Position numbers and translations under genes: made by a program
Shown here: positions 1 through 64,000 of the stretch, piece by piece
Numbering within the stretch: the stretch's first letter is position 1
Layout: each line of letters opens with the position of its first letter
Source of the DNA: Parelaphostrongylus tenuis
Taxonomy: Eukaryota; Nematoda; Chromadorea; Rhabditida; Metastrongylidae
NCBI GenBank assembly: GCA_019055375.1
Contig: JAHQIW010005280.1
Coordinates: forward strand, 372,001-436,000
Length of the DNA stretch: 64,000 nt
Reading direction: 5' to 3'
Notes under the pieces: generated by a model
Databases searched by the model: none
What the model saw: only the letters and a program-made list of their open reading frames with translations
Told to the model about the DNA's origin: nothing

Positions 1-17
1 TCAAATTTCAGTAGATC

Positions 18-345
18 CTCTCATCATTATTTGAGCCAACATGTCATGTGGTCTGGTAAGGGCTTTTGTACAGCCCGAGACACGTGTTGCCAATGAGCAA
101 TCGAGTGCACAACACTCTGTGTTAGGTGAATGATTCACTTGACATAGAGTGTAAAGCGTACGTCGTCGATAACTCCCTATAAAGGGTGTAAGGCTCCCGA
201 GAGAACTGACTATAAAAAGATCGACAGACGACGGGTTCTGCCCGGCTGATGAGTCTGTAAGGACGAAACACGTGTCTCGGGCTGTACAAGAGCCCTTACT
301 AGACCACATGACATGACAAGTTGGCTCAAATAATAATGAAAGGAG
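18..345. mobile_element. Hammerhead-bearing foldback element FB1
   Basis: Inverted-repeat element. The left arm starts with TTTGAGCCAACATGTCATG and the right arm ends with its complement, each followed or preceded by an AT-rich ATTATT flank. Inner arms carry GGGCTTTTGTACAGCCCGAG on the left and the complementary AGAGCCC/GGGCTGTACA block on the right. The centre contains a segment (CAATCGAGTG, ACATAGAGTGT) seen again in the copies near 30.6, 52.1 and 56.0 kb. The left arm has lost most of its ribozyme; the right arm keeps a complete one. Confidence 0.8.
240..282 (+). ncRNA. Hammerhead ribozyme, palindromic stem III (ACACGTGT class)
   Basis: All hammerhead elements are present in order. Stem I 5' strand GCCCGG (240-245), core CTGATGA (246-252), stem II GTC/GAC closing a TGTAAG loop (253-264), GAA (265-267), self-complementary ACACGTGT (268-275), cleavable C (276), stem I 3' strand TCGGGC (277-282). 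Stem I pairs fully with one G-U. Stem III has no loop, so within one molecule it would be weak; a dimer pairing the two palindromes would form a stable stem, as is known for hammerheads of Penelope-like elements. Cleavage is predicted after 276. Activity is inferred. Confidence 0.8.
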
Positions 346-436
346 CTATTAGTGACTATAGCTTTTTTTCTGATTTGGCTGGTACCACAAAATTTTCAAA
401 TAAGATTTTTTTTCTAATGTCACGATATCGTCTCCT

Positions 437-815
437 TCTTCAAAGCCGGAAGTTGTAGTCGATTGTCCACAATCGTTCGTCCTCGTCATGAACCTTCATC
501 TTTGCTGTCGTTCGAATTGAGTAGTTTGTTGTGGAGCAGAGCTCGAATGAAGAACCTCACTTGGCGATATATCAATTTGCGGACGGTTCGTATGCTAATC
601 ACCCGTTGATAGTGATTATACATACTTGTTTTCTTGGTACAATCAGTCCCATAGCATCCGGTCCTTCTTTCGAGCGGTGCTTCACAGAAGAGGGTTTGAC
701 TCGAACGACATCTGGGATGAAGGTCCACAACAAAGGCGAACGACTGTGGGCACCACTCGAATCATCGGCCTTGAGGAAGACAAAGGCAATGAGACGTTAG
801 TCGATTAAGTCAAAT
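437..815. repeat. Foldback repeat family F, hammerhead-like relic ends
   Basis: The left end contains CTTCTTCAAAGCCGG and a GTTCGTCCTCG block; the right end carries ATCGGCCTTGAGGAAGAC then GAGACGTTAGTCG, resembling on the opposite strand a decayed form of the Penelope-type hammerhead (GGCTCTGAAGAAGG...GAAACGTC). Related copies lie at 13.5, 42.6, 47.5 and 57.5 kb. No coding potential is supported; short ORFs here are incidental. Confidence 0.45.
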
Positions 816-941
816 TAATCTATTCCTTGTATCAGCCAAATCAAAGAAGAAGATATCATTGATTAGTAACGCCGAGTCCAAAGGAAAATCGGTTCTCAAG
901 AAACATCATTGACCACATTCAATGCCATTCCAGCTTCACAG

Positions 942-3900
942 CATACGCTTTTCGCCAACTTCGTCGGCTACCGACGATAAGAGTAAAGATCGACAAGGAA
1001 TTAGGTGAAGCCAAGAACGAGATACTTGAGATCGTTCACAAGCATGATACTGACAGAGTTTTTGTTTCGGGTACGTCTCATTCGACTTAACGATGTAGTT
1101 GTTTCTATGATTTTTTATCATCCAGATATACCGGACCAAGGTTTATCAACTGATTTGGTGCTCGAACTAGCGAGCAGATATGAATCATACGGCAAATTTG
1201 ATATCGCCGAAGGTCGGGTTGTCGGGCGCAGTCTACACAGATCAATCCCCTGAACATCTTGGATTACTTACGAAGGTTTGTGGAAGTGTATGAATGGATT
1301 TCCTACTAATCTACAGAAATGCTACTGGTTCTTTTCTGTTATCTGGCGACAAATGAATAAGCGACCCCCTATTGCTGAAGAAAGGCTCTACATAAGAGTC
1401 GTAGTAACCATTCAAAAGCTCAAATCTTTAGCTATTGCATCAAAAGGCTTAAATCTTCAGCTACTGCACTACGTGCTCATTTTTTGCAAGGATCTTTTTA
1501 TATTGTGGGGCGGGGGTCACTGACGAGGAGCACGAGCCTCCGAAACACCGGTGTATGGCCCTGGCGTACCAACCTCGTTTTAGGCTAAAAACATTCTTTT
1601 TTTTTTGGATTTGATTTTGAATGTTTATAACGAGGTTTTAAAAACAGTCGATTCAATGGATTAATTTTGATCTTTTTATAAATCCGTAGCATTCATTCAG
1701 GATAAAATCATGTATTACACCGGCCGCACACTCTAACTGTTACTTCGTTGGAAGCATGGGAAGCACATAAGCGTGTAGTAGAAATTGTGTAGTATCAGAG
1801 TCATACGGTTGGTCAGGAATTTGTTTCGAAGCGGAGAAAATTTCTCGAATCAAATAACAAGAATTACACTTACCGATCGATATGTAGAGTTGACGACTAA
1901 CATCCTCCAATCGCTTCCCTTTCCCTGCCCACGGCCAGCCACGCACAAGCCGAAAGACAATGCCCGCGTATGTGTGACTCAGTCTTATTCTTCTTGCTAC
2001 TTTGTAGTGAAACTGTATTTCAAGAAGATAAGCACAGCGTTGAAATCACCGGAACTTAAGTTATCGAATGGTTACTCATAAGTCGAGGAAAGAACTGTGT
2101 AGTGGAGTCATGTGGCGCATGTGGAACACGAGTGTTTTCTTTTTGTTACAGCGTTATAAAAAAATTTTTTTTAAAACGGCCACGTAGCACAAATAGCCAG
2201 AGAATTGAGCTTTCGAATAAGTACTAAAAGTGCAATGGAAAATCTTTGTCCATCGAAGGGGATCGCTTCAAAGAACCACTCTTATTTCATCGCGATTATA
2301 GCAGTGTTACGTTTTGGTAAACATATTTTGAAGGATGGTGAGTGATAAACAAAGCTTTAATATATAAGCCGGAGTTGAACCTACGTTTCGTCCCAGAGCG
2401 ACCTGTTAGTTTATATGGTTATGTCGACATGAGTGCGTGTGGCGCAGTATTTGGAGTAGCTCAGCGATACTCATCTGGTTGATCAGTCGATGGTCGATGG
2501 TTCAATCTCGGCTCAAAGCTCATTAAGCCTTTCATCCCTCAGGTATCGTCGAACTGATACCAAGCTTTTTCGGGGACGATAGCAGCACTCATTTTATATG
2601 TCGGGAGGCCAACGTCGTTTTCAAAGCCAGATATGAATTCAGTCAGCTCAAACAGTGTTAGATGAAGATGAATGCATGACGCATCCCTCAGGAATCGATC
2701 TCACCGTCGAAGCTGTATGCTGTAAATTTATGATGTCGACATGTGCTTATCAGATAACAATTGTTGAGAATCGGTTGCTGACGCCTTCGACGCTTTATGT
2801 AGAAGATAGAGTGGTAGCAGAGCGGTAGTTCTGGTAGTGTAGTGGTAGCATGCCCGCGATATGGGTGAAACGTGGGTTCAACTACCGCCTGAGGCCGGAA
2901 GTTTTGTGTATCACACAGCATCTTTAGGCATGTACAATTTTGGTCTTTAAGGCCTTCTAAAAGTTTACTTTCATTCTAGGTGTATAGCAAATACGCCTAC
3001 TCAAATCCACTGCATCCAGATGTGTTTCCTGGAGTTCGTAAGATGGAAGCAGAGACGATTCGCATGGTGCTTAATCTCTACAATGCACCTCCTGAAAGTT
3101 CAGGAAGTTTAACCACAGGCGGAACGGAATCTATAATTCTGGCTTGTTTGGCCTACAGAAATCGGTCAGCCTTACAATGGCAATTCTCATGGAAATAATT
3201 TCTTATAGATCTACTACATATGTTGCCGATTTCTTTGTAGGGCACTTCAGATGGGTATTGATAGACCGGTAATAGTCTGTGCTACAACTGCTCACGCTGC
3301 ATTTGACAAGGTAGGTCAAGTTGTAGGATATGTATATTACTGGGTAAAAACCCCTTTAGTTGTTGCTTTCTAGAATTTTCCATGAACTTAGGCTGCGTTT
3401 CTTATGTGGTATGCGTATTCGGCATATACCTGTTGATTCAAACAACCGAGTGGATTTGCGGCTGATGGAAAAAGCGATTGGTTCCGAAGTTTGTATGGTG
3501 AGTAGAAAATCCTTATCGTTGGGAATTAGTGTGACAAAAAGCTTACTATCGAATATGGCGAATAGTCATAACCGTATATCCAAGGATGCTGTAGTATACA
3601 AGACTTTCGACCCCAGGTGGGGCCTGCTTGAACCCGCGTATCATTGGTGAACCTTGGACACGGGGTCGAACCATTGACGACTAGTCGCAAGGCAGCTTTC
3701 ATTATTGCGCCACATGCACTGTTACAGCAAAATGCATCTTGTAATGTTGTTTGATGAACTGATTAGCTTCAAGGCATGTTCAACATACGCAATATGAGGT
3801 ATTTACCAACATCTTGTAGATGTTTTTGATCGAGTAGTCTAAGCTTTTCCCTATGGGTCTTAATTCATCATTGCTGCTAGTTCCTACATGCCAGTCTGAT

Positions 3901-6584
3901 GAAATATAACCGGTAATGGGATTTCCCAGAATGTTTACTCATGTAGTCGGCAATAATTTTCTTTTTATTTAATTGCTTTATATCAGTAATATAATGTTGT
4001 AACTATATATATCTTACAAACCCCGGTAGTGGTTAACATGCCGCCTGGAGACGGTGAGACGCTGGTTCAACTCCCACCTGAAGTCCACATTTTTGCATAT
4101 CCCTCAGCACTGAAAATTCAATGTTTGCTTGTTCGATAGGTATCATTTCAACTTTAGTGAAATTTATAAGAGTTATATACAGGGTATAAATCAAAATGTC
4201 CTATTCTGTTCTTATTACAGCTGGTCGCCTCAGCTCCAAACTTTCCTTCGGGAACTGTAGATCCTGTGCCAGATGTTGCAAAGGTATCTTTTCCAACCAT
4301 CAAGTTATCAAGCCTTTCGTATCTTGGAGTAATTTTGAGCCTTCAGTTAGGACAAAAATACAATATTCCGGTGCACGTGGATGCATGTCTTGGTGGCTTC
4401 CTTGTTCCGTTCATGAATGAATGTGACTTTGACATTCCGGTTTTTGATTTCCGTAATGCTGGTGTTACAAGTATCAGTTGCGACACTCACAAGGTATGAT
4501 TTAGTAATGTACAACACTTCCGACCCCGAGTTATTTGATTAGGGTTTTTCTTCTCCGTCTCGAAAAATTTGTGAATCTCTCGTTTTACTTTGATACTCCA
4601 TGATTTGGTCCACACGCTGATCTGTTCTGGTGCATAGATAGTTCTTAGCTGTGAAGAAAACTGCTGCAGCCCACTAAGAAGGCCTTCCAAGGGAACAGAT
4701 TACCAAGCTATTCATTAACTACTAAAACTAAAGTAGGAAGCCAAGCACGTATACTAGCCGAGCAAAACAGTCCGCGCCGAAGGTGAAACGGAAGTTTTGT
4801 TTGACTACTAAAGCACGCTAAGAAGCCCTCTCAAAACGAAGCACAATATTGAAATCACCGTTTTTTGAGCTATCGAATGACTACTGAAAGCTTAGTGAAA
4901 AATTAGTGTTCAAAGAGAAAGGCTGGTGAGAAATACTGAGGACAAGGAGTATTTCGTTTTCAAAGGGTTAAACCCATGTGTTACTCGATGACAAACCATT
5001 TTTTAATGGAGCACCTACTGCACCATCACCACAGTTGTGCGGTTATTCTAGCCTGTATGAGCCTTAGGCTAAATCAAGCTTGTGATATTCACATCCAAAT
5101 CAGGCTTTTGATGGCCCATTCTTACGAAAGTAGCTTCGCTACAAAATTCTCAAGTATTTTTTTTCTTGTCATTTATCAGCTTAGTTAATCCTATGTACTA
5201 GGCTGATTTAGTACGGATGTACACCAAAAGGTAGTTCGATCGTGATGTATCGATCGAAAGAACTTCTTCACCATCAGTACTTTTCAGTTCCCGAGTGGAC
5301 TGGTGGTATTTACGCGACACCGACTATATGTGGTAAGTAACGTTGTCGCGATCTTGACAAGGAATCGGTTGTACAAACTGGGAAGCTCAATGTTTACCCT
5401 ATTTGCAGGAAGCCGTGCAGGAGCGAACTCAGCTGTCGCTTGGGCAACCCTCTTGTTTTTTGGCAAGAAGGAGTACCGCAAAAGGTGTGCCGCAATAGTC
5501 TCCAATACAAGGAAGATTGCTGCAGGCATAGGAAATATCCCAGGTCTCGAGGGAAGTACTTGTATCGAACTAGGAAAGAGTTTTGAGTTTCTGAGAAAAT
5601 GGTAACATCTGCTTCAAATCATAGGCATGAATCTCCTGTGTGTTCAAAAAGATTATTTCTAGTGCGATTATTGAGTGGTATTGTGGATACTCGGCATCAG
5701 GTGGAGTCAAACTCGCGTTTCACCCATACCGGAGGCGCGTACTACCACTTCACCACCCGATGCTGCCCCTCTCCTATCACTCTTTCTCTGAAGTGAACTA
5801 TCATAGCTTTCAGCATAACTGGGTCTAGTGACAATATGCCATTACCAGGCAACCCGTTAAAGGTTGGCTGCGGACTACTGCGATAGTTTGTATCGAAGAA
5901 AGAACGGTCGCTCAGCGGTGTCATCGGTGGTGTAGTGGTAGCACGTGCCCCTTGTATGGGTGCAACGCGGATTCAAGTCCCACTTAATGTCTAATGTTTT
6001 GTGTACCACTCTTTACTCTCAGACGTATTATTATGACATTACACCGCTGCGAAAAGTAAGAAAAATAATGAGTTGTTGAGATTATGCCTTGTTTTTAGTT
6101 ACTCGGTTCTCCTGATGTGTCGGTGGTTGCCTTCAAGAGTTCGTCGTTCAACATCTACGCCGTCAGCGACAAAATGACTGCACGGGGATGGAATTTAAAT
6201 ACACTACAGAATCCAAATGCGTAGGTCTCGTAGCTCAAGATTCGGGATTATTCTTGGATTTTTCACTTTCAGGGTATGATTGTGAAAACTTACAGGATTC
6301 ATATATGTTTAACCTACAACCACGCAAGACAAGAAGTAGTGGATGCTTTCTTAAAGGATCTTAGGGAAATCGCTGAAGAGGTCAATGCTAGCAGTGACAA
6401 AGGAACTAAGAGTACCACGGTAAATTGAAGAGATAGATACTCTTGAGGTATTTGCGATCTGAATATCTTCAATCTTCAGGCTGCTCTGTATGGAATGGCC
6501 GCTCAAATACCCGACAAGTCTCTCGTTGATGAAATGACCCACGGATTTCTTGATGCATGTTATGCGGAACCACCGAAGAATTAG
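942..6584 (+). CDS. spl-1: Sphingosine-1-phosphate lyase (PLP-dependent), N-terminus not found
   Basis: Cleaves sphingosine-1-phosphate to phosphoethanolamine and hexadecenal at the ER membrane, the exit step of sphingolipid catabolism. Recognisable exons: 942-1070, 1126-1275, 2980-3164, 3241-3310, 3392-3497, 4221-4283, 4347-4493, 5212-5332, 5409-5551, 6099-6220, 6296-6419, 6480-6584 (TAG stop). Diagnostic stretches are [35 protein letters not shown] and SISCDTHK; the last residue is the lysine that binds pyridoxal phosphate. The N-terminal membrane segment is not identified and may lie upstream. Three oddities: one extra base near 1217, one extra base near 3395-3405, and GG instead of GT at the donor after 5551. 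All other junctions keep phase. Introns host SINEs and a family-ii hammerhead (1514). Assembly errors or a decayed copy are both possible; I favour errors because other conserved genes here show the same problem. Confidence 0.9.
1514..1561 (+). ncRNA. Hammerhead ribozyme, ACACCGGTGT class
   Basis: Stem I GGGTCA/TGGCCC (1514-1519 with 1556-1561, one T-G pair), core CTGACGA (1520-1526), stem II GGAG/CTCC around CACGAGC, GAA (1542-1544), ten-base palindrome ACACCGGTGT (1545-1554), cleavable A (1555). Every invariant core base is kept. It lies in an intron of the lyase gene in the sense orientation. A second copy of this class is at 62870-62918. Confidence 0.75.
2436..2700 (+). repeat. tRNA-derived SINE, family A (diverged)
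   Basis: tRNA-like head with a B box (GGTTCAATCTC), then the family body: ATCCCTC near the middle, a CAGCACT motif, and the tail GCATCCCTCAGGAATCGATC. Lies in the 1276-2979 intron of the lyase gene. The consensus is clearest in the copies at 51.0 kb (+) and 62.3 kb (-). Confidence 0.7.
2815..2890 (+). repeat. tRNA-like SINE head, family B
   Basis: A-box-like GTAGTGTAGTGGTAGCATGC and B-box-like GGGTTCAACT separated as in a tRNA, with CGCCTGAGGC closing the acceptor-like end. The anticodon arm is degenerate, so this is a SINE or tRNA pseudogene rather than a functional tRNA. Intronic in the lyase gene. Confidence 0.6.
4022..4090 (+). repeat. tRNA-like SINE head, family B
   Basis: GTAGTGGTTAACATGCC then CTGGTTCAACTCCCACC, the same head as the other family B copies. 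Located in the intron before the exon starting at 4221. Confidence 0.5.
4705..4905. repeat. Dispersed repeat family D
   Basis: Carries paired half-sites such as TTGAAATCACCG, GAGCTATCGAATGACTACTG and CTATTCATTAACTACT. The unit (TATCGAATGATTACT and its complement AGTAATCATTCGATA) recurs throughout the window, densest at 46.1-47.0 kb. Confidence 0.5.
5690..6010. repeat. Twin inverted tRNA-like heads, family B
   Basis: A tRNA-like head on the minus strand (5692-5765, complement of CGCGTTTCACCCATACCGG) faces one on the plus strand (5925-5990: GGTGGTGTAGTGGTAGCAC, CGGATTCAAGTCCCACTT). The pair lies in the lyase intron after 5551. The opposed arrangement recurs at 35.0, 53.4 and 59.8 kb. Confidence 0.6.
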
Positions 6585-6959
6585 CTCGTTTCTAGGATAA
6601 CTTTGTGATGAAGTTATTACGGATGTTACTAGGCATTTATGGCGATGTTTTCCTCTCAAAATGCTGACCGCTATGAGTGACTTTCCCTGAGGGAACATCG
6701 GCACCATGAATCGATGTTGCTGCCTCTCTGTCCCTTGTTTATTTTACCGCATAGAGGTTTTATAATCGGTTCTTTTCCGTTATCCGGGAGAAAATGAGAA
6801 TGAGACGCTTTCACTGGATAACGACTTTTTCTTAGGAGTTTTAGGAATCATTTGAAATCTTAATTCCCGGGTGCTCCCTTAAATGCTCATTTTTTTTTGA
6901 AAAGGCCTCTCCAAAGCACAGGAGCGTCCCCCTTTTATCATTATCTTATCAGTATTTCG

Positions 6960-7110
6960 CTGGACAAAACTCGTTCCCCAGACTGTTAGTAATCGTTCGA
7001 TAGCTTAATTCTCGAAGAATTAAAAAACGTGTTCGCTTCTCATAAAGGCTTCTTTACAAAGCTCTTACCTTGAATTATACGTAATCATTCGACAGTGTAA
7101 GCCTAGGAGC
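6960..7110. repeat. Dispersed repeat family D
   Basis: Two half-sites, GTTAGTAATCGTTCGATAGC and ACGTAATCATTCGACAGTG, in the intergenic stretch after the lyase. The rest of 6585-8980 holds only SINE heads and a GC-rich repeat; no gene is supported. Confidence 0.5.
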
Positions 7111-7249
7111 ATGGGGTTTTCTTTGCCACTTTTCACATTTATATCGTGGTCCCCTATACTGTCCTATTGGTATCAGCATATGGAATTGTTATGCATCGTA
7201 TGTTGGCTTTCGCTGTGGGAGAAAATGGAATGAGAGTGGAAAAGTGGTG

Positions 7250-7325
7250 GCAAAGAGGTGGCTTTGCTGGTGAAGTGGTAGCACGCACACCTGGTATGGG
7301 TGAAACGCAGGTTCAACTTTCGCCT
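7250..7325 (+). repeat. tRNA-like SINE head, family B
   Basis: GTGGTAGCACGCACACCTGG, then GTGAAACGCAGGTTCAACTT and TCGCCTGGGC. A and B boxes are recognisable; no normal anticodon arm. Confidence 0.6.
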
Positions 7326-7799
7326 GGGCTTGGATGTTTCAAATGTTGCTCAGCATTTTTAGATACTTGTTTCTGTAATTCTTCTATCTGTCCATTCCAT
7401 ACGTTCGCCATGGTTACTTTGTAACGCCTGTAATCGAGATAACAGTCCATTATTGACAAAATATTTGGGCACTTGAACTTCTCTAACAAAAATCTTATAA
7501 ATATCAGTAATAGCAGAGTAGTACTTTTTAACAGCCTAACTAAAAGCTGTATACGGTATGATAAATGAGATACAGATCACTCATGTCGGCCAGTTTAACC
7601 GGCGTATCATGTGAGTCATATGTGATTCCTCCTATCGCTCAGCATTGTTTGAAAGTCTTATATGCAGTAGTGAACAAATAAAAAGCTTATCAGACTTCTG
7701 AAGTACCTTTACTTGTTCACGTTGTTTGATCTTCGCTCATAGTATTTCTAAAAGGAAAATTCTCTTTCGTAAGAATACTTAGACCACAAAAAGTGATAG

Positions 7800-7880
7800 C
7801 AGAGCAGTGACCTCGACAGTGTAGTGGTAGCGTGCGCTCCTGGTATAAGGGAAACGTGAGTTCGATCCCCGCGATCATAT
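7800..7880 (+). repeat. tRNA-like SINE head, family B
   Basis: GACAGTGTAGTGGTAGCGTG followed by GTGAGTTCGATCCCCGCG. Same family as the 7250 copy. Confidence 0.55.
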
Positions 7881-8054
7881 ATTTTCATTTATCTCTTAGC
7901 ATCCTTAGATATACCTACAGCAGTTTCACCTACTGACGACCAACCAAATAACTTCAAATTCGACTGCTTTTCTCGAGTAACATTTCTAGTCTCGATTTTT
8001 TAGAAACCAGAAGCAGCAACACCGACGGACCAATCCAAATATCTCATCCTCTGA

Positions 8055-8300
8055 AGGATCACACGGTACCTTTCGTACCGTGCTGCGCGACGTCAATTCG
8101 CTCGGCTACCGTAATGGCGGCGTCGCGTCTTGTGGGAATGCCGGCGCATCTTTTGTGAAGGCACCGGCAGACGGCATGGCAATCTTTCTCAAGGACGCAA
8201 ATGCCGCCCCCTGTGAGCGCTGCGCAAGGTTGGCGCAATGTCACCTGCTTATCAACGCCGGTCCTCAAAAGGTTATACTCCTGGTTCGAATTGCTCCTGT
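8055..8300. repeat. GC-rich repeat family E
   Basis: GC-rich island in AT-rich surroundings with CGCGACGTC-type motifs and an end matching CGGTCCTCAAAAGGTTA. Related copies at 27.75 and 31.68 kb share the CCCTTTGAGGACC-type ends. Small ORFs on both strands are a base-composition effect. Confidence 0.5.
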
Positions 8301-8478
8301 AAGCTATGTGATTGCTTGGGAGCCCCATAGGTAAACGTATCCCGGTTTAAATGGTTCTGCTACATTGGTTATTCCAACGACTATCATCATTTTCTCCCAA
8401 ATGATTTACCGTGTCTTCGTGGTTGTGAGGTGTTCCCAGGTGTCGGACTATGGAGTACAGCGGGTGGTTTTAATCCTT

Positions 8479-8501
8479 CCCCCCCCCCCCCCCCCCCCCC
8501 C
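8479..8501. repeat. Poly-C homopolymer tract
   Basis: Uninterrupted run of 23 C residues; a second one lies near 30740. Such runs are prone to length error. Confidence 0.95.
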
Positions 8502-8981
8502 GTCCCCAGTAGAGCCACCCAAGCCGTCCCACACGGAAAGCCCAGCCAAGGGTAAACCAGGTATGACCGGTTAACCGTACCAGGAATGACCATCGTCTTG
8601 GCAGTTACGTAGTGCTCTCCCTTTGAGCCACAAGGGCCGGCGAATGCTCTGATCTGGTGACGAACTGGGGAAGCCCCGACTGGGCTTATCTCAGGACTCC
8701 AGGGAACGAAACAGCTAAACCAGCACAATTTCTCTGTGCTAGGGTTCGTCCGTGAAGACAGACCGTCAAGTATCCAAGTAAGGATCATCATTTTTGAGTG
8801 CAAAGCTCATCCACTTTTAACGAACACTGCCCGAATTCATACTAGCACTACATCATTGTCTTTCTTCTGCTATTTTTCGCTCACTACATACTAACTTCAC
8901 GGTTGCTTACTAACTCGTTAAGGGCTGGTTGTTCACAGCTTCGATAGTTTAAACCGAAGAAAGCTCGGCCTTTTTAGCAGA

Positions 8982-9003
8982 GGCTCAATTACCCAAGTTT
9001 GAG
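8982..9003 (+). other. SL1-like 22-mer
   Basis: Matches the nematode spliced leader SL1 at 20 of 22 positions (two T to C changes, third and fifth base), ending in AAGTTTGAG and followed by GT as in an SL RNA gene. I see no obvious Sm site or SL RNA body downstream, so this is more likely a relic of an SL gene or of an inserted trans-spliced cDNA than an active SL RNA gene. Confidence 0.55.
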
Positions 9004-9149
9004 GTTCTCTTGTGTTCATTGCCATCCTTACTCGTACCGTTGTCCACTACAAGCCGATAGTGGCAGTCGAGTCTATCAACCGATCATACATAAGGTTCAA
9101 CCAACAGCAGCTGGATGGACAGTGACATTAGCTACAAAACTTGTGCCAC

Positions 9150-9225
9150 ATTCTTGGTGGTGTAGTTTTAGTACGTAGCACACGCACCTAGTGAGGGTGA
9201 GACGCACGTTCAACTCCCGCCTGAA
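9150..9225 (+). repeat. tRNA-like SINE head, family B
   Basis: TTGGTGGTGTAGTTTTAGTA, then GAGACGCACGTTCAACTCCC and CGCCTGAAG. Diverged member. Confidence 0.5.
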
Positions 9226-9289
9226 GTAGGATTTTTTCGTACCGCTCAGCCTTCCTGGATGATTTGTAGGAAATATCAGCATTATTAAG

Positions 9290-9640
9290 ATGACTGTAAT
9301 GAAGTGGGAGTTTATTATTGGATTTCCTGCGAATCGTTACCACAATTTTGTGCACTGGTCTTAGCACTTCTCGAATACGATCGATTCGTTTTCTCATGTT
9401 CATCGTCCCCAAGCTTTTCGAACATTTCGCGTGTTGCTTCAACCGCTTCTTGAGCTCTCCTCGATCAAGATGATGCTCCTTGCAATCGTTGAGGCATCTG
9501 AGCTGAGGCGTTCTATGAGACGTTTGTGGATTGATTGCAAGAGAGTACTGATTAGGGATTGAACCAGCACCTTGCTTATCACCTTGCTTCCTGATTAACC
9601 GCATCACTAACCACCGCGCTAACCCATTCCTAAGCAGGAG
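9290..9640 (-). repeat. tRNA-headed repeat, family D-SINE (minus)
   Basis: On the minus strand the head reads GGGTTAGCGCGGTGGTTAG ... GGTGCTGGTTCAATCCC, giving A- and B-box-like motifs. The body gives a spurious ORF of about 170 codons that is also detectable, broken, at 42.88-43.33 kb. Sharing of non-conserved body sequence with that copy identifies it as a dispersed repeat and not a gene. Confidence 0.5.
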
Positions 9641-9789
9641 ACACGCGTCGAAATCTTGATTTTCAGCGCGTAAACTATACGCTTTGAGGAGTCCATGCAC
9701 TATATAGGTATTTCAACTAATCTGCAAGTTGCCTAGTAAGAGACAATCTAGGACATCGTTGTCTATAAATCTAGGGAAAAATTTTTAGA

Positions 9790-9860
9790 TAGTGATTGGT
9801 GCGTCAGGTAGCAAGATGATAAGCGAGGCACGGGTTCAATCCCCCTCTACAACACTCTCA
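9790..9860 (+). repeat. tRNA-like fragment
   Basis: B-box-like CACGGGTTCAATCCCCC after an A-box-like TAGTGATTGGTGCG. Partial SINE head. Confidence 0.35.
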
Positions 9861-10164
9861 TACAATCAGTCAACTGAGCACCTAAGAAAGCGTAAGCTCG
9901 GCTATCTTATAGAGTTCAAGAAGAATCGTCTCCACCATCACTCTTCGTGGTTCATAAAGAAGGCGAGATTCTTTTCGGTTATGAAGGTACAAACGAATAT
10001 TTGACCTCATTCGCTGGACAGCAACTTTTCATTGGAGTGCTAGTAATTAGTCAAAAGTTTGAATCTCGGCTATAGCCAGACATGTCCGGTTTTCGAGATC
10101 TTTTATATCACTGTAAAATTCAAAGTTAAAGTATGTTTCCCATGCTCATGTTTCTTGCCGGAAA

Positions 10165-10835
10165 GCTCTTTTTCTTTGGACTATCAGTAATCATTCGATA
10201 GCGTACTGTTTTCTGATTCCAACGCTATGCTTATATCCTGAAAAAAACCGTTCCTCTGCAGCGCAGCAGGGAAAGTAAGATTGATTCACTTGCGCGAGCA
10301 ACGTGGTTTTTGGCCAACCCACGGGCCGCTGAGTGAGGCGGTAGTGGGGGTTACGCAAAGGTCGATCGATTTTCGACCGGTCTTATGCTAGTGCGATCTT
10401 TGTTATCTAAACAGGAATTATTTATTCGCTTGGAAAGAAAAACTCCGGCTAAAACGTATGACTCTGCTACGAAAAGAGTTCATATACTTTTATTTTTCCA
10501 TGAATACGGATGAATCAATCGTCATTACGATCAATTTTGATGGGATTCAGGAGGCCAAAACGTTTCAACACTGACACGAAGACATTCAGATACTACGAGA
10601 TTTTCTCCAATCGTTCGCATGCTTGAAAATCGATCGATCATCGGGTCAGCCGACCTTGCTGCCTCACTCAGCGGCTCGTGAATTGGAGAAAGATCGCTTT
10701 GCTCGCACATGTCAGTCAATATTATTTTCCCTGCTCTGTTGTAGGGAAATGGTCTTCTAGGATATAAGCACAACTTTGAAATCAGCAAACATTACGCTAT
10801 TGAATGATAACCAATAGTCCAGAGAAGGAGCTGTG
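10165..10835. repeat. Foldback element of family D
   Basis: Left end GGACTATCAGTAATCATTCG with ATGCTTATATCCTG is mirrored at the right by GATATAAGCA and GAATGATAACCAATAGTCC. Internally GGGCCGCTGAGTGAGGCGG opposes GCCTCACTCAGCGGCTCG. It is therefore an imperfect palindrome of about 670 bp with no supported coding sequence. Confidence 0.6.
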
Positions 10836-11194
10836 TCCGGCGAGAAATATGCGTCTGTGAAACACGAGGGATTTCCTCTTGTAGCGACGTAAAAACAGCC
10901 TTCTACAAAAACCGGCCAGGTAAGGCTCTAGCCAGAGATTTAAGCTTTCCAATGATTACAAGCACACCTATGAAAAGTTCCTGTGTTCCCTTGTATCCGA
11001 AAAGAACTGGAGGCGATTCCTCAAGTAGCAATAGGTGAAATGTTCGAAGACCTTTGTAGAGGATGCATGCGAGGAAACGAGTCGACTCGCATGGGGTGCT
11101 GGGATCCAGGCAGTAATTTGTTGTGACGGATCGAGTAAAAGAAATTGTATATGGTTGAAACTACACTGGGCGGTTATATTTCTGAGCAGGAGCT

Positions 11195-11270
11195 CCGATA
11201 GTGCAGTGGTTAAGCGCGCCTTTGGAAACGGTGAAGCGCGGGTTCAACTCCTGCCCTTGGCTTGATTGCA
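11195..11270 (+). repeat. tRNA-like SINE head
   Basis: CGATAGTGCAGTGGTTAAGC, then GTGAAGCGCGGGTTCAACTC. Lies just upstream of the gene starting at 11339. Confidence 0.5.
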
Positions 11271-11338
11271 AATCACACAACATCAGTGGATTTAAGTATA
11301 TTTTTATTCACTTCGGATCGAATCATTGTTTCTGCAGG

Positions 11339-12305
11339 ATGTTATTACGGTTATGCATGCGGAACTTTCCTTACGCAATGCGTCGCCACACCTCTATCAA
11401 AACGACCACGTCTCCCGAGCCTCGATTTAGTGAATCGGCCGCTTTCCAGGTAAGTATCAAACCGATCTTATAAAGGATAGATTCACACGAGCCCCTTTTC
11501 AATAGACCTGTTTTCCTAGGCCGATCAGAAACCATTACAGGGTCGCCGCAAACGTGGTGCCGGTGTTGTCCAAACACCATATCGATTCGACTACTACACC
11601 ACCGATGAATTCAACAACAAGAAGTTACTATCTGCGTTAGGAAGCCTCGCTGTGTTTATCCTCTACTTCGCGTACTTGAGGTAAGCCAACTAATATTTCT
11701 TGGGTCTGACTATTCAGGAGCACAATTGGCATAGTAGTCAGAAGTGCCTACGACACGGACGTCTATCAACCGATGGTCGGTGGTCCATTCCGCGTCTCAA
11801 AGCTCACCAAGCCTTTCATTCTTTCGGGGTCGGTGACCAGAGTGGTACCAGACTTGCCTGGGATGATAGCAGTACTTATTTGGTACTTTTATATGCCACG
11901 GGAGAGTCACAACGATGCCAGATGAAGACGAATTCATGGCGCATGCCTCAGAGAGTGATCAACGCCAAGATTCTAGCTTTCCGATTCTTCGAACTTTCAT
12001 TTACACTGGTATTTTAGGGAGCCATCGGACTTGGATGAGATTTGGAACGCTCCTCCTCACGTCTTGACCGCAAATTTCGAACGAAAAATGCTTCGTGAGC
12101 AAATCAAACAGGTACTTTGGTTATCTTATTCGCGCATTTCATTTTGTCAGTTTGGATCATCATATTGTCAAAGAATCCATATTTACAGGCTGAAGAAAAA
12201 GGTCAAGACACCACACTTTTGAAAGCAGAGCTGGACTATGTTGATGTGAAAGAGGCAGCACTTAAGATACAATTTCAACAGCAAAATCAAAAACGACGAG
12301 CTTGA
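11339..12305 (+). CDS. Small single-pass membrane protein, probably mitochondrial
   Basis: Four exons in perfect phase: 11339-11449, 11520-11680, 12018-12111, 12189-12305 (TGA), 160 residues. ATG follows a TCTGCAG acceptor-like site, suggesting trans-splicing. Residues 1-37 are basic and hydroxyl-rich without acids early on, like a mitochondrial presequence. A segment near residues 80-93 (LLSALGSLAVFILYFAYL) is one membrane span, followed by LREPSDLDEIW and a charged C-terminal helix ending QNQKRRA. Layout (presequence, late single span, LRE-acidic motif) resembles the UQCC4/CCSMST1 family of complex III assembly factors, but I cannot confirm this. Intron 2 hosts a family A SINE. No indels, unlike other genes here. 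Confidence 0.75.
11735..11972 (+). repeat. tRNA-derived SINE, family A (intronic)
   Basis: Family A body within the intron 11681-12017: CAAAGCTCACCAAGCC, GGGTCGGTGA, GGTACCAGACTTG, GATGATAGCAG, and the tail GCGCATGCCTCAGAGAGTGATC. The tRNA-like head is degraded. Confidence 0.65.
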
Positions 12306-12678
12306 GTAGTACTCTGCCTTTGTAAACATATTGAGCCAGGACAAACTCAATAGTAACCTGATGAAAAATTATGAAATTGCGAAGATGTTGTAGGAGAAGT
12401 TTACCAAATTCACCAGAAGAGTATTATGACGTGCCTTTATTCCAATATTTATTGTAGTTATAGATAGTCAACTTGTTTCGCCTTCCAAATATTTTCTCAG
12501 GTTGAGTTGTTGGTCTATGGATTCTAGCGCATCTTGCGTCGAAAATTGTATAATGTCTCTCAAAAAAGACAGAACTCTCGATCTTTGAAGCAGCACATAT
12601 TTCAGTATTGTGCATGTCTCCTATTGCAAACTTATCTTGATTAGCTGACGCGAGGTTGGTAAACTAGTCGTAGCAATT

Positions 12679-12715
12679 CGCCTGACGTTTCGGCGACCCG
12701 CCTTCTTCAGAGCTT
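12679..12715 (-). ncRNA. Penelope-type hammerhead motif
   Basis: Minus strand: core CTGAAGA, one A, stem II GGCG/CGCC around GGT, GAA, palindrome ACGT, cleavable C at 12684. The first two stem I pairs form; further pairs do not, so stem I is weaker than in the 49.1 kb copy. Confidence 0.6.
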
Positions 12716-13082
12716 GGGCGTATGTAGCAATAGTTTATTTAGATGATTCGGAGGATCTTATTTATATGCTACCTAGATCAGGTTAAAATATTAAACAAAG
12801 AAAGGGCGCGAGATCTCGTGTGATGGTGACGCATTCGCCCTTCCGGTTCATTTCGGTGTTTTTGGCGTTTATTCAAATTGCCTCAAGAGTTTTGCGAGTG
12901 GATGTTTTTGATCCCTGCGGCATTTCGGTTTAACGCCGAAAACCCCGAAATGAAACGGAACGGCGCATGCGTCACCATCAAACGAAATCTCGCGCCCTTT
13001 CTTCGCTTGATCTTTCAACCTGACCTAGGCAGCATATAAATAAGATCCTCCGAATCATTCAAATAGACTAATACTACATACG

Positions 13083-13122
13083 CTCAAGCTCTGAAGAAGG
13101 CGGGCCGCCGAAACGTCAGTCG
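13083..13122 (+). ncRNA. Penelope-type hammerhead motif
   Basis: Core CTGAAGA (13091-13097), stem II GGCG/CGCC around GGC, GAA (13110-13112), ACGT (13113-13116), cleavable C (13117). Stem I forms GCT/AGT with one G-U. Mirror partner of the motif at 12679. Confidence 0.6.
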
Positions 13123-13285
13123 AATTGCTACGACTAGTTTACCAACCTCGCGTCAGCTAATCAACATAAGTTTTCTCGAATTTTATATATCAATTAATTA
13201 TGCTGAGGTTTATAGAATGTCGAACTTTTGAATTGTTGCGATATCTTCTATTGCAGTCATGTTGGTATTACGGTGATGAATCAGT

Positions 13286-13537
13286 CTAGATATGTAATGA
13301 AAGGAAGGGTATTTGCAGTGTCCGCAGAGACTCCGTCAAGTAGTGTCCTGGTAATCCCAGCCCCTGAGGGTCGTTCACGGTTTCCATTTTGATCTCTTCG
13401 TTAGCTATGGGCACTTGCTTCCATATCAGGAACAATGGCTTTACCATCTCATGAGGCTCTACAGCAACATCTTCTACGTCCCATGTTTTACAGTAGTTTC
13501 TCTTGTGCATCAGCTGATACCACAGATTGATTGACAA
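13286..13537 (-). CDS. Uncharacterised ORF
   Basis: 83-codon open frame with ordinary amino-acid composition (contains NYCKTWDVEDVAVEPHEM and IANEEIKMETVND) and a GTAAAG donor-like site inside. I recognise no family and see no flanking exon, so it may be an exon fragment of a gene or an old element. Confidence 0.2.
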   Translation of the reverse strand: MSINLWYQLMHKRNYCKTWDVEDVAVEPHEMVKPLFLIWKQVPIANEEIKMETVNDPQGLGLPGHYLTESLRTLQIPFLSLHI

Positions 13538-13544
13538 GATTTAT

Positions 13545-13680
13545 CCGGCGAACGTTTCATCGTCTTCCTCTTCTTCAGAGTCGACGGTTTGAGTTGACTG
13601 TCCATAGTCGTTGGTCCTCGTTGTGGATTTTCGTCATGACTTTGACTCGAATTATCGGCTGTGAAAAATAAGAGATCGAA
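13545..13680 (-). repeat. Half copy of family F with decayed hammerhead
   Basis: On the minus strand GACTCTGAAGAAGAGGAAGA is followed by GATGAAACGTTCGCC, i.e. CTGAAGA, a broken stem II, GAAA and CGTT. The plus strand continues with GTCGTTGGTCCTCGTTGTGG as in other family F copies. Confidence 0.45.
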
Positions 13681-15039
13681 AAGTTAGCTGGAAAATCTCG
13701 TTTTTCAATCTCGTGATATTAGCTGAATCTTGAAAGAAGCTACTGGTGATTGGCGATGCAGAGGTTGGAAGAAAGTCGGTTGTCAAAATATTACCACACA
13801 TTGCGGAAGTTCTTCTATGATTCTTGTTTTGTAGCACATTCTCTTCCATAGCAGATCTTCTTCATGAATAAACTGGTCAGATCTACCGAGTTTTTCGTAC
13901 ATTTTCTTTGCACTAGCTTAACTAGTACGATTCTACTTTACGGCGACATGATATTTCGCCAGTAGAGAACCTTATAACGTCCAGTCTGAATACCACTGGA
14001 CCACTTGTGGATATTTGAACATTGGAAAAACCTATTGCCACTTCTGACTAGACTATCTCGAGTTCTCTCCAGGCTTTGCCAGGATGCAATCGAATCAATT
14101 GAGATCCGGCTCAACTGAGATCAATCTTTCATGCAATTTGAAAGCCAGCAGAACAGCACCGACGAACAGGGAAGACACCAACGAATATTGGCAACTTTCG
14201 CCTTATCAGCTTTTCGCCCATCACCTGCAAGCTCATCGCTCGAGTTCTTTGTCCTTAACAAAATTGACAGAACGGTGGAAAAGTCTCGCGAAATCCATTC
14301 CTTTGTAGTCTCCAATTAGTTACACAATCTTGCAAATGCTGACATCGCTTCAAAGCCAAGCCGAAAAGTGCTTGCAAGTTTCAGCAGTGCACATAATAAA
14401 ATTGATCTTCATATTCAAGTAAAGGATAACTATGACGAACAGTTTCGCTTTTGATGTTTCATTTATGCCCAGATGGACTTTAAACTTACAATATTAATTT
14501 GTCGAAAAGTCGATGATGAAAGGCATAGCTGCTGAGTTAAGTAGAAGGAAACAAAAAGTTTGGTAGAACATATAACAGTATTAACGGTACAATGAGGAGG
14601 AGAACTAACATGTCGTTCCGTTCTCACCTTTTCTGCTCGTGACTATACCCTTGATATACGCCTTAGAGGTTTGAGAATTGCCTAGGCATATCAAGACACA
14701 AAGCAAGATCAGTTTACCGTATGAGAGCATTTATTGGCTGCTCGGCCCTGACACAGAATGCCAACGAGTATAGACAATGATCAAACTTCCCCCACTCCCT
14801 TGACTATCAGTAAATTTCCCTGAGAAAATCCATACAACCAGTGAACGCACTTTTCGTCAGATAAAGTGGATCAATAAGCAGCTCTAAGAAATCACTATTC
14901 GGTTATCAATGATTACCTTTAACGCCAGCAACTGATTTATCGACACCATCGTTCTATTGGTCGTTTCACAAAATGAGCAGAAGGCTCAAAACTGCCCTAG
15001 TCGGCCTAAAATAATTTTAGAGGCCCATAACTGCCACAA

Positions 15040-15310
15040 CGGGGTGCCGTGGCCAAGTGGTTGGGATGCTCGTCGCGGCGCACGTGGAGCCAAACTCCAC
15101 TCCCTCCAACCCTCTCCGGCATTCAACAACAACGCCCTATGCAATGCCACACCTAGGCTGTCCTCGAGATTGCAGTGGAGACTCACTCAACCACTATTCT
15201 AGGACGTTCAAGAACAAGACGAAATAACGAACTGGATGCTAGAAATATTGGGACCCGCACAGTAAAAAAAAAAAACACGAAGAAGACGGATCAATAAAGT
15301 GTCTAAAAAC
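15040..15310 (+). repeat. tRNA-derived SINE, family C
   Basis: Head GGTGCCGTGGCCAAGTGGTT then GATGCTCGTCGCGGCG, tRNA-Ser/Leu-like. Body motifs CTATGCAATGCCACACC, AACCACTATTCTAGGACG, GGGACCCGCACAGT; ends in an A-rich run and CAATAAAGTGTCTAAA. A near-parallel copy is at 51640-51895. Confidence 0.7.
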
Positions 15311-15344
15311 ATACCCAATAATGTAGAGTGCTGTGCAAAACGTT

Positions 15345-15420
15345 TGCGTCAGCCGGGATTCGAATCCAGATCCCTTTTACCGTGAGTGTATGCTAACCGT
15401 TGCACTAGCGACGCTCGTTT
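15345..15420 (-). repeat. tRNA-like SINE remnant
   Basis: Minus strand: GCGTCGCTAGTGCAACGG ... TGGATTCGAATCCCGG ... GACGC. The ends pair as an acceptor stem, but the anticodon arm does not fold well. Confidence 0.45.
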
Positions 15421-17471
15421 TTGCACCACTTTACATCATTGGGTTTATTGTAACACCTTAGAAACGTCATTGAATATTTCGTTGTCCCCAAAGATTCGAA
15501 AGTGCATTTTCTAAATCCCCACGGCTCTTATTTGGTACTGAAATTATACCAGGCTGGGCCAAAGTCATTCGATTTCACCTGATTACTGCATTTGTAAACG
15601 TGAACGAAGAACTACTCTTTACTCCTTGTTCTTAAGCATGAACTACATTTTGTAGATTGCGTATGTTGTAATGACACACCTTGATTACCAGGCAGATCGA
15701 CTTTGAGCTAGTCCAAACTGAAGTAAACGTATTCGATAAATAGTGTCTGATTGGAGGAAACTTAATCGAAGTTGAAGCGTTTGCTGGCAATTGGTACCAC
15801 ATTCTAAACTTAGATTTGACGCTCCGTCATCAGTAAGTTTGCATACAACTCTCATCGTTCTAAAATCAGTGTGCCGCAAAATCATGCTAAAATGACAAAC
15901 AAGCGAATGAAATATGTGCTGTGATTGTATGATGATCGTTAAAACCTGGAGCCTTTCTATCTCTATAGAGATCTCATCTAATAGAGATGCGATCGTTAGT
16001 TTCAGTTGCTATACTGCTCTGTGATGCAGTTCCCAAGCTCTAGGAGCAATTCATCATCTTCGTATCTCTTATCAGTGGCGAACTATTAATTGATTTTGGG
16101 GTAAGAAGTATTTTTGATATATCATTGGGTCACTAAAAATTTTTCTTCGAGATCTTTTGAGTTCGTGATTTCGGTCTATAAGGCGTACACTGATTTAGTG
16201 CGATGTGTATTCCAGAAGTAAAGCAATTCTGACCTGTGCCAGAATAACTTCTAAATCTATGCAAATTGACACACAGACAGAGCTGTTTAGACTGCTAAAC
16301 TCACAATCCAACGAGACAAAACAACACAGGGTGCTGAGCATGACAATTCAGTTCAAAGGCCTCTAGTTGATTGCTGATGTCTATAATTGCTTCCTTGACA
16401 ACATAAGCTACGGTGCCTCAAGAACTTCCCCTGCACGTTCATAATGCTGCCCGAATTATTACTGAGCCTAGATTTCACAATCCTAGCAATTATCTACCTA
16501 TACGACGGGTAATTTTTTAATCGCTGCACATTCCACAGCGTCTGATGCACTCTCAATGTCGCAATGAAATCAATGTTTATATAGCAGCTAGATCACTGAA
16601 GATCCAGTGAACTGGTTTTTTGACATAAACATTCTATTCATCGGCCTATATCCCTACTAATAGCAGCGGTGAACGCAAATGGATCAGTCCAGACAAAGTG
16701 AAATATCATTTGATGTTGCGGTCTAGACTTATTCTAAGTCGATGCCTAACGCGACTTTTACGAAGCATGTAAGACTACCTTTCAATCGATTATGTTCTAA
16801 ACCTCTTTCAAAAATTCCGATAGAGTGTGACAGAAGGTTTGAAGCCTTTCTCTGAGCATCTAAGCCACTAGCGTATCAAATCTTGAAGAGGCTCAAAATA
16901 TCCCTTTAGACTATATCGGAACTTCGAGCGAGGTTTCAAACAAAATTGACTGAATGGTAGTGTTACAGTCTGGAACTATTTCAATGTGCACCCCCTGAGA
17001 GACAATTTACATGCATTTATAATCGTTACAAACTCTTGCAGAGATCGCAATTCACAGTCTTAATGTGCAAGAAGAATACACCCAAGACAAGAAGAAAAGA
17101 ATATTCCATGTATCCAAGTCACTGGGCGGGGTGGGGGAAGGGGCAAGAATATACACGTAGTTTATGGATACTCCGAATGCTGGGCCATTTCTTCAGCAAG
17201 AACAAATGGATTTCATGCACAATTTTCAGTACAATAAGTGTTCACTTCGATCAATTTTTCAACAGTGTTAAGAGATGTGAGTTGATAGTTCCCTGTAACA
17301 TTCTCGTTGAATTGGCCAACGTACCCATTTGAATGAATTTATATGATGCAGCGACAACAGCATTAGCCAACTCATTGTAACAACGTCTTAGGAATTGTCA
17401 CACAGGACTTCCCAGATTGCTGAAGAGTGAACCACAAACTTAATTACACCTCTACGTAATCCTTTAATTAT

Positions 17472-17580
17472 CATTTGAGCCAACTTGTCATGTGGTCTGG
17501 TAAGGGCTCTTGTACAGCCCGATACACGTGTTTCGTCCTTACAGACTCGTCAGTCGGGCAGAATCCGTCGTCAGAGTGAC
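17472..17580. mobile_element. Hammerhead foldback element FB2, left half
   Basis: Carries TTTGAGCCAACTTGTCATG and the GGGCTCTTGTACA block followed by an intact minus-strand hammerhead, then stops abruptly at TGACGCTCCCGAGAGACC, where spacer sequence of the tRNA array begins. The right half is missing, so the array boundary coincides with the element. Confidence 0.75.
17517..17559 (-). ncRNA. Hammerhead ribozyme (ACACGTGT class)
   Basis: Minus strand: stem I GCCCGA/TCGGGC, six Watson-Crick pairs; core CTGACGA; stem II GTC/GAC with TGTAAG loop; GAA; palindrome ACACGTGT; cleavable A. All invariant bases are intact. Confidence 0.8.
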
Positions 17581-17706
17581 GCTCCCGAGAGACCGTCAAG
17601 CACTTTCAAATTAATCGTTATAAACGCGATAGAAATCTCGACATTTGAGCAAACGCGGAGGAAATAAATGCAAGCGTCTGTTAATCCACAACCTAGGTGA
17701 TACACA

Positions 17707-17778
17707 GGGGCTATAGCTCAGTGGTAGAGCGCTCCCTTAGCATGGGAGAGGGCTGGGGTTCAATTCCCCATAGCTCCA
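17707..17778 (+). tRNA. tRNA-Ala(AGC) copy 1
   Basis: 72 nt; acceptor GGGGCTA/TAGCTCC, D-loop AGTGGTA, anticodon loop TTAGCAT, T-loop TTCAATT. Followed by TTTT, a Pol III terminator. Confidence 0.93.
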
Positions 17779-17906
17779 CGAACTTTTGCAGACCGACGAG
17801 TACTTTCAAACTAATCATGATAAACGTGACAGATATCGCGACATTTGAGCGAACGAGAATGAAATAAATGAAAGCTTCGGCCAATCCACAACCTATGTGA
17901 TCCGTA

Positions 17907-17980
17907 GGGGCTATAGCTCAGAGTGGTAGAGCGCTCCCTTAGCATGGGAGAGGGCTGGGGTTCAATTCCCCATAGCTCCA
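17907..17980 (+). tRNA. tRNA-Ala(AGC) copy 2
   Basis: 74 nt with the longer D-loop AGAGTGGTA; otherwise as copy 1. TTTT follows. Confidence 0.92.
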
Positions 17981-18108
17981 TGAACTTTTGCAAATCATCG
18001 AGCATTATCAAACTAATCATAATAAACGCGATAGATATCGCGACAATTGAGCAGACGAGAATGGAATAAATATAAGCTTCGGTCAATCCACAACCTATGT
18101 GATCCGTA

Positions 18109-18182
18109 GGGGCTATAGCTCAGAGTGGTAGAGCGCTCCCTTAGCATGGGAGAGGGCTGGGGTTCAATTCCCCATAGCTCCA
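18109..18182 (+). tRNA. tRNA-Ala(AGC) copy 3
   Basis: 74 nt, D-loop AGAGTGGTA; TTTT follows. Confidence 0.92.
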
Positions 18183-18310
18183 TGAACTTTTGCAAATCAT
18201 CGAGCATTATCAAACTAATCATAATAAACGCGATAGATATCGCGACAATTGAGCAGACGAGAATGGAATAAACGTAAGCTTCGGTCAAACCACAACTTAT
18301 GTGATCCGTA

Positions 18311-18382
18311 GGGGCTATAGCTCAGTGGTAGAGCGCTCCCTTAGCATGGGAGAGGGCTGGGGTTCAATTCCCCATAGCTCCA
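18311..18382 (+). tRNA. tRNA-Ala(AGC) copy 4
   Basis: 72 nt, D-loop AGTGGTA; TTTT follows. Confidence 0.92.
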
Positions 18383-18510
18383 TGAACTTTTGCAAACCGA
18401 CGAGTACTTTCAAACTAATCATGATAAACGTGACAGATATCGCGACATTTGAGCGAACGAGAATGAAATAAATGAAAGCTTCGGCCAATCCACAACCTAT
18501 GTGATCCGTA

Positions 18511-18582
18511 GGGGCTAGAGCTCAGTGGTAGAGCGCTACCTTAGCATGGGAGAGGGCTGGGGTTCAACTCCCCATAGCTCCA
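18511..18582 (+). tRNA. tRNA-Ala(AGC) copy 5, mutated
   Basis: Position 8 T to G (GGGGCTAGAGC) and a mismatch in the anticodon stem (CTACC against GGGAG); T-loop TTCAACT. Possibly a pseudogene. Confidence 0.75.
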
Positions 18583-18710
18583 TGAACTTTTGCAAACCGT
18601 CGAGCATTATCAAACTAATCATGATAAACGTGATAGATATCGCGACATTTGAGCGAACGAGAATGAAATAAATGAAAGCTTCGGCCAATCCACAACCTAT
18701 GTGATCTGTA

Positions 18711-18782
18711 GGGGCTATAGCTCAGTGGTAGAGCGCTCCCTTAGCATGGGAGAGGGCTGGGGTTCAATTCCCCATAGCTCCA
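18711..18782 (+). tRNA. tRNA-Ala(AGC) copy 6
   Basis: 72 nt, D-loop AGTGGTA; TTTT follows; next spacer is the short type. Confidence 0.92.
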
Positions 18783-18855
18783 TGAACTTTTGCAAATCAT
18801 CGAGCATTATCAAACTAATCATGATAAACGCGATAGATATCGCGAGTGACCCGTA

Positions 18856-18927
18856 GGGGCTATAGCTCAGTGGTAGAGCGCTCCCTTAGCATGGGAGAGG
18901 GCTGGGGTTCAATTCCCCATAGCTCCA
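18856..18927 (+). tRNA. tRNA-Ala(AGC) copy 7, no TTTT
   Basis: 72 nt, consensus body. The downstream terminator is changed from CTTTTGC to CATTTGC, so no T4 run lies close by. Confidence 0.9.
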
Positions 18928-19055
18928 TGAACATTTGCAAACCGTCGAGCATTATCAAACTAATCATAATAAACGCGATAGATATCGCGACATTTGAGCG
19001 AACGAGAATGAAATAAATGAAAGCTTCGGTCAATCCACAACCTATGTGATCCGTA

Positions 19056-19129
19056 GGGGCTATAGCTCAAAGTGGTAGAGCGCTCCCTTAGCATGAGAGA
19101 GGGCTGGGGTTCAATTCCCCATAGCTCCA
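19056..19129 (+). tRNA. tRNA-Ala(AGC) copy 8
   Basis: 74 nt, D-loop AAAGTGGTA; anticodon stem GAGAG gives one mismatch. TTTT follows. Confidence 0.85.
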
Positions 19130-19257
19130 TGAACTTTTGCAAATCATCGAGCATTATCAAACTAATCATAATAAACGCGATAGATATCGCGACATTTGAG
19201 CGAACGAGAATGAAATAAATGAAAGCTTCGGTCAATCCACAACCTATGTGATCCGTA

Positions 19258-19331
19258 GGGGCTATAGCTCAAAGTGGTAGAGCGCTCCCTTAGCATGGGA
19301 GAGGGCTGGGGTTCAATTCCCCATAGCTCCA
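19258..19331 (+). tRNA. tRNA-Ala(AGC) copy 9
   Basis: 74 nt, D-loop AAAGTGGTA; TTTT follows. Confidence 0.92.
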
Positions 19332-19459
19332 TGAACTTTTGCAAATCATCGAGCATTATCAAACTAATCATAATAAACGCGACAGATATCGCGACATTTG
19401 AGCGAACGAGAATGAAATAAATGAAAGCTTCGGTCAATCCACAACCTATGTGATCCGTA

Positions 19460-19533
19460 GGGGCTATAGCTCAAAGTGGTAGAGCGCTCCCTTAGCATGG
19501 GAGAGGGCTGGGGTTCAATTCCCCATAGCTCCA
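19460..19533 (+). tRNA. tRNA-Ala(AGC) copy 10, no proximal TTTT
   Basis: 74 nt, D-loop AAAGTGGTA. CATTTGC replaces the terminator, but the spacer has TTTTT just before copy 11. Confidence 0.9.
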
Positions 19534-19660
19534 TGAACATTTGCAAACCGTCGAGCATTATCAAACTAATCATAATAAACGCGATAGATATCGCGACAAT
19601 TGAGCAGACGAGAATGGAATAAACGTAAGCTTCGGTCAAACCACAACTTTTTGATCCGTA

Positions 19661-19732
19661 GGGGCTATAGCTCAGTGGTAGAGCGCTCCCTTAGCATGGG
19701 AGAGGGCTGGGGTTCAATTCCCCATAGCTCCA
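19661..19732 (+). tRNA. tRNA-Ala(AGC) copy 11
   Basis: 72 nt, D-loop AGTGGTA; preceded by ACAACTTTTTGATCC; TTTT follows. Confidence 0.92.
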
Positions 19733-19860
19733 TGAACTTTTGCAAACCGTCGAGCATTATCAAACTAATCATGATAAACGTGATAGATATCGCGACATTT
19801 GAGCGAACGAGAATGAAATAAATGAAAGCTTCGGCCAATCCACAACCTATGTGATCTGTA

Positions 19861-19932
19861 GGGGCTATAGCTCAGTGGTAGAGCGCTCCCTTAGCATGGG
19901 AGAGGGCTGGGGTTCAATTCCCCATAGCTCCA
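19861..19932 (+). tRNA. tRNA-Ala(AGC) copy 12
   Basis: 72 nt, D-loop AGTGGTA; TTTT follows. Confidence 0.92.
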
Positions 19933-20060
19933 TGAACTTTTGCAAATCATCGAGCATTATCAAACTAATCATAATAAACGCGATAGATATCGCGACATTT
20001 GAGCGAACGAGAATGAAATAAATGAAAGCTTCGGTCAATCCACAACCTATGTGATCCGTA

Positions 20061-20134
20061 GGGGCTATAGCTCAGAGTGGTAGAGCGCTCCCTTAGCATG
20101 GGAGAGGGCTGGGGTTCAATTCCCCATAGCTCCA
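20061..20134 (+). tRNA. tRNA-Ala(AGC) copy 13
   Basis: 74 nt, D-loop AGAGTGGTA; TTTT follows. Confidence 0.92.
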
Positions 20135-20262
20135 TGAACTTTTGCAAATCATCGAGCATTATCAAACTAATCATAATAAACGCGACAGATATCGCGACAT
20201 TTGAGCGAACGAGAATGAAATAAATGAAAGCTTCGGTCAATCCACAACCTATGTGATCCGTA

Positions 20263-20336
20263 GGGGCTATAGCTCAAAGTGGTAGAGCGCTCCCTTAGCA
20301 TGGGAGAGGGCTGGGGTTCAATTCCCCATAGCTCCA
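20263..20336 (+). tRNA. tRNA-Ala(AGC) copy 14, no proximal TTTT
   Basis: 74 nt, D-loop AAAGTGGTA. CATTTGC replaces the terminator; TTTTT lies just before copy 15. Confidence 0.9.
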
Positions 20337-20463
20337 TGAACATTTGCAAACCGTCGAGCATTATCAAACTAATCATAATAAACGCGATAGATATCGCGAC
20401 AATTGAGCAGACGAGAATGGAATAAACGTAAGCTTCGGTCAAACCACAACTTTTTGATCCGTA

Positions 20464-20535
20464 GGGGCTATAGCTCAGTGGTAGAGCGCTCCCTTAGCAT
20501 GGGAGAGGGCTGGGGTTCAATTCCCCATAGCTCCA
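20464..20535 (+). tRNA. tRNA-Ala(AGC) copy 15
   Basis: 72 nt, D-loop AGTGGTA; TTTT follows. Confidence 0.92.
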
Positions 20536-20663
20536 TGAACTTTTGCAAACCGTCGAGCATTATCAAACTAATCATGATAAACGTGATAGATATCGCGACA
20601 TTTGAGCGAACGAGAATGAAATAAATGAAAGCTTCGGCCAATCCACAACCTATGTGATCTGTA

Positions 20664-20736
20664 GGGGCTATAGCTCAAGTGGTAGAGCGCTCCCTTAGCA
20701 TGGGAGAGGGCTGGGGTTCAATTCCCCATAGCTCCA
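20664..20736 (+). tRNA. tRNA-Ala(AGC) copy 16
   Basis: 73 nt, intermediate D-loop AAGTGGTA; TTTT follows; next spacer is the short type. Confidence 0.9.
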
Positions 20737-20809
20737 TGAACTTTTGCAAATCATCGAGCATTATCAAACTAATCATGATAAACGCGATAGATATCGCGAG
20801 TGACCCGTA

Positions 20810-20881
20810 GGGGCTATAGCTCAGTGGTAGAGCGCTCCCTTAGCATGGGAGAGGGCTGGGGTTCAATTCCCCATAGCTCCA
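20810..20881 (+). tRNA. tRNA-Ala(AGC) copy 17
   Basis: 72 nt, D-loop AGTGGTA; TTTT follows. Confidence 0.92.
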
Positions 20882-21009
20882 TGAACTTTTGCAAATCATC
20901 GAGCATTATCAAACTAATCATAATAAACGCGATAGATATCGCGACATTTGAGCGAACGAGAATGAAATAAATGAAAGCTTCGGTCAATCCACAACCTATG
21001 TGATCCGTA

Positions 21010-21083
21010 GGGGCTATAGCTCAGAGTGGTAGAGCGCTCCCTTAGCATGGGAGAGGGCTGGGGTTCAATTCCCCATAGCTCCA
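21010..21083 (+). tRNA. tRNA-Ala(AGC) copy 18
   Basis: 74 nt, D-loop AGAGTGGTA; TTTT follows. Confidence 0.92.
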
Positions 21084-21211
21084 TGAACTTTTGCAAACAG
21101 TCGAGCATTATCAAACTAATCATAATAAACGCGATAGATATCGCGACATTTGAGCGAACGAGAATGAAATAAATGAAAGCTTCGGTCAATCCACAACCTA
21201 TGTGATCCGTA

Positions 21212-21285
21212 GGGGCTATAGCTCAAAGTGGTAGAGCGCTCCCTTAGCATGGGAGAGGGCTGGGGTTCAATTCCCCATAGCTCCA
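21212..21285 (+). tRNA. tRNA-Ala(AGC) copy 19
   Basis: 74 nt, D-loop AAAGTGGTA; TTTT follows. Confidence 0.92.
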
Positions 21286-21413
21286 TGAACTTTTGCAAAT
21301 CATCGAGCATTATCAAACTAATCATAATAAACGCGATAGATATCGCGACATTTGAGCGAACGAGAATGAAATAAATGAAAGCTTCGGTCAATCCACAACC
21401 TATGTGATCCGTA

Positions 21414-21486
21414 GGGGCTATAGCTCAAGTGGTAGAGCGCTCCCTTAGCATGGGAGAGGGCTGGGGTTCAATTCCCCATAGCTCCA
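21414..21486 (+). tRNA. tRNA-Ala(AGC) copy 20, no TTTT
   Basis: 73 nt, D-loop AAGTGGTA. CATTTGC replaces the terminator and the next spacer has no T5. Confidence 0.9.
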
Positions 21487-21614
21487 TGAACATTTGCAAA
21501 CCGTCGAGCATTATCAAACTAATCATAATAAACGCGATAGATATCGCGACATTTGAGCGAACGAGAATGAAATAAATGAAAGCTTCGGTCAATCCACAAC
21601 CTATGTGATCCGTA

Positions 21615-21688
21615 GGGGCTATAGCTCAAAGTGGTAGAGCGCTCCCTTAGCATGGGAGAGGGCTGGGGTTCAATTCCCCATAGCTCCA
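21615..21688 (+). tRNA. tRNA-Ala(AGC) copy 21
   Basis: 74 nt, D-loop AAAGTGGTA; TTTT follows. Confidence 0.92.
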
Positions 21689-21816
21689 TGAACTTTTGCA
21701 AATCATCGAGCATTATCAAACTAATCATAATAAACGCGATAGATATCGCGACATTTGAGCGAACGAGAATGAAATAAATGAAAGCTTCGGTCAATCCACA
21801 ACCTATGTGATCCGTA

Positions 21817-21890
21817 GGGGCTATAGCTCAAAGTGGTAGAGCGCTCCCTTAGCATGGGAGAGGGCTGGGGTTCAATTCCCCATAGCTCCA
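21817..21890 (+). tRNA. tRNA-Ala(AGC) copy 22, no proximal TTTT
   Basis: 74 nt, D-loop AAAGTGGTA. CATTTGC replaces the terminator; TTTTT lies just before copy 23. Confidence 0.9.
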
Positions 21891-22017
21891 TGAACATTTG
21901 CAAACCGTCGAGCATTATCAAACTAATCATAATAAACGCGATAGATATCGCGACAATTGAGCAGACGAGAATGGAATAAACGTAAGCTTCGGTCAAACCA
22001 CAACTTTTTGATCCGTA

Positions 22018-22089
22018 GGGGCTATAGCTCAGTGGTAGAGCGCTCCCTTAGCATGGGAGAGGGCTGGGGTTCAATTCCCCATAGCTCCA
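22018..22089 (+). tRNA. tRNA-Ala(AGC) copy 23
   Basis: 72 nt, D-loop AGTGGTA; TTTT follows. Confidence 0.92.
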
Positions 22090-22217
22090 TGAACTTTTGC
22101 AAACCGTCGAGCATTATCAAACTAATCATGATAAACGTGATAGATATCGCGACATTTGAGCGAACGAGAATGAAATAAATGAAAGCTTCGGCCAATCCAC
22201 AACCTATGTGATCTGTA

Positions 22218-22289
22218 GGGGCTATAGCTCAGTGGTAGAGCGCTCCCTTAGCATGGGAGAGGGCTGGGGTTCAATTCCCCATAGCTCCA
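22218..22289 (+). tRNA. tRNA-Ala(AGC) copy 24
   Basis: 72 nt, D-loop AGTGGTA; TTTT follows; next spacer is the short type. Confidence 0.92.
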
Positions 22290-22362
22290 TGAACTTTTGC
22301 AAATCATCGAGCATTATCAAACTAATCATGATAAACGCGATAGATATCGCGAGTGACCCGTA

Positions 22363-22434
22363 GGGGCTATAGCTCAGTGGTAGAGCGCTCCCTTAGCATG
22401 GGAGAGGGCTGGGGTTCAATTCCCCATAGCTCCA
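22363..22434 (+). tRNA. tRNA-Ala(AGC) copy 25
   Basis: 72 nt, D-loop AGTGGTA; TTTT follows. Confidence 0.92.
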
Positions 22435-22562
22435 TGAACTTTTGCAAACCGACGAGTACTTTCAAACTAATCATGATAAACGTGATAGATATCGCGACAT
22501 TTGAGCGAACGAGAATGAAATAAATGAAAGCTTCGGCCAATCCACAACCTATGTGATCTGCA

Positions 22563-22634
22563 GGGGCTATAGCTCAGTGGTAGAGCGCTCCCTTAGCATG
22601 GGAGAGGGCTGGGGTTCAATTCCCCATAGCTCCA
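22563..22634 (+). tRNA. tRNA-Ala(AGC) copy 26
   Basis: 72 nt, D-loop AGTGGTA; TTTT follows. Confidence 0.92.
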
Positions 22635-22763
22635 TGAACTTTTGCAAACCGACGAGTACTTTCAAACTAATCATGGTAAACGCGATAGATATCGCGACAA
22701 TTGAGCGAGACGAGAATGGAATAAATGTAAGCTTCGGTCAATCCACAGCTTATGTGATCCGTA

Positions 22764-22834
22764 GGGGCTATAGCTCAGTGGTAGAGCGCTCCCTTAGCAT
22801 GGGAGAGGGCTGGGGTTCAATTCCCATAGCTCCA
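22764..22834 (+). tRNA. tRNA-Ala(AGC) copy 27, one C short
   Basis: 71 nt: the T-stem 3' strand is CCC instead of CCCC (TTCAATTCCCATAG). No TTTT follows and the spacer is truncated. Mutation or consensus error. Confidence 0.75.
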
Positions 22835-22932
22835 TGAACATCATAATAAACGCGATAGATATCGCGACAATTGAGCAGACGAGAATGGAATAAATGTAAG
22901 CTTCGGTCAATCCACAAATCATGTGATCCGTA

Positions 22933-23004
22933 GGGGCTATAGCTCAGTGGTAGAGCGCTCCCTTAGCATGGGAGAGGGCTGGGGTTCAATTCCCCATAGC
23001 TCCA
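22933..23004 (+). tRNA. tRNA-Ala(AGC) copy 28
   Basis: 72 nt, D-loop AGTGGTA; GAGCTTTTGC follows, keeping T4. Confidence 0.92.
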
Positions 23005-23131
23005 TGAGCTTTTGCAAACCGTCGAGCATATCAAACTAATCATAATAAACGCGATAGATATCGCGACATTTGAGCGAACGAGAATGAAATAAATGAAAGC
23101 TTCGGTCAATCCACAACCTATGTGATCCGTA

Positions 23132-23205
23132 GGGGCCATAGCTCAGAGTGGTAGAGCGCTCCCTTAGCATGGGAGAGGGCTGGGGTTCAATTCCCCATAG
23201 CTCCA
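23132..23205 (+). tRNA. tRNA-Ala(AGC) copy 29
   Basis: 74 nt, D-loop AGAGTGGTA; acceptor GGGGCCA makes one weaker pair with TAGCTCC. TTTT follows. Confidence 0.87.
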
Positions 23206-23333
23206 TGAACTTTTGCAAATCATCGAGCTTTATCAAACTAATCATGGTAAACGCGATAGATATAGCGACAATTGAGCAGACGAGAATGGAATAAATGTAA
23301 GCTTCGGTCAATCCACAACCTATGTGATCCGTA

Positions 23334-23405
23334 GGGGCTATAGCTCAGTGGTAGAGCGCTCCCTTAGCATGAGAGAGGGTTGAGGTCCAATTCCTCATAG
23401 CTGCA
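23334..23405 (+). pseudogene. tRNA-Ala copy 30, degenerate terminal unit
   Basis: Anticodon stem GAGAG, T-loop TCCAATT and acceptor end TAGCTGC all deviate and the discriminator region is CACACG; only TTT follows. Typical of a decaying edge unit. Confidence 0.75.
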
Positions 23406-23584
23406 CACGTTTCTGCAATCGTCGTCAATGATTTGTACGAGGGCTTTATATTAGTATTCAATATCTTTTATCCAACTGAGCGTACGAGGAAACTCAACAA
23501 TCATCGTTTTGCGCACTTTTTGCTAAACAGCATCAAATAATGAACCTGAGAAATCAAATTGATCTTCTTCATACTTCTATATGG

Positions 23585-23790
23585 TCACGCATCTCCTCCA
23601 CAGATCTCTCTGCGGTTGGCCGCCAGGGCGCGAAGCTTGTCCAGTGATGAAGCGTAGGTATCAAACGCGAACCAAAAACAATGTGCTTCTTCGAGACGCA
23701 GTTTCACTTGACGAACGCTTTCACTCTTTCTGTAGAGCCACTTTGAGATAGCTTCTTCTCTACGAGTCAGTTTGGTGAGCAGGCTCTAAT
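23585..23790 (-). other. Coding-like remnant, possibly retroelement gag-like
   Basis: A minus-strand frame without an obvious start stays open for over 60 codons and is charged and helical (KLTRREEAISKWLYRKSES, VRQVKLRLEEAHC). I do not recognise it with certainty; composition resembles the N-terminal region of a nematode retroelement polyprotein. Low confidence. Confidence 0.25.
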
Positions 23791-24199
23791 GAAGCTGCTG
23801 GGAAGCGAAGTACATGGGAGACAATTAGAGAATTTCCTTCAACAAATAAGCACCTTCCTCTCTCCTGGGGAGATAGCAGGCTATCCGTGAGTAACCAGTT
23901 CCTACATTCATAGTTGAACACATCATGTGGCTCCGAAAGAGTCCCGCTACAACAGCATCGGTAATGACGAATACGAAGAGGTTGCAAAATCTCAGGGCTA
24001 AACCAAGCTGCAAAAACTGCAAGGGATTGTTGTGACGATCTCCGCGACGATATAACGCACGTATATGGATACGAAACCTACATTAGAGGATCTGATGGTT
24101 CATGCAAGTGGTATGAGGTACGACGTATTTGACCTGGCCGAAACGAGAAAACGGCATCTTATTCACATCTCCCTTTACGCTCAACAGAATGGAAATCTA

Positions 24200-24535
24200 G
24201 TAATGGGCTCTTGTACAGCCCGATAAACGTGTTTCAAGCTTACAGTCTCGTCAGTCGGGCAGAACATGTCGTCTTTCAGTCCTTTTAGCCGATCGTCTGT
24301 ATGTGATTTAGTCCCCATATTAAGAGGTAGCGAAGACGAACTATTTACACTGCAAATCAAGTGAAATTATCATCGAGTTTACAGTGTTGTACACTCGATT
24401 GCTCTCTGCCTGGTATTTTCATAATAATATTCCTTTATTTGGAGTGTTTTCTTGAGACTACGCTCAAATTTCGATAGATTTATTGAAAACTGAGCGTGGT
24501 CTTAAGAAAACGCTCGAAATAAAGGTAGAATAGAA
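24200..24535. mobile_element. Hammerhead foldback element FB3 (degenerate)
   Basis: Left part has the GGGCTCTTGTACA block and a decayed minus-strand hammerhead (24218-24260: CTGACGA kept, stem II broken, palindrome ACACGTTT). The right part is a perfect-looking pair of the family's outer ends: TTTATTTGGAGTGTTTTCTT (24433) against AAGAAAACGCTCGAAATAAA (24504). Confidence 0.65.
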
Positions 24536-24726
24536 ATCTTCAAATGCTCCAGTTAGGTCTATGGAGATCGTGAAGTCGATACGATGAATGACCTTGTTCC
24601 AAAGCTACGTGGATGGAAGTGTGAGGCTTGAGCAGCAGAGCATCCTGATTACATGACCACCTTATTGACTCAGCGGGTATCCCTATCTCAACGTAGGCAT
24701 CGGAAACCCATTCGTTACTAAGCAAG

Positions 24727-24940
24727 ATGATAACCGTGTCGGCATTATTAAACGCGCAATCAACAGGCCGATTCTAGGAGCATCCAATATTTCGCAAATA
24801 ATATAATGGATCTGAAGTTCTGAGCAACGTTTACGATCGAAAATCAAAGACGTTATCCCACATATCAGATTACTGAGGATAAGGTGGGCCGGATTCATAA
24901 AGTGTTTAAATACCGTCTGATGGACGAAAGCCGTCAATGA
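24727..24940 (+). mobile_element. LINE (non-LTR retrotransposon) 3' coding remnant
   Basis: Plus-strand translation, with stops, gives IIKRAINRPILG ... LRSKIKDVIPHIRLLRIRWAG followed by a tryptophan/lysine segment. This is the C-terminal region typical of nematode non-LTR reverse transcriptases (RRMLG ... RS.I.D ... KIRWAGH). Strongly decayed. Confidence 0.6.
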
Positions 24941-25227
24941 TAAAATTTATCGATACGTCACACGCACAACACGAAAATCGCCGACCCGTTAATATAAATT
25001 CTTCACAGAAAAACATAGAACAAAGATATGATGTTCGACGAACTCGCACAGCGAAGAAGACTCACTGGGAGTCTTGTAGGCAGGAGGAAAAATGAAAGTT
25101 CCACTTTTGGTAGCTTAAGACAATCGCCGATGAATGGAACGACAGGTGCACAGGTGATTCTTTCTCTCGTGATCGTTGTTCACAATGGTGTTTATTCATT
25201 CATTGCGACTGGTAGAAGTCTAGTTAT

Positions 25228-25964
25228 AGGTTGGGAAAAAGTTTTGAGAAAGTGCTTGAAACTTTTTGGAGTGTCGGCCATTTTTTGTGTTTTTGGGCTT
25301 ATTTCAAAGCCCGTCTTCTACCGCGTTGACTGGTATAGAATTTATGTGCTCATTTCAAGATGGAGTTAACAAACGAACAAATTAGGTTGTTGATGATGTG
25401 CGAATGGCTAATGGGTTCAAATGCAACGGTGGCAAGTGAACGCATCAATGTGGCTTGGGGCGAAGACGCAGCTGGCAAAAGTACGGTGTACAGGTGGTTC
25501 AAAAACTTTGACAAAGGTGAAGAAAGTTTGGAAGATCATCCGTGTTTAGGTCATCCAAAAGAAGTTGATCGTCAAGCTGTGCTTGAAGCGAATGAAGAAA
25601 ATTCCCCTTTGAGATCTCGGATGCTGGCTGATGACGTTGACTGTGACCAACTGATCTTCCAAACTTTCTTCACCTCCGTCAAACTTTTTGAATCACTTGT
25701 ACACCGTACTTTTGCCAAATGTGTCTTCGCCCCAAGCCAGATTGATGCGTTCACTTGCCGCCATTTCATTTGAACACAATAGCCATTCCTGCATCATCAA
25801 CAACCTAATTTGCTCGCTTGTTAACTCCATCTTGAAATAAGTAGATAAATTACATACCAGTCAAACGCGGGAGAAAACGGGCTTTCAAATGAGCCCAAAC
25901 GGACAAAAAATGGCCGACACCCAGAAAAGTTGCAAGCATTTTCTCCGGACTTTTTCCCCAACCT
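25228..25964. mobile_element. Mariner element, foldback derivative 1
   Basis: Ends AGGTTGGGAAAAAGT and its complement bound the element. From 25362 (+) a Tc1/mariner transposase N-terminus is readable: ELTNEQIRLLMMCEWL, KSTVYRWFKNF (helix-turn-helix), GHPKEVDRQAVLE. On the minus strand from 25830 a second copy of the same N-terminus (ELTSEQIRLLMMQEWL) runs inward. The catalytic DDD domain is absent. Two 5' halves are thus fused tail to tail. Confidence 0.8.
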
Positions 25965-26689
25965 GTTAATGTGATGTGTAGAACATTGGCAACTGCAAGT
26001 ACAGCTGGTTGATTCTAATTCCAACGTCCCTTAGGTACTAGTAGACATTTGCATCCACTCCAACTCTACCCTATGGCTTTTTCGTTTGTCCTGTCTTGTG
26101 TTCATCTCTTCAAGTGACGGATATATTTGCTTCGCCGTATATGTATATTAGATCTTAAAGATGAGCTAAATAAAGAAAAATAGGACTTTGCAAGCCGGCT
26201 AGAGTTTATGAGTGTCAGTTAAGTCCAGAATACATCATTTAAGCGCTCCGTTTGTCAGCAATATTGTTGATGTGGTAGAAGTATCAGCTCACGTCACGGC
26301 TCCATAAGAGTGCTGGGAGAACTTTTCAATCAAAACGCTGCACGCAGAGTGCTCGATCCGTTAGTTGGTCGGTGGCTTCCCTGAAAAGCTCGAATGCGAT
26401 CCATACGGCTCTCCTTAACTCTAAATCCTTCATCGTCTTGTTTTCCATGTCCACTTAACGTCGAAGGTACATATACGCAGTGGACTCTTGATCAAAAATT
26501 TATTTATTTGGATTTGCTCACATTCGCTCTATGGTTTTTTCAAAAGCTTGGTTCTGATTTACTTAGTCCGATCTTTTTATTAGTGGTCCTATTTTCATTC
26601 ATCATGGCTGATAGCAATATCGTATTCGCCACAAGTCCCGACACATTCTTCATAATGGTTCTTTCCTGTGCAGCTAAATGAATTTTCAG

Positions 26690-26944
26690 CCTTGAAGTAG
26701 TATAAATACGGGAACAGACATGCATATATATGCACATGTATAAATATATACAGTTAGAGACAGAAACGGACATACATACACACAAGCATATATATATGTA
26801 TATATATATATATATATGTATACATATATGTACATATATATATATATTATATATATATTGGCAAAGATAGACAAGCAGACATATACACGCAGACATACAC
26901 AAATTTAAAGGCAAAGACACACAGACACGCACATATGCCAGAGT

Positions 26945-26994
<50 letters not shown>

Positions 26995-27065
26995 TACGGG
27001 AGAGGAGAGACGCACATATGCACACAGACGCCCTTCACACACACATACATATATGCACATACACA
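26690..27065. repeat. TA/CA-rich microsatellite
   Basis: Long (TA)n runs at about 26790-26870 and 26948-26993 amid ACACAT and ATATAC. ORFs of alternating Tyr/Ile here are artefacts. Confidence 0.95.
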
Positions 27066-27149
27066 TTTCAGAGGCAATATTTCGAAGTGATATAGGTGTG
27101 CGACCCTATGTCAAAGAGCGCAAAGTGAACACGCTATCTAGAAATTAGA

Positions 27150-27240
27150 AACCCTTCAGAATACGGCGAAGTTAAGCAGCCATGTCGTTCATGGAGGCAC
27201 TCGGTTGGGGGTACCGGCGGCTCGGGGCCGAGAGGTCCTG
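27150..27240 (+). pseudogene. 5S rRNA-like fragment
   Basis: Contains GAAGTTAAGCAGCC, the most conserved loop of 5S rRNA, then GGCACTCGGTTGGGGG and CGGGGCCGAGAGGTCCTG in roughly the expected order. The 5' third is not recognisable. Likely a 5S-derived relic; alternative is chance similarity. Confidence 0.35.
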
Positions 27241-27749
27241 TGAGTGAAAACTTTGAGAAGCGTGCTCGGTGTAAGGTGTCATGCCATGTCCTCTGTTGTA
27301 CCCGGTAGCCGTCATGCAAACGCACTAAGCCAGTGCTTGGAAACGTTTCCGGCAGTTCATGTTCAAGCCGTCTCTTTGTCATTTATAGTCGGTGATTTTT
27401 GTGATAAATGACGATTATAAAGGGGCGCGTGCGGTACAGTGCTTAAAGGGGGCTGCCCATGCCTTCCATCCCTAGGAGGTCGGCAAAAAAGCCACTAGAT
27501 AAACTAGGTATCGTAGCGATAGGGTCGACACTTGCAATACAAATCATCTTCAACTGGAGTATTCCATAATTCAAGAATATACAGAGAATAATTTGAAAAT
27601 GTAAAAACTCAAAATTTCTCAACTTTTCTCCACAACGTATCTTACTGTCCAGAGCTAAGCCTGACCGGCTGTGCCGCCGTTTGCGGATTAATGCTTGTGC
27701 CAAGGTTGCTGTACCGTTTCGAGCATGCACGAAAGCTTATAACGTTACT

Positions 27750-27962
27750 CTAACCCTTTGAGGACCAGTGTTGAATGACAGGCGACGTCGCGTTGTCGCT
27801 TGCGCGGCAATCAGGCAGGCGGCATCTCTGTGTCTATGCACGTGTGTCTGGGTGTCTGCCTGCTTTCCCACGAGACGCGGCGCCGCCAATACAGTAGCTG
27901 AGTGGCCTTTGGCGTCGCGCGGTAAGCATCGAAAAAATCATCATGGTCCCCAAAGGGTTTAA
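27750..27962. repeat. GC-rich foldback repeat family E
   Basis: Begins AACCCTTTGAGGACCAG and ends GGTCCCCAAAGGGTTT, a terminal inverted repeat, with a GC-rich interior (GACGTCGCGTTGTCGC, GAGACGCGGCGCCGCC). Confidence 0.65.
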
Positions 27963-28059
27963 TGAAAAACTAACGTACCATAGGGATTAGTATAAGGCGC
28001 ATGCTGAGATGTCGGCCATTCAATGTCAAAGTTGTTTAGGAGAATAATAGTACTGGCTT

Positions 28060-29100
28060 GATATGAGGTGTTCTTACATATTCGAGCACTAGAGCAAATA
28101 GCACCAAATTTATCAACCAGAAGATTTGAAATTGCTTAACAACACACAAAGTATGCGCCATCGGCCTGAACACATTTCTGCCATCTCTCAAGCAACAAAT
28201 CAACATCTCTTGGTGTAGAATTTTGTGAGCTTTCTTTTGGCACCAAATTTGTCTACACTTACCGTATCATGGCCGGTTAGCGAAGCCTTATGGCAATCTG
28301 CAGCTCTACGAGTACGAATTGAGACCCGATGCGCAGACCGCCTTCGAGAACATCGACCGTACAGAGGCTCAAGCATTTGTGTCCAGGCGAACAGCGTCCG
28401 GTTCCTAGTTGAATTTCGTTCCAATGGCAACACCAACTTGAAGGACCAGCTGCGCTCCGGATGTCCACGGGAAATTGATAAAGAGGCCGTCATCGAAGGA
28501 AGTGAAGAAGATGCGATTTTGACTATCGAGGAGTTGGGCTGACGATTTTGGCTGTGGTTATGCGACAGTCGTCAGAATTCTGAAGGCAGCAGGTAAGAAG
28601 TGGAAGAAGGGTCGATGAATTCCATACGAGCTCTTGTCTAATCGATCCGCGCCAAAGACTATGCTCAATCATCTTTAGGGACTGGACCTGGCCGATTCAC
28701 TGGGGTGAGCTCTGGGCCGCTGCCCTGAGGCCCTGTCAGGTCAACGCAAGACTGCAAGTCGCTAGATTGAAGAAGAGGAGGTTGACTGAACTGGGCTGGG
28801 AGTTGCTGGATCATCTGCCGCAGAGTCCTGACTTGTCGTCTGCTGACTATCACCTTTGTTCCAGTCGCTAGAGCACTTTCTGAACAGCGAGAAGATCCGG
28901 AAGATCAATTATTTCCGTCGATGATTGACAAGCTTTTTTTGAGTCGAGGCATAAAAAAGTTCATGCGCGCGGTATCGATTCGTTGCCTGAGAGATGGCAG
29001 AAACGTGTTCAGGATGATGGCGCGTACTTTGAGTAGTGCTGTTAAGCGATTTTATCTACTTCAAGTCAAGAAATCTAGTGTTTATTCCCCCAGTGCTAAG
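28060..29100 (+). mobile_element. Decayed mariner transposase
   Basis: Plus-strand pieces in order: GNTNLKDQLRSGCPREIDKE (N-terminal linker), a DFGCGYATVVRILKAAGKKW helix-turn-helix-like part, then ARLQVARLKKRRLTELGWEL and DHLPQSPDLSSADYHLC, which carries the mariner PDLSPADYHLF-type signature. Several frameshifts and stops; inactive. Different subfamily from the copies at 25.2 and 38.9 kb. Confidence 0.75.
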
Positions 29101-29184
29101 ATCCATAAGAGAGACCTAATATTAACCAGATTCTAGTCCTACTATATGCCGAAGAATGTCGAGTGATGTCAGAAACACTGGATG

Positions 29185-29255
29185 TCGACCGGCGGGATCG
29201 AACCCCCCCACCATCGTTTCGGGGGTGAGCGCTAACCGCTACACACAGATCGACC
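29185..29255 (-). repeat. tRNA-like element
   Basis: Minus strand: GTAGCGGTTAGCGCTCACC then GGGGTTCGATCCCGCCGG, with A and B boxes. The anticodon arm is abnormal, so it is probably a SINE head. Confidence 0.45.
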
Positions 29256-29654
29256 TCCTTTCTCCCATCCCCTCTTTCCACCCCTAAATCGGCCAAAATG
29301 TGCTAGCCTCACTTTTGGCCGTAAAACTAGGCGTTCTGTAATTACACACTTTACCACTAGAATGTCATCATGGTAAGCTATCGTACGCCGCCATTCCTCT
29401 CCTCCTTCTTTCCTCTTTTCCTCCTTTTTTTCCTGAGATTTCCTTTCCTTAAGGGGTTCGCTATCTTGATTTTTCCGTGTTTTTTCGTTCATCTAATCAT
29501 TTTTCATCTTTCCGCTGTCTGCGAACCCACCATTTTCCTTGTTAATTCTTTGTTTTATTTTACTTGTTCCGTCCATTTCTCATATTTTCTCCGCTTTTCT
29601 CGCCGTGTTATGATCTTCCTAGTACAGCTTGGGGAGAACCGAGTGCTGAGCGAA

Positions 29655-29725
29655 AAATCCGAGCTCTGACAACCCCGCACCCGTGACGGTTGGACGCTAG
29701 TTCGACTCTCGCTTGGGGTCGGATT
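29655..29725 (+). repeat. tRNA-like element
   Basis: GCACCCGTGACGGTTGGACG then TAGTTCGACTCTCGCTTGGG; B-box-like only. Partial SINE head. Confidence 0.35.
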
Positions 29726-30049
29726 TTTGCTCACCGCTCGGTTCTCTTCGGCGTTTAATCCGTCGTTTTTATTTTATTCTTGTTCTTAGGAGGTTTCAGA
29801 GCGGCCGTTTTATCACCAACTCAGGCTTAGGACAATGCCGGGAGAAAGCACAAATGCTAAGCTGGAAGAGCAAGGTAGCTATGATAAAGAGGTTAGAAGC
29901 GCTCCTACTTCTCATAGCAGTCGACTCTTTTCATTTTCACACTGTGAACCGCGGACCCAACTCCTCTGCGTCTCTAACCCCCCCCAGCGTGGGGGCGCAT
30001 TGAACGTATCACTGTATTACTTCAGTGTATCTCATTATTTGAAAAAAAA

Positions 30050-30330
30050 ACGCATGCGGCGCCAGTGGTTAGAGGTGCTCTGAGTCGCACCCGAGGTCAA
30101 TGGTTCGATCTCGCGCTCATGGCTTATCAAGCTATTCATCCCTCCGGGGTCGCCTAAATTGGTACCGGACTGGTCTCAGACTTGTCTGGGTGGATAAGCA
30201 ACGCTGATTCGATTCAGCGGGAGGCCTTCGCGAGTCACTGTAAAGACCAGATGTGCATTCAATCACCTCAAACGAAGTTAGAAATTGAAGACGAATGTAT
30301 GGCGCATTTCTGAGGGATTGATCATCCTTT
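30050..30330 (+). repeat. tRNA-derived SINE, family A, near full length
   Basis: Head GGCGCCAGTGGTTAGAGGTG with GGTTCGATCTCGCGCTCATG, body TCCCTCCGGGGTCGCC, GGTACCGGACTGG, GATTCAGCGGGAGGCC, tail AATGTATGGCGCATTTC. Confidence 0.8.
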
Positions 30331-30391
30331 ATCCTTTTGTCTCATTATTTGAGGCAGCATGTTACTTGGTCTGTTATGGGCTCCTTGTACA

Positions 30392-30435
30392 GCCCAATAC
30401 ACGTGTTTTCGGCCTTGCAGCCTCGTTAGACGGGC
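30392..30435 (-). ncRNA. Hammerhead motif with core mutation
   Basis: Minus strand: GCCCGT ... CTAACGA ... GGC/GCC around TGCAAG ... GAAA ... ACACGTGT ... A ... TTGGGC. The invariant G of CTGANGA is A here, and one extra A follows GAA, so it should be inactive. Confidence 0.65.
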
Positions 30436-30788
30436 AGGCCCTTCGTCTTTACCCAGTCTCATAGCGGGCTCCTACATATCCATCTATGAAGAGGTAGGCG
30501 ACGACGAACGGCTTACACGATCGCCGTCAAGCAAAAAATCGTATGATCGGCATTATTCGACACTCGATTGCTCTTGACTGGTATTCAAAACACTCGATCT
30601 AAGCGGTATAATATTTCAAAAGTACCAGCGACGAGCAATCGAGTGTCTAAAATTGCCGATCTTGTGATTTTTCACCTGACAGCGTTTGTGTAGGTAGTTC
30701 ATCGTCGCCCACCTCTTTATAGGAGGACTAAGAGCCCCCCCCCCCCCCCCCCCCCCGAGAAGATTGGCTAAAGACGAAGGACCTGCTC

Positions 30789-30831
30789 GGCCGGCTGACG
30801 AGGCTGCAAGGCCGAAACACATGTATCGGGC
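30789..30831 (+). ncRNA. Hammerhead ribozyme, core intact
   Basis: Core CTGACGA (30795-30801), stem II GGC/GCC with TGCAAG loop (30802-30813), GAA, ACACATGT (near-palindrome), A, then TCGGGC. Stem I pairs CCGG with TCGG. The stem II change from GTC/GAC to GGC/GCC keeps pairing. Confidence 0.7.
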
Positions 30832-31208
30832 CGTACAAGAGCTCATTAACAGGCCACATGACATGTTGGCTCAAACAAAAATTATGAGATATAATGAAAT
30901 CTGAGCGTGGTCCTAATAGAACACTTGAAAAAACGGCATTATTTCAATAATATTTTTGTTGTTTTACTCCTGTCTTATGTTATATGTAAATACATGTTGC
31001 TATAAATAGGAAAGTAACAACAATAATGCGGTTGAAGTAATACAATTATGCACTGAATGCGTTTTCATGGTGGGGATTAGATATGCACAGAAGGCAGAGC
31101 AGACCGTCGGGCATCGTCATGCTGGCGGTTGGAGATGTAGAGGAGATGGGTCCCCGGTCGCGAGAGGGTGAAATGTCCTTTATCTCTCCTCATAAAAGTG
31201 ATTTTTAG

Positions 31209-34200
31209 ATTATTTCAAAGCATCCAGATATGGAGTTAGCTCAGCTCCGCTTCCTAGTCAATCATCCGGATCTCGATAAAGATATTAAGAAGCAAAAACT
31301 CGATCAGTTTCAGGCTGTGAGTTTTCATCTTGTTTGTACTAACAGCTCCCATAATTTAGAGGGATTTTTTCATTACAGGCCATAAAAGAGAACGATATGG
31401 CTCCGTTATACGAGTTACTGTGTGAAGAAATCGGTCTGACTGTGGATCAGTCATTGCTCGCTGAAATGAAGGAAAAGAATGCGAAACGCTTAAAAGAAAT
31501 CGATGCCGAAATTGAAGATGCAGAGAAAAACCTTGGTCAGTTTTGTGTTAGGCTTTCTTCCACAGTTGTCTTATCTGTTTATATGGGCTCCGTTTAGTCA
31601 ATGCGATCCTTAATTTCCATCGCGAAATGGAGTAAGAGAGGGTGGAGAGAATTCTGTTACTAGGCGCACCTCCATAAGGTCCTTTAACCTTTTGGCGAGC
31701 ATGAGAGTCTTTTGATCTCCACCGCGCGACGTCAAATCTCACTCCAGCTGCTGTAATGACAGTGTCAGGTCTCGTGGGAAAACAGGCAGACAGCCAGACG
31801 TCCGCCTGACTATCGCAAGCGACGGGGCCTCGACGTCTGTCTATCAACGCGGTCCTAAAAGGGAAAAATGACAATTTCAGCTATTTTAATCGCTACGGTT
31901 CCTCTCCTTCTCGCTGTCTTTCTTTTTCTTTTCCTCTTCCTCTCGTTCTTTTTCTTCTCCACTTCTCTCCACCTCTCTCCTTCTCTCTCTCTCTCTTCTT
32001 CTCTATCTCCTTCTCTCTGCCTTTTTCTCTTTCTGAGATATCATACGTTACTGAGCTTGTGTTTGTCTAAGGTGTAAGACGAAAAATGTTCTCCTTCTAT
32101 TGTCGGTATTTTTTTTATAAGCAATGAGTTGACTTCAGATCAAGTCCTAAACTCTTGTAGCCCCACTCGCACTGGATTTCGTCGAAGAATAAAGAAGAGA
32201 GAGTGAGAGTGAGACGGAAGGGACGGGGTAAGGTGTGAAAGCGGGAATTCAATCCAAGAGGGATATCCGTCAAAGTTCTACAGATAACATTGAAAGCTAT
32301 TTTAATCTCCACAGTCTCTCCCACTCCCTCTTTGAGATATTCCATGTAATTGAGCATATGTTTGCCTAACAGTTGAAACAAGCATTTTTTCTCTCTTGTT
32401 AACGATCTCCTTTTGGGTCAGGAATGATTTGCAGAGTTCGGTTTAGTCCTTAGCTCTTTTTCTTGAACAGCTGCTCAATGGTTTTAAAACTTTGGCAAAG
32501 CGAAAAGTTTTTTTCGATTATTGAAAGGCTATACCTAGTGATCCATCCCTCCGGGGTCAGTGAATTGGTACCAGACAAGTCTCAGAGTTGTCTGGGAGGA
32601 TAAGCAGCACTGACTCGGTTCAGCGGGAGGTCACCGCGAGTCATTGTAAAGGCCAGAAATGCATTCAGTCACCTCAAACGAAGTTAAAAATTGAGGTCGA
32701 ATGCATGGCGCATCCCTCAGGGATTGATCAACGCCGAGAGCTTTATCCTTTTCTCCTTTATACTTAATGATAGAGTGGTGTGCAAATACTTTTTGCGTCA
32801 GATTGGATTGGAATTCACATTTCACCCTATCCGGGACGCGTGCTGAACCGTTGCACTATCGACGCCTGTTTTGACATCATTCTTCCATCACTACAATCCG
32901 CTATCTGTCAACAGTCAACCGTCAACGGTCTGGCTTCATAATAGCTATCGACATTGAACCCACTTATGCTGACAATATTGCGTATTAATGATCAATTAGA
33001 ATTCAGTTTATTGGACCGCATCTAGCGGTGGTATGATGTTATAATATATCCAATGAAAATTGAAGAGCTGTTCCTAAGAAACTCATTTTGTCAAAATGTG
33101 TTCTCTTCTCATGCGTATTCTGTGCTCCTCTATCGTGTGATAGCAGTTTCTTTTCCCAATTTTATGGTTGAAACGATTCTTGTTCTGTAATTGATGCTCT
33201 CAGGCTCTTAGGCGCATTGTAGCAGCGATACGGTACAGTCTTGTGAAAACCCTCTACCTTCCAGGTTGATTCTCCTTGGTCTACCTTCGGGGTCACGTCA
33301 TTGTTTTGGGGTTACTTTGTTAATCTCTGATTAATCGAAATCTGTGTTCAGGCGGTACCGGAAGTTCGTCAAGCTTGGTTAAGAAAGTTTGAGTATTACT
33401 GTCAAATTGGAGATAAGGAGAATGTGTGCAAGACTTTCACGGTAGTTATCTTGGAATTCTCATGGTCGTTGAACTTGCCTGTTTGATTAAAAAATGCTGT
33501 TTTCAGTCAACCTATGACAAAAACAGTTGGAATGGGCTATAGGATTGATCTTGTGTTTAATAATGATTCGCGTGTGGGACTGTTTTTCCTTGATCATAGC
33601 CTAATCACCCAGCACATCACTAAGCGAAGGAGTTAATGGAACAGGTTTCAACTTAATTGTTGGCATTTTTGATAGGATTTGTTCGATTTTTTCCCTTTCT
33701 AGCGAAATTTATGTCAAAACAACCAATATAGGGCGGTGACTGGGAGCGAAAGAACCGTCTTCGATCCTACGAAGCGCTATACAAGATGTCAGTAAGAGAT
33801 TTCAGTGGAGCTGCTCACCTTTTCCTCGAAGCCGTACCCACATTTGGATCGTACGAATTGATGACATATGAGAATCTTGTGTTCTACGCCGTAGTAACGT
33901 CTCTATTCGGTTTGTCTATTCGCATTTATTTTATGGTTAGACCAATCATTTGACTTATATATTTCAGCCCTCGATCGTCCAGACCTTAGAACGAAAGTGA
34001 TCAAATGTAATGAGATCCAGGAGCAGGTTTGTGCAGCGCCTGCTAATCTTGTCTTTTTTTTTCCATTTTTTTTCTCTCAGCTTACTGGTGGTGGAGCCAA
34101 TGGTGCTTTGATCCCGGTTCGAGAATACCTTGAGGCTTACTATGGATGCCAGTATGATCGCTTCTTCATCCACTTGCTGCTCTCTGAGAGCGAAAGAGTG

Positions 34201-36814
34201 AATTTCTACTATTTTTTTCTATCTCCTCTTCCTTTATTTTCTCCTAAAATCACCATAATGTTTCAGTTCAAATTCGACCGCTACTTAGCTCCTCATTTTA
34301 ACTATTACTCACGTGGAATGAGACTTCGTGCATACGAACAATTCCTTACGCCATACAAAACTGTGAGTGCTTTACTTTGAAGTTAAAACTTTGGCGACCC
34401 CTATTACGTTTGACGGCTAGCTCACAAAGGTTGAGTTGATCTCATTTTTATGCTGAGGAGCAGAATAACAGGTATGAATTGACCTCCATTCCTACGTGGG
34501 CTTTACCATCCACGCCTTTCAACTCTAAGCTGGTGCATCTTATAAGGATATTTATTGCTAGAAATAAAATCTTTATTTGCACTTTGGCGATATTTGGGAT
34601 ACATCGTACGGATTTTTACGAAGATTTTCTGAGCTGCCTAGATTGTCCTTGAGACTCTTAGCAACAGCTACATTATCTTCCTACTCAATGACCGTAATTT
34701 GGTATCTTTCTAGGTCATGAGAATGAAATTTACTTTTTTGTGTATAGCGACCGATTTCTTCGGGTAGCTTGCTGAGATTTCAAATGTAAATTGCGTATAC
34801 CCACGGGTGGTTTGACGGACAGGATCAAATCGAGCTCATTTGCAGACGACTTCTAAGCCTCCTCCTCGTTCCTGTAACAAAATAGCAATTCACTTGATTG
34901 CAGGCTTTTGACTGAATTGTCTTATAAGACACAATCTCAATATTCTAGAACACAAACTCATGCATACATGGCCATATTAACACAAAGACAAAGGTTTATT
35001 ACTAATACTCGGAATTAATAGTATTTCGCCTCAGGCGGGAATCGAACCCGCGTTTCATCCTATCCGGGAACGCGTGCTCTACCATTACACCAGCGAGGCA
35101 CGTTTGCCCGACCACTCATTCTTCAACATCATAACAGTGCGAAATGCATTAAAAATACTATTAATTCCGAGTATTAGTAATTAGAATAGCTGTCTTCTCA
35201 AATCGGTTTATAAAGCGAAATCGCAAACCCGATCAAACCTGTCAAAGGTTGGTGGCTGATAGCTAACATAGAGATGTAGAAGAATGAGTGGTCGGGCAAA
35301 TGTGCCTCAGTGGTGTAGTGGTAGAGCACGCGTCCCCGGATAGGATGAAACGCGGGTTTGATTCCCGCCTGTGGCCGCGTTTCTGCTCACCACTCAATTC
35401 TCTTAGGTACAAAGGTTATTTTTTAACTCTTGCGGCTACGAAAGTAGTCGTGTCATGGATCTAACTAGGTCTAAATGGAGCTCACGGTCGCTCTTGATCC
35501 GCTTTCAACATTTTGTGGCTAATCGTTCATTGGCCGAAAAAGCCGTGTTGCAAAAAAGTAATGGCTTGCGATAGCGGGCAAACCTGAATCGTACCGTCCA
35601 CTTTGTTTCATGTAGCATTGGATTTGAACAAAAGACTGTAGCAATGTGTATTTTGTGATCAGGTGCGAATGGACATGATGGCCAAAGATTTTGGTGTTTC
35701 TCGTGGATTCATTGACAAGGAATTGCATCGCCTCATAGCTGCTGGGCAGTTGCATTGCAGGTGAGCCATCTTGCTAGAAATTTTTTCAGAATCTGTTTTT
35801 ATGCGCAGTTATTTTTTACAGAATTTGACGCAGTCCGCGGTGTAATCGAATGAACCACCCTGACTCGAAGAACTACCTGTACAAAGCAGTCATAAAGTGG
35901 GTTAAGGCTCTTCTTCTTGTGAATTGCAATCAAATCAATGCCTTATAGTGGATAAATGAAAATTGAATCTTACAAATTTTGAATATTCACAAGGACGTTT
36001 AGCGTTTTCTTTTATTAACGGTTTAGATATAACCTCATGTTTGGCCTACATATCATTTCGATCTGAGAAGCGAACATTCATTCTACCTTAGTATCATCAA
36101 GTAGTTAATTTGCTCCTCTCAAATATCCTTGATGAGCTCGTAAAAGTTTCAGTAATGTGACTGTCAGTGACATTGAGAACTTTTGATAAAGATAATCTGC
36201 CGAAACGTGCTGACTCTCCGTCAGCTTAGAACGGATACTTTGTAGGGCACGATAACTTTATATCTCACATCTGCTTGATCGTATTTGCGAACTCTGTGTA
36301 GATATTTCTGAACAGTCGTCGAGGTTGAAGTGGTGAGATGAATGTCAGTGTGAAATTGAACTTCTTCCCAAGTTCATTCTGCTAAGGTATTCTAACAGAG
36401 GTCGTTTAATTATTTCCTGTCTAACTCCCATAGCGTTGAGTGACATGAAATTTTTGAACCTCGGATAGAAGTCGAATCCACATCTCGTCCTCTTCGTGAG
36501 CGTGCGCTAGCACAGGCCTCCAGAAGGCGTGACATGGGTTAAACTTCCTGCTGAGGCTGGACATTCTGCATACTGCTGAGCATTATTCTATATTCAATTA
36601 AAACATCATATTAGTGATAAAAACGGGTAACTAGAGAATTATTGAAGATTTCGTGTCTGTTTGCAGAATATTTTTGAAAGAAACATTTTGTCTTGCCACT
36701 TGATTCGAGAACTCATCTGTCTGTGTTTTTGATTCGATTTTGTTCGTTATTTGCAGAGATGGAGACATTCTTTTGAATCGTATCCAGAAATTAGCACGAG
36801 TCATCAATGCATGA
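31209..36814 (+). CDS. rpn-7: 26S proteasome regulatory subunit Rpn7 (PSMD6)
   Basis: PCI-domain subunit of the 19S lid that links lid to base and helps position ubiquitinated substrates. Exons: 31209-31316, 31379-31535, 33352-33441, 33507-33644, 33732-33909, 33968-34026, 34081-34197, 34267-34362, 35663-35760, 35822-35896, 36757-36814 (TGA). The exon with the start codon is not identified. Diagnostic residues: AEIEDAEKNLG, QAWLRKFEYYCQIGDKEN, DWERKNRLRSYEALYKM, FNYYSRGMRLRAYEQFLTPY, FIDKELHRLIAAGQLHC and the terminal ILLNRIQKLARVINA. Several exons carry indels: extra G near 33360, extra A in the run at 33519-33523, extra A near 33562, extra GT near 33573, missing G near 33624, extra T near 35824, missing A near 35849. 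Splice sites and remaining protein are intact, so consensus error is likely. Intron 8 contains a tRNA-cored MITE and a SINE head. Confidence 0.93.
31680..31862. repeat. GC-rich repeat family E
   Basis: Starts TCCTTTAACCTTTTGGCGAG and ends CAACGCGGTCCTAAAAGGG, sharing ends with the 27.75 kb copy and GC-rich GCGCGACGTCAAATC. Inside the second Rpn7 intron (between 31535 and 33352). Confidence 0.55.
31906..32036. repeat. Pyrimidine-rich low-complexity tract
   Basis: Almost pure T/C on the plus strand with CTCTCT runs. A Leu/Phe-rich ORF across it is artefactual. Confidence 0.9.
32538..32762 (+). repeat. tRNA-derived SINE, family A, headless
   Basis: Starts at ATCCATCCCTCCGGGGTC; body GGTACCAGACAAG, GTTCAGCGGGAGG, tail GGCGCATCCCTCAGGGATTG then ATCAACGCCGAGAGC. 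The tRNA-like head is missing, consistent with 5' truncation. Confidence 0.8.
32800..32872 (-). repeat. tRNA-like SINE head, family B
   Basis: Minus strand GCGTCGATAGTGCAACGG then GTCCCGGATAGGGTGAAA, diverged at the B box. In an Rpn7 intron. Confidence 0.5.
34997..35183. mobile_element. MITE enclosing a tRNA-like core
   Basis: Perfect inverted ends of about 29 bp (ACTAATACTCGGAATTAATA and complement) flank a minus-strand tRNA-like sequence (35030-35101) whose ends pair as an acceptor stem (GCCTC/GAGGC) and which has a perfect T-arm GCGGG TTCGATT CCCGC. The anticodon region is not canonical. Within an Rpn7 intron. Confidence 0.75.
35305..35380 (+). repeat. tRNA-like SINE head, family B
   Basis: GCCTCAGTGGTGTAGTGGTA, GGATAGGATGAAACGCGGG, TTTGATTCCCGCCTGTGGC. 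Opposite orientation to the tRNA-like core at 35030-35101, which it closely resembles. Confidence 0.65.
36450..36560. repeat. tRNA-like remnants, family B, compressed inverted pair
   Basis: GAACCTCGGATAGAAGTCGA (minus-type head) directly followed by CAGGCCTCCAGAAGGCG and GGGTTAAACTTCCTGC (plus-type). In the last Rpn7 intron. Confidence 0.4.
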
Positions 36815-37204
36815 GGAAGACGCGATAGTCATTCGTACTGGTTGATCTTCACCGAGGCTCTTCGTCTTTAATGTTATCTCAATTACTACTGTAATATGAA
36901 AAGTTTGCAGTTCACTTGGTGAATTGGCTTGTATAAAGATATGCCCGGCAATCTTCTGTGAATTCGTAAACTTTTCACAGAGATTGCCGAAGTAAAGATG
37001 ATCAATATTTGTTTTGAAATTTAACGAATTGTAGCTTCCATGAAGTCAATGTTATATCTTCCGCACCCTTATGGTGAATTTACTTTGGTGTTTGAATTTT
37101 CGCATCTGCAAGTGTTATAGATCGTCAGAGTATTTTGTATCTTTGGCCAATAGTGTTACCTGATTCCAACTATATATCTACTACTAAGTGATGTGCAAAA
37201 CTGT

Positions 37205-37272
37205 GACCTCGGCAGGAATTGAACCCGCATCTCTGCCCTTCCAAGGGCATCCCCATTGTCACAAGGCGGTAG
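37205..37272 (-). repeat. tRNA-like element
   Basis: Minus strand: CTTGTGACAATGGGGATGCC, then AGATGCGGGTTCAATTCCTG and CCGAGGTC. Good B box and T-arm; A box altered. Confidence 0.45.
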
Positions 37273-37366
37273 AATAAGGGAATTCCTTGTAGATTATATG
37301 AATCCATCTGGTATAGAACAGTTGATAAGATTCACTAGAAAGAAGTATTATTCGTCTTCTCCATCT

Positions 37367-39867
37367 TCATAGACTATTTCTCCACATTGCCGCATAGTAT
37401 GCTTTTTCTCCACTCGTAATCCGTGCGTATGTATGAGTCCCTGGTGCGCAGTATGTGGCTCTTAGCGAAGGCGAGAACAACCGGACGAAGAGTGGAGCCT
37501 TAAATGTCTTCTATTTGTAATATTTAGTATTTTGACCCTTACGGGACCATCGACCCAACTCTCTGCGTGTGTGACCCTCCGCGTGTTGCGTCTTGTTCCC
37601 AACGCGCTGCGTCTAACAACGGCGTCAAACCCCCAAAGTGCCATTATCAGATGCAACACGTTGGGGTCATGCAGGGAGTTGGGTCCAAGGGTCGGTAAAG
37701 TAAGGTAATTGTACGATATTCACCTTCGCAAGGATGCTGTCATAACGTGCTGCTGTGCGTTCTATTCCATGCAGAACATTGCTTGTAACGTCTTCCCAAT
37801 GTTCTTCGATGAGCCCCGCGCGAAGCGCTTGTTCTCGGATTTGTGGAGCCTGAGTTTGTCCAGGATCTGCAACATTCCTTAGCATCTAAATTCCTGCTTA
37901 GGCAACTAACCTTCGTCTTATAGAGTATATCAGTCCAGCAGAGGTATCCATCCTTTCGTAGTATCCTTGAACATTCACGAAAGAACTGTTCGCAGTCGGT
38001 GTAGAGGTGAGATGATTCGACGTTCAGAACTATTGAAAAGAAGGTATTACAGTTTATCCCCTTGATCCAGGAGTGGTAGCCAAGGATGCTTAGTGATACG
38101 TAAGCAAAACTTTGACCCCAGACGGGATTTGAACCCTCGTTTCATCCATATCGAAAGCGCCTTTTAGCACTACACCACAGAGGCCACCTCTGCATCACTG
38201 CTACAGAGGTGGTGTATTTTCACCTACCTATATCAATCTGACGATCGCTATACGGGAGATTATGTGCATCGCCGGGAATTATGTCCGGATTTTGGCAACG
38301 CACATCGATCCGACGCCGCGAATTGATTTGATTTTTGGATGAGCCCTAGGATTTTTAATGATCTTATTGAGGATCGATTTGGAGCAATCGATTCCAAACT
38401 CGCCTTTTTATCCACATGATTCCGTTGCCTTGACCGCATCCGACGTCGAGGATTCGCAGTCCGTCTAAATCAGGGTAATGGCTGAGCGGTTTGAGCGCTC
38501 GTTCGTATAGGAAGTAGTGTGGGCGGTCCATATCTGAATCTAAGAAGATATGAATGAGCAGTGTACTTGATCTCAATTCTTTCTCAATGGCATGTATCGA
38601 AAAGGATACACGAATGTCAGAGCTATGGACGGCTTAGGAAGAAGAATATTGTCGGGAACACCAAGGAAAATCTGCCGCTAAATGAAGGTCTTAAAGAGAC
38701 TTCATGTTCAGCAATAGGACTTTACGCGATGAATTAGTCATAGACGGTCGCCATATCGAAAGGGTTAACATGAGGTCGTTCTTCAAGTTTTGGCACTAGA
38801 GTAATGAACAACAAATCTATTAATCAGAAAATTAAAAATAAATGACTTTGATATGGTTCAATTGCGCAATTTTACGAACATTCCGGTATACCACTTGCCT
38901 ATACATGATTTAAGTTGGAGCTGACGTGGGAACAAATTCTCTTGCTACTCACGGACCAATGGTGCTTAGGGAAATGCTGGTGAAGCGGCGCGCAAGAGTA
39001 ATGGAGCTTCTGTGGACGGCCCAAGCACGACAGATCCTCCAAAATGTTCCATATAGCTTTGAACTTCGCGAACCACTTCCCGCCCGTCCTTTCTGCAACT
39101 GTATTATCGCCCTAAGTGTCATGAGTCTTGCGCGTCGCTTCACTAGCATGTTCCCCTGTGAGCCATTCGTGCATGGGTAGAAAGCAAATTTGTACCCAAG
39201 ACAGCTCATTTCAAAGCAAGTATAAACAAGTTCTTTACCAAAATGTTGTTTTAACGCAATTGAACGATATGAAAATTATTCAATTTTAATTACTTCTGGT
39301 TGATAAATTTGGTACCTATTCTTGTAGCGCCAAAAGTTATAATATCACCTGTTACATTCAAGAAAGTCCTCAAGACCGGCCATCTGTTAACCTCGGCATT
39401 GTTCAATAAGTCATTCTTTGTCTTTGTAAGTCAAAACTGTGGTCAACAAACACAACTTATTCAAACACCTAACATTTCTGCGGTAATGCCTTCTTCAGAG
39501 CCTGGAAAGATCTAAGATCTTAGAGGGCAACCAGAGCTTTTCAGGCTTTGAAGAGGCGAGGCCGTCAAATTGTCAAATCCTTGGTCAACTGTATCATATC
39601 AATACTGAGTTTTTGGCCTACAAAGAGAAAAATGCGAATATATGCGAAAATATTAGCCTTGCCTGTTTCTGAGGAATGCTTCTCGACAAGCGCTGTCATC
39701 TGTTCGTCCTCCTTAGCAGATTCTATCGTGGGCCAGTAGCCGAGATTCATAAATTTGATGCCAAAAGTTGACGAGAGCTGGTTCAGCATTGGGTAAAGTA
39801 TATAACGATCGAAGAAAAAGAACCATAGTCGTAGGAGAGCGTCGCTCACTTGTTGTAGGAACCGCAT
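37367..39867 (-). CDS. Membrane-anchored SAM-dependent methyltransferase
   Basis: Class I methyltransferase (Methyltransf_11-like) on the minus strand, about 275 residues. Exons: 39867-39663, 38533-38404, 38345-38228, 38029-37911, 37885-37724, 37460-37367. Near the N-terminus a hydrophobic stretch (LLRLWFFFFDRYILYPML) should anchor it to a membrane, then FMNLGYWP. SAM-binding motif I is LRILDVGCGQGNG, motif II region is GDAHNLPYSD, and NVESSHLY with ECSRILRKDGYL forms the motif III area. Substrate unknown; motif layout recalls small-molecule or lipid methyltransferases. Exon 38345-38228 has three small indels (near 38310, 38300 and 38291) and the last exon seems to lack two bases near 37412. 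Two donors read GC (CAG|GCAAGG and AAG|GCGAGT). Divergent from TMA7. Confidence 0.85.
37530..37700. repeat. Inverted repeat in methyltransferase intron
   Basis: GGACCATCGACCCAACTCTC opposes GGGAGTTGGGTCCAAGGGTC, with GCGTGTTGCGTC against GATGCAACACGTTG inside. Small foldback element between exons 37885-37724 and 37460-37367. Confidence 0.6.
38112..38190 (-). repeat. tRNA-like SINE head, family B
   Basis: Minus strand GGCCTCTGTGGTGTAGTG, GATGAAACGAGGGTTCAAAT, CCCGTCTGGGGTC. Intronic in the methyltransferase gene. Confidence 0.6.
38890..39240. mobile_element. Mariner element, foldback derivative 2
   Basis: Plus strand at 38912: GAGCTGACGTGGGAACAAAT (transposase start, ELTWEQI-like). Minus strand at about 39209: the complementary half with GAGCTGTCTTGGGTACAAAT. 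The two N-terminal halves meet around 39050. No catalytic domain. Inside the first methyltransferase intron. Same subfamily as 44.8 and 52.8 kb. Confidence 0.7.
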
Positions 39868-40022
39868 AGTCGCTGTTGTTTGTTGAAGAGTTAAGACTGT
39901 TTGTCGTCCTCATCCGTCGAGAACATTGTGTAATGATGCCAATACGAAACGACTGAGACTGTTTGTTGATGGTCCTTTCATTTATTAAAGTAATAGAATA
40001 CGAGTGTAAATTACAGTTAATC
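39868..40022. promoter_or_regulatory. Divergent intergenic region, methyltransferase / TMA7
   Basis: 155 bp separate the start codons of two oppositely transcribed genes, so it probably holds a shared promoter. TTACAG at 40011-40017 just before TMA7 could be a trans-splice acceptor. No specific factor site is claimed. Confidence 0.4.
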
Positions 40023-40362
40023 ATGACCGGTCGTCAGGGTGGCAAGGCGAAGCCTCTGAAGCAACCGAAAACCGCCAAGAAGGAACTTGACGAGGGAAGA
40101 ATCCGGAGTTGATACGCTGTTTTCTTTCCTTATGATGGTGCTAATGTCCTGGGATAGATTGAGAATGAAGAGTTGTTATTTCAGGAAGACGTTGAATTCA
40201 AGAAGAAACAGATGGAAGAGAAGAAAAAGTTGGCTGAGATAGCCGCAAAAGCCAGTCAGAAAGGACCCTGGGTAAGTTTTATCTGTTCAAACGTAGCTAA
40301 TTTGTTAGCTGAAGCTATACATTTTAGTTGGTGGCGGCATAAAGAAGTCGGGTAAGAAGTGA
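40023..40362 (+). CDS. TMA7 / CCDC72 translation machinery-associated protein
   Basis: Small, highly basic ribosome-associated protein. Exons 40023-40094, 40195-40271, 40328-40362 (TGA). Residues MTGRQGGKAKPLKQPK at the start, FKKKQMEEKKKLAEI in the middle and GGGIKKSGKK at the end are the family hallmarks; length (about 60-65) is normal. Two anomalies: the first donor reads GAG|GGAAGA instead of GAG|GTAAGA, and one C seems missing at about 40266 (CCC where CCCC restores phase to the last exon). An AATAAA-like signal occurs near 40429. Confidence 0.9.
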
Positions 40363-40596
40363 TTCCGAGCTTCGAGTTCTGCGTACCTCACTCATCACCT
40401 ACTGTCTTTATTGTCCGATTTTTCGGATAAATAATTGTGTCTCGTTGTGGATCATGCCAGTGATATGTGGTGGCAAAGCCTACTTTCATATAATTGAGTT
40501 GGTTCTGATTGTGGCATTAGACAAAGGCAATCTAGAAGATATCACTCATAAGAAAAAGCACCCACCTTTGTGTTACTTAGACTTAGACTTATAATC

Positions 40597-40834
40597 CAAT
40601 AGCATGTTTTGAGCCTTTCAAAGGTCTGGTATGGCACTGAGAGTGCTAGAGGTACGTTCCGGCTTTCATGCCAAGCCTAATCAGTAGTACGGCGCCGGTA
40701 CCCTTACATGTGGGGGCTTGGTTGGACCGAAAGGCATGTGCTACAGATGTAGCTTGACATGAAAGCTGAAACGTACGCTTAGCAGCAGTGGAAGTGCCAT
40801 GCTACACCTCTGAAAGGCCTTGAACATGCTATCA
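40597..40834. mobile_element. Foldback element FB8 with hammerhead-like relics
   Basis: Arms GAGCCTTTCAAAGGTCTGG and CTGAAAGGCCTTGAAC. Right arm: GGCATGTGCTACAGATGTAG, AGCTT/AAAGCT stem, GAAACGTACG, then TTAGC: the same order as the copy at 51508 but the core reads CAGATGT, so inactive. Confidence 0.6.
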
Positions 40835-40975
40835 GATTGAATGGAATCTTAATGGAAGTTTCAATAGGCAGTTGAGTAGAAAGGTAAACTTAGAATTAAT
40901 CTGCATCGCCTTCAATTAGATGACGACAAGGACTCTTCTTATTTTACCGTTTTAGTAGCAGTGCTATGATGTCAC

Positions 40976-41165
40976 AACTATATATCCAAGAATGTTGGGT
41001 GATAAGCAAAACTCTAAATCTCGCCTGGAAGTTGAACTGATGTCTCACTCTAGGAGAGGGGCTAACCACGGCCCTGTTCTGCTATCACTCTTCTTGCTAT
41101 TTCAACTTCTTCCTGAGACTCCAAGTTTTGCCTATCATCCAATATTCTTGGATATATAGTTATAG
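40976..41165. mobile_element. MITE with inverted ends and tRNA-like core
   Basis: Terminal inverted repeats of about 38 bp (AACTATATATCCAAGAATGT with GTGATAAGCAAAACT, and complement) enclose a degenerate minus-strand tRNA-like sequence (GGTTAGCCCCTCTCC, CAGTTCAACTTCC). Same build as 34997-35183 with different ends. Partial end matches occur at 59.70 and 59.98 kb. Confidence 0.7.
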
Positions 41166-41914
41166 CACCACAAAGCTACTATGAGAGCGGTAAAAAGATT
41201 TTCTTTAAGTTTAAGGGGTATATTATAACGTTGACAGGCCAGATGCTATCTCTCAGTCTGTTTAAAATAATTTTGACCTCTCTCTCTCTGATGTCCAAAG
41301 ATAGGCTGCACGACACATCGGACAGGCTTGTGCCTGTCTGTTTTTGTTTTATGAACGAACGTTCGAGACCGAGCGTCATTGTTGCAACGCATATATCTGC
41401 ATATGGTGTGAATCAAGAAATGTCTTATTCGACAGGTCTTGTACTCAGTGTAATTTCTGTTTAGTTAACCAATTAAGGCATTATTTCCGAAGGCCATGAC
41501 AAACTTTCCCGATCACTGGAACTACCAATTTTATTTAACGCTTATTCAGGAACACAAGACGTGCTTACATGTCCAAACATTAACGTCGAGTCCCTCTCTC
41601 TCTCTCTCCTCCCTCATTGCAAGACGCAGGCGTCTTGCTTGTCAAAGATAAAAAATGGACCCGAAACAGTTCAACACCAAAAAATACATTATTTATCTCT
41701 AATCAATAATATAGTCACAAAATTTCGAAATAGGTAATGTACATTAAGAATTCAAAATAGACAAGTGAAAAAACCACCAGGTGAAATCATGTGTGTCTGA
41801 TCTGATGTTGGAATGAACCTGAGGATCTACTAATTATGCTGCTGAGCTACCACCGAATTTGTGAGAATAAGTACAGAATGTGAAAATGGGAGCCAACGAT
41901 CACAAGAATGATAC

Positions 41915-42532
41915 TTAGAAGATTGTTGTTGCATTGTACTTGTTTTGCCAAAAGACAAGTATTAGCGTAACACCGTACATTCCTGCCGCTATCCAGCATT
42001 GCATTGCTTTCTCGCTATATTTGGTCTCAATATCTCTGAAAAGAATCCTGGATTATTGCAGTAAACACTAAAATTGAGATCATCATTGTATCTTACAAAG
42101 CTATTGCGGTATATCTCCACCTATGTCTGGTGCCTTTTATCCGTTTTTTTTTCTGCACATATATGAAAACATGTCAGTCAGTCGTCTCCATGATGCCTAT
42201 CTTTTTGCGCAAAACACGAATTAAGGGTATTGAAACTAATTCCATTGTCCTTTGACTTTCAACGTGAAGTAAGACAAACCATGAGAATGACCAGATAATC
42301 TGTTTTGAACTTTTGTATCCAAAATCGTAAATAGGAAGACAAGCAAACTCACTCGACACTGGGCGTAATATGTTCACCGTCCTTGGACTCTTCTGAGAAA
42401 TGAAGATCAGGGAAGAGTGTTACAGCTTGTAGATAAAAGAATACACCCAGCAGACCCAAGAAGATCACGCCCCAAATAGACATCACCATACTGAAATACT
42501 TGGAGTATTGATGACCCGTAATCACAATCAAT
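41915..42532 (-). CDS. Ribonuclease kappa (RNASEK), first exon not found
   Basis: Two exons in phase: 42532-42353 and 42035-41915 (TAA). Two membrane spans: FSMVMSIWGVIFLGLLGVFF and CWIAAGMYGVTLILVFW, joined by the luminal loop LQAVTLFPDLHFSEE. Order, spacing and the IWGVIFL and IAAGMY motifs match ribonuclease kappa, a small protein that in animals is a component of the V-ATPase membrane sector and supports endocytosis; the RNase activity of the name is less certain. The start codon must lie in an upstream exon. Introns have GTGAGT and TTTTCAG or TTCCAG ends. No indels seen. Confidence 0.85.
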
Positions 42533-42544
42533 CTGGAATTTTAA

Positions 42545-42835
42545 CTTCAGTGATAAACTGCGGAGCCGACTGATCCGAGCTGATGCTCCAGAGTCGTTCG
42601 TCTTCGCCGTGGTGTTCGCGTTCGTAGTCGTTCAAGTCAGCTCTTTCTTAGTGGAGCATAGCTCGAATGAGAAACTTCCTCATAAAAGGGACACTGGAGA
42701 GTGAGTCTCAGAATTGAGTGGTGCACCTGCGAAGAAGATCCGACTTGAACGACTACGGAAGCGACTACAAGGAGAGTGAACGACTGCGGACCATTGACTC
42801 GGATCAATCGGCTCTAAATAAGACAAAACGAGTCA
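42545..42835. repeat. Foldback repeat family F
   Basis: CTCCAGAGTCGTTCGTCTTC on the left and GGATCAATCGGCTCTAAATA with AAAACGAGTC on the right; internally GTAGTCGTTCAAGTCAG opposes CTTGAACGACTAC. The right end is a decayed Penelope-type hammerhead. Confidence 0.55.
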
Positions 42836-42879
42836 AAAAGTTAGCCAAATGATGGTTTTTTTTTTTCAAATCAACTTTG

Positions 42880-43330
42880 TCCTTGCTTACTCACCAAAGA
42901 AGACTAATTTTTCATTTGGACAATCCGCTATCGAATTTTTACTGTGCGTATTCCTTCACTTCCCGTATTCGAATCATTTCCTCATATTCTTCGTCGCAAA
43001 GGTCTACAAGCATTTCGCTTGATGTTTCGAATGTTCCCAAAGGAATTCGTCTTCTCCATAAAGACGTAAAACATCGACCGAGCGATTCTCTTTACAATCG
43101 TGGAGACGTTTCAGCTCAGCTGTTCCATAAGACATTCGTTTATTGACTTCAAAAGTGTCAGGGAGTGGATCGAACCAGCACCTCCTTCCTGACTACATGC
43201 ATCATTAACCACTCGACTTGTACCCCTGTTTAGCTCAATTAACTCATAATCATTTATGACAACCGAACATTCCCGAGAAAAGGATTGTCTATCTGGAACA
43301 GAGAAGTCTAATCCGCAGATCTCTATATTC
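42880..43330 (-). repeat. tRNA-headed repeat, partner of the 9.3 kb copy
   Basis: Minus strand: GAGTGGTTAATGATGC then GGAGGTGCTGGTTCGATCC gives A and B boxes; the body shares ATTGTAAAGAGAATCG-type sequence with 9290-9640. Confidence 0.45.
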
Positions 43331-44235
43331 ATCTCCTAAACAGTCCCCAAACTCACTAATAGCAATCCTAGAGACAGAACAAAACGAAAGGTCCGCTGCA
43401 TTCTAGGAACACATCTTCAAAACACAGCGACCTACGTATACTGATTTCAACACATCCAAGCCCTGGAATGATTGCTACTTTTCAGCTTTTTATAGACATC
43501 CCAGCTCACAGTGGAACTGATTAGGCTAAACAGAAGCCAATGAAATCTGGAGATCTTGAGTAACAAAGCAGACGCAATCTTTTCGCAGATTTCCTTCTTT
43601 ATGAAAGGAAAAGAAGGAAGGATTGATTCTCGTCAACGGGTGATTATTTTAGGCGGGCAAGTTGGGAACTCTATAACCATATAAATGAGACTTTGCCCTA
43701 TCGCCATAGCGGCTACATGAATTATCTTGGATAATCGGTACTTGTCTGTTATAAGGCGACAAATGAGGATTCAACCTCTTTTGCTGGACAAGAACTTTTC
43801 ACAAGAGTGTTAGTAATCATTCAAAACCTCAAACCTCTGGCTGCTGCGCTACGTGCTTTTTTTTTCAGAAAACCCCATTACAACGCTGTAGAACAGTCTT
43901 TGAATTTTTAGATTATGTATTCATGGATTTCTCAAACATCCCAAAAGGAAGTCTAAATTTTCAAATTTAACTCGTGTATGCGCCAAGTACAAAAAACAGT
44001 GATAAACTGTATAGTGCAATCGTGGCCCACTAAATGGAATTTCTCTTACTTGACTACTTTTACTATGAAAAATATCTTGGCTCAAAAAACTGGAAGAAGT
44101 TTCGGTGGTTGTACAAAACCACAATTTCTTCGCGTCAAAAGAGGACGTGTATACTTTGATAGAAAATATGTAAACTCTAACAGTCTCCTGTTGTAATAAA
44201 TACTTTATATCTATTCCCCTTCATTTTAGTAAAGA

Positions 44236-44515
44236 GCGCACGGGGCGCAGTGGTTAGAGGTGTTCTGCGTCACACACATAGTCGACATTTCGATCCCGTG
44301 CTCAAGGCTTACCAAGCCTCCCATCCCTCCGTGGTCAGTGAACTGTTGGTAGACTTGTCTTGGAGGATAAGCAGCACCGATTTGATGCATCGGTCCGCCA
44401 CCACGAGTCATTGTACAGGCTAAACATGTACTTAAGCACCTAGAACGAAGCTAAAAACTGAAGAAATATGCATGGCGCCTTCATGGATTGATCAAGGTTA
44501 AGAACTTTATCCTTC
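44236..44515 (+). repeat. tRNA-derived SINE, family A
   Basis: Head GGGGCGCAGTGGTTAGAGG with TTTCGATCCCGTGCTC, body ATCCCTCCGTGGTCAGTG, GGAGGATAAGCAGCACCG, tail ATGCATGGCGCCTTCATGG. Diverged. Confidence 0.7.
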
Positions 44516-44814
44516 TTGGCTTTGTGCAAAACTTTGAACGTCGGACGAAAATGGTAAAAGGGGACCATGGAACTGTTACCAATTTTTCTCGTCTTCAGTG
44601 ATGTCATCTCACTGCGAAGGAATCAGCTGAAGAGGAATTCTAAAAGAACGAAGTGAGAACTTTATACAAGCACATCTTCGGGTTTTTCGCTAGTACTAAC
44701 CGAAAAAATACTCGAAAGCTCCAGCAAATTTTCAATTTTCACGCTCTTATAGTAGCATTATGATATTAGGTGGTTCCCTAGTTTTCCTTCCATACCAATA
44801 AACTTCAAATTTAA

Positions 44815-45300
44815 TAACCCAAAGTGATTAGAATCGTATGATTTTAATATCGCTCAATTATGCATTTTGTTGCGAATATTTTGGTATACAACTTTTTTGT
44901 ACTTGCTTTGAGATGGAGCTGTCAAGGGAACAAATTCGCTTGCCAGTCGTGCACGGATGGCGCGTAGAAGATAATGCTAATGAAGCGACGCGCACAATTA
45001 ATGAAGCTTCCTGTAGATGGCCCGGGCGCGATTCATCCTCCTAACTTTTCTATCCGGCTTTGATCTTTGGGAACCGTCCTCTCTGCATCGTATCATCGTA
45101 CCAAGTTCCATTGATCTTGTGTACCGCTTCACTAGCATTTATCCCAACGCGCCATTCGTGCATGAGTAGCAGGCGAATTTCTTCCCAAGACAGCTCGATC
45201 TCAAAACAAGTATAGGCAAGCTATATACCAAAATATTTGCAAGAAAATGCACAATTGGACGATAATAAAACCATGCAATTTTAATCACTTCTGGTTAAGA
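44815..45300. mobile_element. Mariner element, foldback derivative 3
   Basis: Plus strand at 44911: GATGGAGCTGTCAAGGGAAC (transposase start); minus strand near 45205: GAGATCGAGCTGTCTTGGG. Outer flanks ATTTTGGTATACAACTT and TATATACCAAAATATTTGC are inverted. Transposase N-terminus only. Confidence 0.7.
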
Positions 45301-46099
45301 AATTTTGTTTATTGCCCTAGAAGCTAAACTACTGAACGACCTAACATCATAATACTACTATAAGAGCGTGGAGACTGAAAATTTGCAGGAGCTTTTCGGA
45401 TAGATTTCGACTAGTACTGGCAATAAAACCTAACGATGCGCTCGTATAGAGTTCTTGTTTCGTCCTTTCAGAATTCCTCTACAGCTGATTCTTCGCAATC
45501 AGAGCACATCAGTGAAGACGGGTAATTTCGTTAACAATTCAATGGTCTCATTTGACGATCACGACAATAGACACGAACATCAGGGAAAGGGATGAACAAA
45601 ACTCTTTAGATGAAGCCTCCTAATCTACTAGGAAACACAGGTAAACAAATGCGTAGGTATCATATTTCATGCGATCTGTGTCCAAACAACCAATTAGCCA
45701 GTTCCAATTGATGAACGCTCCGCAATGCCCTCAGGGATGCACAGAGCATTCGTCTTCATTTAGATTTTTGGTGCGACTGGATGCATATCTAGCCCTTACG
45801 ATGACTCACAATGGCCGACTGATGTATCGGGTCAGTACTGATATCCCCCAAACAATTCTGGCACTAATATATCCACCCCGGAAAATTGGCAGAATTGGTT
45901 AACCTATGAAGCGGAGTAGAATCAGCGACCATGTGTACGTCGCAGAGCACTCCTGATCGCTCCGCCAAGCACTTCGGCTTAGGTAAATGAGACTAACGTT
46001 TGTACCATGTGCTCCATGTTAATTCAATTAACGAGACAAAAAGCTGAAATTATTTGGTACTTCCCCTTATCCGCAACCTGTTTCGACCCTTCGGGAAAA

Positions 46100-46980
46100 A
46101 CGTATTTCTTAGTACTTTTTTTTTAAGTCGCAGTAATCACCCGATAATTTAAATCATTTCAATGACGTAATTGGTTTTTGAAAAGAGCTTCTAATTACGG
46201 TGCAACAGTCAAGAGATGATTAAGTTTCGCAAACTTAAATCATTCCCGTTATCGGCACCTTTTTCGATCTCTCGAGAAAACCGCGCCTTCTGATTTTTTT
46301 AGGATTCAAACAACTTCCTAATAGCTCAAATCTCAGAGATTTTAATGGGTATTTCATTTCGAAAATGGCTTTATTGTTGAGTTGCAACAACGAAAACAAA
46401 ATTATGTTACTCATTCAAGCATTTGTCGCTGAACAATGCTATTCTTCTAAACTTTTAGTAACTATTCGATAGCTTGAATCTCCGCAATTTCAATGACATG
46501 GCTGGTTTTTGGAAAAACTTCTCGAATCTCTGAAGCAACTGAAAGAAGTTCAAGATTTGCGCAGCGCCAAATTGGCACCAAAGCAACGTGCTTCCTCTTT
46601 ATGTGGATAGCTTTCATAACATTGGCACTGAACATCGCTCTTTTTTCGGTGCTCAATTTGCAAAACTGAATCTTCTTTTGATCGTTAAAGCGCACTAAAC
46701 TAGAAACAGCGAAATTGAAGCTATCGAATAATTACTAAAAGTCTGAAGAAAAAGCATTATTCAGCGGGAAATGCTCAGATGAGGAATATGATTTTATTCG
46801 TCCTGTTTACAGCGTAATAATGAAGTTATCTTGAAATCAAAATACACCATTGAAATTATTTCGATTTAAATTATCGGATGACAACTCAAACTTTGAAAAC
46901 AACCTAAAAATAATTCTTTTCAAGAGGTCGAAACAAGTTGTGGATAACGGAAAAGCACCAATTACTTGATTTGAAAATGC
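46100..46980. repeat. Cluster of family D repeats
   Basis: At least six half-sites in both orientations: GTAATCACCCGATAATTTAA, GTAACTATTCGATAGCTTGA, AGCTATCGAATAATTACTAA, TTATCGGATGACAACTC and others, separated by 100-200 bp with AAGAGCTTCT-type linkers. 45300-46100 shows nothing I can support. Confidence 0.55.
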
Positions 46981-47464
46981 ATTCTACGTATGGATAGAGA
47001 CGTACCAGAAAGCGGACATCTTGGGGCCCATGAGTGGGCATAGCTTCCGCATTATAACGATCTGAAATGAATGCTATAAAACCATATTAGCAAAACCTTT
47101 TCTGAGAGAAAATATGGACAAAGCAAATAGTAAATAATCACTTAAATAAAAATCGCAATGAGAGAGGGGTCTATGCCAATAAATACCACGAACGGAACGG
47201 AATGACCTACTGAGCGGGCGTCAATCAATACCGAGTTTGTACGATTACATTTCTCAATTGATTAACCCGATTAACCCTCGAGTCCCAAATGGGCACGTAC
47301 ATGTGCCGTTGCTCACGACGTCGCGAGCCAGGATTCGCAACGGCGCACGCAGCAATAGAAACTACTACGTCGCCGTTGCAACCCCCGCGCATGATTCCGT
47401 CGCCTGGTCTCAACGTGGAACTCAACAGATCAAACCTATAGCACGAGATTTATAGTCAAAAAAA

Positions 47465-47715
47465 AATTCGGCTGAGATCTCGACGTTTTCTTCTTCTTCA
47501 AGGTTATCTACAGAATCATTCGTCCTCATTGTCGCTCGACTCGAATCACCTTCAAACGACGAAAATCACGGAATCCCGGATTTTTCCAGCGGGTGCCGCA
47601 CTATAAAAGATTCGTCTCGAACGACAACAAAGCGGGGAAATCAATTGAAATCATCGGCTCTGAAGAAGGCGAAGTCCTCAAAACGCCAGTGGAATCCCTT
47701 TGTTGTCAACCTCGT
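47465..47715. repeat. Foldback repeat family F with hammerhead-like end
   Basis: Left CTTCTTCTTCAAGG, then CATTCGTCCTCATTGTCG. Right ATCGGCTCTGAAGAAGGCG then AAAACGCCAGTGG, i.e. CTGAAGA, imperfect stem II and a modified GAAACGTC. Clearest link between family F and the Penelope hammerhead. Confidence 0.55.
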
Positions 47716-48570
47716 GCTATGGACTAACCCTTTGAAGACCACCAGTTGTCATCGTCACGCGCAGTGGAAATCACAGCCGCTAGGCGCGATTTTTGTTCTC
47801 GATTAGAGTGTTCTCACCCTTTCAGGAATAAGTCAGAGGTTTCTGTTCGTCGTTAGAAAAGAGCAGAAAAAAGCTTTTTTCAGTTAATAATTTAGAAATC
47901 AAGCTCAATTGGAATCGCTATTTCTCAAGTGACTACTGAATTTTCAGTGAAAAAATCTTATCTGGTGAAAAAATCAAGCAAACAAGAGCACAAAACACAC
48001 TATACACTTCAAACGAAATAAATGTGGTCTTCTCTTCGTTGTTAAAGCTCTTTAAATATGTGTTTTCAAAAACCAAGCACACCACCAGAGTCACAATTTT
48101 TCCGCTATCAAATGACTACTAAAAGTCTTACAAAAAGTCTGTGCTTGACGAAAAAACTAAGAAAATGCCACTGTACCACCTATGGTACACGCGGTCCTCA
48201 AAGGGCCAGTGATCGGCGAGAATTCAATTCAAAGGTGATGTCGAGGCCAAGAAAGACTTGGCTCTCAAAGTACCTCTGTGCTTCGTCGAAATCATCGAAT
48301 AGAAATCACTGACAAGTAGAAATACACGACGAAGTACTAACAGACCCTCCCGTGACTACGCCACCGACCGCAACCACTACAACACCTGCGCCACTGACAA
48401 AGCGCAACGGCGCGCAGAAAAGTGGGCGTGTCCAACGGGTCTTTGGCCGTGGGTACACTTCCGCACACTTCGCTATTTACGCCATAACCTCGACCCTCGT
48501 TCTACCTAGACCCCTTCCGAAGAACCTCGACCCTTGTGGAGAGCTGCAGCCCCATCAGTTTTCGGAGGAC

Positions 48571-48632
48571 TTAGGCTAAGGTTTAGGCCTAGGCCTAGGT
48601 TAAGGCTTAAGCTCAGGGCTCAAGCCTAAGCC
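48571..48632. repeat. Telomere-like interstitial repeat
   Basis: TTAGGCTAAGGTTTAGGCCT and following units are degenerate forms of the nematode telomere repeat TTAGGC, turning into the complement (AAGCCTAAGCC) at the right edge. Confidence 0.55.
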
Positions 48633-49156
48633 ATATTTAAGGAAATGAAGGGGCCACAACTTTCCGCTAGCGTCGCGAATTTTTGCAGTTTCTAGGTGGT
48701 GAGTAGGTGTTTTTCGATTAAATTGTAAATTATTGTAAAGAGAACTTGTAAGAAACCATTCGCAATTCATATGGTACCTGTGTGGGAGGTGTGGCGTGTT
48801 GTGTGTCGGGGATCGATCTCTGGTCGTCTGTCTGTCGGTGTCAACTGGTTGACTGATCGCGTCCGACTCGCTCTTCTTTCTATTCGTTCGTTTCGGGCAG
48901 CTTTTCTGGGATCCACTCGTGGCTTCGAACTTCAATCGATCGATTTTGGGGATCTTCGACCTACTATAGGGTCCTGTTTAGCGTCTCTAGTGGCTTGAAT
49001 AGCTTGAAACCTTTCTCTTATTCATTCATCTAACTAATTTCGCTTTTTTTTGAGGTACAAATTTGTACGAAGTTTTTTCTTCAATTGTTATATGAAAATG
49101 GAGAAAACTTATCTTGATTAGCTGACGCGAGGTTGGTAAAACAGTTGTAGAAATTC

Positions 49157-49191
49157 GGCTGACGTTTCGGCGACCCGCCTTCTTCAGAGCC
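49157..49191 (-). ncRNA. Penelope hammerhead ribozyme, best copy
   Basis: Minus strand: stem I GGCT/AGCC (four pairs), core CTGAAGA, one A, stem II GGCG/CGCC with GGT loop, GAA, palindrome ACGT, cleavable C at 49161. The A between core and stem II is unusual; the very short palindromic stem III suggests action as a dimer, as described for Penelope-like elements. Confidence 0.75.
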
Positions 49192-49258
49192 TGGACGTAT
49201 ATAGTATTAGTCTATTTGAATGATCGGATGGTCTTATTTATATGCTGCCTAGGTCACG

Positions 49259-50755
49259 TTAGAAGATCAAACGAAGAAAGGGCGCGAGATCTCGCGTGAT
49301 GGTGACGCACTCGTCCTTCCGATTCATTTCGGGGTTTTGGGCGTTTATCCAAAATGCCTCAAGAGTCTTGCGCGTGGACGTTTTTGATTCCTGCGCCAGG
49401 ATTGTGACAGTCACATCAAAATCCTTGTTGTTGTGTTTTTGTGCCCTATGTAAACCTAAAGGTTTGGTTTTATCTATTTTAGATTTACTGTCTAGATGTT
49501 CTTTTATGCGGACGAAAAGTGGTCTTCCCGTTTCGCCTATATATTCTTCCCCGCATGTTTTACATGTTAGCAAATAAATTGTGCCTGATCTCATACAATC
49601 TCCCTCTTTTCCGTTGGGGCAGATCATACAGTTGTTGGTGTTGCACAATCGATCATAGAGTCTATTGCGGATCAGCTGATGGCGTAGGGTGGGAGGTGGG
49701 GTTTCGATAATTACCACGGAATTTTCAAGACCGCATCTTTTCAGGCACCTTTTAACCGCGCTACTAATCTCGTTTGATATAAATGGTAATTTGAAGGGGA
49801 CTCTATTCAGGTGCGGAGTATTGTTCTTTTGTGACCTAATTCCACTTTTTGAATATTCCCTAGTGGCAAATGTTTTGTAGCCGTTGGAAATGGCGATCTT
49901 TCGTGCCAAGTCTAATGATTCGTTCCTTTCCTCCTCTCCTGTGCACACACTTTTAGCTGTTCGAAACATGTTTTTAATTAGCGATTTTTTCATGTGTGAA
50001 GGATGAGAGGAGAGGTAATTGACCAAAATGTTCTTGTTACTTGGTTTTCGATACCACTTTGTACTATAGCCACTATCCAAAAGCTTTACTTGGGTATTTA
50101 GGAATGGAAGCCAGCCCCCGTTTGGACTTTCTCGCGTAAATCTGATATGCTCTGACTGTCCGTTCAACACTTCAAAACATTTGTCCATTTCCTCTTGTGT
50201 GGAACAGACAATGAAACAGTCATCTATATATCGGCAGTAGAGCAATGGGCGGTGAACGAGAATTGGAGCTTCCACCTTATACATAAAAGCGATGGCAAGA
50301 CTAGGTGCTAAGCGTTGACCCATGGCTAACCCCCTGAGTTGTGTAAAGTATTTTCCCGACCACCGAAAGATTGAACAACTAAGACATTGTTTTAGGAGGG
50401 TCATTAGTTGTTGAATTGTGAAGCCATACATGTTTACTTTTTGTTCATTTTCAGTTAAAAGTTCGAAAATGGCTTGCATTGCAGAGTCATTTGATACGTT
50501 TGTATAGAGTGAGCTAACATCAAATGACTCCATTACGTGCGAGTTGTTAGGTTTCGCGCAACGTAGGTGGTCAAGGAACATTTTTGTATTGGGTAGGTGG
50601 GTTGGTATGAATTTGAGCACCTGAGTAAAAATGAGGTTTAGAAACCACGTTATTCTATCCGTTGGTCCGCCTATACAACTGATGATGGGTCTAACCTTGT
50701 ATGTTGATGGATCGGTTGACACTAGATCATCAATAGATGTAAGTTTATGTGTTTT
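49259..50755 (-). CDS. Penelope-like RT with GIY-YIG endonuclease (partial)
   Basis: 487 codons from the annotated GTG, open slightly further upstream. RT motifs in order: VRPIISCIGGPT, SFDVSSLYTNV, QLRGLAMGQRLAPSLA and the catalytic YIDD (about 50225). The C-terminal third has a Cys-rich NNCMICPNGK segment, then GIY-YIG: TIYLLTCKTC, EEYIGETGRP, RIKEHL (about 49490-49600). Ends LAPFLRLIF. Such proteins nick the target and copy their RNA at the nick. The frame is intact over the remaining length, so the insertion may be young; the missing N-terminus makes it inactive. Confidence 0.92.
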   Translation of the reverse strand, partial: KTHKLTSIDDLVSTDPSTYKVRPIISCIGGPTDRITWFLNLIFTQVLKFIPTHLPNTKMFLDHLRCAKPNNSHVMESFDVSSLYTNVSNDSAMQAIFELLTENEQKVNMYGFTIQQLMTLLKQCLSCSIFRWSGKYFTQLRGLAMGQRLAPSLAIAFMYKVEAPILVHRPLLYCRYIDDCFIVCSTQEEMDKCFEVLNGQSEHIRFTRESPNGGWLPFLNTQVKLLDSGYSTKWYRKPSNKNILVNYLSSHPSHMKKSLIKNMFRTAKSVCTGEEERNESLDLARKIAISNGYKTFATREYSKSGIRSQKNNTPHLNRVPFKLPFISNEISSAVKRCLKRCGLENSVVIIETPPPTLRHQLIRNRLYDRLCNTNNCMICPNGKEGDCMRSGTIYLLTCKTCGEEYIGETGRPLFVRIKEHLDSKSKIDKTKPLGLHRAQKHNNKDFDVTVTILAQESKTSTRKTLEAFWINAQNPEMNRKDECVTITRDLAPFLRLIF

Positions 50756-50999
50756 TCACGAGAAGGTATAGGACCGGACAAATAGGATTATTGTTTTTGA
50801 GTCGAGAAATAACTGAAGTTTCCAAACCCGCTGCACTTGCCGTGTTGACCCCATTCTTTGTTTAATTTTTTACATTGGAGTTTATATTCCTTCTCAGAGG
50901 ATGGGCGATAGAGGGAGACATTTTTTCTTCATTTTTTTCCTAGAATTTTGAGTGGAAACTCGCATGGAGATTTATTGCTAATGTCTTCCAACAAAGAGC

Positions 51000-51290
51000 G
51001 CATGTGGCGCAGTGAGTTAGAGGTGCTCTGCGCTCGCACACGAGGTTAATGGTTCGATCTCGCCCTCATGGCCCACCAAGCCAGCGCTCACAAACCATCA
51101 TCCCTCCGGGTCGGTAAATTGGTACCAAGCTTGTCTGGGAGGATAAGCAGCACTGACTCGGTTCAGCGGGAGGCCACCGCGAGTCATTGTAAAGGCCAGA
51201 TGTGCATTCAATCACCTCTGACGAAGTTAGAATCTGAAGACGAATGCATGGCGCATCCCTCAGGGATTGATCAACGCCGAGAGCTTTTTA
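51000..51290 (+). repeat. tRNA-derived SINE, family A, full length
   Basis: Head CATGTGGCGCAGTGAGTTAG with TGGTTCGATCTCGCCCTCAT, body CATCCCTCCGGGTCGG, GGTACCAAGCTTGTCTGGG, GACTCGGTTCAGCGGGAGG, tail GCGCATCCCTCAGGGATTG. Confidence 0.85.
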
Positions 51291-51346
51291 GTCTTCTATC
51301 GTTTAACCTCGGCGTTTTCCGTTCTACAAATTTGAGTGTGGCGAAA

Positions 51347-51597
51347 TATTTCAAGCCTTTCAAGTGGTCTGGTATGGCAGTTCTAGTGCTAGACATCGAT
51401 TCTTAGACTCTTGCAAGCCTCATCAGCAACATATCGCTTGACGTGAAATGATACATCATCGGCGACGATTCCTCGTCAATAATAAGGGACGATCAGCCGA
51501 ATGGCATGTGCTACTGATGAGGCCTGCGAAAAGACCGAAATGTCCTGATAGCACTAGGAGTGTCACACCGCACTTTCGTGAAAGGCTCGAAACTTTC
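51347..51597. mobile_element. Foldback element FB9 with hammerhead
   Basis: Arms TTTCAAGCCTTTCAAGTGG and GTGAAAGGCTCGAAAC. Left arm has a decayed minus-strand hammerhead (GTTGCTGATGAGGCTTGC), right arm a better plus-strand one. Same family as 40597 and 61641. Confidence 0.65.
51508..51554 (+). ncRNA. Hammerhead-like motif, GTGCTA class
   Basis: Stem I GTGCTA/TAGCAC perfect (51508-51513 with 51549-51554), core CTGATGA (51514-51520), stem II GG.CT/AG.CC, GAAA (51537-51540), then TGTCCTGA. The 3' side before stem I is longer than expected and no proper palindrome is present, so activity is doubtful. Confidence 0.5.
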
Positions 51598-51639
51598 TAC
51601 GAGGGTACATTCAGTTTTTGAGCGAGATCTTAGAATACG

Positions 51640-51895
51640 GCGCCGTGGCCGCGTGGTTGTGATGCTCGTCGCGGCGCGCGCGAGCTGAACCGCGCCATAA
51701 CACTCTGGCAGTCAGCACCGATCGCCCTATGGGACGCCACAGCCCGGCTATCCTCCATATCGCAAGGGGACTCGCTCAGCCAGTATTCTACGTCGTTCAT
51801 GAAGAAGACGGAAAAACGAATCTGAATGTTAGAAGTACTAGTATCCGCACAGTGAAAAAAATACACTGTGAAGACGAATCAGTAAAGTGTCTAAA
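51640..51895 (+). repeat. tRNA-derived SINE, family C
   Basis: Head GCGCCGTGGCCGCGTGGTTG, GATGCTCGTCGCGGCG; body CTATGGGACGCCACAGCC, CCAGTATTCTACGTCG; tail GTATCCGCACAGTG, then A-rich and CAGTAAAGTGTCTAAA. Confidence 0.75.
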
Positions 51896-51904
51896 GGCGA
51901 CCGC

Positions 51905-52375
51905 GAAATATCTTTATTTCGAGTGTTTTAGTTAAAATCACGCTCAAATTCCAATAGATCCTTTCATTATTATTTGAGCCAACTTGTCATGTGGTCTGGT
52001 AAGGGCTCTTGTACAGCTCCGATACACGTGTTTCGTCCTTACAGACTCGTCAGTCGGGCAGAACCCGTCGTCTTTCGATCTTTTTATAGTCAGTTCTCTC
52101 GGGAGCCCTACTCTCCATACAGAGAGTTATCGAAGACGAACGTTCTACACTCTATGTCAAGTGAAATTTTCACCTAACACTCGTGTGTTGTACACTTACA
52201 CGTATCGTCTTCGACAATCTCTCTAGGTAGAGCAGGGCTCTCGAGAGAATTGACTATAATAAGATCGAAAGACGACGGGTTTTGCCCGACGTGTCTGTAA
52301 GGGCGACACGTGTATCAGGCTGTACAAGAGCCCTTACCAGACCACATGACAAGTTGGCTCAAATAATAGTGACAG
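51905..52375. mobile_element. Hammerhead foldback element FB5
   Basis: Shows the outer end TCTTTATTTCGAGTGTTTTA, then TTTGAGCCAACTTGTCATG and the mirrored right arm CAAGTTGGCTCAAATAATAG. The left hammerhead is complete; the right one (52283-52330) has lost the core (GCCCGACGTGTC). The centre carries CATAGAGTG-type sequence as in FB1 and FB6. Confidence 0.8.
52016..52059 (-). ncRNA. Hammerhead ribozyme (ACACGTGT class)
   Basis: Minus strand: GCCCGA, CTGACGA, GTC/GAC around TGTAAG, GAA, ACACGTGT, A, TCGGAGC. Identical to the copy at 17517 except for an extra base in the 3' strand of stem I. Confidence 0.75.
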
Positions 52376-52749
52376 CGATCTCGAATAGTAGATTGGAAGG
52401 TAATTCCAAATCTTTTTTCCAACTATCAAGAAAAATTTGGGAAAACACCGCTCGTATTATATTGAGAGAATCGCTCGCCTTATCATGATTCCCGCATAGC
52501 CTTATGTATTATCTTCGTGTTTCTTTTGGCCAACCGTTTCAACTTAACGTGACACTATGTAAGAGCAGATCTTTCCCCTTTGAATGCTGCTAATCAAAAA
52601 GGCGAATCACCTCTAAGCTCTAATTGTATCACTTGGATACAGCTCGGAAGAGGACCATTTATTCTGGACAATGGGCGCCATTATACTTCTTCTCTGAGTA
52701 TCTTCTAGTAGATATCGTGGACTTAGTTAAGAGGTTGTGTAAAAAGTTC

Positions 52750-53270
52750 GTGCCGTTTTGGTTCTTTGATATGATTTTTGAATGGATTTGCATGATTTTG
52801 ATTACATCCATTCCATATCTTTTTGCGAACATTTTTGTGTACAGCTTTCCTATACCTGCTTCAAGATGGAGTTTTTGGGACCATCTAGCTTGCTACTCAT
52901 TCTCTAATGGCTAGTGGGGGAAAATGCTAGTGAAGCGGCGCGCAAGATCAGTCAAGCTTCCTATGGGCGGCACTAGCGCGACTGATCCTCCAGACTGTTC
53001 TCTCCAGCTTTGAACTTCGCGGACCATTCCCTTGCCGTTCGTTCCGCAAGCGTTATCGTCGCCCCAAGCTCCATTGATCTTGCGCGCCGCTTCACTAACA
53101 TATGCCCTCACGCTGCCTTCGTGCATGAGTAGCAAACGAATTTGTTCCCAAGCCAGCTCCATCTTAACGCAAGTAAAGCCAACTTGGTTACCAAAATGTT
53201 CCAAGAAAATGGGCACTTGAACGATACTAAAATCATACAATTTCATCCCAAAAGTCATGTTTACAGAATC
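52750..53270. mobile_element. Mariner element, foldback derivative 4
   Basis: Plus strand near 52866: AAGATGGAGTTTTTGGGACC; minus strand from about 53162: ELAWEQIRLLLMHEGS then SEAARKINGAWGDDNA, a transposase N-terminus. Outer parts GTGTACAGCTTTCC and GGAAAAGC-type sequence are mirrored. Catalytic region missing. Confidence 0.7.
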
Positions 53271-53394
53271 AAAACGGCCCGGAGGTTTTACACAATTAAT
53301 TTAATCAACTGGCGACAGAAAGCGTCATGGTTCGGAAAAAGTGGGATTCGGAAGTGTGATATCTCTTTACAAGTACTGACTGGTATGCAAGACA

Positions 53395-53560
53395 TTCGAC
53401 TTCAAGCGGGAGTTGAACCTCCGCGTCTCACCTACGCCGGCAGGGATCGAAGAAAGAGTGGTAGCAAAGCGATGGCTTCGGTAGTGTAGTGGTAGAACGC
53501 GCCCCGTCATGGGTAAAACGCTCGTTCAATTCCCACCGGGTGGAGGGGAGGGTGTGGTCT
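53395..53560. repeat. Twin tRNA-like heads, family B
   Basis: Minus head: CAAGCGGGAGTTGAACCTCC with CGCGTCTCACCTACGCCGG. Plus head: GCTTCGGTA GTGTAGTGGTAG then GTAAAACGCTCGTTCAATTC. Opposed and close together. Confidence 0.55.
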
Positions 53561-53774
53561 AATATCTAACATACCACTCACTACTCTTCGACGTATATTC
53601 ATAACAAAGCACTACTAAAAAGCAGTGAAAATAGAAGAGTTTTAATACATTTTACGTTTGAAGTGGCTTTTAGCATGAATGGATTTGATGCCGATCTGTG
53701 CTTACCAGACCAAACCCATCAAGGGATGGTCGCTGACAGATAGGTTATATCTAAGAAGAGTGGTAGGAAAACGG

Positions 53775-53845
53775 TGGCCTCGGTGGTGTACTGGTAACAT
53801 GCGCCCCTCGCATCAATCAAACATATGTCCGACTACCGCCTAAAG
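53775..53845 (+). repeat. tRNA-like SINE head, family B
   Basis: GGCCTCGGTGGTGTACTGGT, then CGCCCCTCGCATC; the B box has decayed to ATGTCCGACTACCGCC. Confidence 0.45.
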
Positions 53846-54144
53846 TCGGATGTTTTGCATAGAACACAGTGCTTCTAAATGTACTCCTAGCATCATATCG
53901 CTGCTGGAAAGCAGTAGAAGTAGTCATACTTGACGTCTTTTCCATATCATTTATCTACTAATGGTATGGGAACAGTGACTCGCTCTTTCTTGAAAAGACT
54001 CGCCAAACTTTTGTTTATCAAGAATACGTCTAGTTCAGTGGAAGAGGTATTACGAGTCTGGAATGCAACTGTAAAGTGTATTTGGGATCGTTTCCGTTGA
54101 GGCTGGGATTTTTGAAGGGACCTCTTTTGCTTTTTGAAGGGATC

Positions 54145-54385
54145 TCGCGCTCATGGCTCACCAAGCAATCCCCTCCGGGGTCGGTAAATTGGTACCGGGC
54201 AGGTCTGACTTGTCTGGGAGGATAAGCAGCACTGACTCGGTTCAGCGGAGGCCCCCGCGAGTCATTGTAAAGGCTAGATGTGCATTCAATCACCTCAAAC
54301 GGAGTTAAAAATTGAAGTCGAATGCATGGCGCATCCCTCAGGGATTGATCAACGCCGAGAGCTTTATCCTTTATCCTTTATCCTC
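54145..54385 (+). repeat. tRNA-derived SINE, family A, headless
   Basis: Begins at GATCTCGCGCTCATGGCTC; body GGTACCGGGCAGG, GGTTCAGCGGAGGCCC, tail GCGCATCCCTCAGGGATTG and TCCTTTATCC repeats. Followed by family D half-sites to about 54650 (AGTAATCATTCGAAAGC). Confidence 0.8.
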
Positions 54386-55364
54386 TTTTGCTTGATAAAG
54401 GTTTTTCATCAGACTTTAAGTAATCATTCGAAAGCTTCAATCTCGGAGGATTCAAAAATGTACCTTTTTTTCTTAAGAAGGCTTTCTTACAGCTTTGCAC
54501 GTTTGGAATGAAATTGTGCTTCGCATGCGTCGCGCGTTATCGCGGAATTTTTTGTTACTCATTTGGAACTATTCCTCCGCTTCATAAAGCTTTCTAGGTT
54601 TTCTGTAATCAACCTATTGGGGAAAGCTTTCTCTATTGTTCTAGCGCTTAAGATTTTCATTTTCATTATATATTGCCATTATATCTGCTACTAAGTTCAA
54701 GCTTAAGCCTAAGCAGCCTAAGATTAAACACGGAAATCATATGAACGTGTAGGGGAAATCTGCAAAAATTAGAATGTTATGTTTGATCTAGCCTACTTAT
54801 CAAAACGGTGAAATATCCTAAATTCAATGACAAAAATCGCACTCCGTTTATGAATCGCGCCTACGTAGTTCATGGATCGACGCTTGTGAGAGTCAGTCTC
54901 ATTTTCCTGCTGCAGTGCAGTAAAATGGTCTTTCCAGAAATAAACATAGTGGTGGAATCAGCGAATTTTGCGCTACCGAATGTTCACTAGTAGTTTAAGG
55001 GAGGAGACCTCTCATGTGAGATAAAACACCATAGACGCAACGCGTGTGAAACAGAATTTTATTTTGAATGATACAGCGCTGTGAGAAGACATTTTCAAGA
55101 GAAAAGTGTACTTCTTATTTCTCTGAGATTTAGGCCTTCGATTGAGTACCAAAAATCTGTTGTAAAGTCTTTGACCGGCGAAAAATCCTCATTCAAAAAT
55201 CTCTGCCCCATAATGGAAATGATCCGTATTTGCATAACGATGACATCAGTATTGCTTTGGAACCATGTAAATTTGTCATCCATTCATTCATTTCTACTTG
55301 TTCGATTCTATATGTTGTCATTTAGATAATATCATGTTCTTTGATTGAAATTTTAGAATTTCAG

Positions 55365-58300
55365 ATGGGTGTGGTCATCCCTCTCGTGGCGGTGACTGCA
55401 TTTTGGCTACTCATCGGCATTGGGGGTCCGTTTCTTGTTCCCAAAGGACCCAACAGGGGTGAGTTGTTGTGTATTCATTTGCTAAGAAGATTTTAAAGGA
55501 CTCATATTTCCTTCGGTAATGATTGAAGTTTACTCTCTTGCTATAAAATCTGTCTAAATGTCCAATTGTGTTGAGCAATTTGCAAAAAGTTGAACCTCGG
55601 TAAGGAGTTGAAGCCGCGTATCACCCTTTTTGGGGGACGTATGCTAATCACTGCACTTTTGGGGCTGCTGTTCTGCTACCATTCTTTCTACGATACAAGA
55701 TATCGATTCTGATAGCAATATGCCTGATAATCATTTCTTGAGCCACGCATTTCACTGGTCTGTCAATGAGGGCTGACTTATAGAGCCCGATACACGTGTT
55801 TCGATCTTGCGATCTCGTCAGTCGGGCAGTTACCCTTTCTCGTCTTTTGCTGATCTCTGTGGGTGCTCCAGTCCCCACACTAAGAGTTAGCGACGACGAA
55901 CGCTTTACACTCTATATCCAGTGACAAACTCACCGAACACAGAGAGAGAAAACACTCGAAACGTAAGATATGATATATTGAATATACCAGCCAAGAGCAA
56001 TCGAGTGTACAACACTCTATGTTTGGCGATACATAGACTGGACATAGAGTGTAAAACGTTCGTCGTCGCTAACTCTTAGTGTGGGGACTGGAGCACCCAC
56101 AGAGATTAGCAAAAGACGAGAAAGGGTGACTGCCCGACTAACGAGATCGCAAGATCGAAACACGTGTATCGGGCTCTATAAGTCAGCCCTCCTTGACAGA
56201 CCACTGACATGCGTGGCTCAAGAAATGATTATCAGACATATTGAAATTTGAGCTGTTGACTTAAGAAAACACTCGAATCGAAGGATATGTTATCTGGTAG
56301 CAAAAGTTATAAGACTGTATATTACTAAAAACTGGTTGAATAAAGAATTTTTGTCAATTTCATGATTACATGTTCTGCTTTTAGGAATCATCCAGACTAT
56401 GATAATCATGACTGCCGTCTGCTGCCATCTTTTCTGGATCCTGGTTTGTGCTTTAACGCATTGACGACCATAAACCTACGGCGTTAGCACCGTCCCATTG
56501 CGCGCGCGGCGGCGAGCAGTTCGCAGTCACGATGCCCGTGCTGGCGTTGATCGGGAAGAGCGTTGCTAGTTCGATCGCCTAACACGACGTTTCACTGTGG
56601 TTTCTCCGGTGTTATCCCCCTTTTTCCCGTACAATATGCTCAGATGACTGGCACACCATTTCACGCCATGTTTTGTATAGTAAATTTGTAAAATAAGTTG
56701 GATACACGTTGTTACCCTATAATCTATGTCTCGTATCAAAGAGTAGTGAAATTCTAGGCAACTGAGCGTTTTTTTTTTTGCTGTAACGATTGCCTTATAG
56801 AAGGTTTTCCAATGTTAAGCGACATCACAATATAACACCATTGAAACTACAGTGAAGCGTCGTGTTAGAGGACCGAACCAGTAAATTTCTTCTCGAGCGA
56901 GGCCAGCGCGAGGTACCGTCTCGTGGGCTCCTCGCTGCCGAGTCGACGGGCGGGGCTAGCGTCGTGTGTCAACGATTTCTCACGGGGTTTAGTTTTTTCT
57001 TTGTTCGGCACAGGTTTCTTATAACTTGTTAAAAAGAACTTCTTTGCTAGTCGATATGGGTTATGATATGCGCAAGTTCATCTGTTATTGACGAATGTTT
57101 ATTAATATCAATGTGTTTGACGTGATAGAGCTTTGAATATATATCACAGAATTTCTTGCACAATATTATAAATACTTGTTAGCAGAAAAGGTTAGGTAAG
57201 CCTACAGATTTTGACTTTGACGGCTTTAGAAGGTTAAAGTGAACCCAACATAGTTTTTACTTGAGTGGTTGGTATCAAATTCTTTGTTTGCGCAATATAT
57301 TACTTTCCATTGAATATCGAAAATACTGTTTTAGGAAGGGCACGTGAGCGCACAGGCTAGAGATACCCTGGGACACACCACACATTATCAATGATTCGAT
57401 CTCACGCTCAAGGCTCACCAATCCTTCCATCTCTCGGAGTCGGCGGATTGCGTTTCGATGTCATTGTCTTCTTTATTGTCAGTGATTAGAGTCGATTTTC
57501 CCCAGTCGTTTGTCTTCGTTGTGGGTCTTCGTGTTCGTTGTCGTCCGAGTCCAATCTTCTTTGGTGGAACACCTTTCATCATTGCTATTCAGTCGGATAG
57601 GGTAGCTATTATCGGGAAGAACATCTGGGAGTCTTTAACAGAAACAACTATGCAAAATGAGCTGTCACTAGAGGAATTGCATTTCCAGTTTGCACAGGAT
57701 TTAGTAACTTGATTGTTGGTTAGAGTTTCTTTCAAAAACATTACAAAGGACAAACTCAAATAAATGCTTCTAATTGGTACTTTTATAATATAGAATATAA
57801 CATGATGTAGTGACACCTATCATTACCAGTGCTTAATTTTCTCCTTAAAACTTTCTTGCATAAGCTTTTCCAACGGATAAGTCATCCTTTTATAGTAAAA
57901 TGTTATCAGTTTTGAGGGCCTGTTGTCGAGTGGCTAGTGATTCTCGAGGTGGGGTTGATCCCCCAACACTCTGCGGTAGTGAATAACTTATCTCCAGCGG
58001 AACGCTTCAGCCTGGTTATTTACGAAATCGCATGATCCACTCAACCAGTGTTCTACAACGTTCAATCAAGTAATGAACGCGAGGAGACGAATTGAATGAT
58101 AGAAGTGCTGGGACCCTCACAGTTGAAAAAACTGCAATAGAGTCAATCAATGATATCAATAATAAAATTTATTGTTTGTCTAAGTCAACTTTGCTAACAC
58201 TAAGCAGGATCATAGATGTTGAGTCCAAATCGCAGTGAACATTACCATTATTTCAGATATATTTGCACCAACTCAATCCTCTCATTGGTCCTCAAATCAA

Positions 58301-58382
58301 TGTGAAAACTATCCGCTGGATTTCCTTGAAATGGGGCGACTCTCCAACTCCTGTGTTCCACTTAACTAACATGAGTAATTAG
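55365..58382 (+). CDS. vha-17: V-ATPase membrane-sector subunit e
   Basis: Small subunit of the proton-pumping V-ATPase Vo sector in endosomes and lysosomes. Exons 55365-55458, 56385-56443, 58257-58382 (TAG), 92 residues, perfectly phased. First span VIPLVAVTAFWLLIGIGGPF, then the family signature VPKGPNRG, second span IIQTMIIMTAVCCHLFWIL, then YLHQLNPLIGPQINVKTIRW. ATG directly follows TTTCAG, suggesting trans-splicing to a leader. Intron 1 (926 bp) holds the hammerhead foldback FB6; intron 2 (1.8 kb) holds another inverted repeat and SINE pieces. No indels. Confidence 0.95.
55785..55827 (-). ncRNA. Hammerhead ribozyme, antisense to vha-17
   Basis: Minus strand: stem I GCCCGA/TCGGGC (six pairs), CTGACGA, stem II GATC/GATC capped by GCAA (a GNRA tetraloop), GAA, ACACGTGT, A. 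Structurally the most complete copy in the window. Confidence 0.85.
56132..56174 (+). ncRNA. Hammerhead motif, sense in vha-17 intron, core mutated
   Basis: Identical to the mirror copy at 55785 except CTAACGA for CTGACGA. The changed G is one of the invariant catalytic-core bases, so self-cleavage of the vha-17 pre-mRNA should be prevented. Confidence 0.8.
56575..56885. repeat. Inverted repeat
   Basis: CCTAACACGACGTTTCACTG at the left opposes CAGTGAAGCGTCGTGTTAG at the right; GGTGTTATCCCC pairs with the mirrored TATAACACCATTG. Lies in vha-17 intron 2 between GC-rich flanks (56505-56530, 56900-56960). Confidence 0.65.
57350..57440 (+). repeat. tRNA-derived SINE, family A, head only
   Basis: AGCGCACAGGCTAGAGATAC, ATGATTCGATCTCACGCTC, then CATCTCTCGGAGTCGGC; breaks off into family F sequence (TCGTTTGTCTTCGTTGTGG) at about 57500. 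Confidence 0.6.
57925..58140 (+). repeat. tRNA-derived SINE, family C, diverged
   Basis: GTTGTCGAGTGGCTAGTGAT head, CCAGTGTTCTACAACG, tail GGGACCCTCACAGTTG and ATAGAGTCAATC. In vha-17 intron 2. Confidence 0.55.
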
Positions 58383-59524
58383 TTATTTCTTTCGCTAAAT
58401 CCCCATTTCATGGTCAAAGTTTAATAGTGTGAAGGCAGTTCCACGAATGCTCTGTGATTTCGTATCATTTGAAACGAATGTGTAATTGCGGTTCTATCAT
58501 GACTTCTTGCTGTGTTCTGAACTTGCTTTAGCTGTCGAATAAGTATTACCTTCCTCTAATGATCACTTATTGACTGTATTCGATCAAATTTATATCAGCT
58601 ATTATATTGATAACCGAATTCTTTCGGCACTATGAAGAATTTCCACGGTGTTGAACGTGATTTACCATTTACTTATCAGAAACCTCGGTTTCCTTTTGTA
58701 CATTCCGTGTTATTTTTCTAGTTTTTTCGAGAATAAATCATCTATAGCATATATAATAATTTATCTTTATAATTCTGTAAAGCTATAACAGTACGATTTG
58801 CACTCTTACAGGCAGAAATTGATCATGATTATGCACGGCAGTACTTAAAGCAAATATGACTCAATAAATATTATCAAAAATTACAAAATAACAAAGTAGA
58901 GAGTGAACAGTATTGAGTGAACAACCGTAAATCTGTTCGATTCTGAGAGACGAAGCAGATTGGCAGCATCAGGAAATCATTAACACATGAGGCGCATTTT
59001 GACCAATTGTATTCACAGTTGTACGGTAATACGAGAAGACGCAGTATAACAGTGAATGAAGCGATGAACTAATACTCATTAGAAGATTATCTATACCCTT
59101 TAGCGGGGCAAAAGGAAATGCGAAAGTTATGCCTAGTTTTCTGAGCACAAGAAAGCAGTAAATGAAAGGAAGATTTGAAAAACAAACGCCTAAAAAGGAA
59201 TTTTTATCTAATAGATTTAAATTAGTAAAGTTGTTATTGAACAGAGCAGAAAGTACAGATAGAGCAAGAGCAAATGATGATGATATCGAATAATCTGATG
59301 TGGGCAGTGAATGAAAAAAAATGGCTAGTTAAGTGTCCAGTGAGTAATGAAAATATGAAAGATATCGGTTTCATAAAACAACAAATAAATAAACAACATC
59401 ACAAATACGGCAATAGATCACCTATATTTCACTAATAACGAACCAATTTTGTTTTCCTAGAAAGGTTTCAAGGATTAGAAGATGTACATTGTGGGATTGG
59501 AATGGGAATTGTCAGCTGCCGCTG

Positions 59525-59633
59525 TCAGCTACCAGTTGTTTTTTGATCTATGCTGAATACGAGTCCTTTGTACTTGTCGGGTGCACATTTGCCACAGTAA
59601 CCACCACATCGTCCATCAATTACGGCGTTATTC
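59525..59633 (-). CDS. Cysteine-rich terminal exon, unknown gene
   Basis: Minus-strand frame open from a possible acceptor at 59633 to a TGA at 59527-59525. Residues GRCGGYCGKCAPDKYKGLVF show a compact C-x3-C-x2-C pattern as in small secreted or extracellular domains. Could be the last exon of the gene at 60.7-61.5 kb or a separate gene. Family not recognised. Confidence 0.35.
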
Positions 59634-59699
59634 TTCAAAGCGCAATGTTCAACAAACAAACGTTTTTTGGAAATAATAATAATGAGATATTATAGTCAT

Positions 59700-59985
59700 A
59701 TATTCAACAATGTTGTGCGATAATAGAAAACTCGAAACTCAGGCGGTTTTTGAATCACGTCTTCCTCTCTCCGAGGGCGTGTCAACCACGGGGCTCCTTG
59801 TCCACTACCACTTTTTCTGCGATACATGACATGGAAATTGTGGGTGAATTGAGTCCATCCGTCTGTAGGTTTGGTCTGTTGAACACATGCCTTCTCGGAA
59901 AGGGTGAGACGCGGCTTCAACGCCCAATCGAGTTTTGAAGTTTTGTATATCAATCAACATTCTTGAATATATGGTTATAAATCTT
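59700..59985. repeat. Twin tRNA-like repeat with inverted ends
   Basis: Ends ATATTCAACAATGTTGTGCG and complement-like ATCAACATTCTTGAATATAT; inside, a minus head (CAGGCGGTTTTTGAATC) and a plus head (GGGTGAGACGCGGCTTC). Ends relate to those of 40976-41165. Confidence 0.55.
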
Positions 59986-60559
59986 GACACTACTAACTAA
60001 AAAGCGATAAAATATAAAGAATCCTAGTAGATCATAGTGAGGCTTGTTCCTGATGTTTATCTCATCTATCCCAATTAGATTACATGATCAAGGGTGTTAA
60101 AAATTCAGAGAAACATGAACCAGAAGTGAAATCGATTTGATTCACGAAGTAATTGGGACGAATTTTATTATTTTACCCACTAGTTGCTGACTTCTTAGTG
60201 ACCTCGGCATTGAGTTGACTGCACTATTTGATGCGCAGATATGGGGGTGCTACTCAGAAACGTTAGCTGTTGTAAAAAGAACATTGCAGTAACAACTTCA
60301 TGCTTGCTCATCAAGAAAATTGGAAATCTTACTAAATTCAGTGTAACAGGCAAAGTGGTAATGAAGGTATTGGCTCGATCCACTGTTCCAGCACTCTTTC
60401 GTAATCAGCTAACGAATGCCTTAGGGAACGCCCTAGCTTGCTCACTTCTGAAATTACTAGTAGGACTGTCTCAATCCCCACTATACGACATTTATGGAGA
60501 AGTAGAAATTTTCAAGCAGCAGACGAAGTAACATTGAAATGTTGAACATTTTTGTGGAG

Positions 60560-60640
60560 GGTACGGAATGCAAGGAGACGAATCGAATGCAAGAAGTGCT
60601 GGTATCCGCGCAGCGCACTGACGACGGGTCATGTAAAAAA
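60560..60640 (+). repeat. SINE family C, tail only
   Basis: GGAGACGAATCGAATGC, AGAAGTGCTGGTATCCGCGC match the family C 3' part. Confidence 0.5.
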
Positions 60641-60716
60641 AATCTCAACTGCTCACAGTTAAGGAGATAGTTTATATGTAGGTAACAAAAACTTCACGAT
60701 AATTTGTTATTATTAC

Positions 60717-61535
60717 CTGTGATCTGTCAATTCTTGACGTGGTTCGATGCCCTTTGTCTTCCCACTGAAGATCGTCAACTATTTTTAAACCCTGTTCCTC
60801 GGAGATCTATAGAGAATCGACCCTAAAATAGAGGCATTGCGATTTTTGACATCTACTGGAAACTGCTCGAATAATTGTGACAGGGATATCATTACCTGAG
60901 GACAATCTTTCATTGCTATAACAGTCACCAGCTGTACCGTATGGCACAAATGAGCCGTACATTGTGTTTGAGAAAGCCATGTCGTTAACTAAAATGTTCT
61001 CTTTGTTTAGAGATCCATCTCTACATTTCTACAAGGCCAAATTCTGAGTGACACTGAAAGTAAGGTCTTGTCGATTACTTGCGTCGTACGGAGTGCGCAC
61101 TGAAGAGTCGAAAAGATTCAGTGCCTTCTGCCTTCAGATGAGGAAATTTAGCTAAACAAATTTTAGACATCACTGATTTTCTTTTTTTTTTTCCCTTATT
61201 ATAAAATCGGTGAGAGCTTACTGGACTCAGACTAATGACAAAAGTTCCATAGGAAAAGCTGTTGGTGCGTTGCCATTTGCTAAGACATTGCGACGTACGA
61301 TGAACGAGATAAGTTGTTCAAAATTAGTACGCATATTTATCTTATCGTCTAGAGTACAAGAGCATTCACAGTGGGCAAAATGGTGGACACTGAGGATTAT
61401 CTGGTGTCGTTCTTATAAAGAGTCTCACTCGGTAGAGATATGCCATACAAGAAGCACAAACATAGATTGAAATTCCCCAAATGGCGAAATGGATGGCTAC
61501 ACCAATAACAGTATAGTAAATTTCGGTAAAAATGA
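60717..61535 (-). CDS. Unrecognised membrane protein, partial exons
   Basis: Exon 61535-61429 encodes a clear membrane span (VIGVAIHFAIWGISIYVCA), acceptor AAG and donor GTGAGA. Exon 60988-60896 (TTTTAG acceptor, GTAATG donor) and exon 60778-60717 (AATAG acceptor, GTAATA donor) join in phase to give a polar tail: NTMYGSFVPYGTAGDCYSNE then DLQWEDKGHRTTSRIDRS. At least one exon between the first two is missing from my reading, and the start and end are unknown. An alternative phase through the last two exons is also open, so the frame is not certain. Confidence 0.4.
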
Positions 61536-61640
61536 CTTAAGATCAAGATAAGTGACTAAATGAAATCATAACAAGTATAAATAATTTCTTCGACCAAGAA
61601 GGACACGTATTGTCTCATCTTGATCATCTGAAAACATAAT

Positions 61641-61965
61641 CTGAGCCTTTCATGAAGTCTGTTATGGCACTTAGTAGTGGACACGTGTTTCGACCTTTCA
61701 GCGTCATCAGTTGCACGGTGCTTTTCATTTCAACCAATCTTAAAAGAGAGCTTCCTCCTACCTTGCATATAGAGGAATCGGCGACGAACAACTTACATTG
61801 CCGTTAGGTGAAAAGACCACCTTGTCGTGCAGTGTTTTGCAGTCGATTGCTCGTGGCTGGTGAAACTTATCATGTAATACCTTTCTTTACCGTGCAACTG
61901 ATGAGGCTATAAGGCCGCAGCACTTATCTTTGCCACAGCAGACTTTATTAAAGGCTCAAAGTACG
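61641..61965. mobile_element. Foldback element FB7 with degenerate hammerheads
   Basis: Arms TGAGCCTTTCATGAAGTCTG and TTAAAGGCTCAAAG. Left arm, minus strand (61675-61715): GTGCAACTGATGA, broken stem II, GAA, ACACGTGT, C. Right arm, plus: GTGCAACTGATGAGGC, TATAAG, GCC but GAAA lost. Links the ACACGTGT class to the FB8/FB9 family. Confidence 0.65.
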
Positions 61966-61974
61966 CTATCAGAT

Positions 61975-62285
61975 TATAAAAGGATAAAAAAGGATAAAGC
62001 TCTCGGCGTTGATCAATCCCTGAGGGATGCGCCATGCATTCGACTTCAATTTTTAACTTCGTTTGAGGTGATTGAATGCATATCTGGCCTTTACAATGAC
62101 TCGCGGTGGCCTCCCGCTGAACCGAGTCAGTGCTGCTTATCCTCCCAGACAAGTCTGAGACCTGCCTGGTACCCAATTTACCGACCCCGGTGGGATGGAT
62201 GGCTTGGTGGAGCCATGAGCGCGAGATCGAACCATTGACCTCGTGTGCGACGCAGGGCACCTCTAACCACTGCGCCACATGCGCT
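61975..62285 (-). repeat. tRNA-derived SINE, family A, full length
   Basis: On the minus strand: GCGCATGTGGCGCAGTGG head, GGTTCGATCTCGCGCTCAT, CCACCGGGGTCGG region, GTCTGGGAGGATAAGCAGC, GACTCGGTTCAGCGGGAGG, GGCGCATCCCTCAGGGATTG. One of the best copies. Confidence 0.85.
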
Positions 62286-62439
62286 CTTATCAGATTATAC
62301 TGTTTAGAATATTGGTCTCAAAAACAGTCGAAAAGAAAGGAATCTTGATTATACAGCTTTCTCCGCCAAAGAGTCTAAAGAATGTGCAGATTTGAAAAAA
62401 TCAGTTTAAGAATGATTCTATACCTTGGACTGAAGTGGC

Positions 62440-62700
62440 GTGTGCTGCGGAGTCTTTAGAGGTCCCCGCAATACGTATGTTGTCAATGTTTTAATCCCGT
62501 GCCCAAGACTTAGCTAGCGTTCCATCCCTCCGGGATTGGTGAATTGGTGCCAGACTTGTCTGGGAGGATAGCAGCACTGTCTCAAAACATCGGTACACCA
62601 TAACGAGTAAAGGCCAATTATGCATTCAGTCACCTCAAACGACGCTTGATGAAGGCGAATACCCGACGCATCTTTTAAAAACTAATCAACACAAGTGAAG
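62440..62700 (+). repeat. tRNA-derived SINE, family A, diverged
   Basis: GGCGTGTGCTGCGGAGTC head, CATCCCTCCGGGATTGG, CAGACTTGTCTGGGAGG, CAGTCACCTCAAACGACG. Confidence 0.65.
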
Positions 62701-62859
62701 ATGTTGCGTGCGTAGGCTGTTGCAAAGCATTACTGGAAACAGGGTACTACCGGAGATCTGATTTGCCACAAAAGGTGACAAACAGGCTAACGCTAGATAC
62801 AATCGACGCAAAAGAGATTTAATCTAATTTTGAAAAATGTTCAAAGCCTTACCCGAGAA

Positions 62860-63135
62860 TGGTAAGTCAGGGTCATACACCGGTGTTTCGGAGGTCTCGC
62901 CCCCTTCATCAGTGACCCACGCCCCACATTAAGTCTTGCAAAGCAAGGAGGGAGGACGTATGTGGTGACGGCACAGTGCACAATGACATTGTGCCATCAC
63001 CACTTCTCAGTCGATGGATCTCGGCGGGCAAAACAAAAGTGATCCTTGAGAACAAAGGCGAGACCTCCGAAACACCGGTGTATGATCCCGGTGTACCAAA
63101 CTCGGGTAAGGCCTTCAACATTCTTGAGAATTCGA
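62860..63135. mobile_element. Foldback element with ACACCGGTGT hammerheads
   Basis: Left TTCAAAGCCTTACCCGAG opposes CTCGGGTAAGGCCTTCAAC at the right; centre GTGCACAATGACATTGTGCC is itself palindromic. The left hammerhead (minus) is complete, the right one (about 63040-63100) keeps only the 3' half (GACCTCCGAAACACCGGTG). Confidence 0.75.
62870..62918 (-). ncRNA. Hammerhead ribozyme, ACACCGGTGT class
   Basis: Minus strand: stem I GGGTCA/TGACCC, six perfect pairs; CTGATGA; one A; stem II GGGGG/CCTCC (one G-U); GAA; palindrome ACACCGGTGT; cleavable A at 62876. Compared with 1514-1561, stem I and stem II differ but remain paired. Confidence 0.8.
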
Positions 63136-63595
63136 TTGAATGTATATTGCGAGGTTTCAGAAACAGTCGATGCAATGGAGCAAAAAAATGGTTGTTCAAG
63201 GTGCTTCAGTGATAAACGGAAAAAGGGTAAACCGTAAAAGTGGTGGGCGGCAGAAAAAAGGATAACATGTAAGGATTGCTAATTTTTCGAACTAGTTAAC
63301 TCTGATTATTGTACTCTTACGAAAACTGAACAAGTTACTGTAGACATTGCGGATTCTCATGATTGTAAATAGGATGTGGAAAATGTCAATTATAAGAATG
63401 GTAGATTGCATTCACGCAAATTGTTTGAAATACAAACATTCTACGCTGTCCGATGTTTAACACAAGTTTACAAACCACTTCATTTTCATAGCACAAATTT
63501 TTTGTGCGAAAACCGTTTCAAAGATATTTATATAGTGCTCAGAATTTGTGATTATATGCAATTTAAGACCTACTGTTGATTTTCCGATTGAGCAG

Positions 63596-63664
63596 ATCTA
63601 CACGAACTTTATGGAAATGAGTCAAGCCGGCATTCGCATCTCCATCATCGGAGCATTGACATGA
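63596..63664 (+). CDS. Possible terminal exon, unknown
   Basis: GATTGAGCAG acceptor, 22 sense codons (contains YTNFMEMSQAGIRISII), TGA. No partner exon recognised. The rest of 63140-64000 is AT-rich without support for a gene. Confidence 0.2.
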   Translation: MYTNFMEMSQAGIRISIIGALT

Positions 63665-64000
63665 GTCATTCCTTTCACCGTTGAATGGACATGTGTGTGG
63701 GTATATCAAGCTAAAATGAATTATCAGCTTTAGTGGTAATACGATTTTAGAATATAATCGAACAAGTATTTATTTTACTTTGTATTCTACACATAACCTA
63801 ACTATCTCGTTATGAGACGCATGACGAAACTTAACTGCAATTGAATGTTACGATTTATCATTTGAATCGACTAATTCACAACAATACAGCTTTTACAATA
63901 TCTGCCGATATTATCTGATAACAGAAGTTTTTTATAAGTGTGGTTGTATACTGAGATTCATGATATTGGGTGTAAGTCCAACAACAGTTGGTTAAAAATT

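Follow-up and report, generated by a model that had tools for sequence, protein, structure and literature searches.

Head-to-head foldback elements with type I hammerhead motifs in a nematode genome and their possible mobilisation by Penelope-like elements

Hammerheads in Penelope-like elements and retrozymes

Penelope-like elements (PLEs) are described as inserting in the form of inverted head-to-head pseudo-LTRs, one of which may carry a tail (PMC3846280, PMC8969392), and hammerhead ribozymes are known inside these pseudo-LTRs (PMC11167929). PAc, the protein of a lizard PLE whose RNA contains a hammerhead, is reported to extend both target strands in vitro, with two internal start sites explaining the tail (PMC11167929). 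For the PLE examined in vitro, hammerhead mutants left insertion unaffected (PMC11167929), so mobility does not necessarily require the ribozyme. In bdelloid rotifers, head-to-head inverted repeats of Penelope elements with palindromes at the junction have been read as products of self-priming (PMC3846280). A second group of hammerhead carriers, the metazoan non-LTR retrozymes of coral, mussel and axolotl, consists of tandem repeats of non-coding units of 170-400 nt, with less than 50% GC and a type I hammerhead whose stem III is weak in some (PMC7229834). According to a review, animal retrozyme repeats hold no conserved motif that betrays their helper (PMC7761336). PLEs are regarded as a strong candidate for that role on the grounds of shared type I hammerheads, tandem copies and co-occurrence, and the link is so far just hypothesised in the literature consulted (PMC7229834). 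Among the titles and abstract openings listed in searches of open-licence papers, none names a foldback retrozyme or a strongylid hammerhead element.

The 64-kb window analysed here (the whole stretch of DNA) holds six related elements, FB1 to FB6, nine arms of which contain motifs of type I hammerheads. An initial annotation had claimed a family with common arm sequences and hammerheads, laid out as inverted repeats with outward-facing ribozymes; both claims are borne out, with related sequences found at six loci. FB1 (E1) is a foldback at ~1-350 whose left arm, to ~88-100, crosses the window edge; only its right arm (~104-350) has a hammerhead core, at 240-282(+), as part of a hammerhead at 227-302(+) that has an extended stem I and a predicted cleavage site after 276. 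FB2 (E17) is a solo arm at 17459-17572(-), with an intact hammerhead at 17517-17559 predicted to cleave after 17523. The foldback FB3 (E24, related sequence ~24196-24526, foldback 24199-24526) combines a long left arm on the minus strand, with a hammerhead at 24218-24260(-), and a short right arm (~24457-24526) that is a stub of end and tail without a hammerhead core. The remaining three foldbacks have hammerheads in both arms: FB4 (E30, 30342-30937) at 30371-30447(-), with a broken core, and 30776-30851(+), with its core at 30789-30831(+) and a tail on the right arm; FB5 (E52, 51908-52381) at 51996-52072(-), whose core is at 52017-52059(-) and whose stem I has one inserted base, and 52271-52340(+), with a broken core, the tail being on the left arm; and FB6 (E56, related sequence ~55712-56292, foldback 55719-56292) at 55763-55842(-), with its core at 55785-55827(-), and 56115-56194(+), with a broken core and a tail on the right arm. 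The conserved CUGANGA and GAAA core is thus intact in six of the nine arms and broken in three (30-kb left, 52-kb right and 56-kb right), so that no foldback of the three with two hammerheads has both cores intact. A joint action of the two opposite hammerheads as a viroid-like pair was weighed and set aside, as each strand has only one sense hammerhead and one core is broken in E30, E52 and E56.

Further hammerhead foldbacks lie outside this set. A diverged one of FB type, E61 (61658-61950), has hammerhead-like sequences at 61658-61729(-) and 61879-61950(+); it was excluded from model building and then found by the model (R1 E 9e-6 and 0.02). A second family is represented by a solo arm at 1501-1660(+), with a hammerhead at 1514-1561, stem III ACACCGGTGT and a tail, and by the foldback E63 (62807-63182), with a hammerhead at 62870-62918(-), a decayed one at ~63044-63100(+) and a tail on the right arm only. 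More distant is the foldback E51 (51386-51554), with a degenerate hammerhead-like pair at 51386-51432(-) and 51508-51554(+).

Hammerhead detection, covariation and folding

The sequences support hammerheads of type I with a palindromic stem III, for which self-cleavage is predicted. The Rfam covariance model Hammerhead_1 (RF00163) recovers them unevenly: among the nine arms the gathering score of 34 bits is reached at 240-282 only (34.9 bits), the arms at 17517-17559 (31.6 bits) and 52017-52059 (27.2 bits) fall below the cut-off, and the remaining six give no match at E<=5. A structured scan for the core, a paired stem II, a palindromic stem III and at least 5/6 of stem I found five matches, three in the FB family and two in the second family, against none in 60 dinucleotide shuffles, and chance hammerheads were rejected on this ground; the bare CTGAYGA motif is just mildly enriched (28 occurrences, 18.2 expected). 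Contigs of prokaryote genomes and of viruses, scanned for the pattern, contained no match.

Across the nine arms, 86.4% of cells are paired and nine cells are changed on both sides, and none of 500 shuffles reached either this number or the covariation score. Only three pairs have a change on both sides, which is not unusual (103 of 500 shuffles), and the count of pair types is likewise unremarkable (408 of 500). The covariation lies mostly in stem II and implies selection as RNA; the proposed selection on the RNA fold at source elements is supported as ancestral selection. The description of the stems itself needed correction. Stem II is not always paired, since a C-C mismatch in 24218-24260 leaves one cell of a pair unpaired; the change in stem I from GCCCGG to GCCCGA against TCGGGC exists and is one-sided, from G-U to A-U; and stem III reads ACACGTTT in the copy at 24 kb and ACACATGT in the right arm of E30.

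An extended stem I with a 6-nt bulge takes the form GGGTTCT/AGAGCCC in the E1 and E52 type and GGGTGACT/AGTCAGCCC in the E56 type. In free folds, stems I and II form in four of the nine arms (E17, the left arm of E52 and both arms of E56) and other structures are preferred in the other five monomers; the outcome for the right arm of E1 and for E17 varies with the stretch folded. Unconstrained co-folds gave the full double hammerhead, with a stem III of 8 or 10 bp, for two of seven sequences (the left arm of E56 and 62854-62931) and no clean double hammerhead for five. Folded as a circle, the unit in the right arm of E56 reaches -90.3 kcal/mol against -67.0 +/- 4.9 in 100 shuffles, with hammerhead stems I and II formed, and that in the right arm of E30 folds no better than shuffles (z -1.2), its optimum lacking the hammerhead. 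The palindromic stem III region recalls the type I hammerheads of amphibian repeats, which have a one-pair helix III with a palindromic tetraloop and are described as cleaving better as dimers (PMC7229834); in the FB monomer, in contrast, stem III consists of two base pairs and ACGT, and host and unit differ.

Repeat unit, outer ends and the Penelope-like element of the window

Two units could be measured, of 317 nt (43.8% GC) in the right arm of E56 and 331 nt (48.9% GC) in that of E30, with longest ATG open reading frames of 34 and 82 aa; having no long frame, they encode neither a reverse transcriptase nor a GIY-YIG endonuclease. The complete 317-nt unit occupies 55949-56265(+) and is followed from 56266 by ~25 nt of the next unit, which form the tail; the head of this arm agrees with its own tail at 26 of 30 bases, a likeness that none of 2000 shuffles reached. 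The unit junction is also crossed by the left arm of E24 and, more weakly, by the right arm of E30 (p 0.02). No full dimer or array occurs among the elements, and arms longer than one unit, as in these three, point to tandem or circular RNA. The elements resemble the metazoan non-LTR retrozymes (PMC7229834) in several respects: both have a type I hammerhead, a unit that codes for no protein and measures 170-400 nt at less than 50% GC, a stem III that is weak in some, and tandem register over more than one unit. Those retrozymes, however, are described as tandem repeats, whereas the FB elements are, at the level of DNA, head-to-head foldbacks with one-sided tails.

A tail is present on exactly one arm in six of the seven foldbacks with both outer ends readable (E52, E56, E30, E24, E63 and F12, a foldback introduced below); in E61 neither arm shows a clear tail, and E1 (at the window edge) and E51 (too degraded) were left out of the count. 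The short arms of E30 (left) and E61 (right) reach p ~0.05 against one tail. Outer ends sit at two distances behind the predicted cut, the shorter being 64-83 nt in the FB family, 69 nt in the second family and 56 nt in the PLE, and the longer 118-120, 97-105 and 78 nt, respectively; the left arm of E24 stops ~25 nt behind the cut, away from both of these positions. Convincing target duplications of 11-13 bp, each with one mismatch, flank two of six foldbacks tested: E24 (13 bp, 24186-24198 and 24527-24539; p ~0.004 for one element) and E56 (11 bp, 55708-55718 and 56293-56303; p ~0.012 for one element). That of E52 is weak (p 0.2), and none was found at E30, F12 or E63.

The window also contains a PLE, separate from the FB units, with an open reading frame for reverse transcriptase and GIY-YIG endonuclease at 49259-50755(-) (Pfam RVT_1 1.8e-12, GIY-YIG 6.6e-6) and a further coding match at 50754-50925. 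This copy is 5' truncated, a point counted against the reading preferred below. Among the best 120 of its 247 relatives, the named ones come from strongylid nematodes except for one from Caenorhabditis; together with a predicted protein of Parelaphostrongylus tenuis that reads through an antisense hammerhead arm, they support the nematode host that had been proposed. In the 3' flank of the frame lies a minimal hammerhead-like motif at 49157-49191(-), with ACGT as stem III, stem I GGCT/AGCC and predicted cleavage after 49161. Lunse, Weinberg and Breaker reportedly described in 2017 minimal PLE hammerheads with a very short stem III that are expected to act as dimers, a description that this motif fits; the FB family, by contrast, has a fuller stem III and an extended stem I. 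The 3' end of the same PLE family forms the foldback F12 (12628-13195), with a minimal motif in each arm (12684-12710(-) and 13091-13117(+); stem I decayed) and a tail on the right arm only.

The initial annotation had set the foldback layout apart from retrozymes and PLEs. In this form the claim is not supported, since head-to-head pseudo-LTRs with an optional tail, and hammerheads in them, are already described for PLEs and the window itself has a PLE frame and a foldback of a PLE 3' end. The FB elements share with PLEs the head-to-head inverted copies, the optional short one-sided extension and the target duplications in some copies (PMC3846280, PMC8969392), as well as a hammerhead placed shortly upstream of the point where reverse transcription starts or, in the FB elements, would start (PMC11167929). 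They differ in encoding no reverse transcriptase or endonuclease, in the lack of any match between their unit and the window's PLE, and in a longer hammerhead with a stem I bulge and an 8-nt palindromic stem III. The W-elements of Schistosoma mansoni, which have functional hammerheads, are likewise repeats found in a parasitic worm, and both inverted repeats and target duplications are mentioned for part of them; they differ in being satellite-like, and in the description available their inverted repeats flank predicted miRNA and snoRNA parts and no PLE-type foldback is reported (PMC8490949).

Possible routes of mobilisation

We favour, at a probability of roughly 57%, the reading that the FB elements are non-autonomous retroelements of the animal-retrozyme type, moved by PLE machinery with both target ends priming. 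It draws on the hammerhead folds, the covariation, the unit length and the arms longer than a unit, and likewise on the two end positions, the one-sided tails, the two target duplications and the PLE foldback with the same end pattern. Counted against it are the small share of foldbacks with a convincing target duplication, the arms of E61, the outer end of the left arm of E24, the circle fold of E30, the mixed outcome of the monomer folds and co-folds, and the lack of a match between the unit and the window's PLE. A unit of 317-331 nt without a long protein gene would be transcribed, and its type I hammerhead would probably cut as a dimer through the palindromic stem III; tandem transcripts, or circles from cut monomers, could then serve as template for the PLE reverse transcriptase-endonuclease. 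That enzyme would make a staggered target cut, and reverse transcription would be primed by both target ends, each using either of two sites that lie, according to family, ~56-83 and 78-120 nt behind the hammerhead cut. The two cDNAs would join head to head at the centre, with 5' truncation there to a variable extent. The product would be a foldback whose hammerheads face outward, with a single tailed arm and a short duplication of the target.

A retrozyme-like RNA and a PLE enzyme could also yield foldbacks by self-priming, in which the strand folds on a palindrome and is copied onward, as proposed for the bdelloid rotifer elements. The arms of E56, 96% alike over 207 nt, look as expected if one template was copied twice; a tree of ten arms resolved no other pair. 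Under self-priming, however, the two arms should be identical when formed and should match at their outer ends; six of the seven readable foldbacks differ in their tail, and the arms of E30, though both have a GGC/GCC stem II, are 75% alike and no closer to each other than to the left arm of E52 (76 and 78%). We consider this route unlikely. Still less probable is that the elements, instead of forming a separate non-autonomous retrozyme family, are what remains, after divergence, of the pseudo-LTRs of autonomous PLEs that had longer hammerheads: they resemble the PLE in end pattern, in tail and in where the hammerhead lies, and the second family and E51 suggest several such families in the window, but the complete unit closes on itself without a long frame, and none of the six elements adjoins PLE coding sequence in a tblastn search with a PLE relative (E<=1e-3).

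About equally improbable is a cut-and-paste DNA transposon (a MITE or Foldback element) whose long terminal inverted repeats include a hammerhead by coincidence. The long inverted arms, the two short target duplications and the lack of a long coding frame would suit it, and among 17 inverted-repeat pairs that were checked, out of 48 in all and 25 listed, 10 have no hammerhead, indicating that foldbacks in the window arise for other reasons too, which also weighs against the reading we prefer. One of these contains a mariner-type fragment; Pfam searches of nine other open reading frames gave one mariner-type HTH fragment, one marginal methyltransferase and nothing for seven. Terminal inverted repeats of a DNA transposon should be symmetrical, yet the outer ends are unequal in six of seven foldbacks, and on this ground we rejected it as the main reading. 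Arms that continue in tandem register beyond a single unit, the variable centre, the solo arm, the same foldback anatomy at a PLE 3' end and a covariation that implies RNA selection also speak against it.

Extending the retrozyme reading to animals at large is more tentative, and we place it somewhat short of even odds: animal retrozymes would be mobilised by PLEs, with priming from each of the two target ends and at two fixed distances behind the cut, and ribozyme and start site would form a conserved module; the foldbacks of this nematode would then be the mark of integration that identifies the enzyme. On the reading we prefer, PLE insertion leaves a structural fingerprint in the form of a foldback whose tail is one-sided. 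If this pattern recurs genome-wide, the question of what moves retrozymes would become answerable from sequence alone, and the two-strand extension reported for a PLE enzyme in vitro (PMC11167929) would gain a genomic counterpart.

Hammerhead arms and their RNA structure

The six inverted-repeat elements of the initial annotation, here named by kilobase position (E1, E17, E24, E30, E52 and E56, with L and R for left and right arm), are present in the window and mutually related. Hammerheads, or what is left of them, occur in nine of their arms, the CTGANGA and GAAA core being intact in six (E1R, E17, E24L, E30R, E52L and E56L) and broken in three (E30L, E52R and E56R); the copies are old and decayed. 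Their proposed identity as hammerhead ribozymes was borne out in part by the Rfam type I model, which passed its cut-off once in the window (240-282, 34.9 bits) and left two further arms below it (31.6 and 27.2 bits). A strict structural scan detected five motifs in the window, three from this family and two from a second one, versus none in 60 dinucleotide shuffles. The broken arms at 30371-30447 and 56115-56194, each of which lies opposite an arm with an intact core, share an identical core change and read CTAACGA in place of CTGACGA. At 30735-30756, the E30 right arm contains a run of 22 C.

A covariance model built from these arms, whose E-values are rough, matched two stretches outside its training set, 61658-61729(-) (E 9e-6) and 61879-61950(+) (E 0.02). 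These are the two arms of another foldback, E61, and they align with each other at a score of 64, the shuffle maximum being 27. On the left arm of E1 (53-121) the model scored 22.6 bits (E 7.7e-5), covering stem III and the downstream part only. The second family, with stem III ACACCGGTGT, comprises a solo arm at 1501-1660 (E1500) and a foldback at 62807-63182 (E63), and a degenerate hammerhead-like pair (E51) lies at 51386-51554. Recurrence outside the window is suggested by a single Parelaphostrongylus tenuis predicted protein, which agrees at 32 of 39 residues with a hammerhead arm read in antisense.

Covariation had been put forward as a sign of selection on RNA structure, and comparison of the nine-arm alignment with 500 shuffles supported this, though not on every count. 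The expected structure gives 86.4% standard pairs, with nine cells changed on both sides and a score reached by 0 of 500 shuffles, but the counts of pairs with both-side change (three; 103/500 shuffles) and of pair types (ten; 408/500) are ordinary. Shifting the partner by 1-3 columns lowers pairing to 27-48%, and the changes are located mainly in stem II. Stem I extends past the 43-nt core, with GGGTTCT opposite AGAGCCC in E1/E52-type arms and GGGTGACT opposite AGTCAGCCC in those of the E56 type, each pairing across a 6-nt bulge. Covariation in this extension was judged by eye; in the automatic alignment the two types occupy separate columns, and only 71.4% of the distal stem I cells are paired.

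Free monomer folds formed stems I and II in four of nine cases. The stem III palindrome is predicted to allow two pairs and a four-base loop within one molecule, and eight pairs between two. Unconstrained co-folds yielded a full double hammerhead for two of seven sequences, E56L and the arm 62854-62931 of the second family, and none for E52L, E1R, E17, E1500 or the motif of the Penelope-like element (PLE).

The Penelope-like element and neighbouring repeats

Two domains were recognised in the PLE open reading frame (49259-50755, minus strand), a reverse transcriptase at 1.8e-12 and a GIY-YIG domain at 6.6e-6. This copy is truncated at its 5' end, and extra coding matches lie at 50754-50925. 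Its database relatives number 247 proteins; among the 120 listed, those with a named source belong to the strongylid nematodes Ancylostoma, Haemonchus, Necator, Nippostrongylus, Heligmosomoides and Angiostrongylus, apart from one Caenorhabditis, which makes a strongylid host very probable. A minimal, dimer-type hammerhead has been described in PLEs, and the motif GGCT-CTGAAGA-AGGCGGGTCGCC-GAA-ACGT-C-AGCC in the 3' flank fits it; this motif is absent from the Rfam search matches in the window. The inverted repeat at 12628-13195 (F12) is a foldback of the PLE 3' end, matching a PLE relative over its final 46 residues at 54% identity and carrying the minimal motif in both arms.

Other repeats also occur in the window. 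A tandem array of 30 Rfam tRNA matches occupies 17707-23405(+), spaced mostly about 145-200 bases apart; its best copies show AGC in the anticodon loop, and the solo arm E17 lies at its left edge. Two further tRNA matches, in opposite orientation, form a foldback without hammerhead at 35027-35376 (103-nt inverted repeat, 92% complementary), and a mariner-type HTH fragment (PF17906) at 25233-25958 lies inside a 213-nt inverted repeat, likewise without hammerhead. A dispersed repeat, SINE-like by eye, occurs at 50990-51310, 61979-62288, 54141-54385, 30042-30324, 32544-32744, 44231-44508, 2532-2700 and 62523-62672, and the A/T-rich tail of such copies seems to adjoin E30 left and E61 right.

Outer ends, units and target sites

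The direction of the hammerheads places the RNA 3' side at the two outer ends of every foldback. In six of the seven foldbacks with both outer ends readable, exactly one arm bears an extra outer stretch, or tail, and the other is shorter (tails on E52 left and on the right arms of E56, E30, E24, E63 and F12). The seventh, E61, has no clear tail in comparison with the tails of less diverged copies; E1, at the window edge, and E51, too degraded and with weak matches on both arms, were left out of the count. Compared with four tails, the short arms E30L and E61R each reached p about 0.05 with one of them. Had each arm carried a tail independently, at whatever frequency, the probability of exactly one tail in six or more of seven foldbacks would not exceed 0.063, or 0.016 for all of six.

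For the first family, end points fall 64-83 and 118-120 nt after the predicted cut; the second family has them at 69 and 97-105 nt and the PLE at 56 and 78 nt. The exception is E24 left, which ends about 25 nt past the cut. In a lizard PLE (PMC11167929), the hammerhead cut falls 26 nt inside the ORF and most starts of reverse transcription 111-118 nt inside it, by our subtraction ~85-92 nt behind the cut; the tail there is the stretch between two start sites.

The tail is the start of the next unit: 26 of 30 bases agree between the head of the E56 right arm and its own tail, E24 left crosses the unit junction, scoring 46 with the E56 head and 56 with the tail of its partner arm, and E30 right shows a weaker head-tail match (p 0.02). 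The template RNA was therefore longer than one unit, or circular. Units of 317 nt (E56) and 331 nt (E30) fall inside the 170-400 nt that PMC7229834 gives for animal retrozymes. In predicted circular folds, the E56 unit forms its hammerhead stems and exceeds 100 shuffles in stability (z -4.7); the E30 unit is no more stable than shuffles (z -1.2).

Target-site duplications were sought at six elements, with p values per single element from 3000 random flank pairs. Candidates flank E24 (AGAATGGAAATCT / AGAATAGAAATCT, p about 0.004) and E56 (TCTGATAGCAA / TCTGGTAGCAA, p about 0.012); at E52 the flanks match over 11 bases with two mismatches (p 0.2), and none was found at E30, F12 or E63. Cross-paired flanks of different elements scored at most 7.0, versus 10.5 for E24 and 8.5 for E56.

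Proposed insertion by the PLE machinery

The layout had been thought to stand apart from PLEs and retrozymes, a claim not supported in that form: PLEs with inverted pseudo-LTRs, with tails and with hammerheads are already published. That PLEs mobilise animal retrozymes has also been guessed before (PMC7229834, PMC7761336, PMC11722881 and PMC8969392); among the matches listed from the open-licence literature, none names a retrozyme-type unit arranged as a PLE-type foldback.

We favour non-autonomous, retrozyme-like units moved by the PLE machinery and primed from both target ends, at a probability of roughly 0.57. Hammerhead mutations in a PLE had no effect on insertion in vitro (PMC11167929), so mobility need not require the ribozyme. 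This result and the small number of clean co-folds slightly lower our confidence in that explanation, and slightly raise the still improbable reading of the arms as diverged pseudo-LTR remnants of autonomous PLE families, with no separate retrozyme family. Less remote, though unlikely, is that the same RNA and enzyme make the foldback by self-priming, as proposed for rotifer PLEs (PMC3846280). The near-identical arms of E56 are compatible with either self-priming or two starts, whereas the inequality of the outer ends speaks for two separate, independent starts. Priming from both target ends also has a parallel in vitro, where a PLE protein cut and extended both target strands, using identical start sites (PMC11167929). 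By this route, each target end would prime one cDNA, and the two cDNAs would join head to head, giving a foldback with just the anatomy seen in the window.
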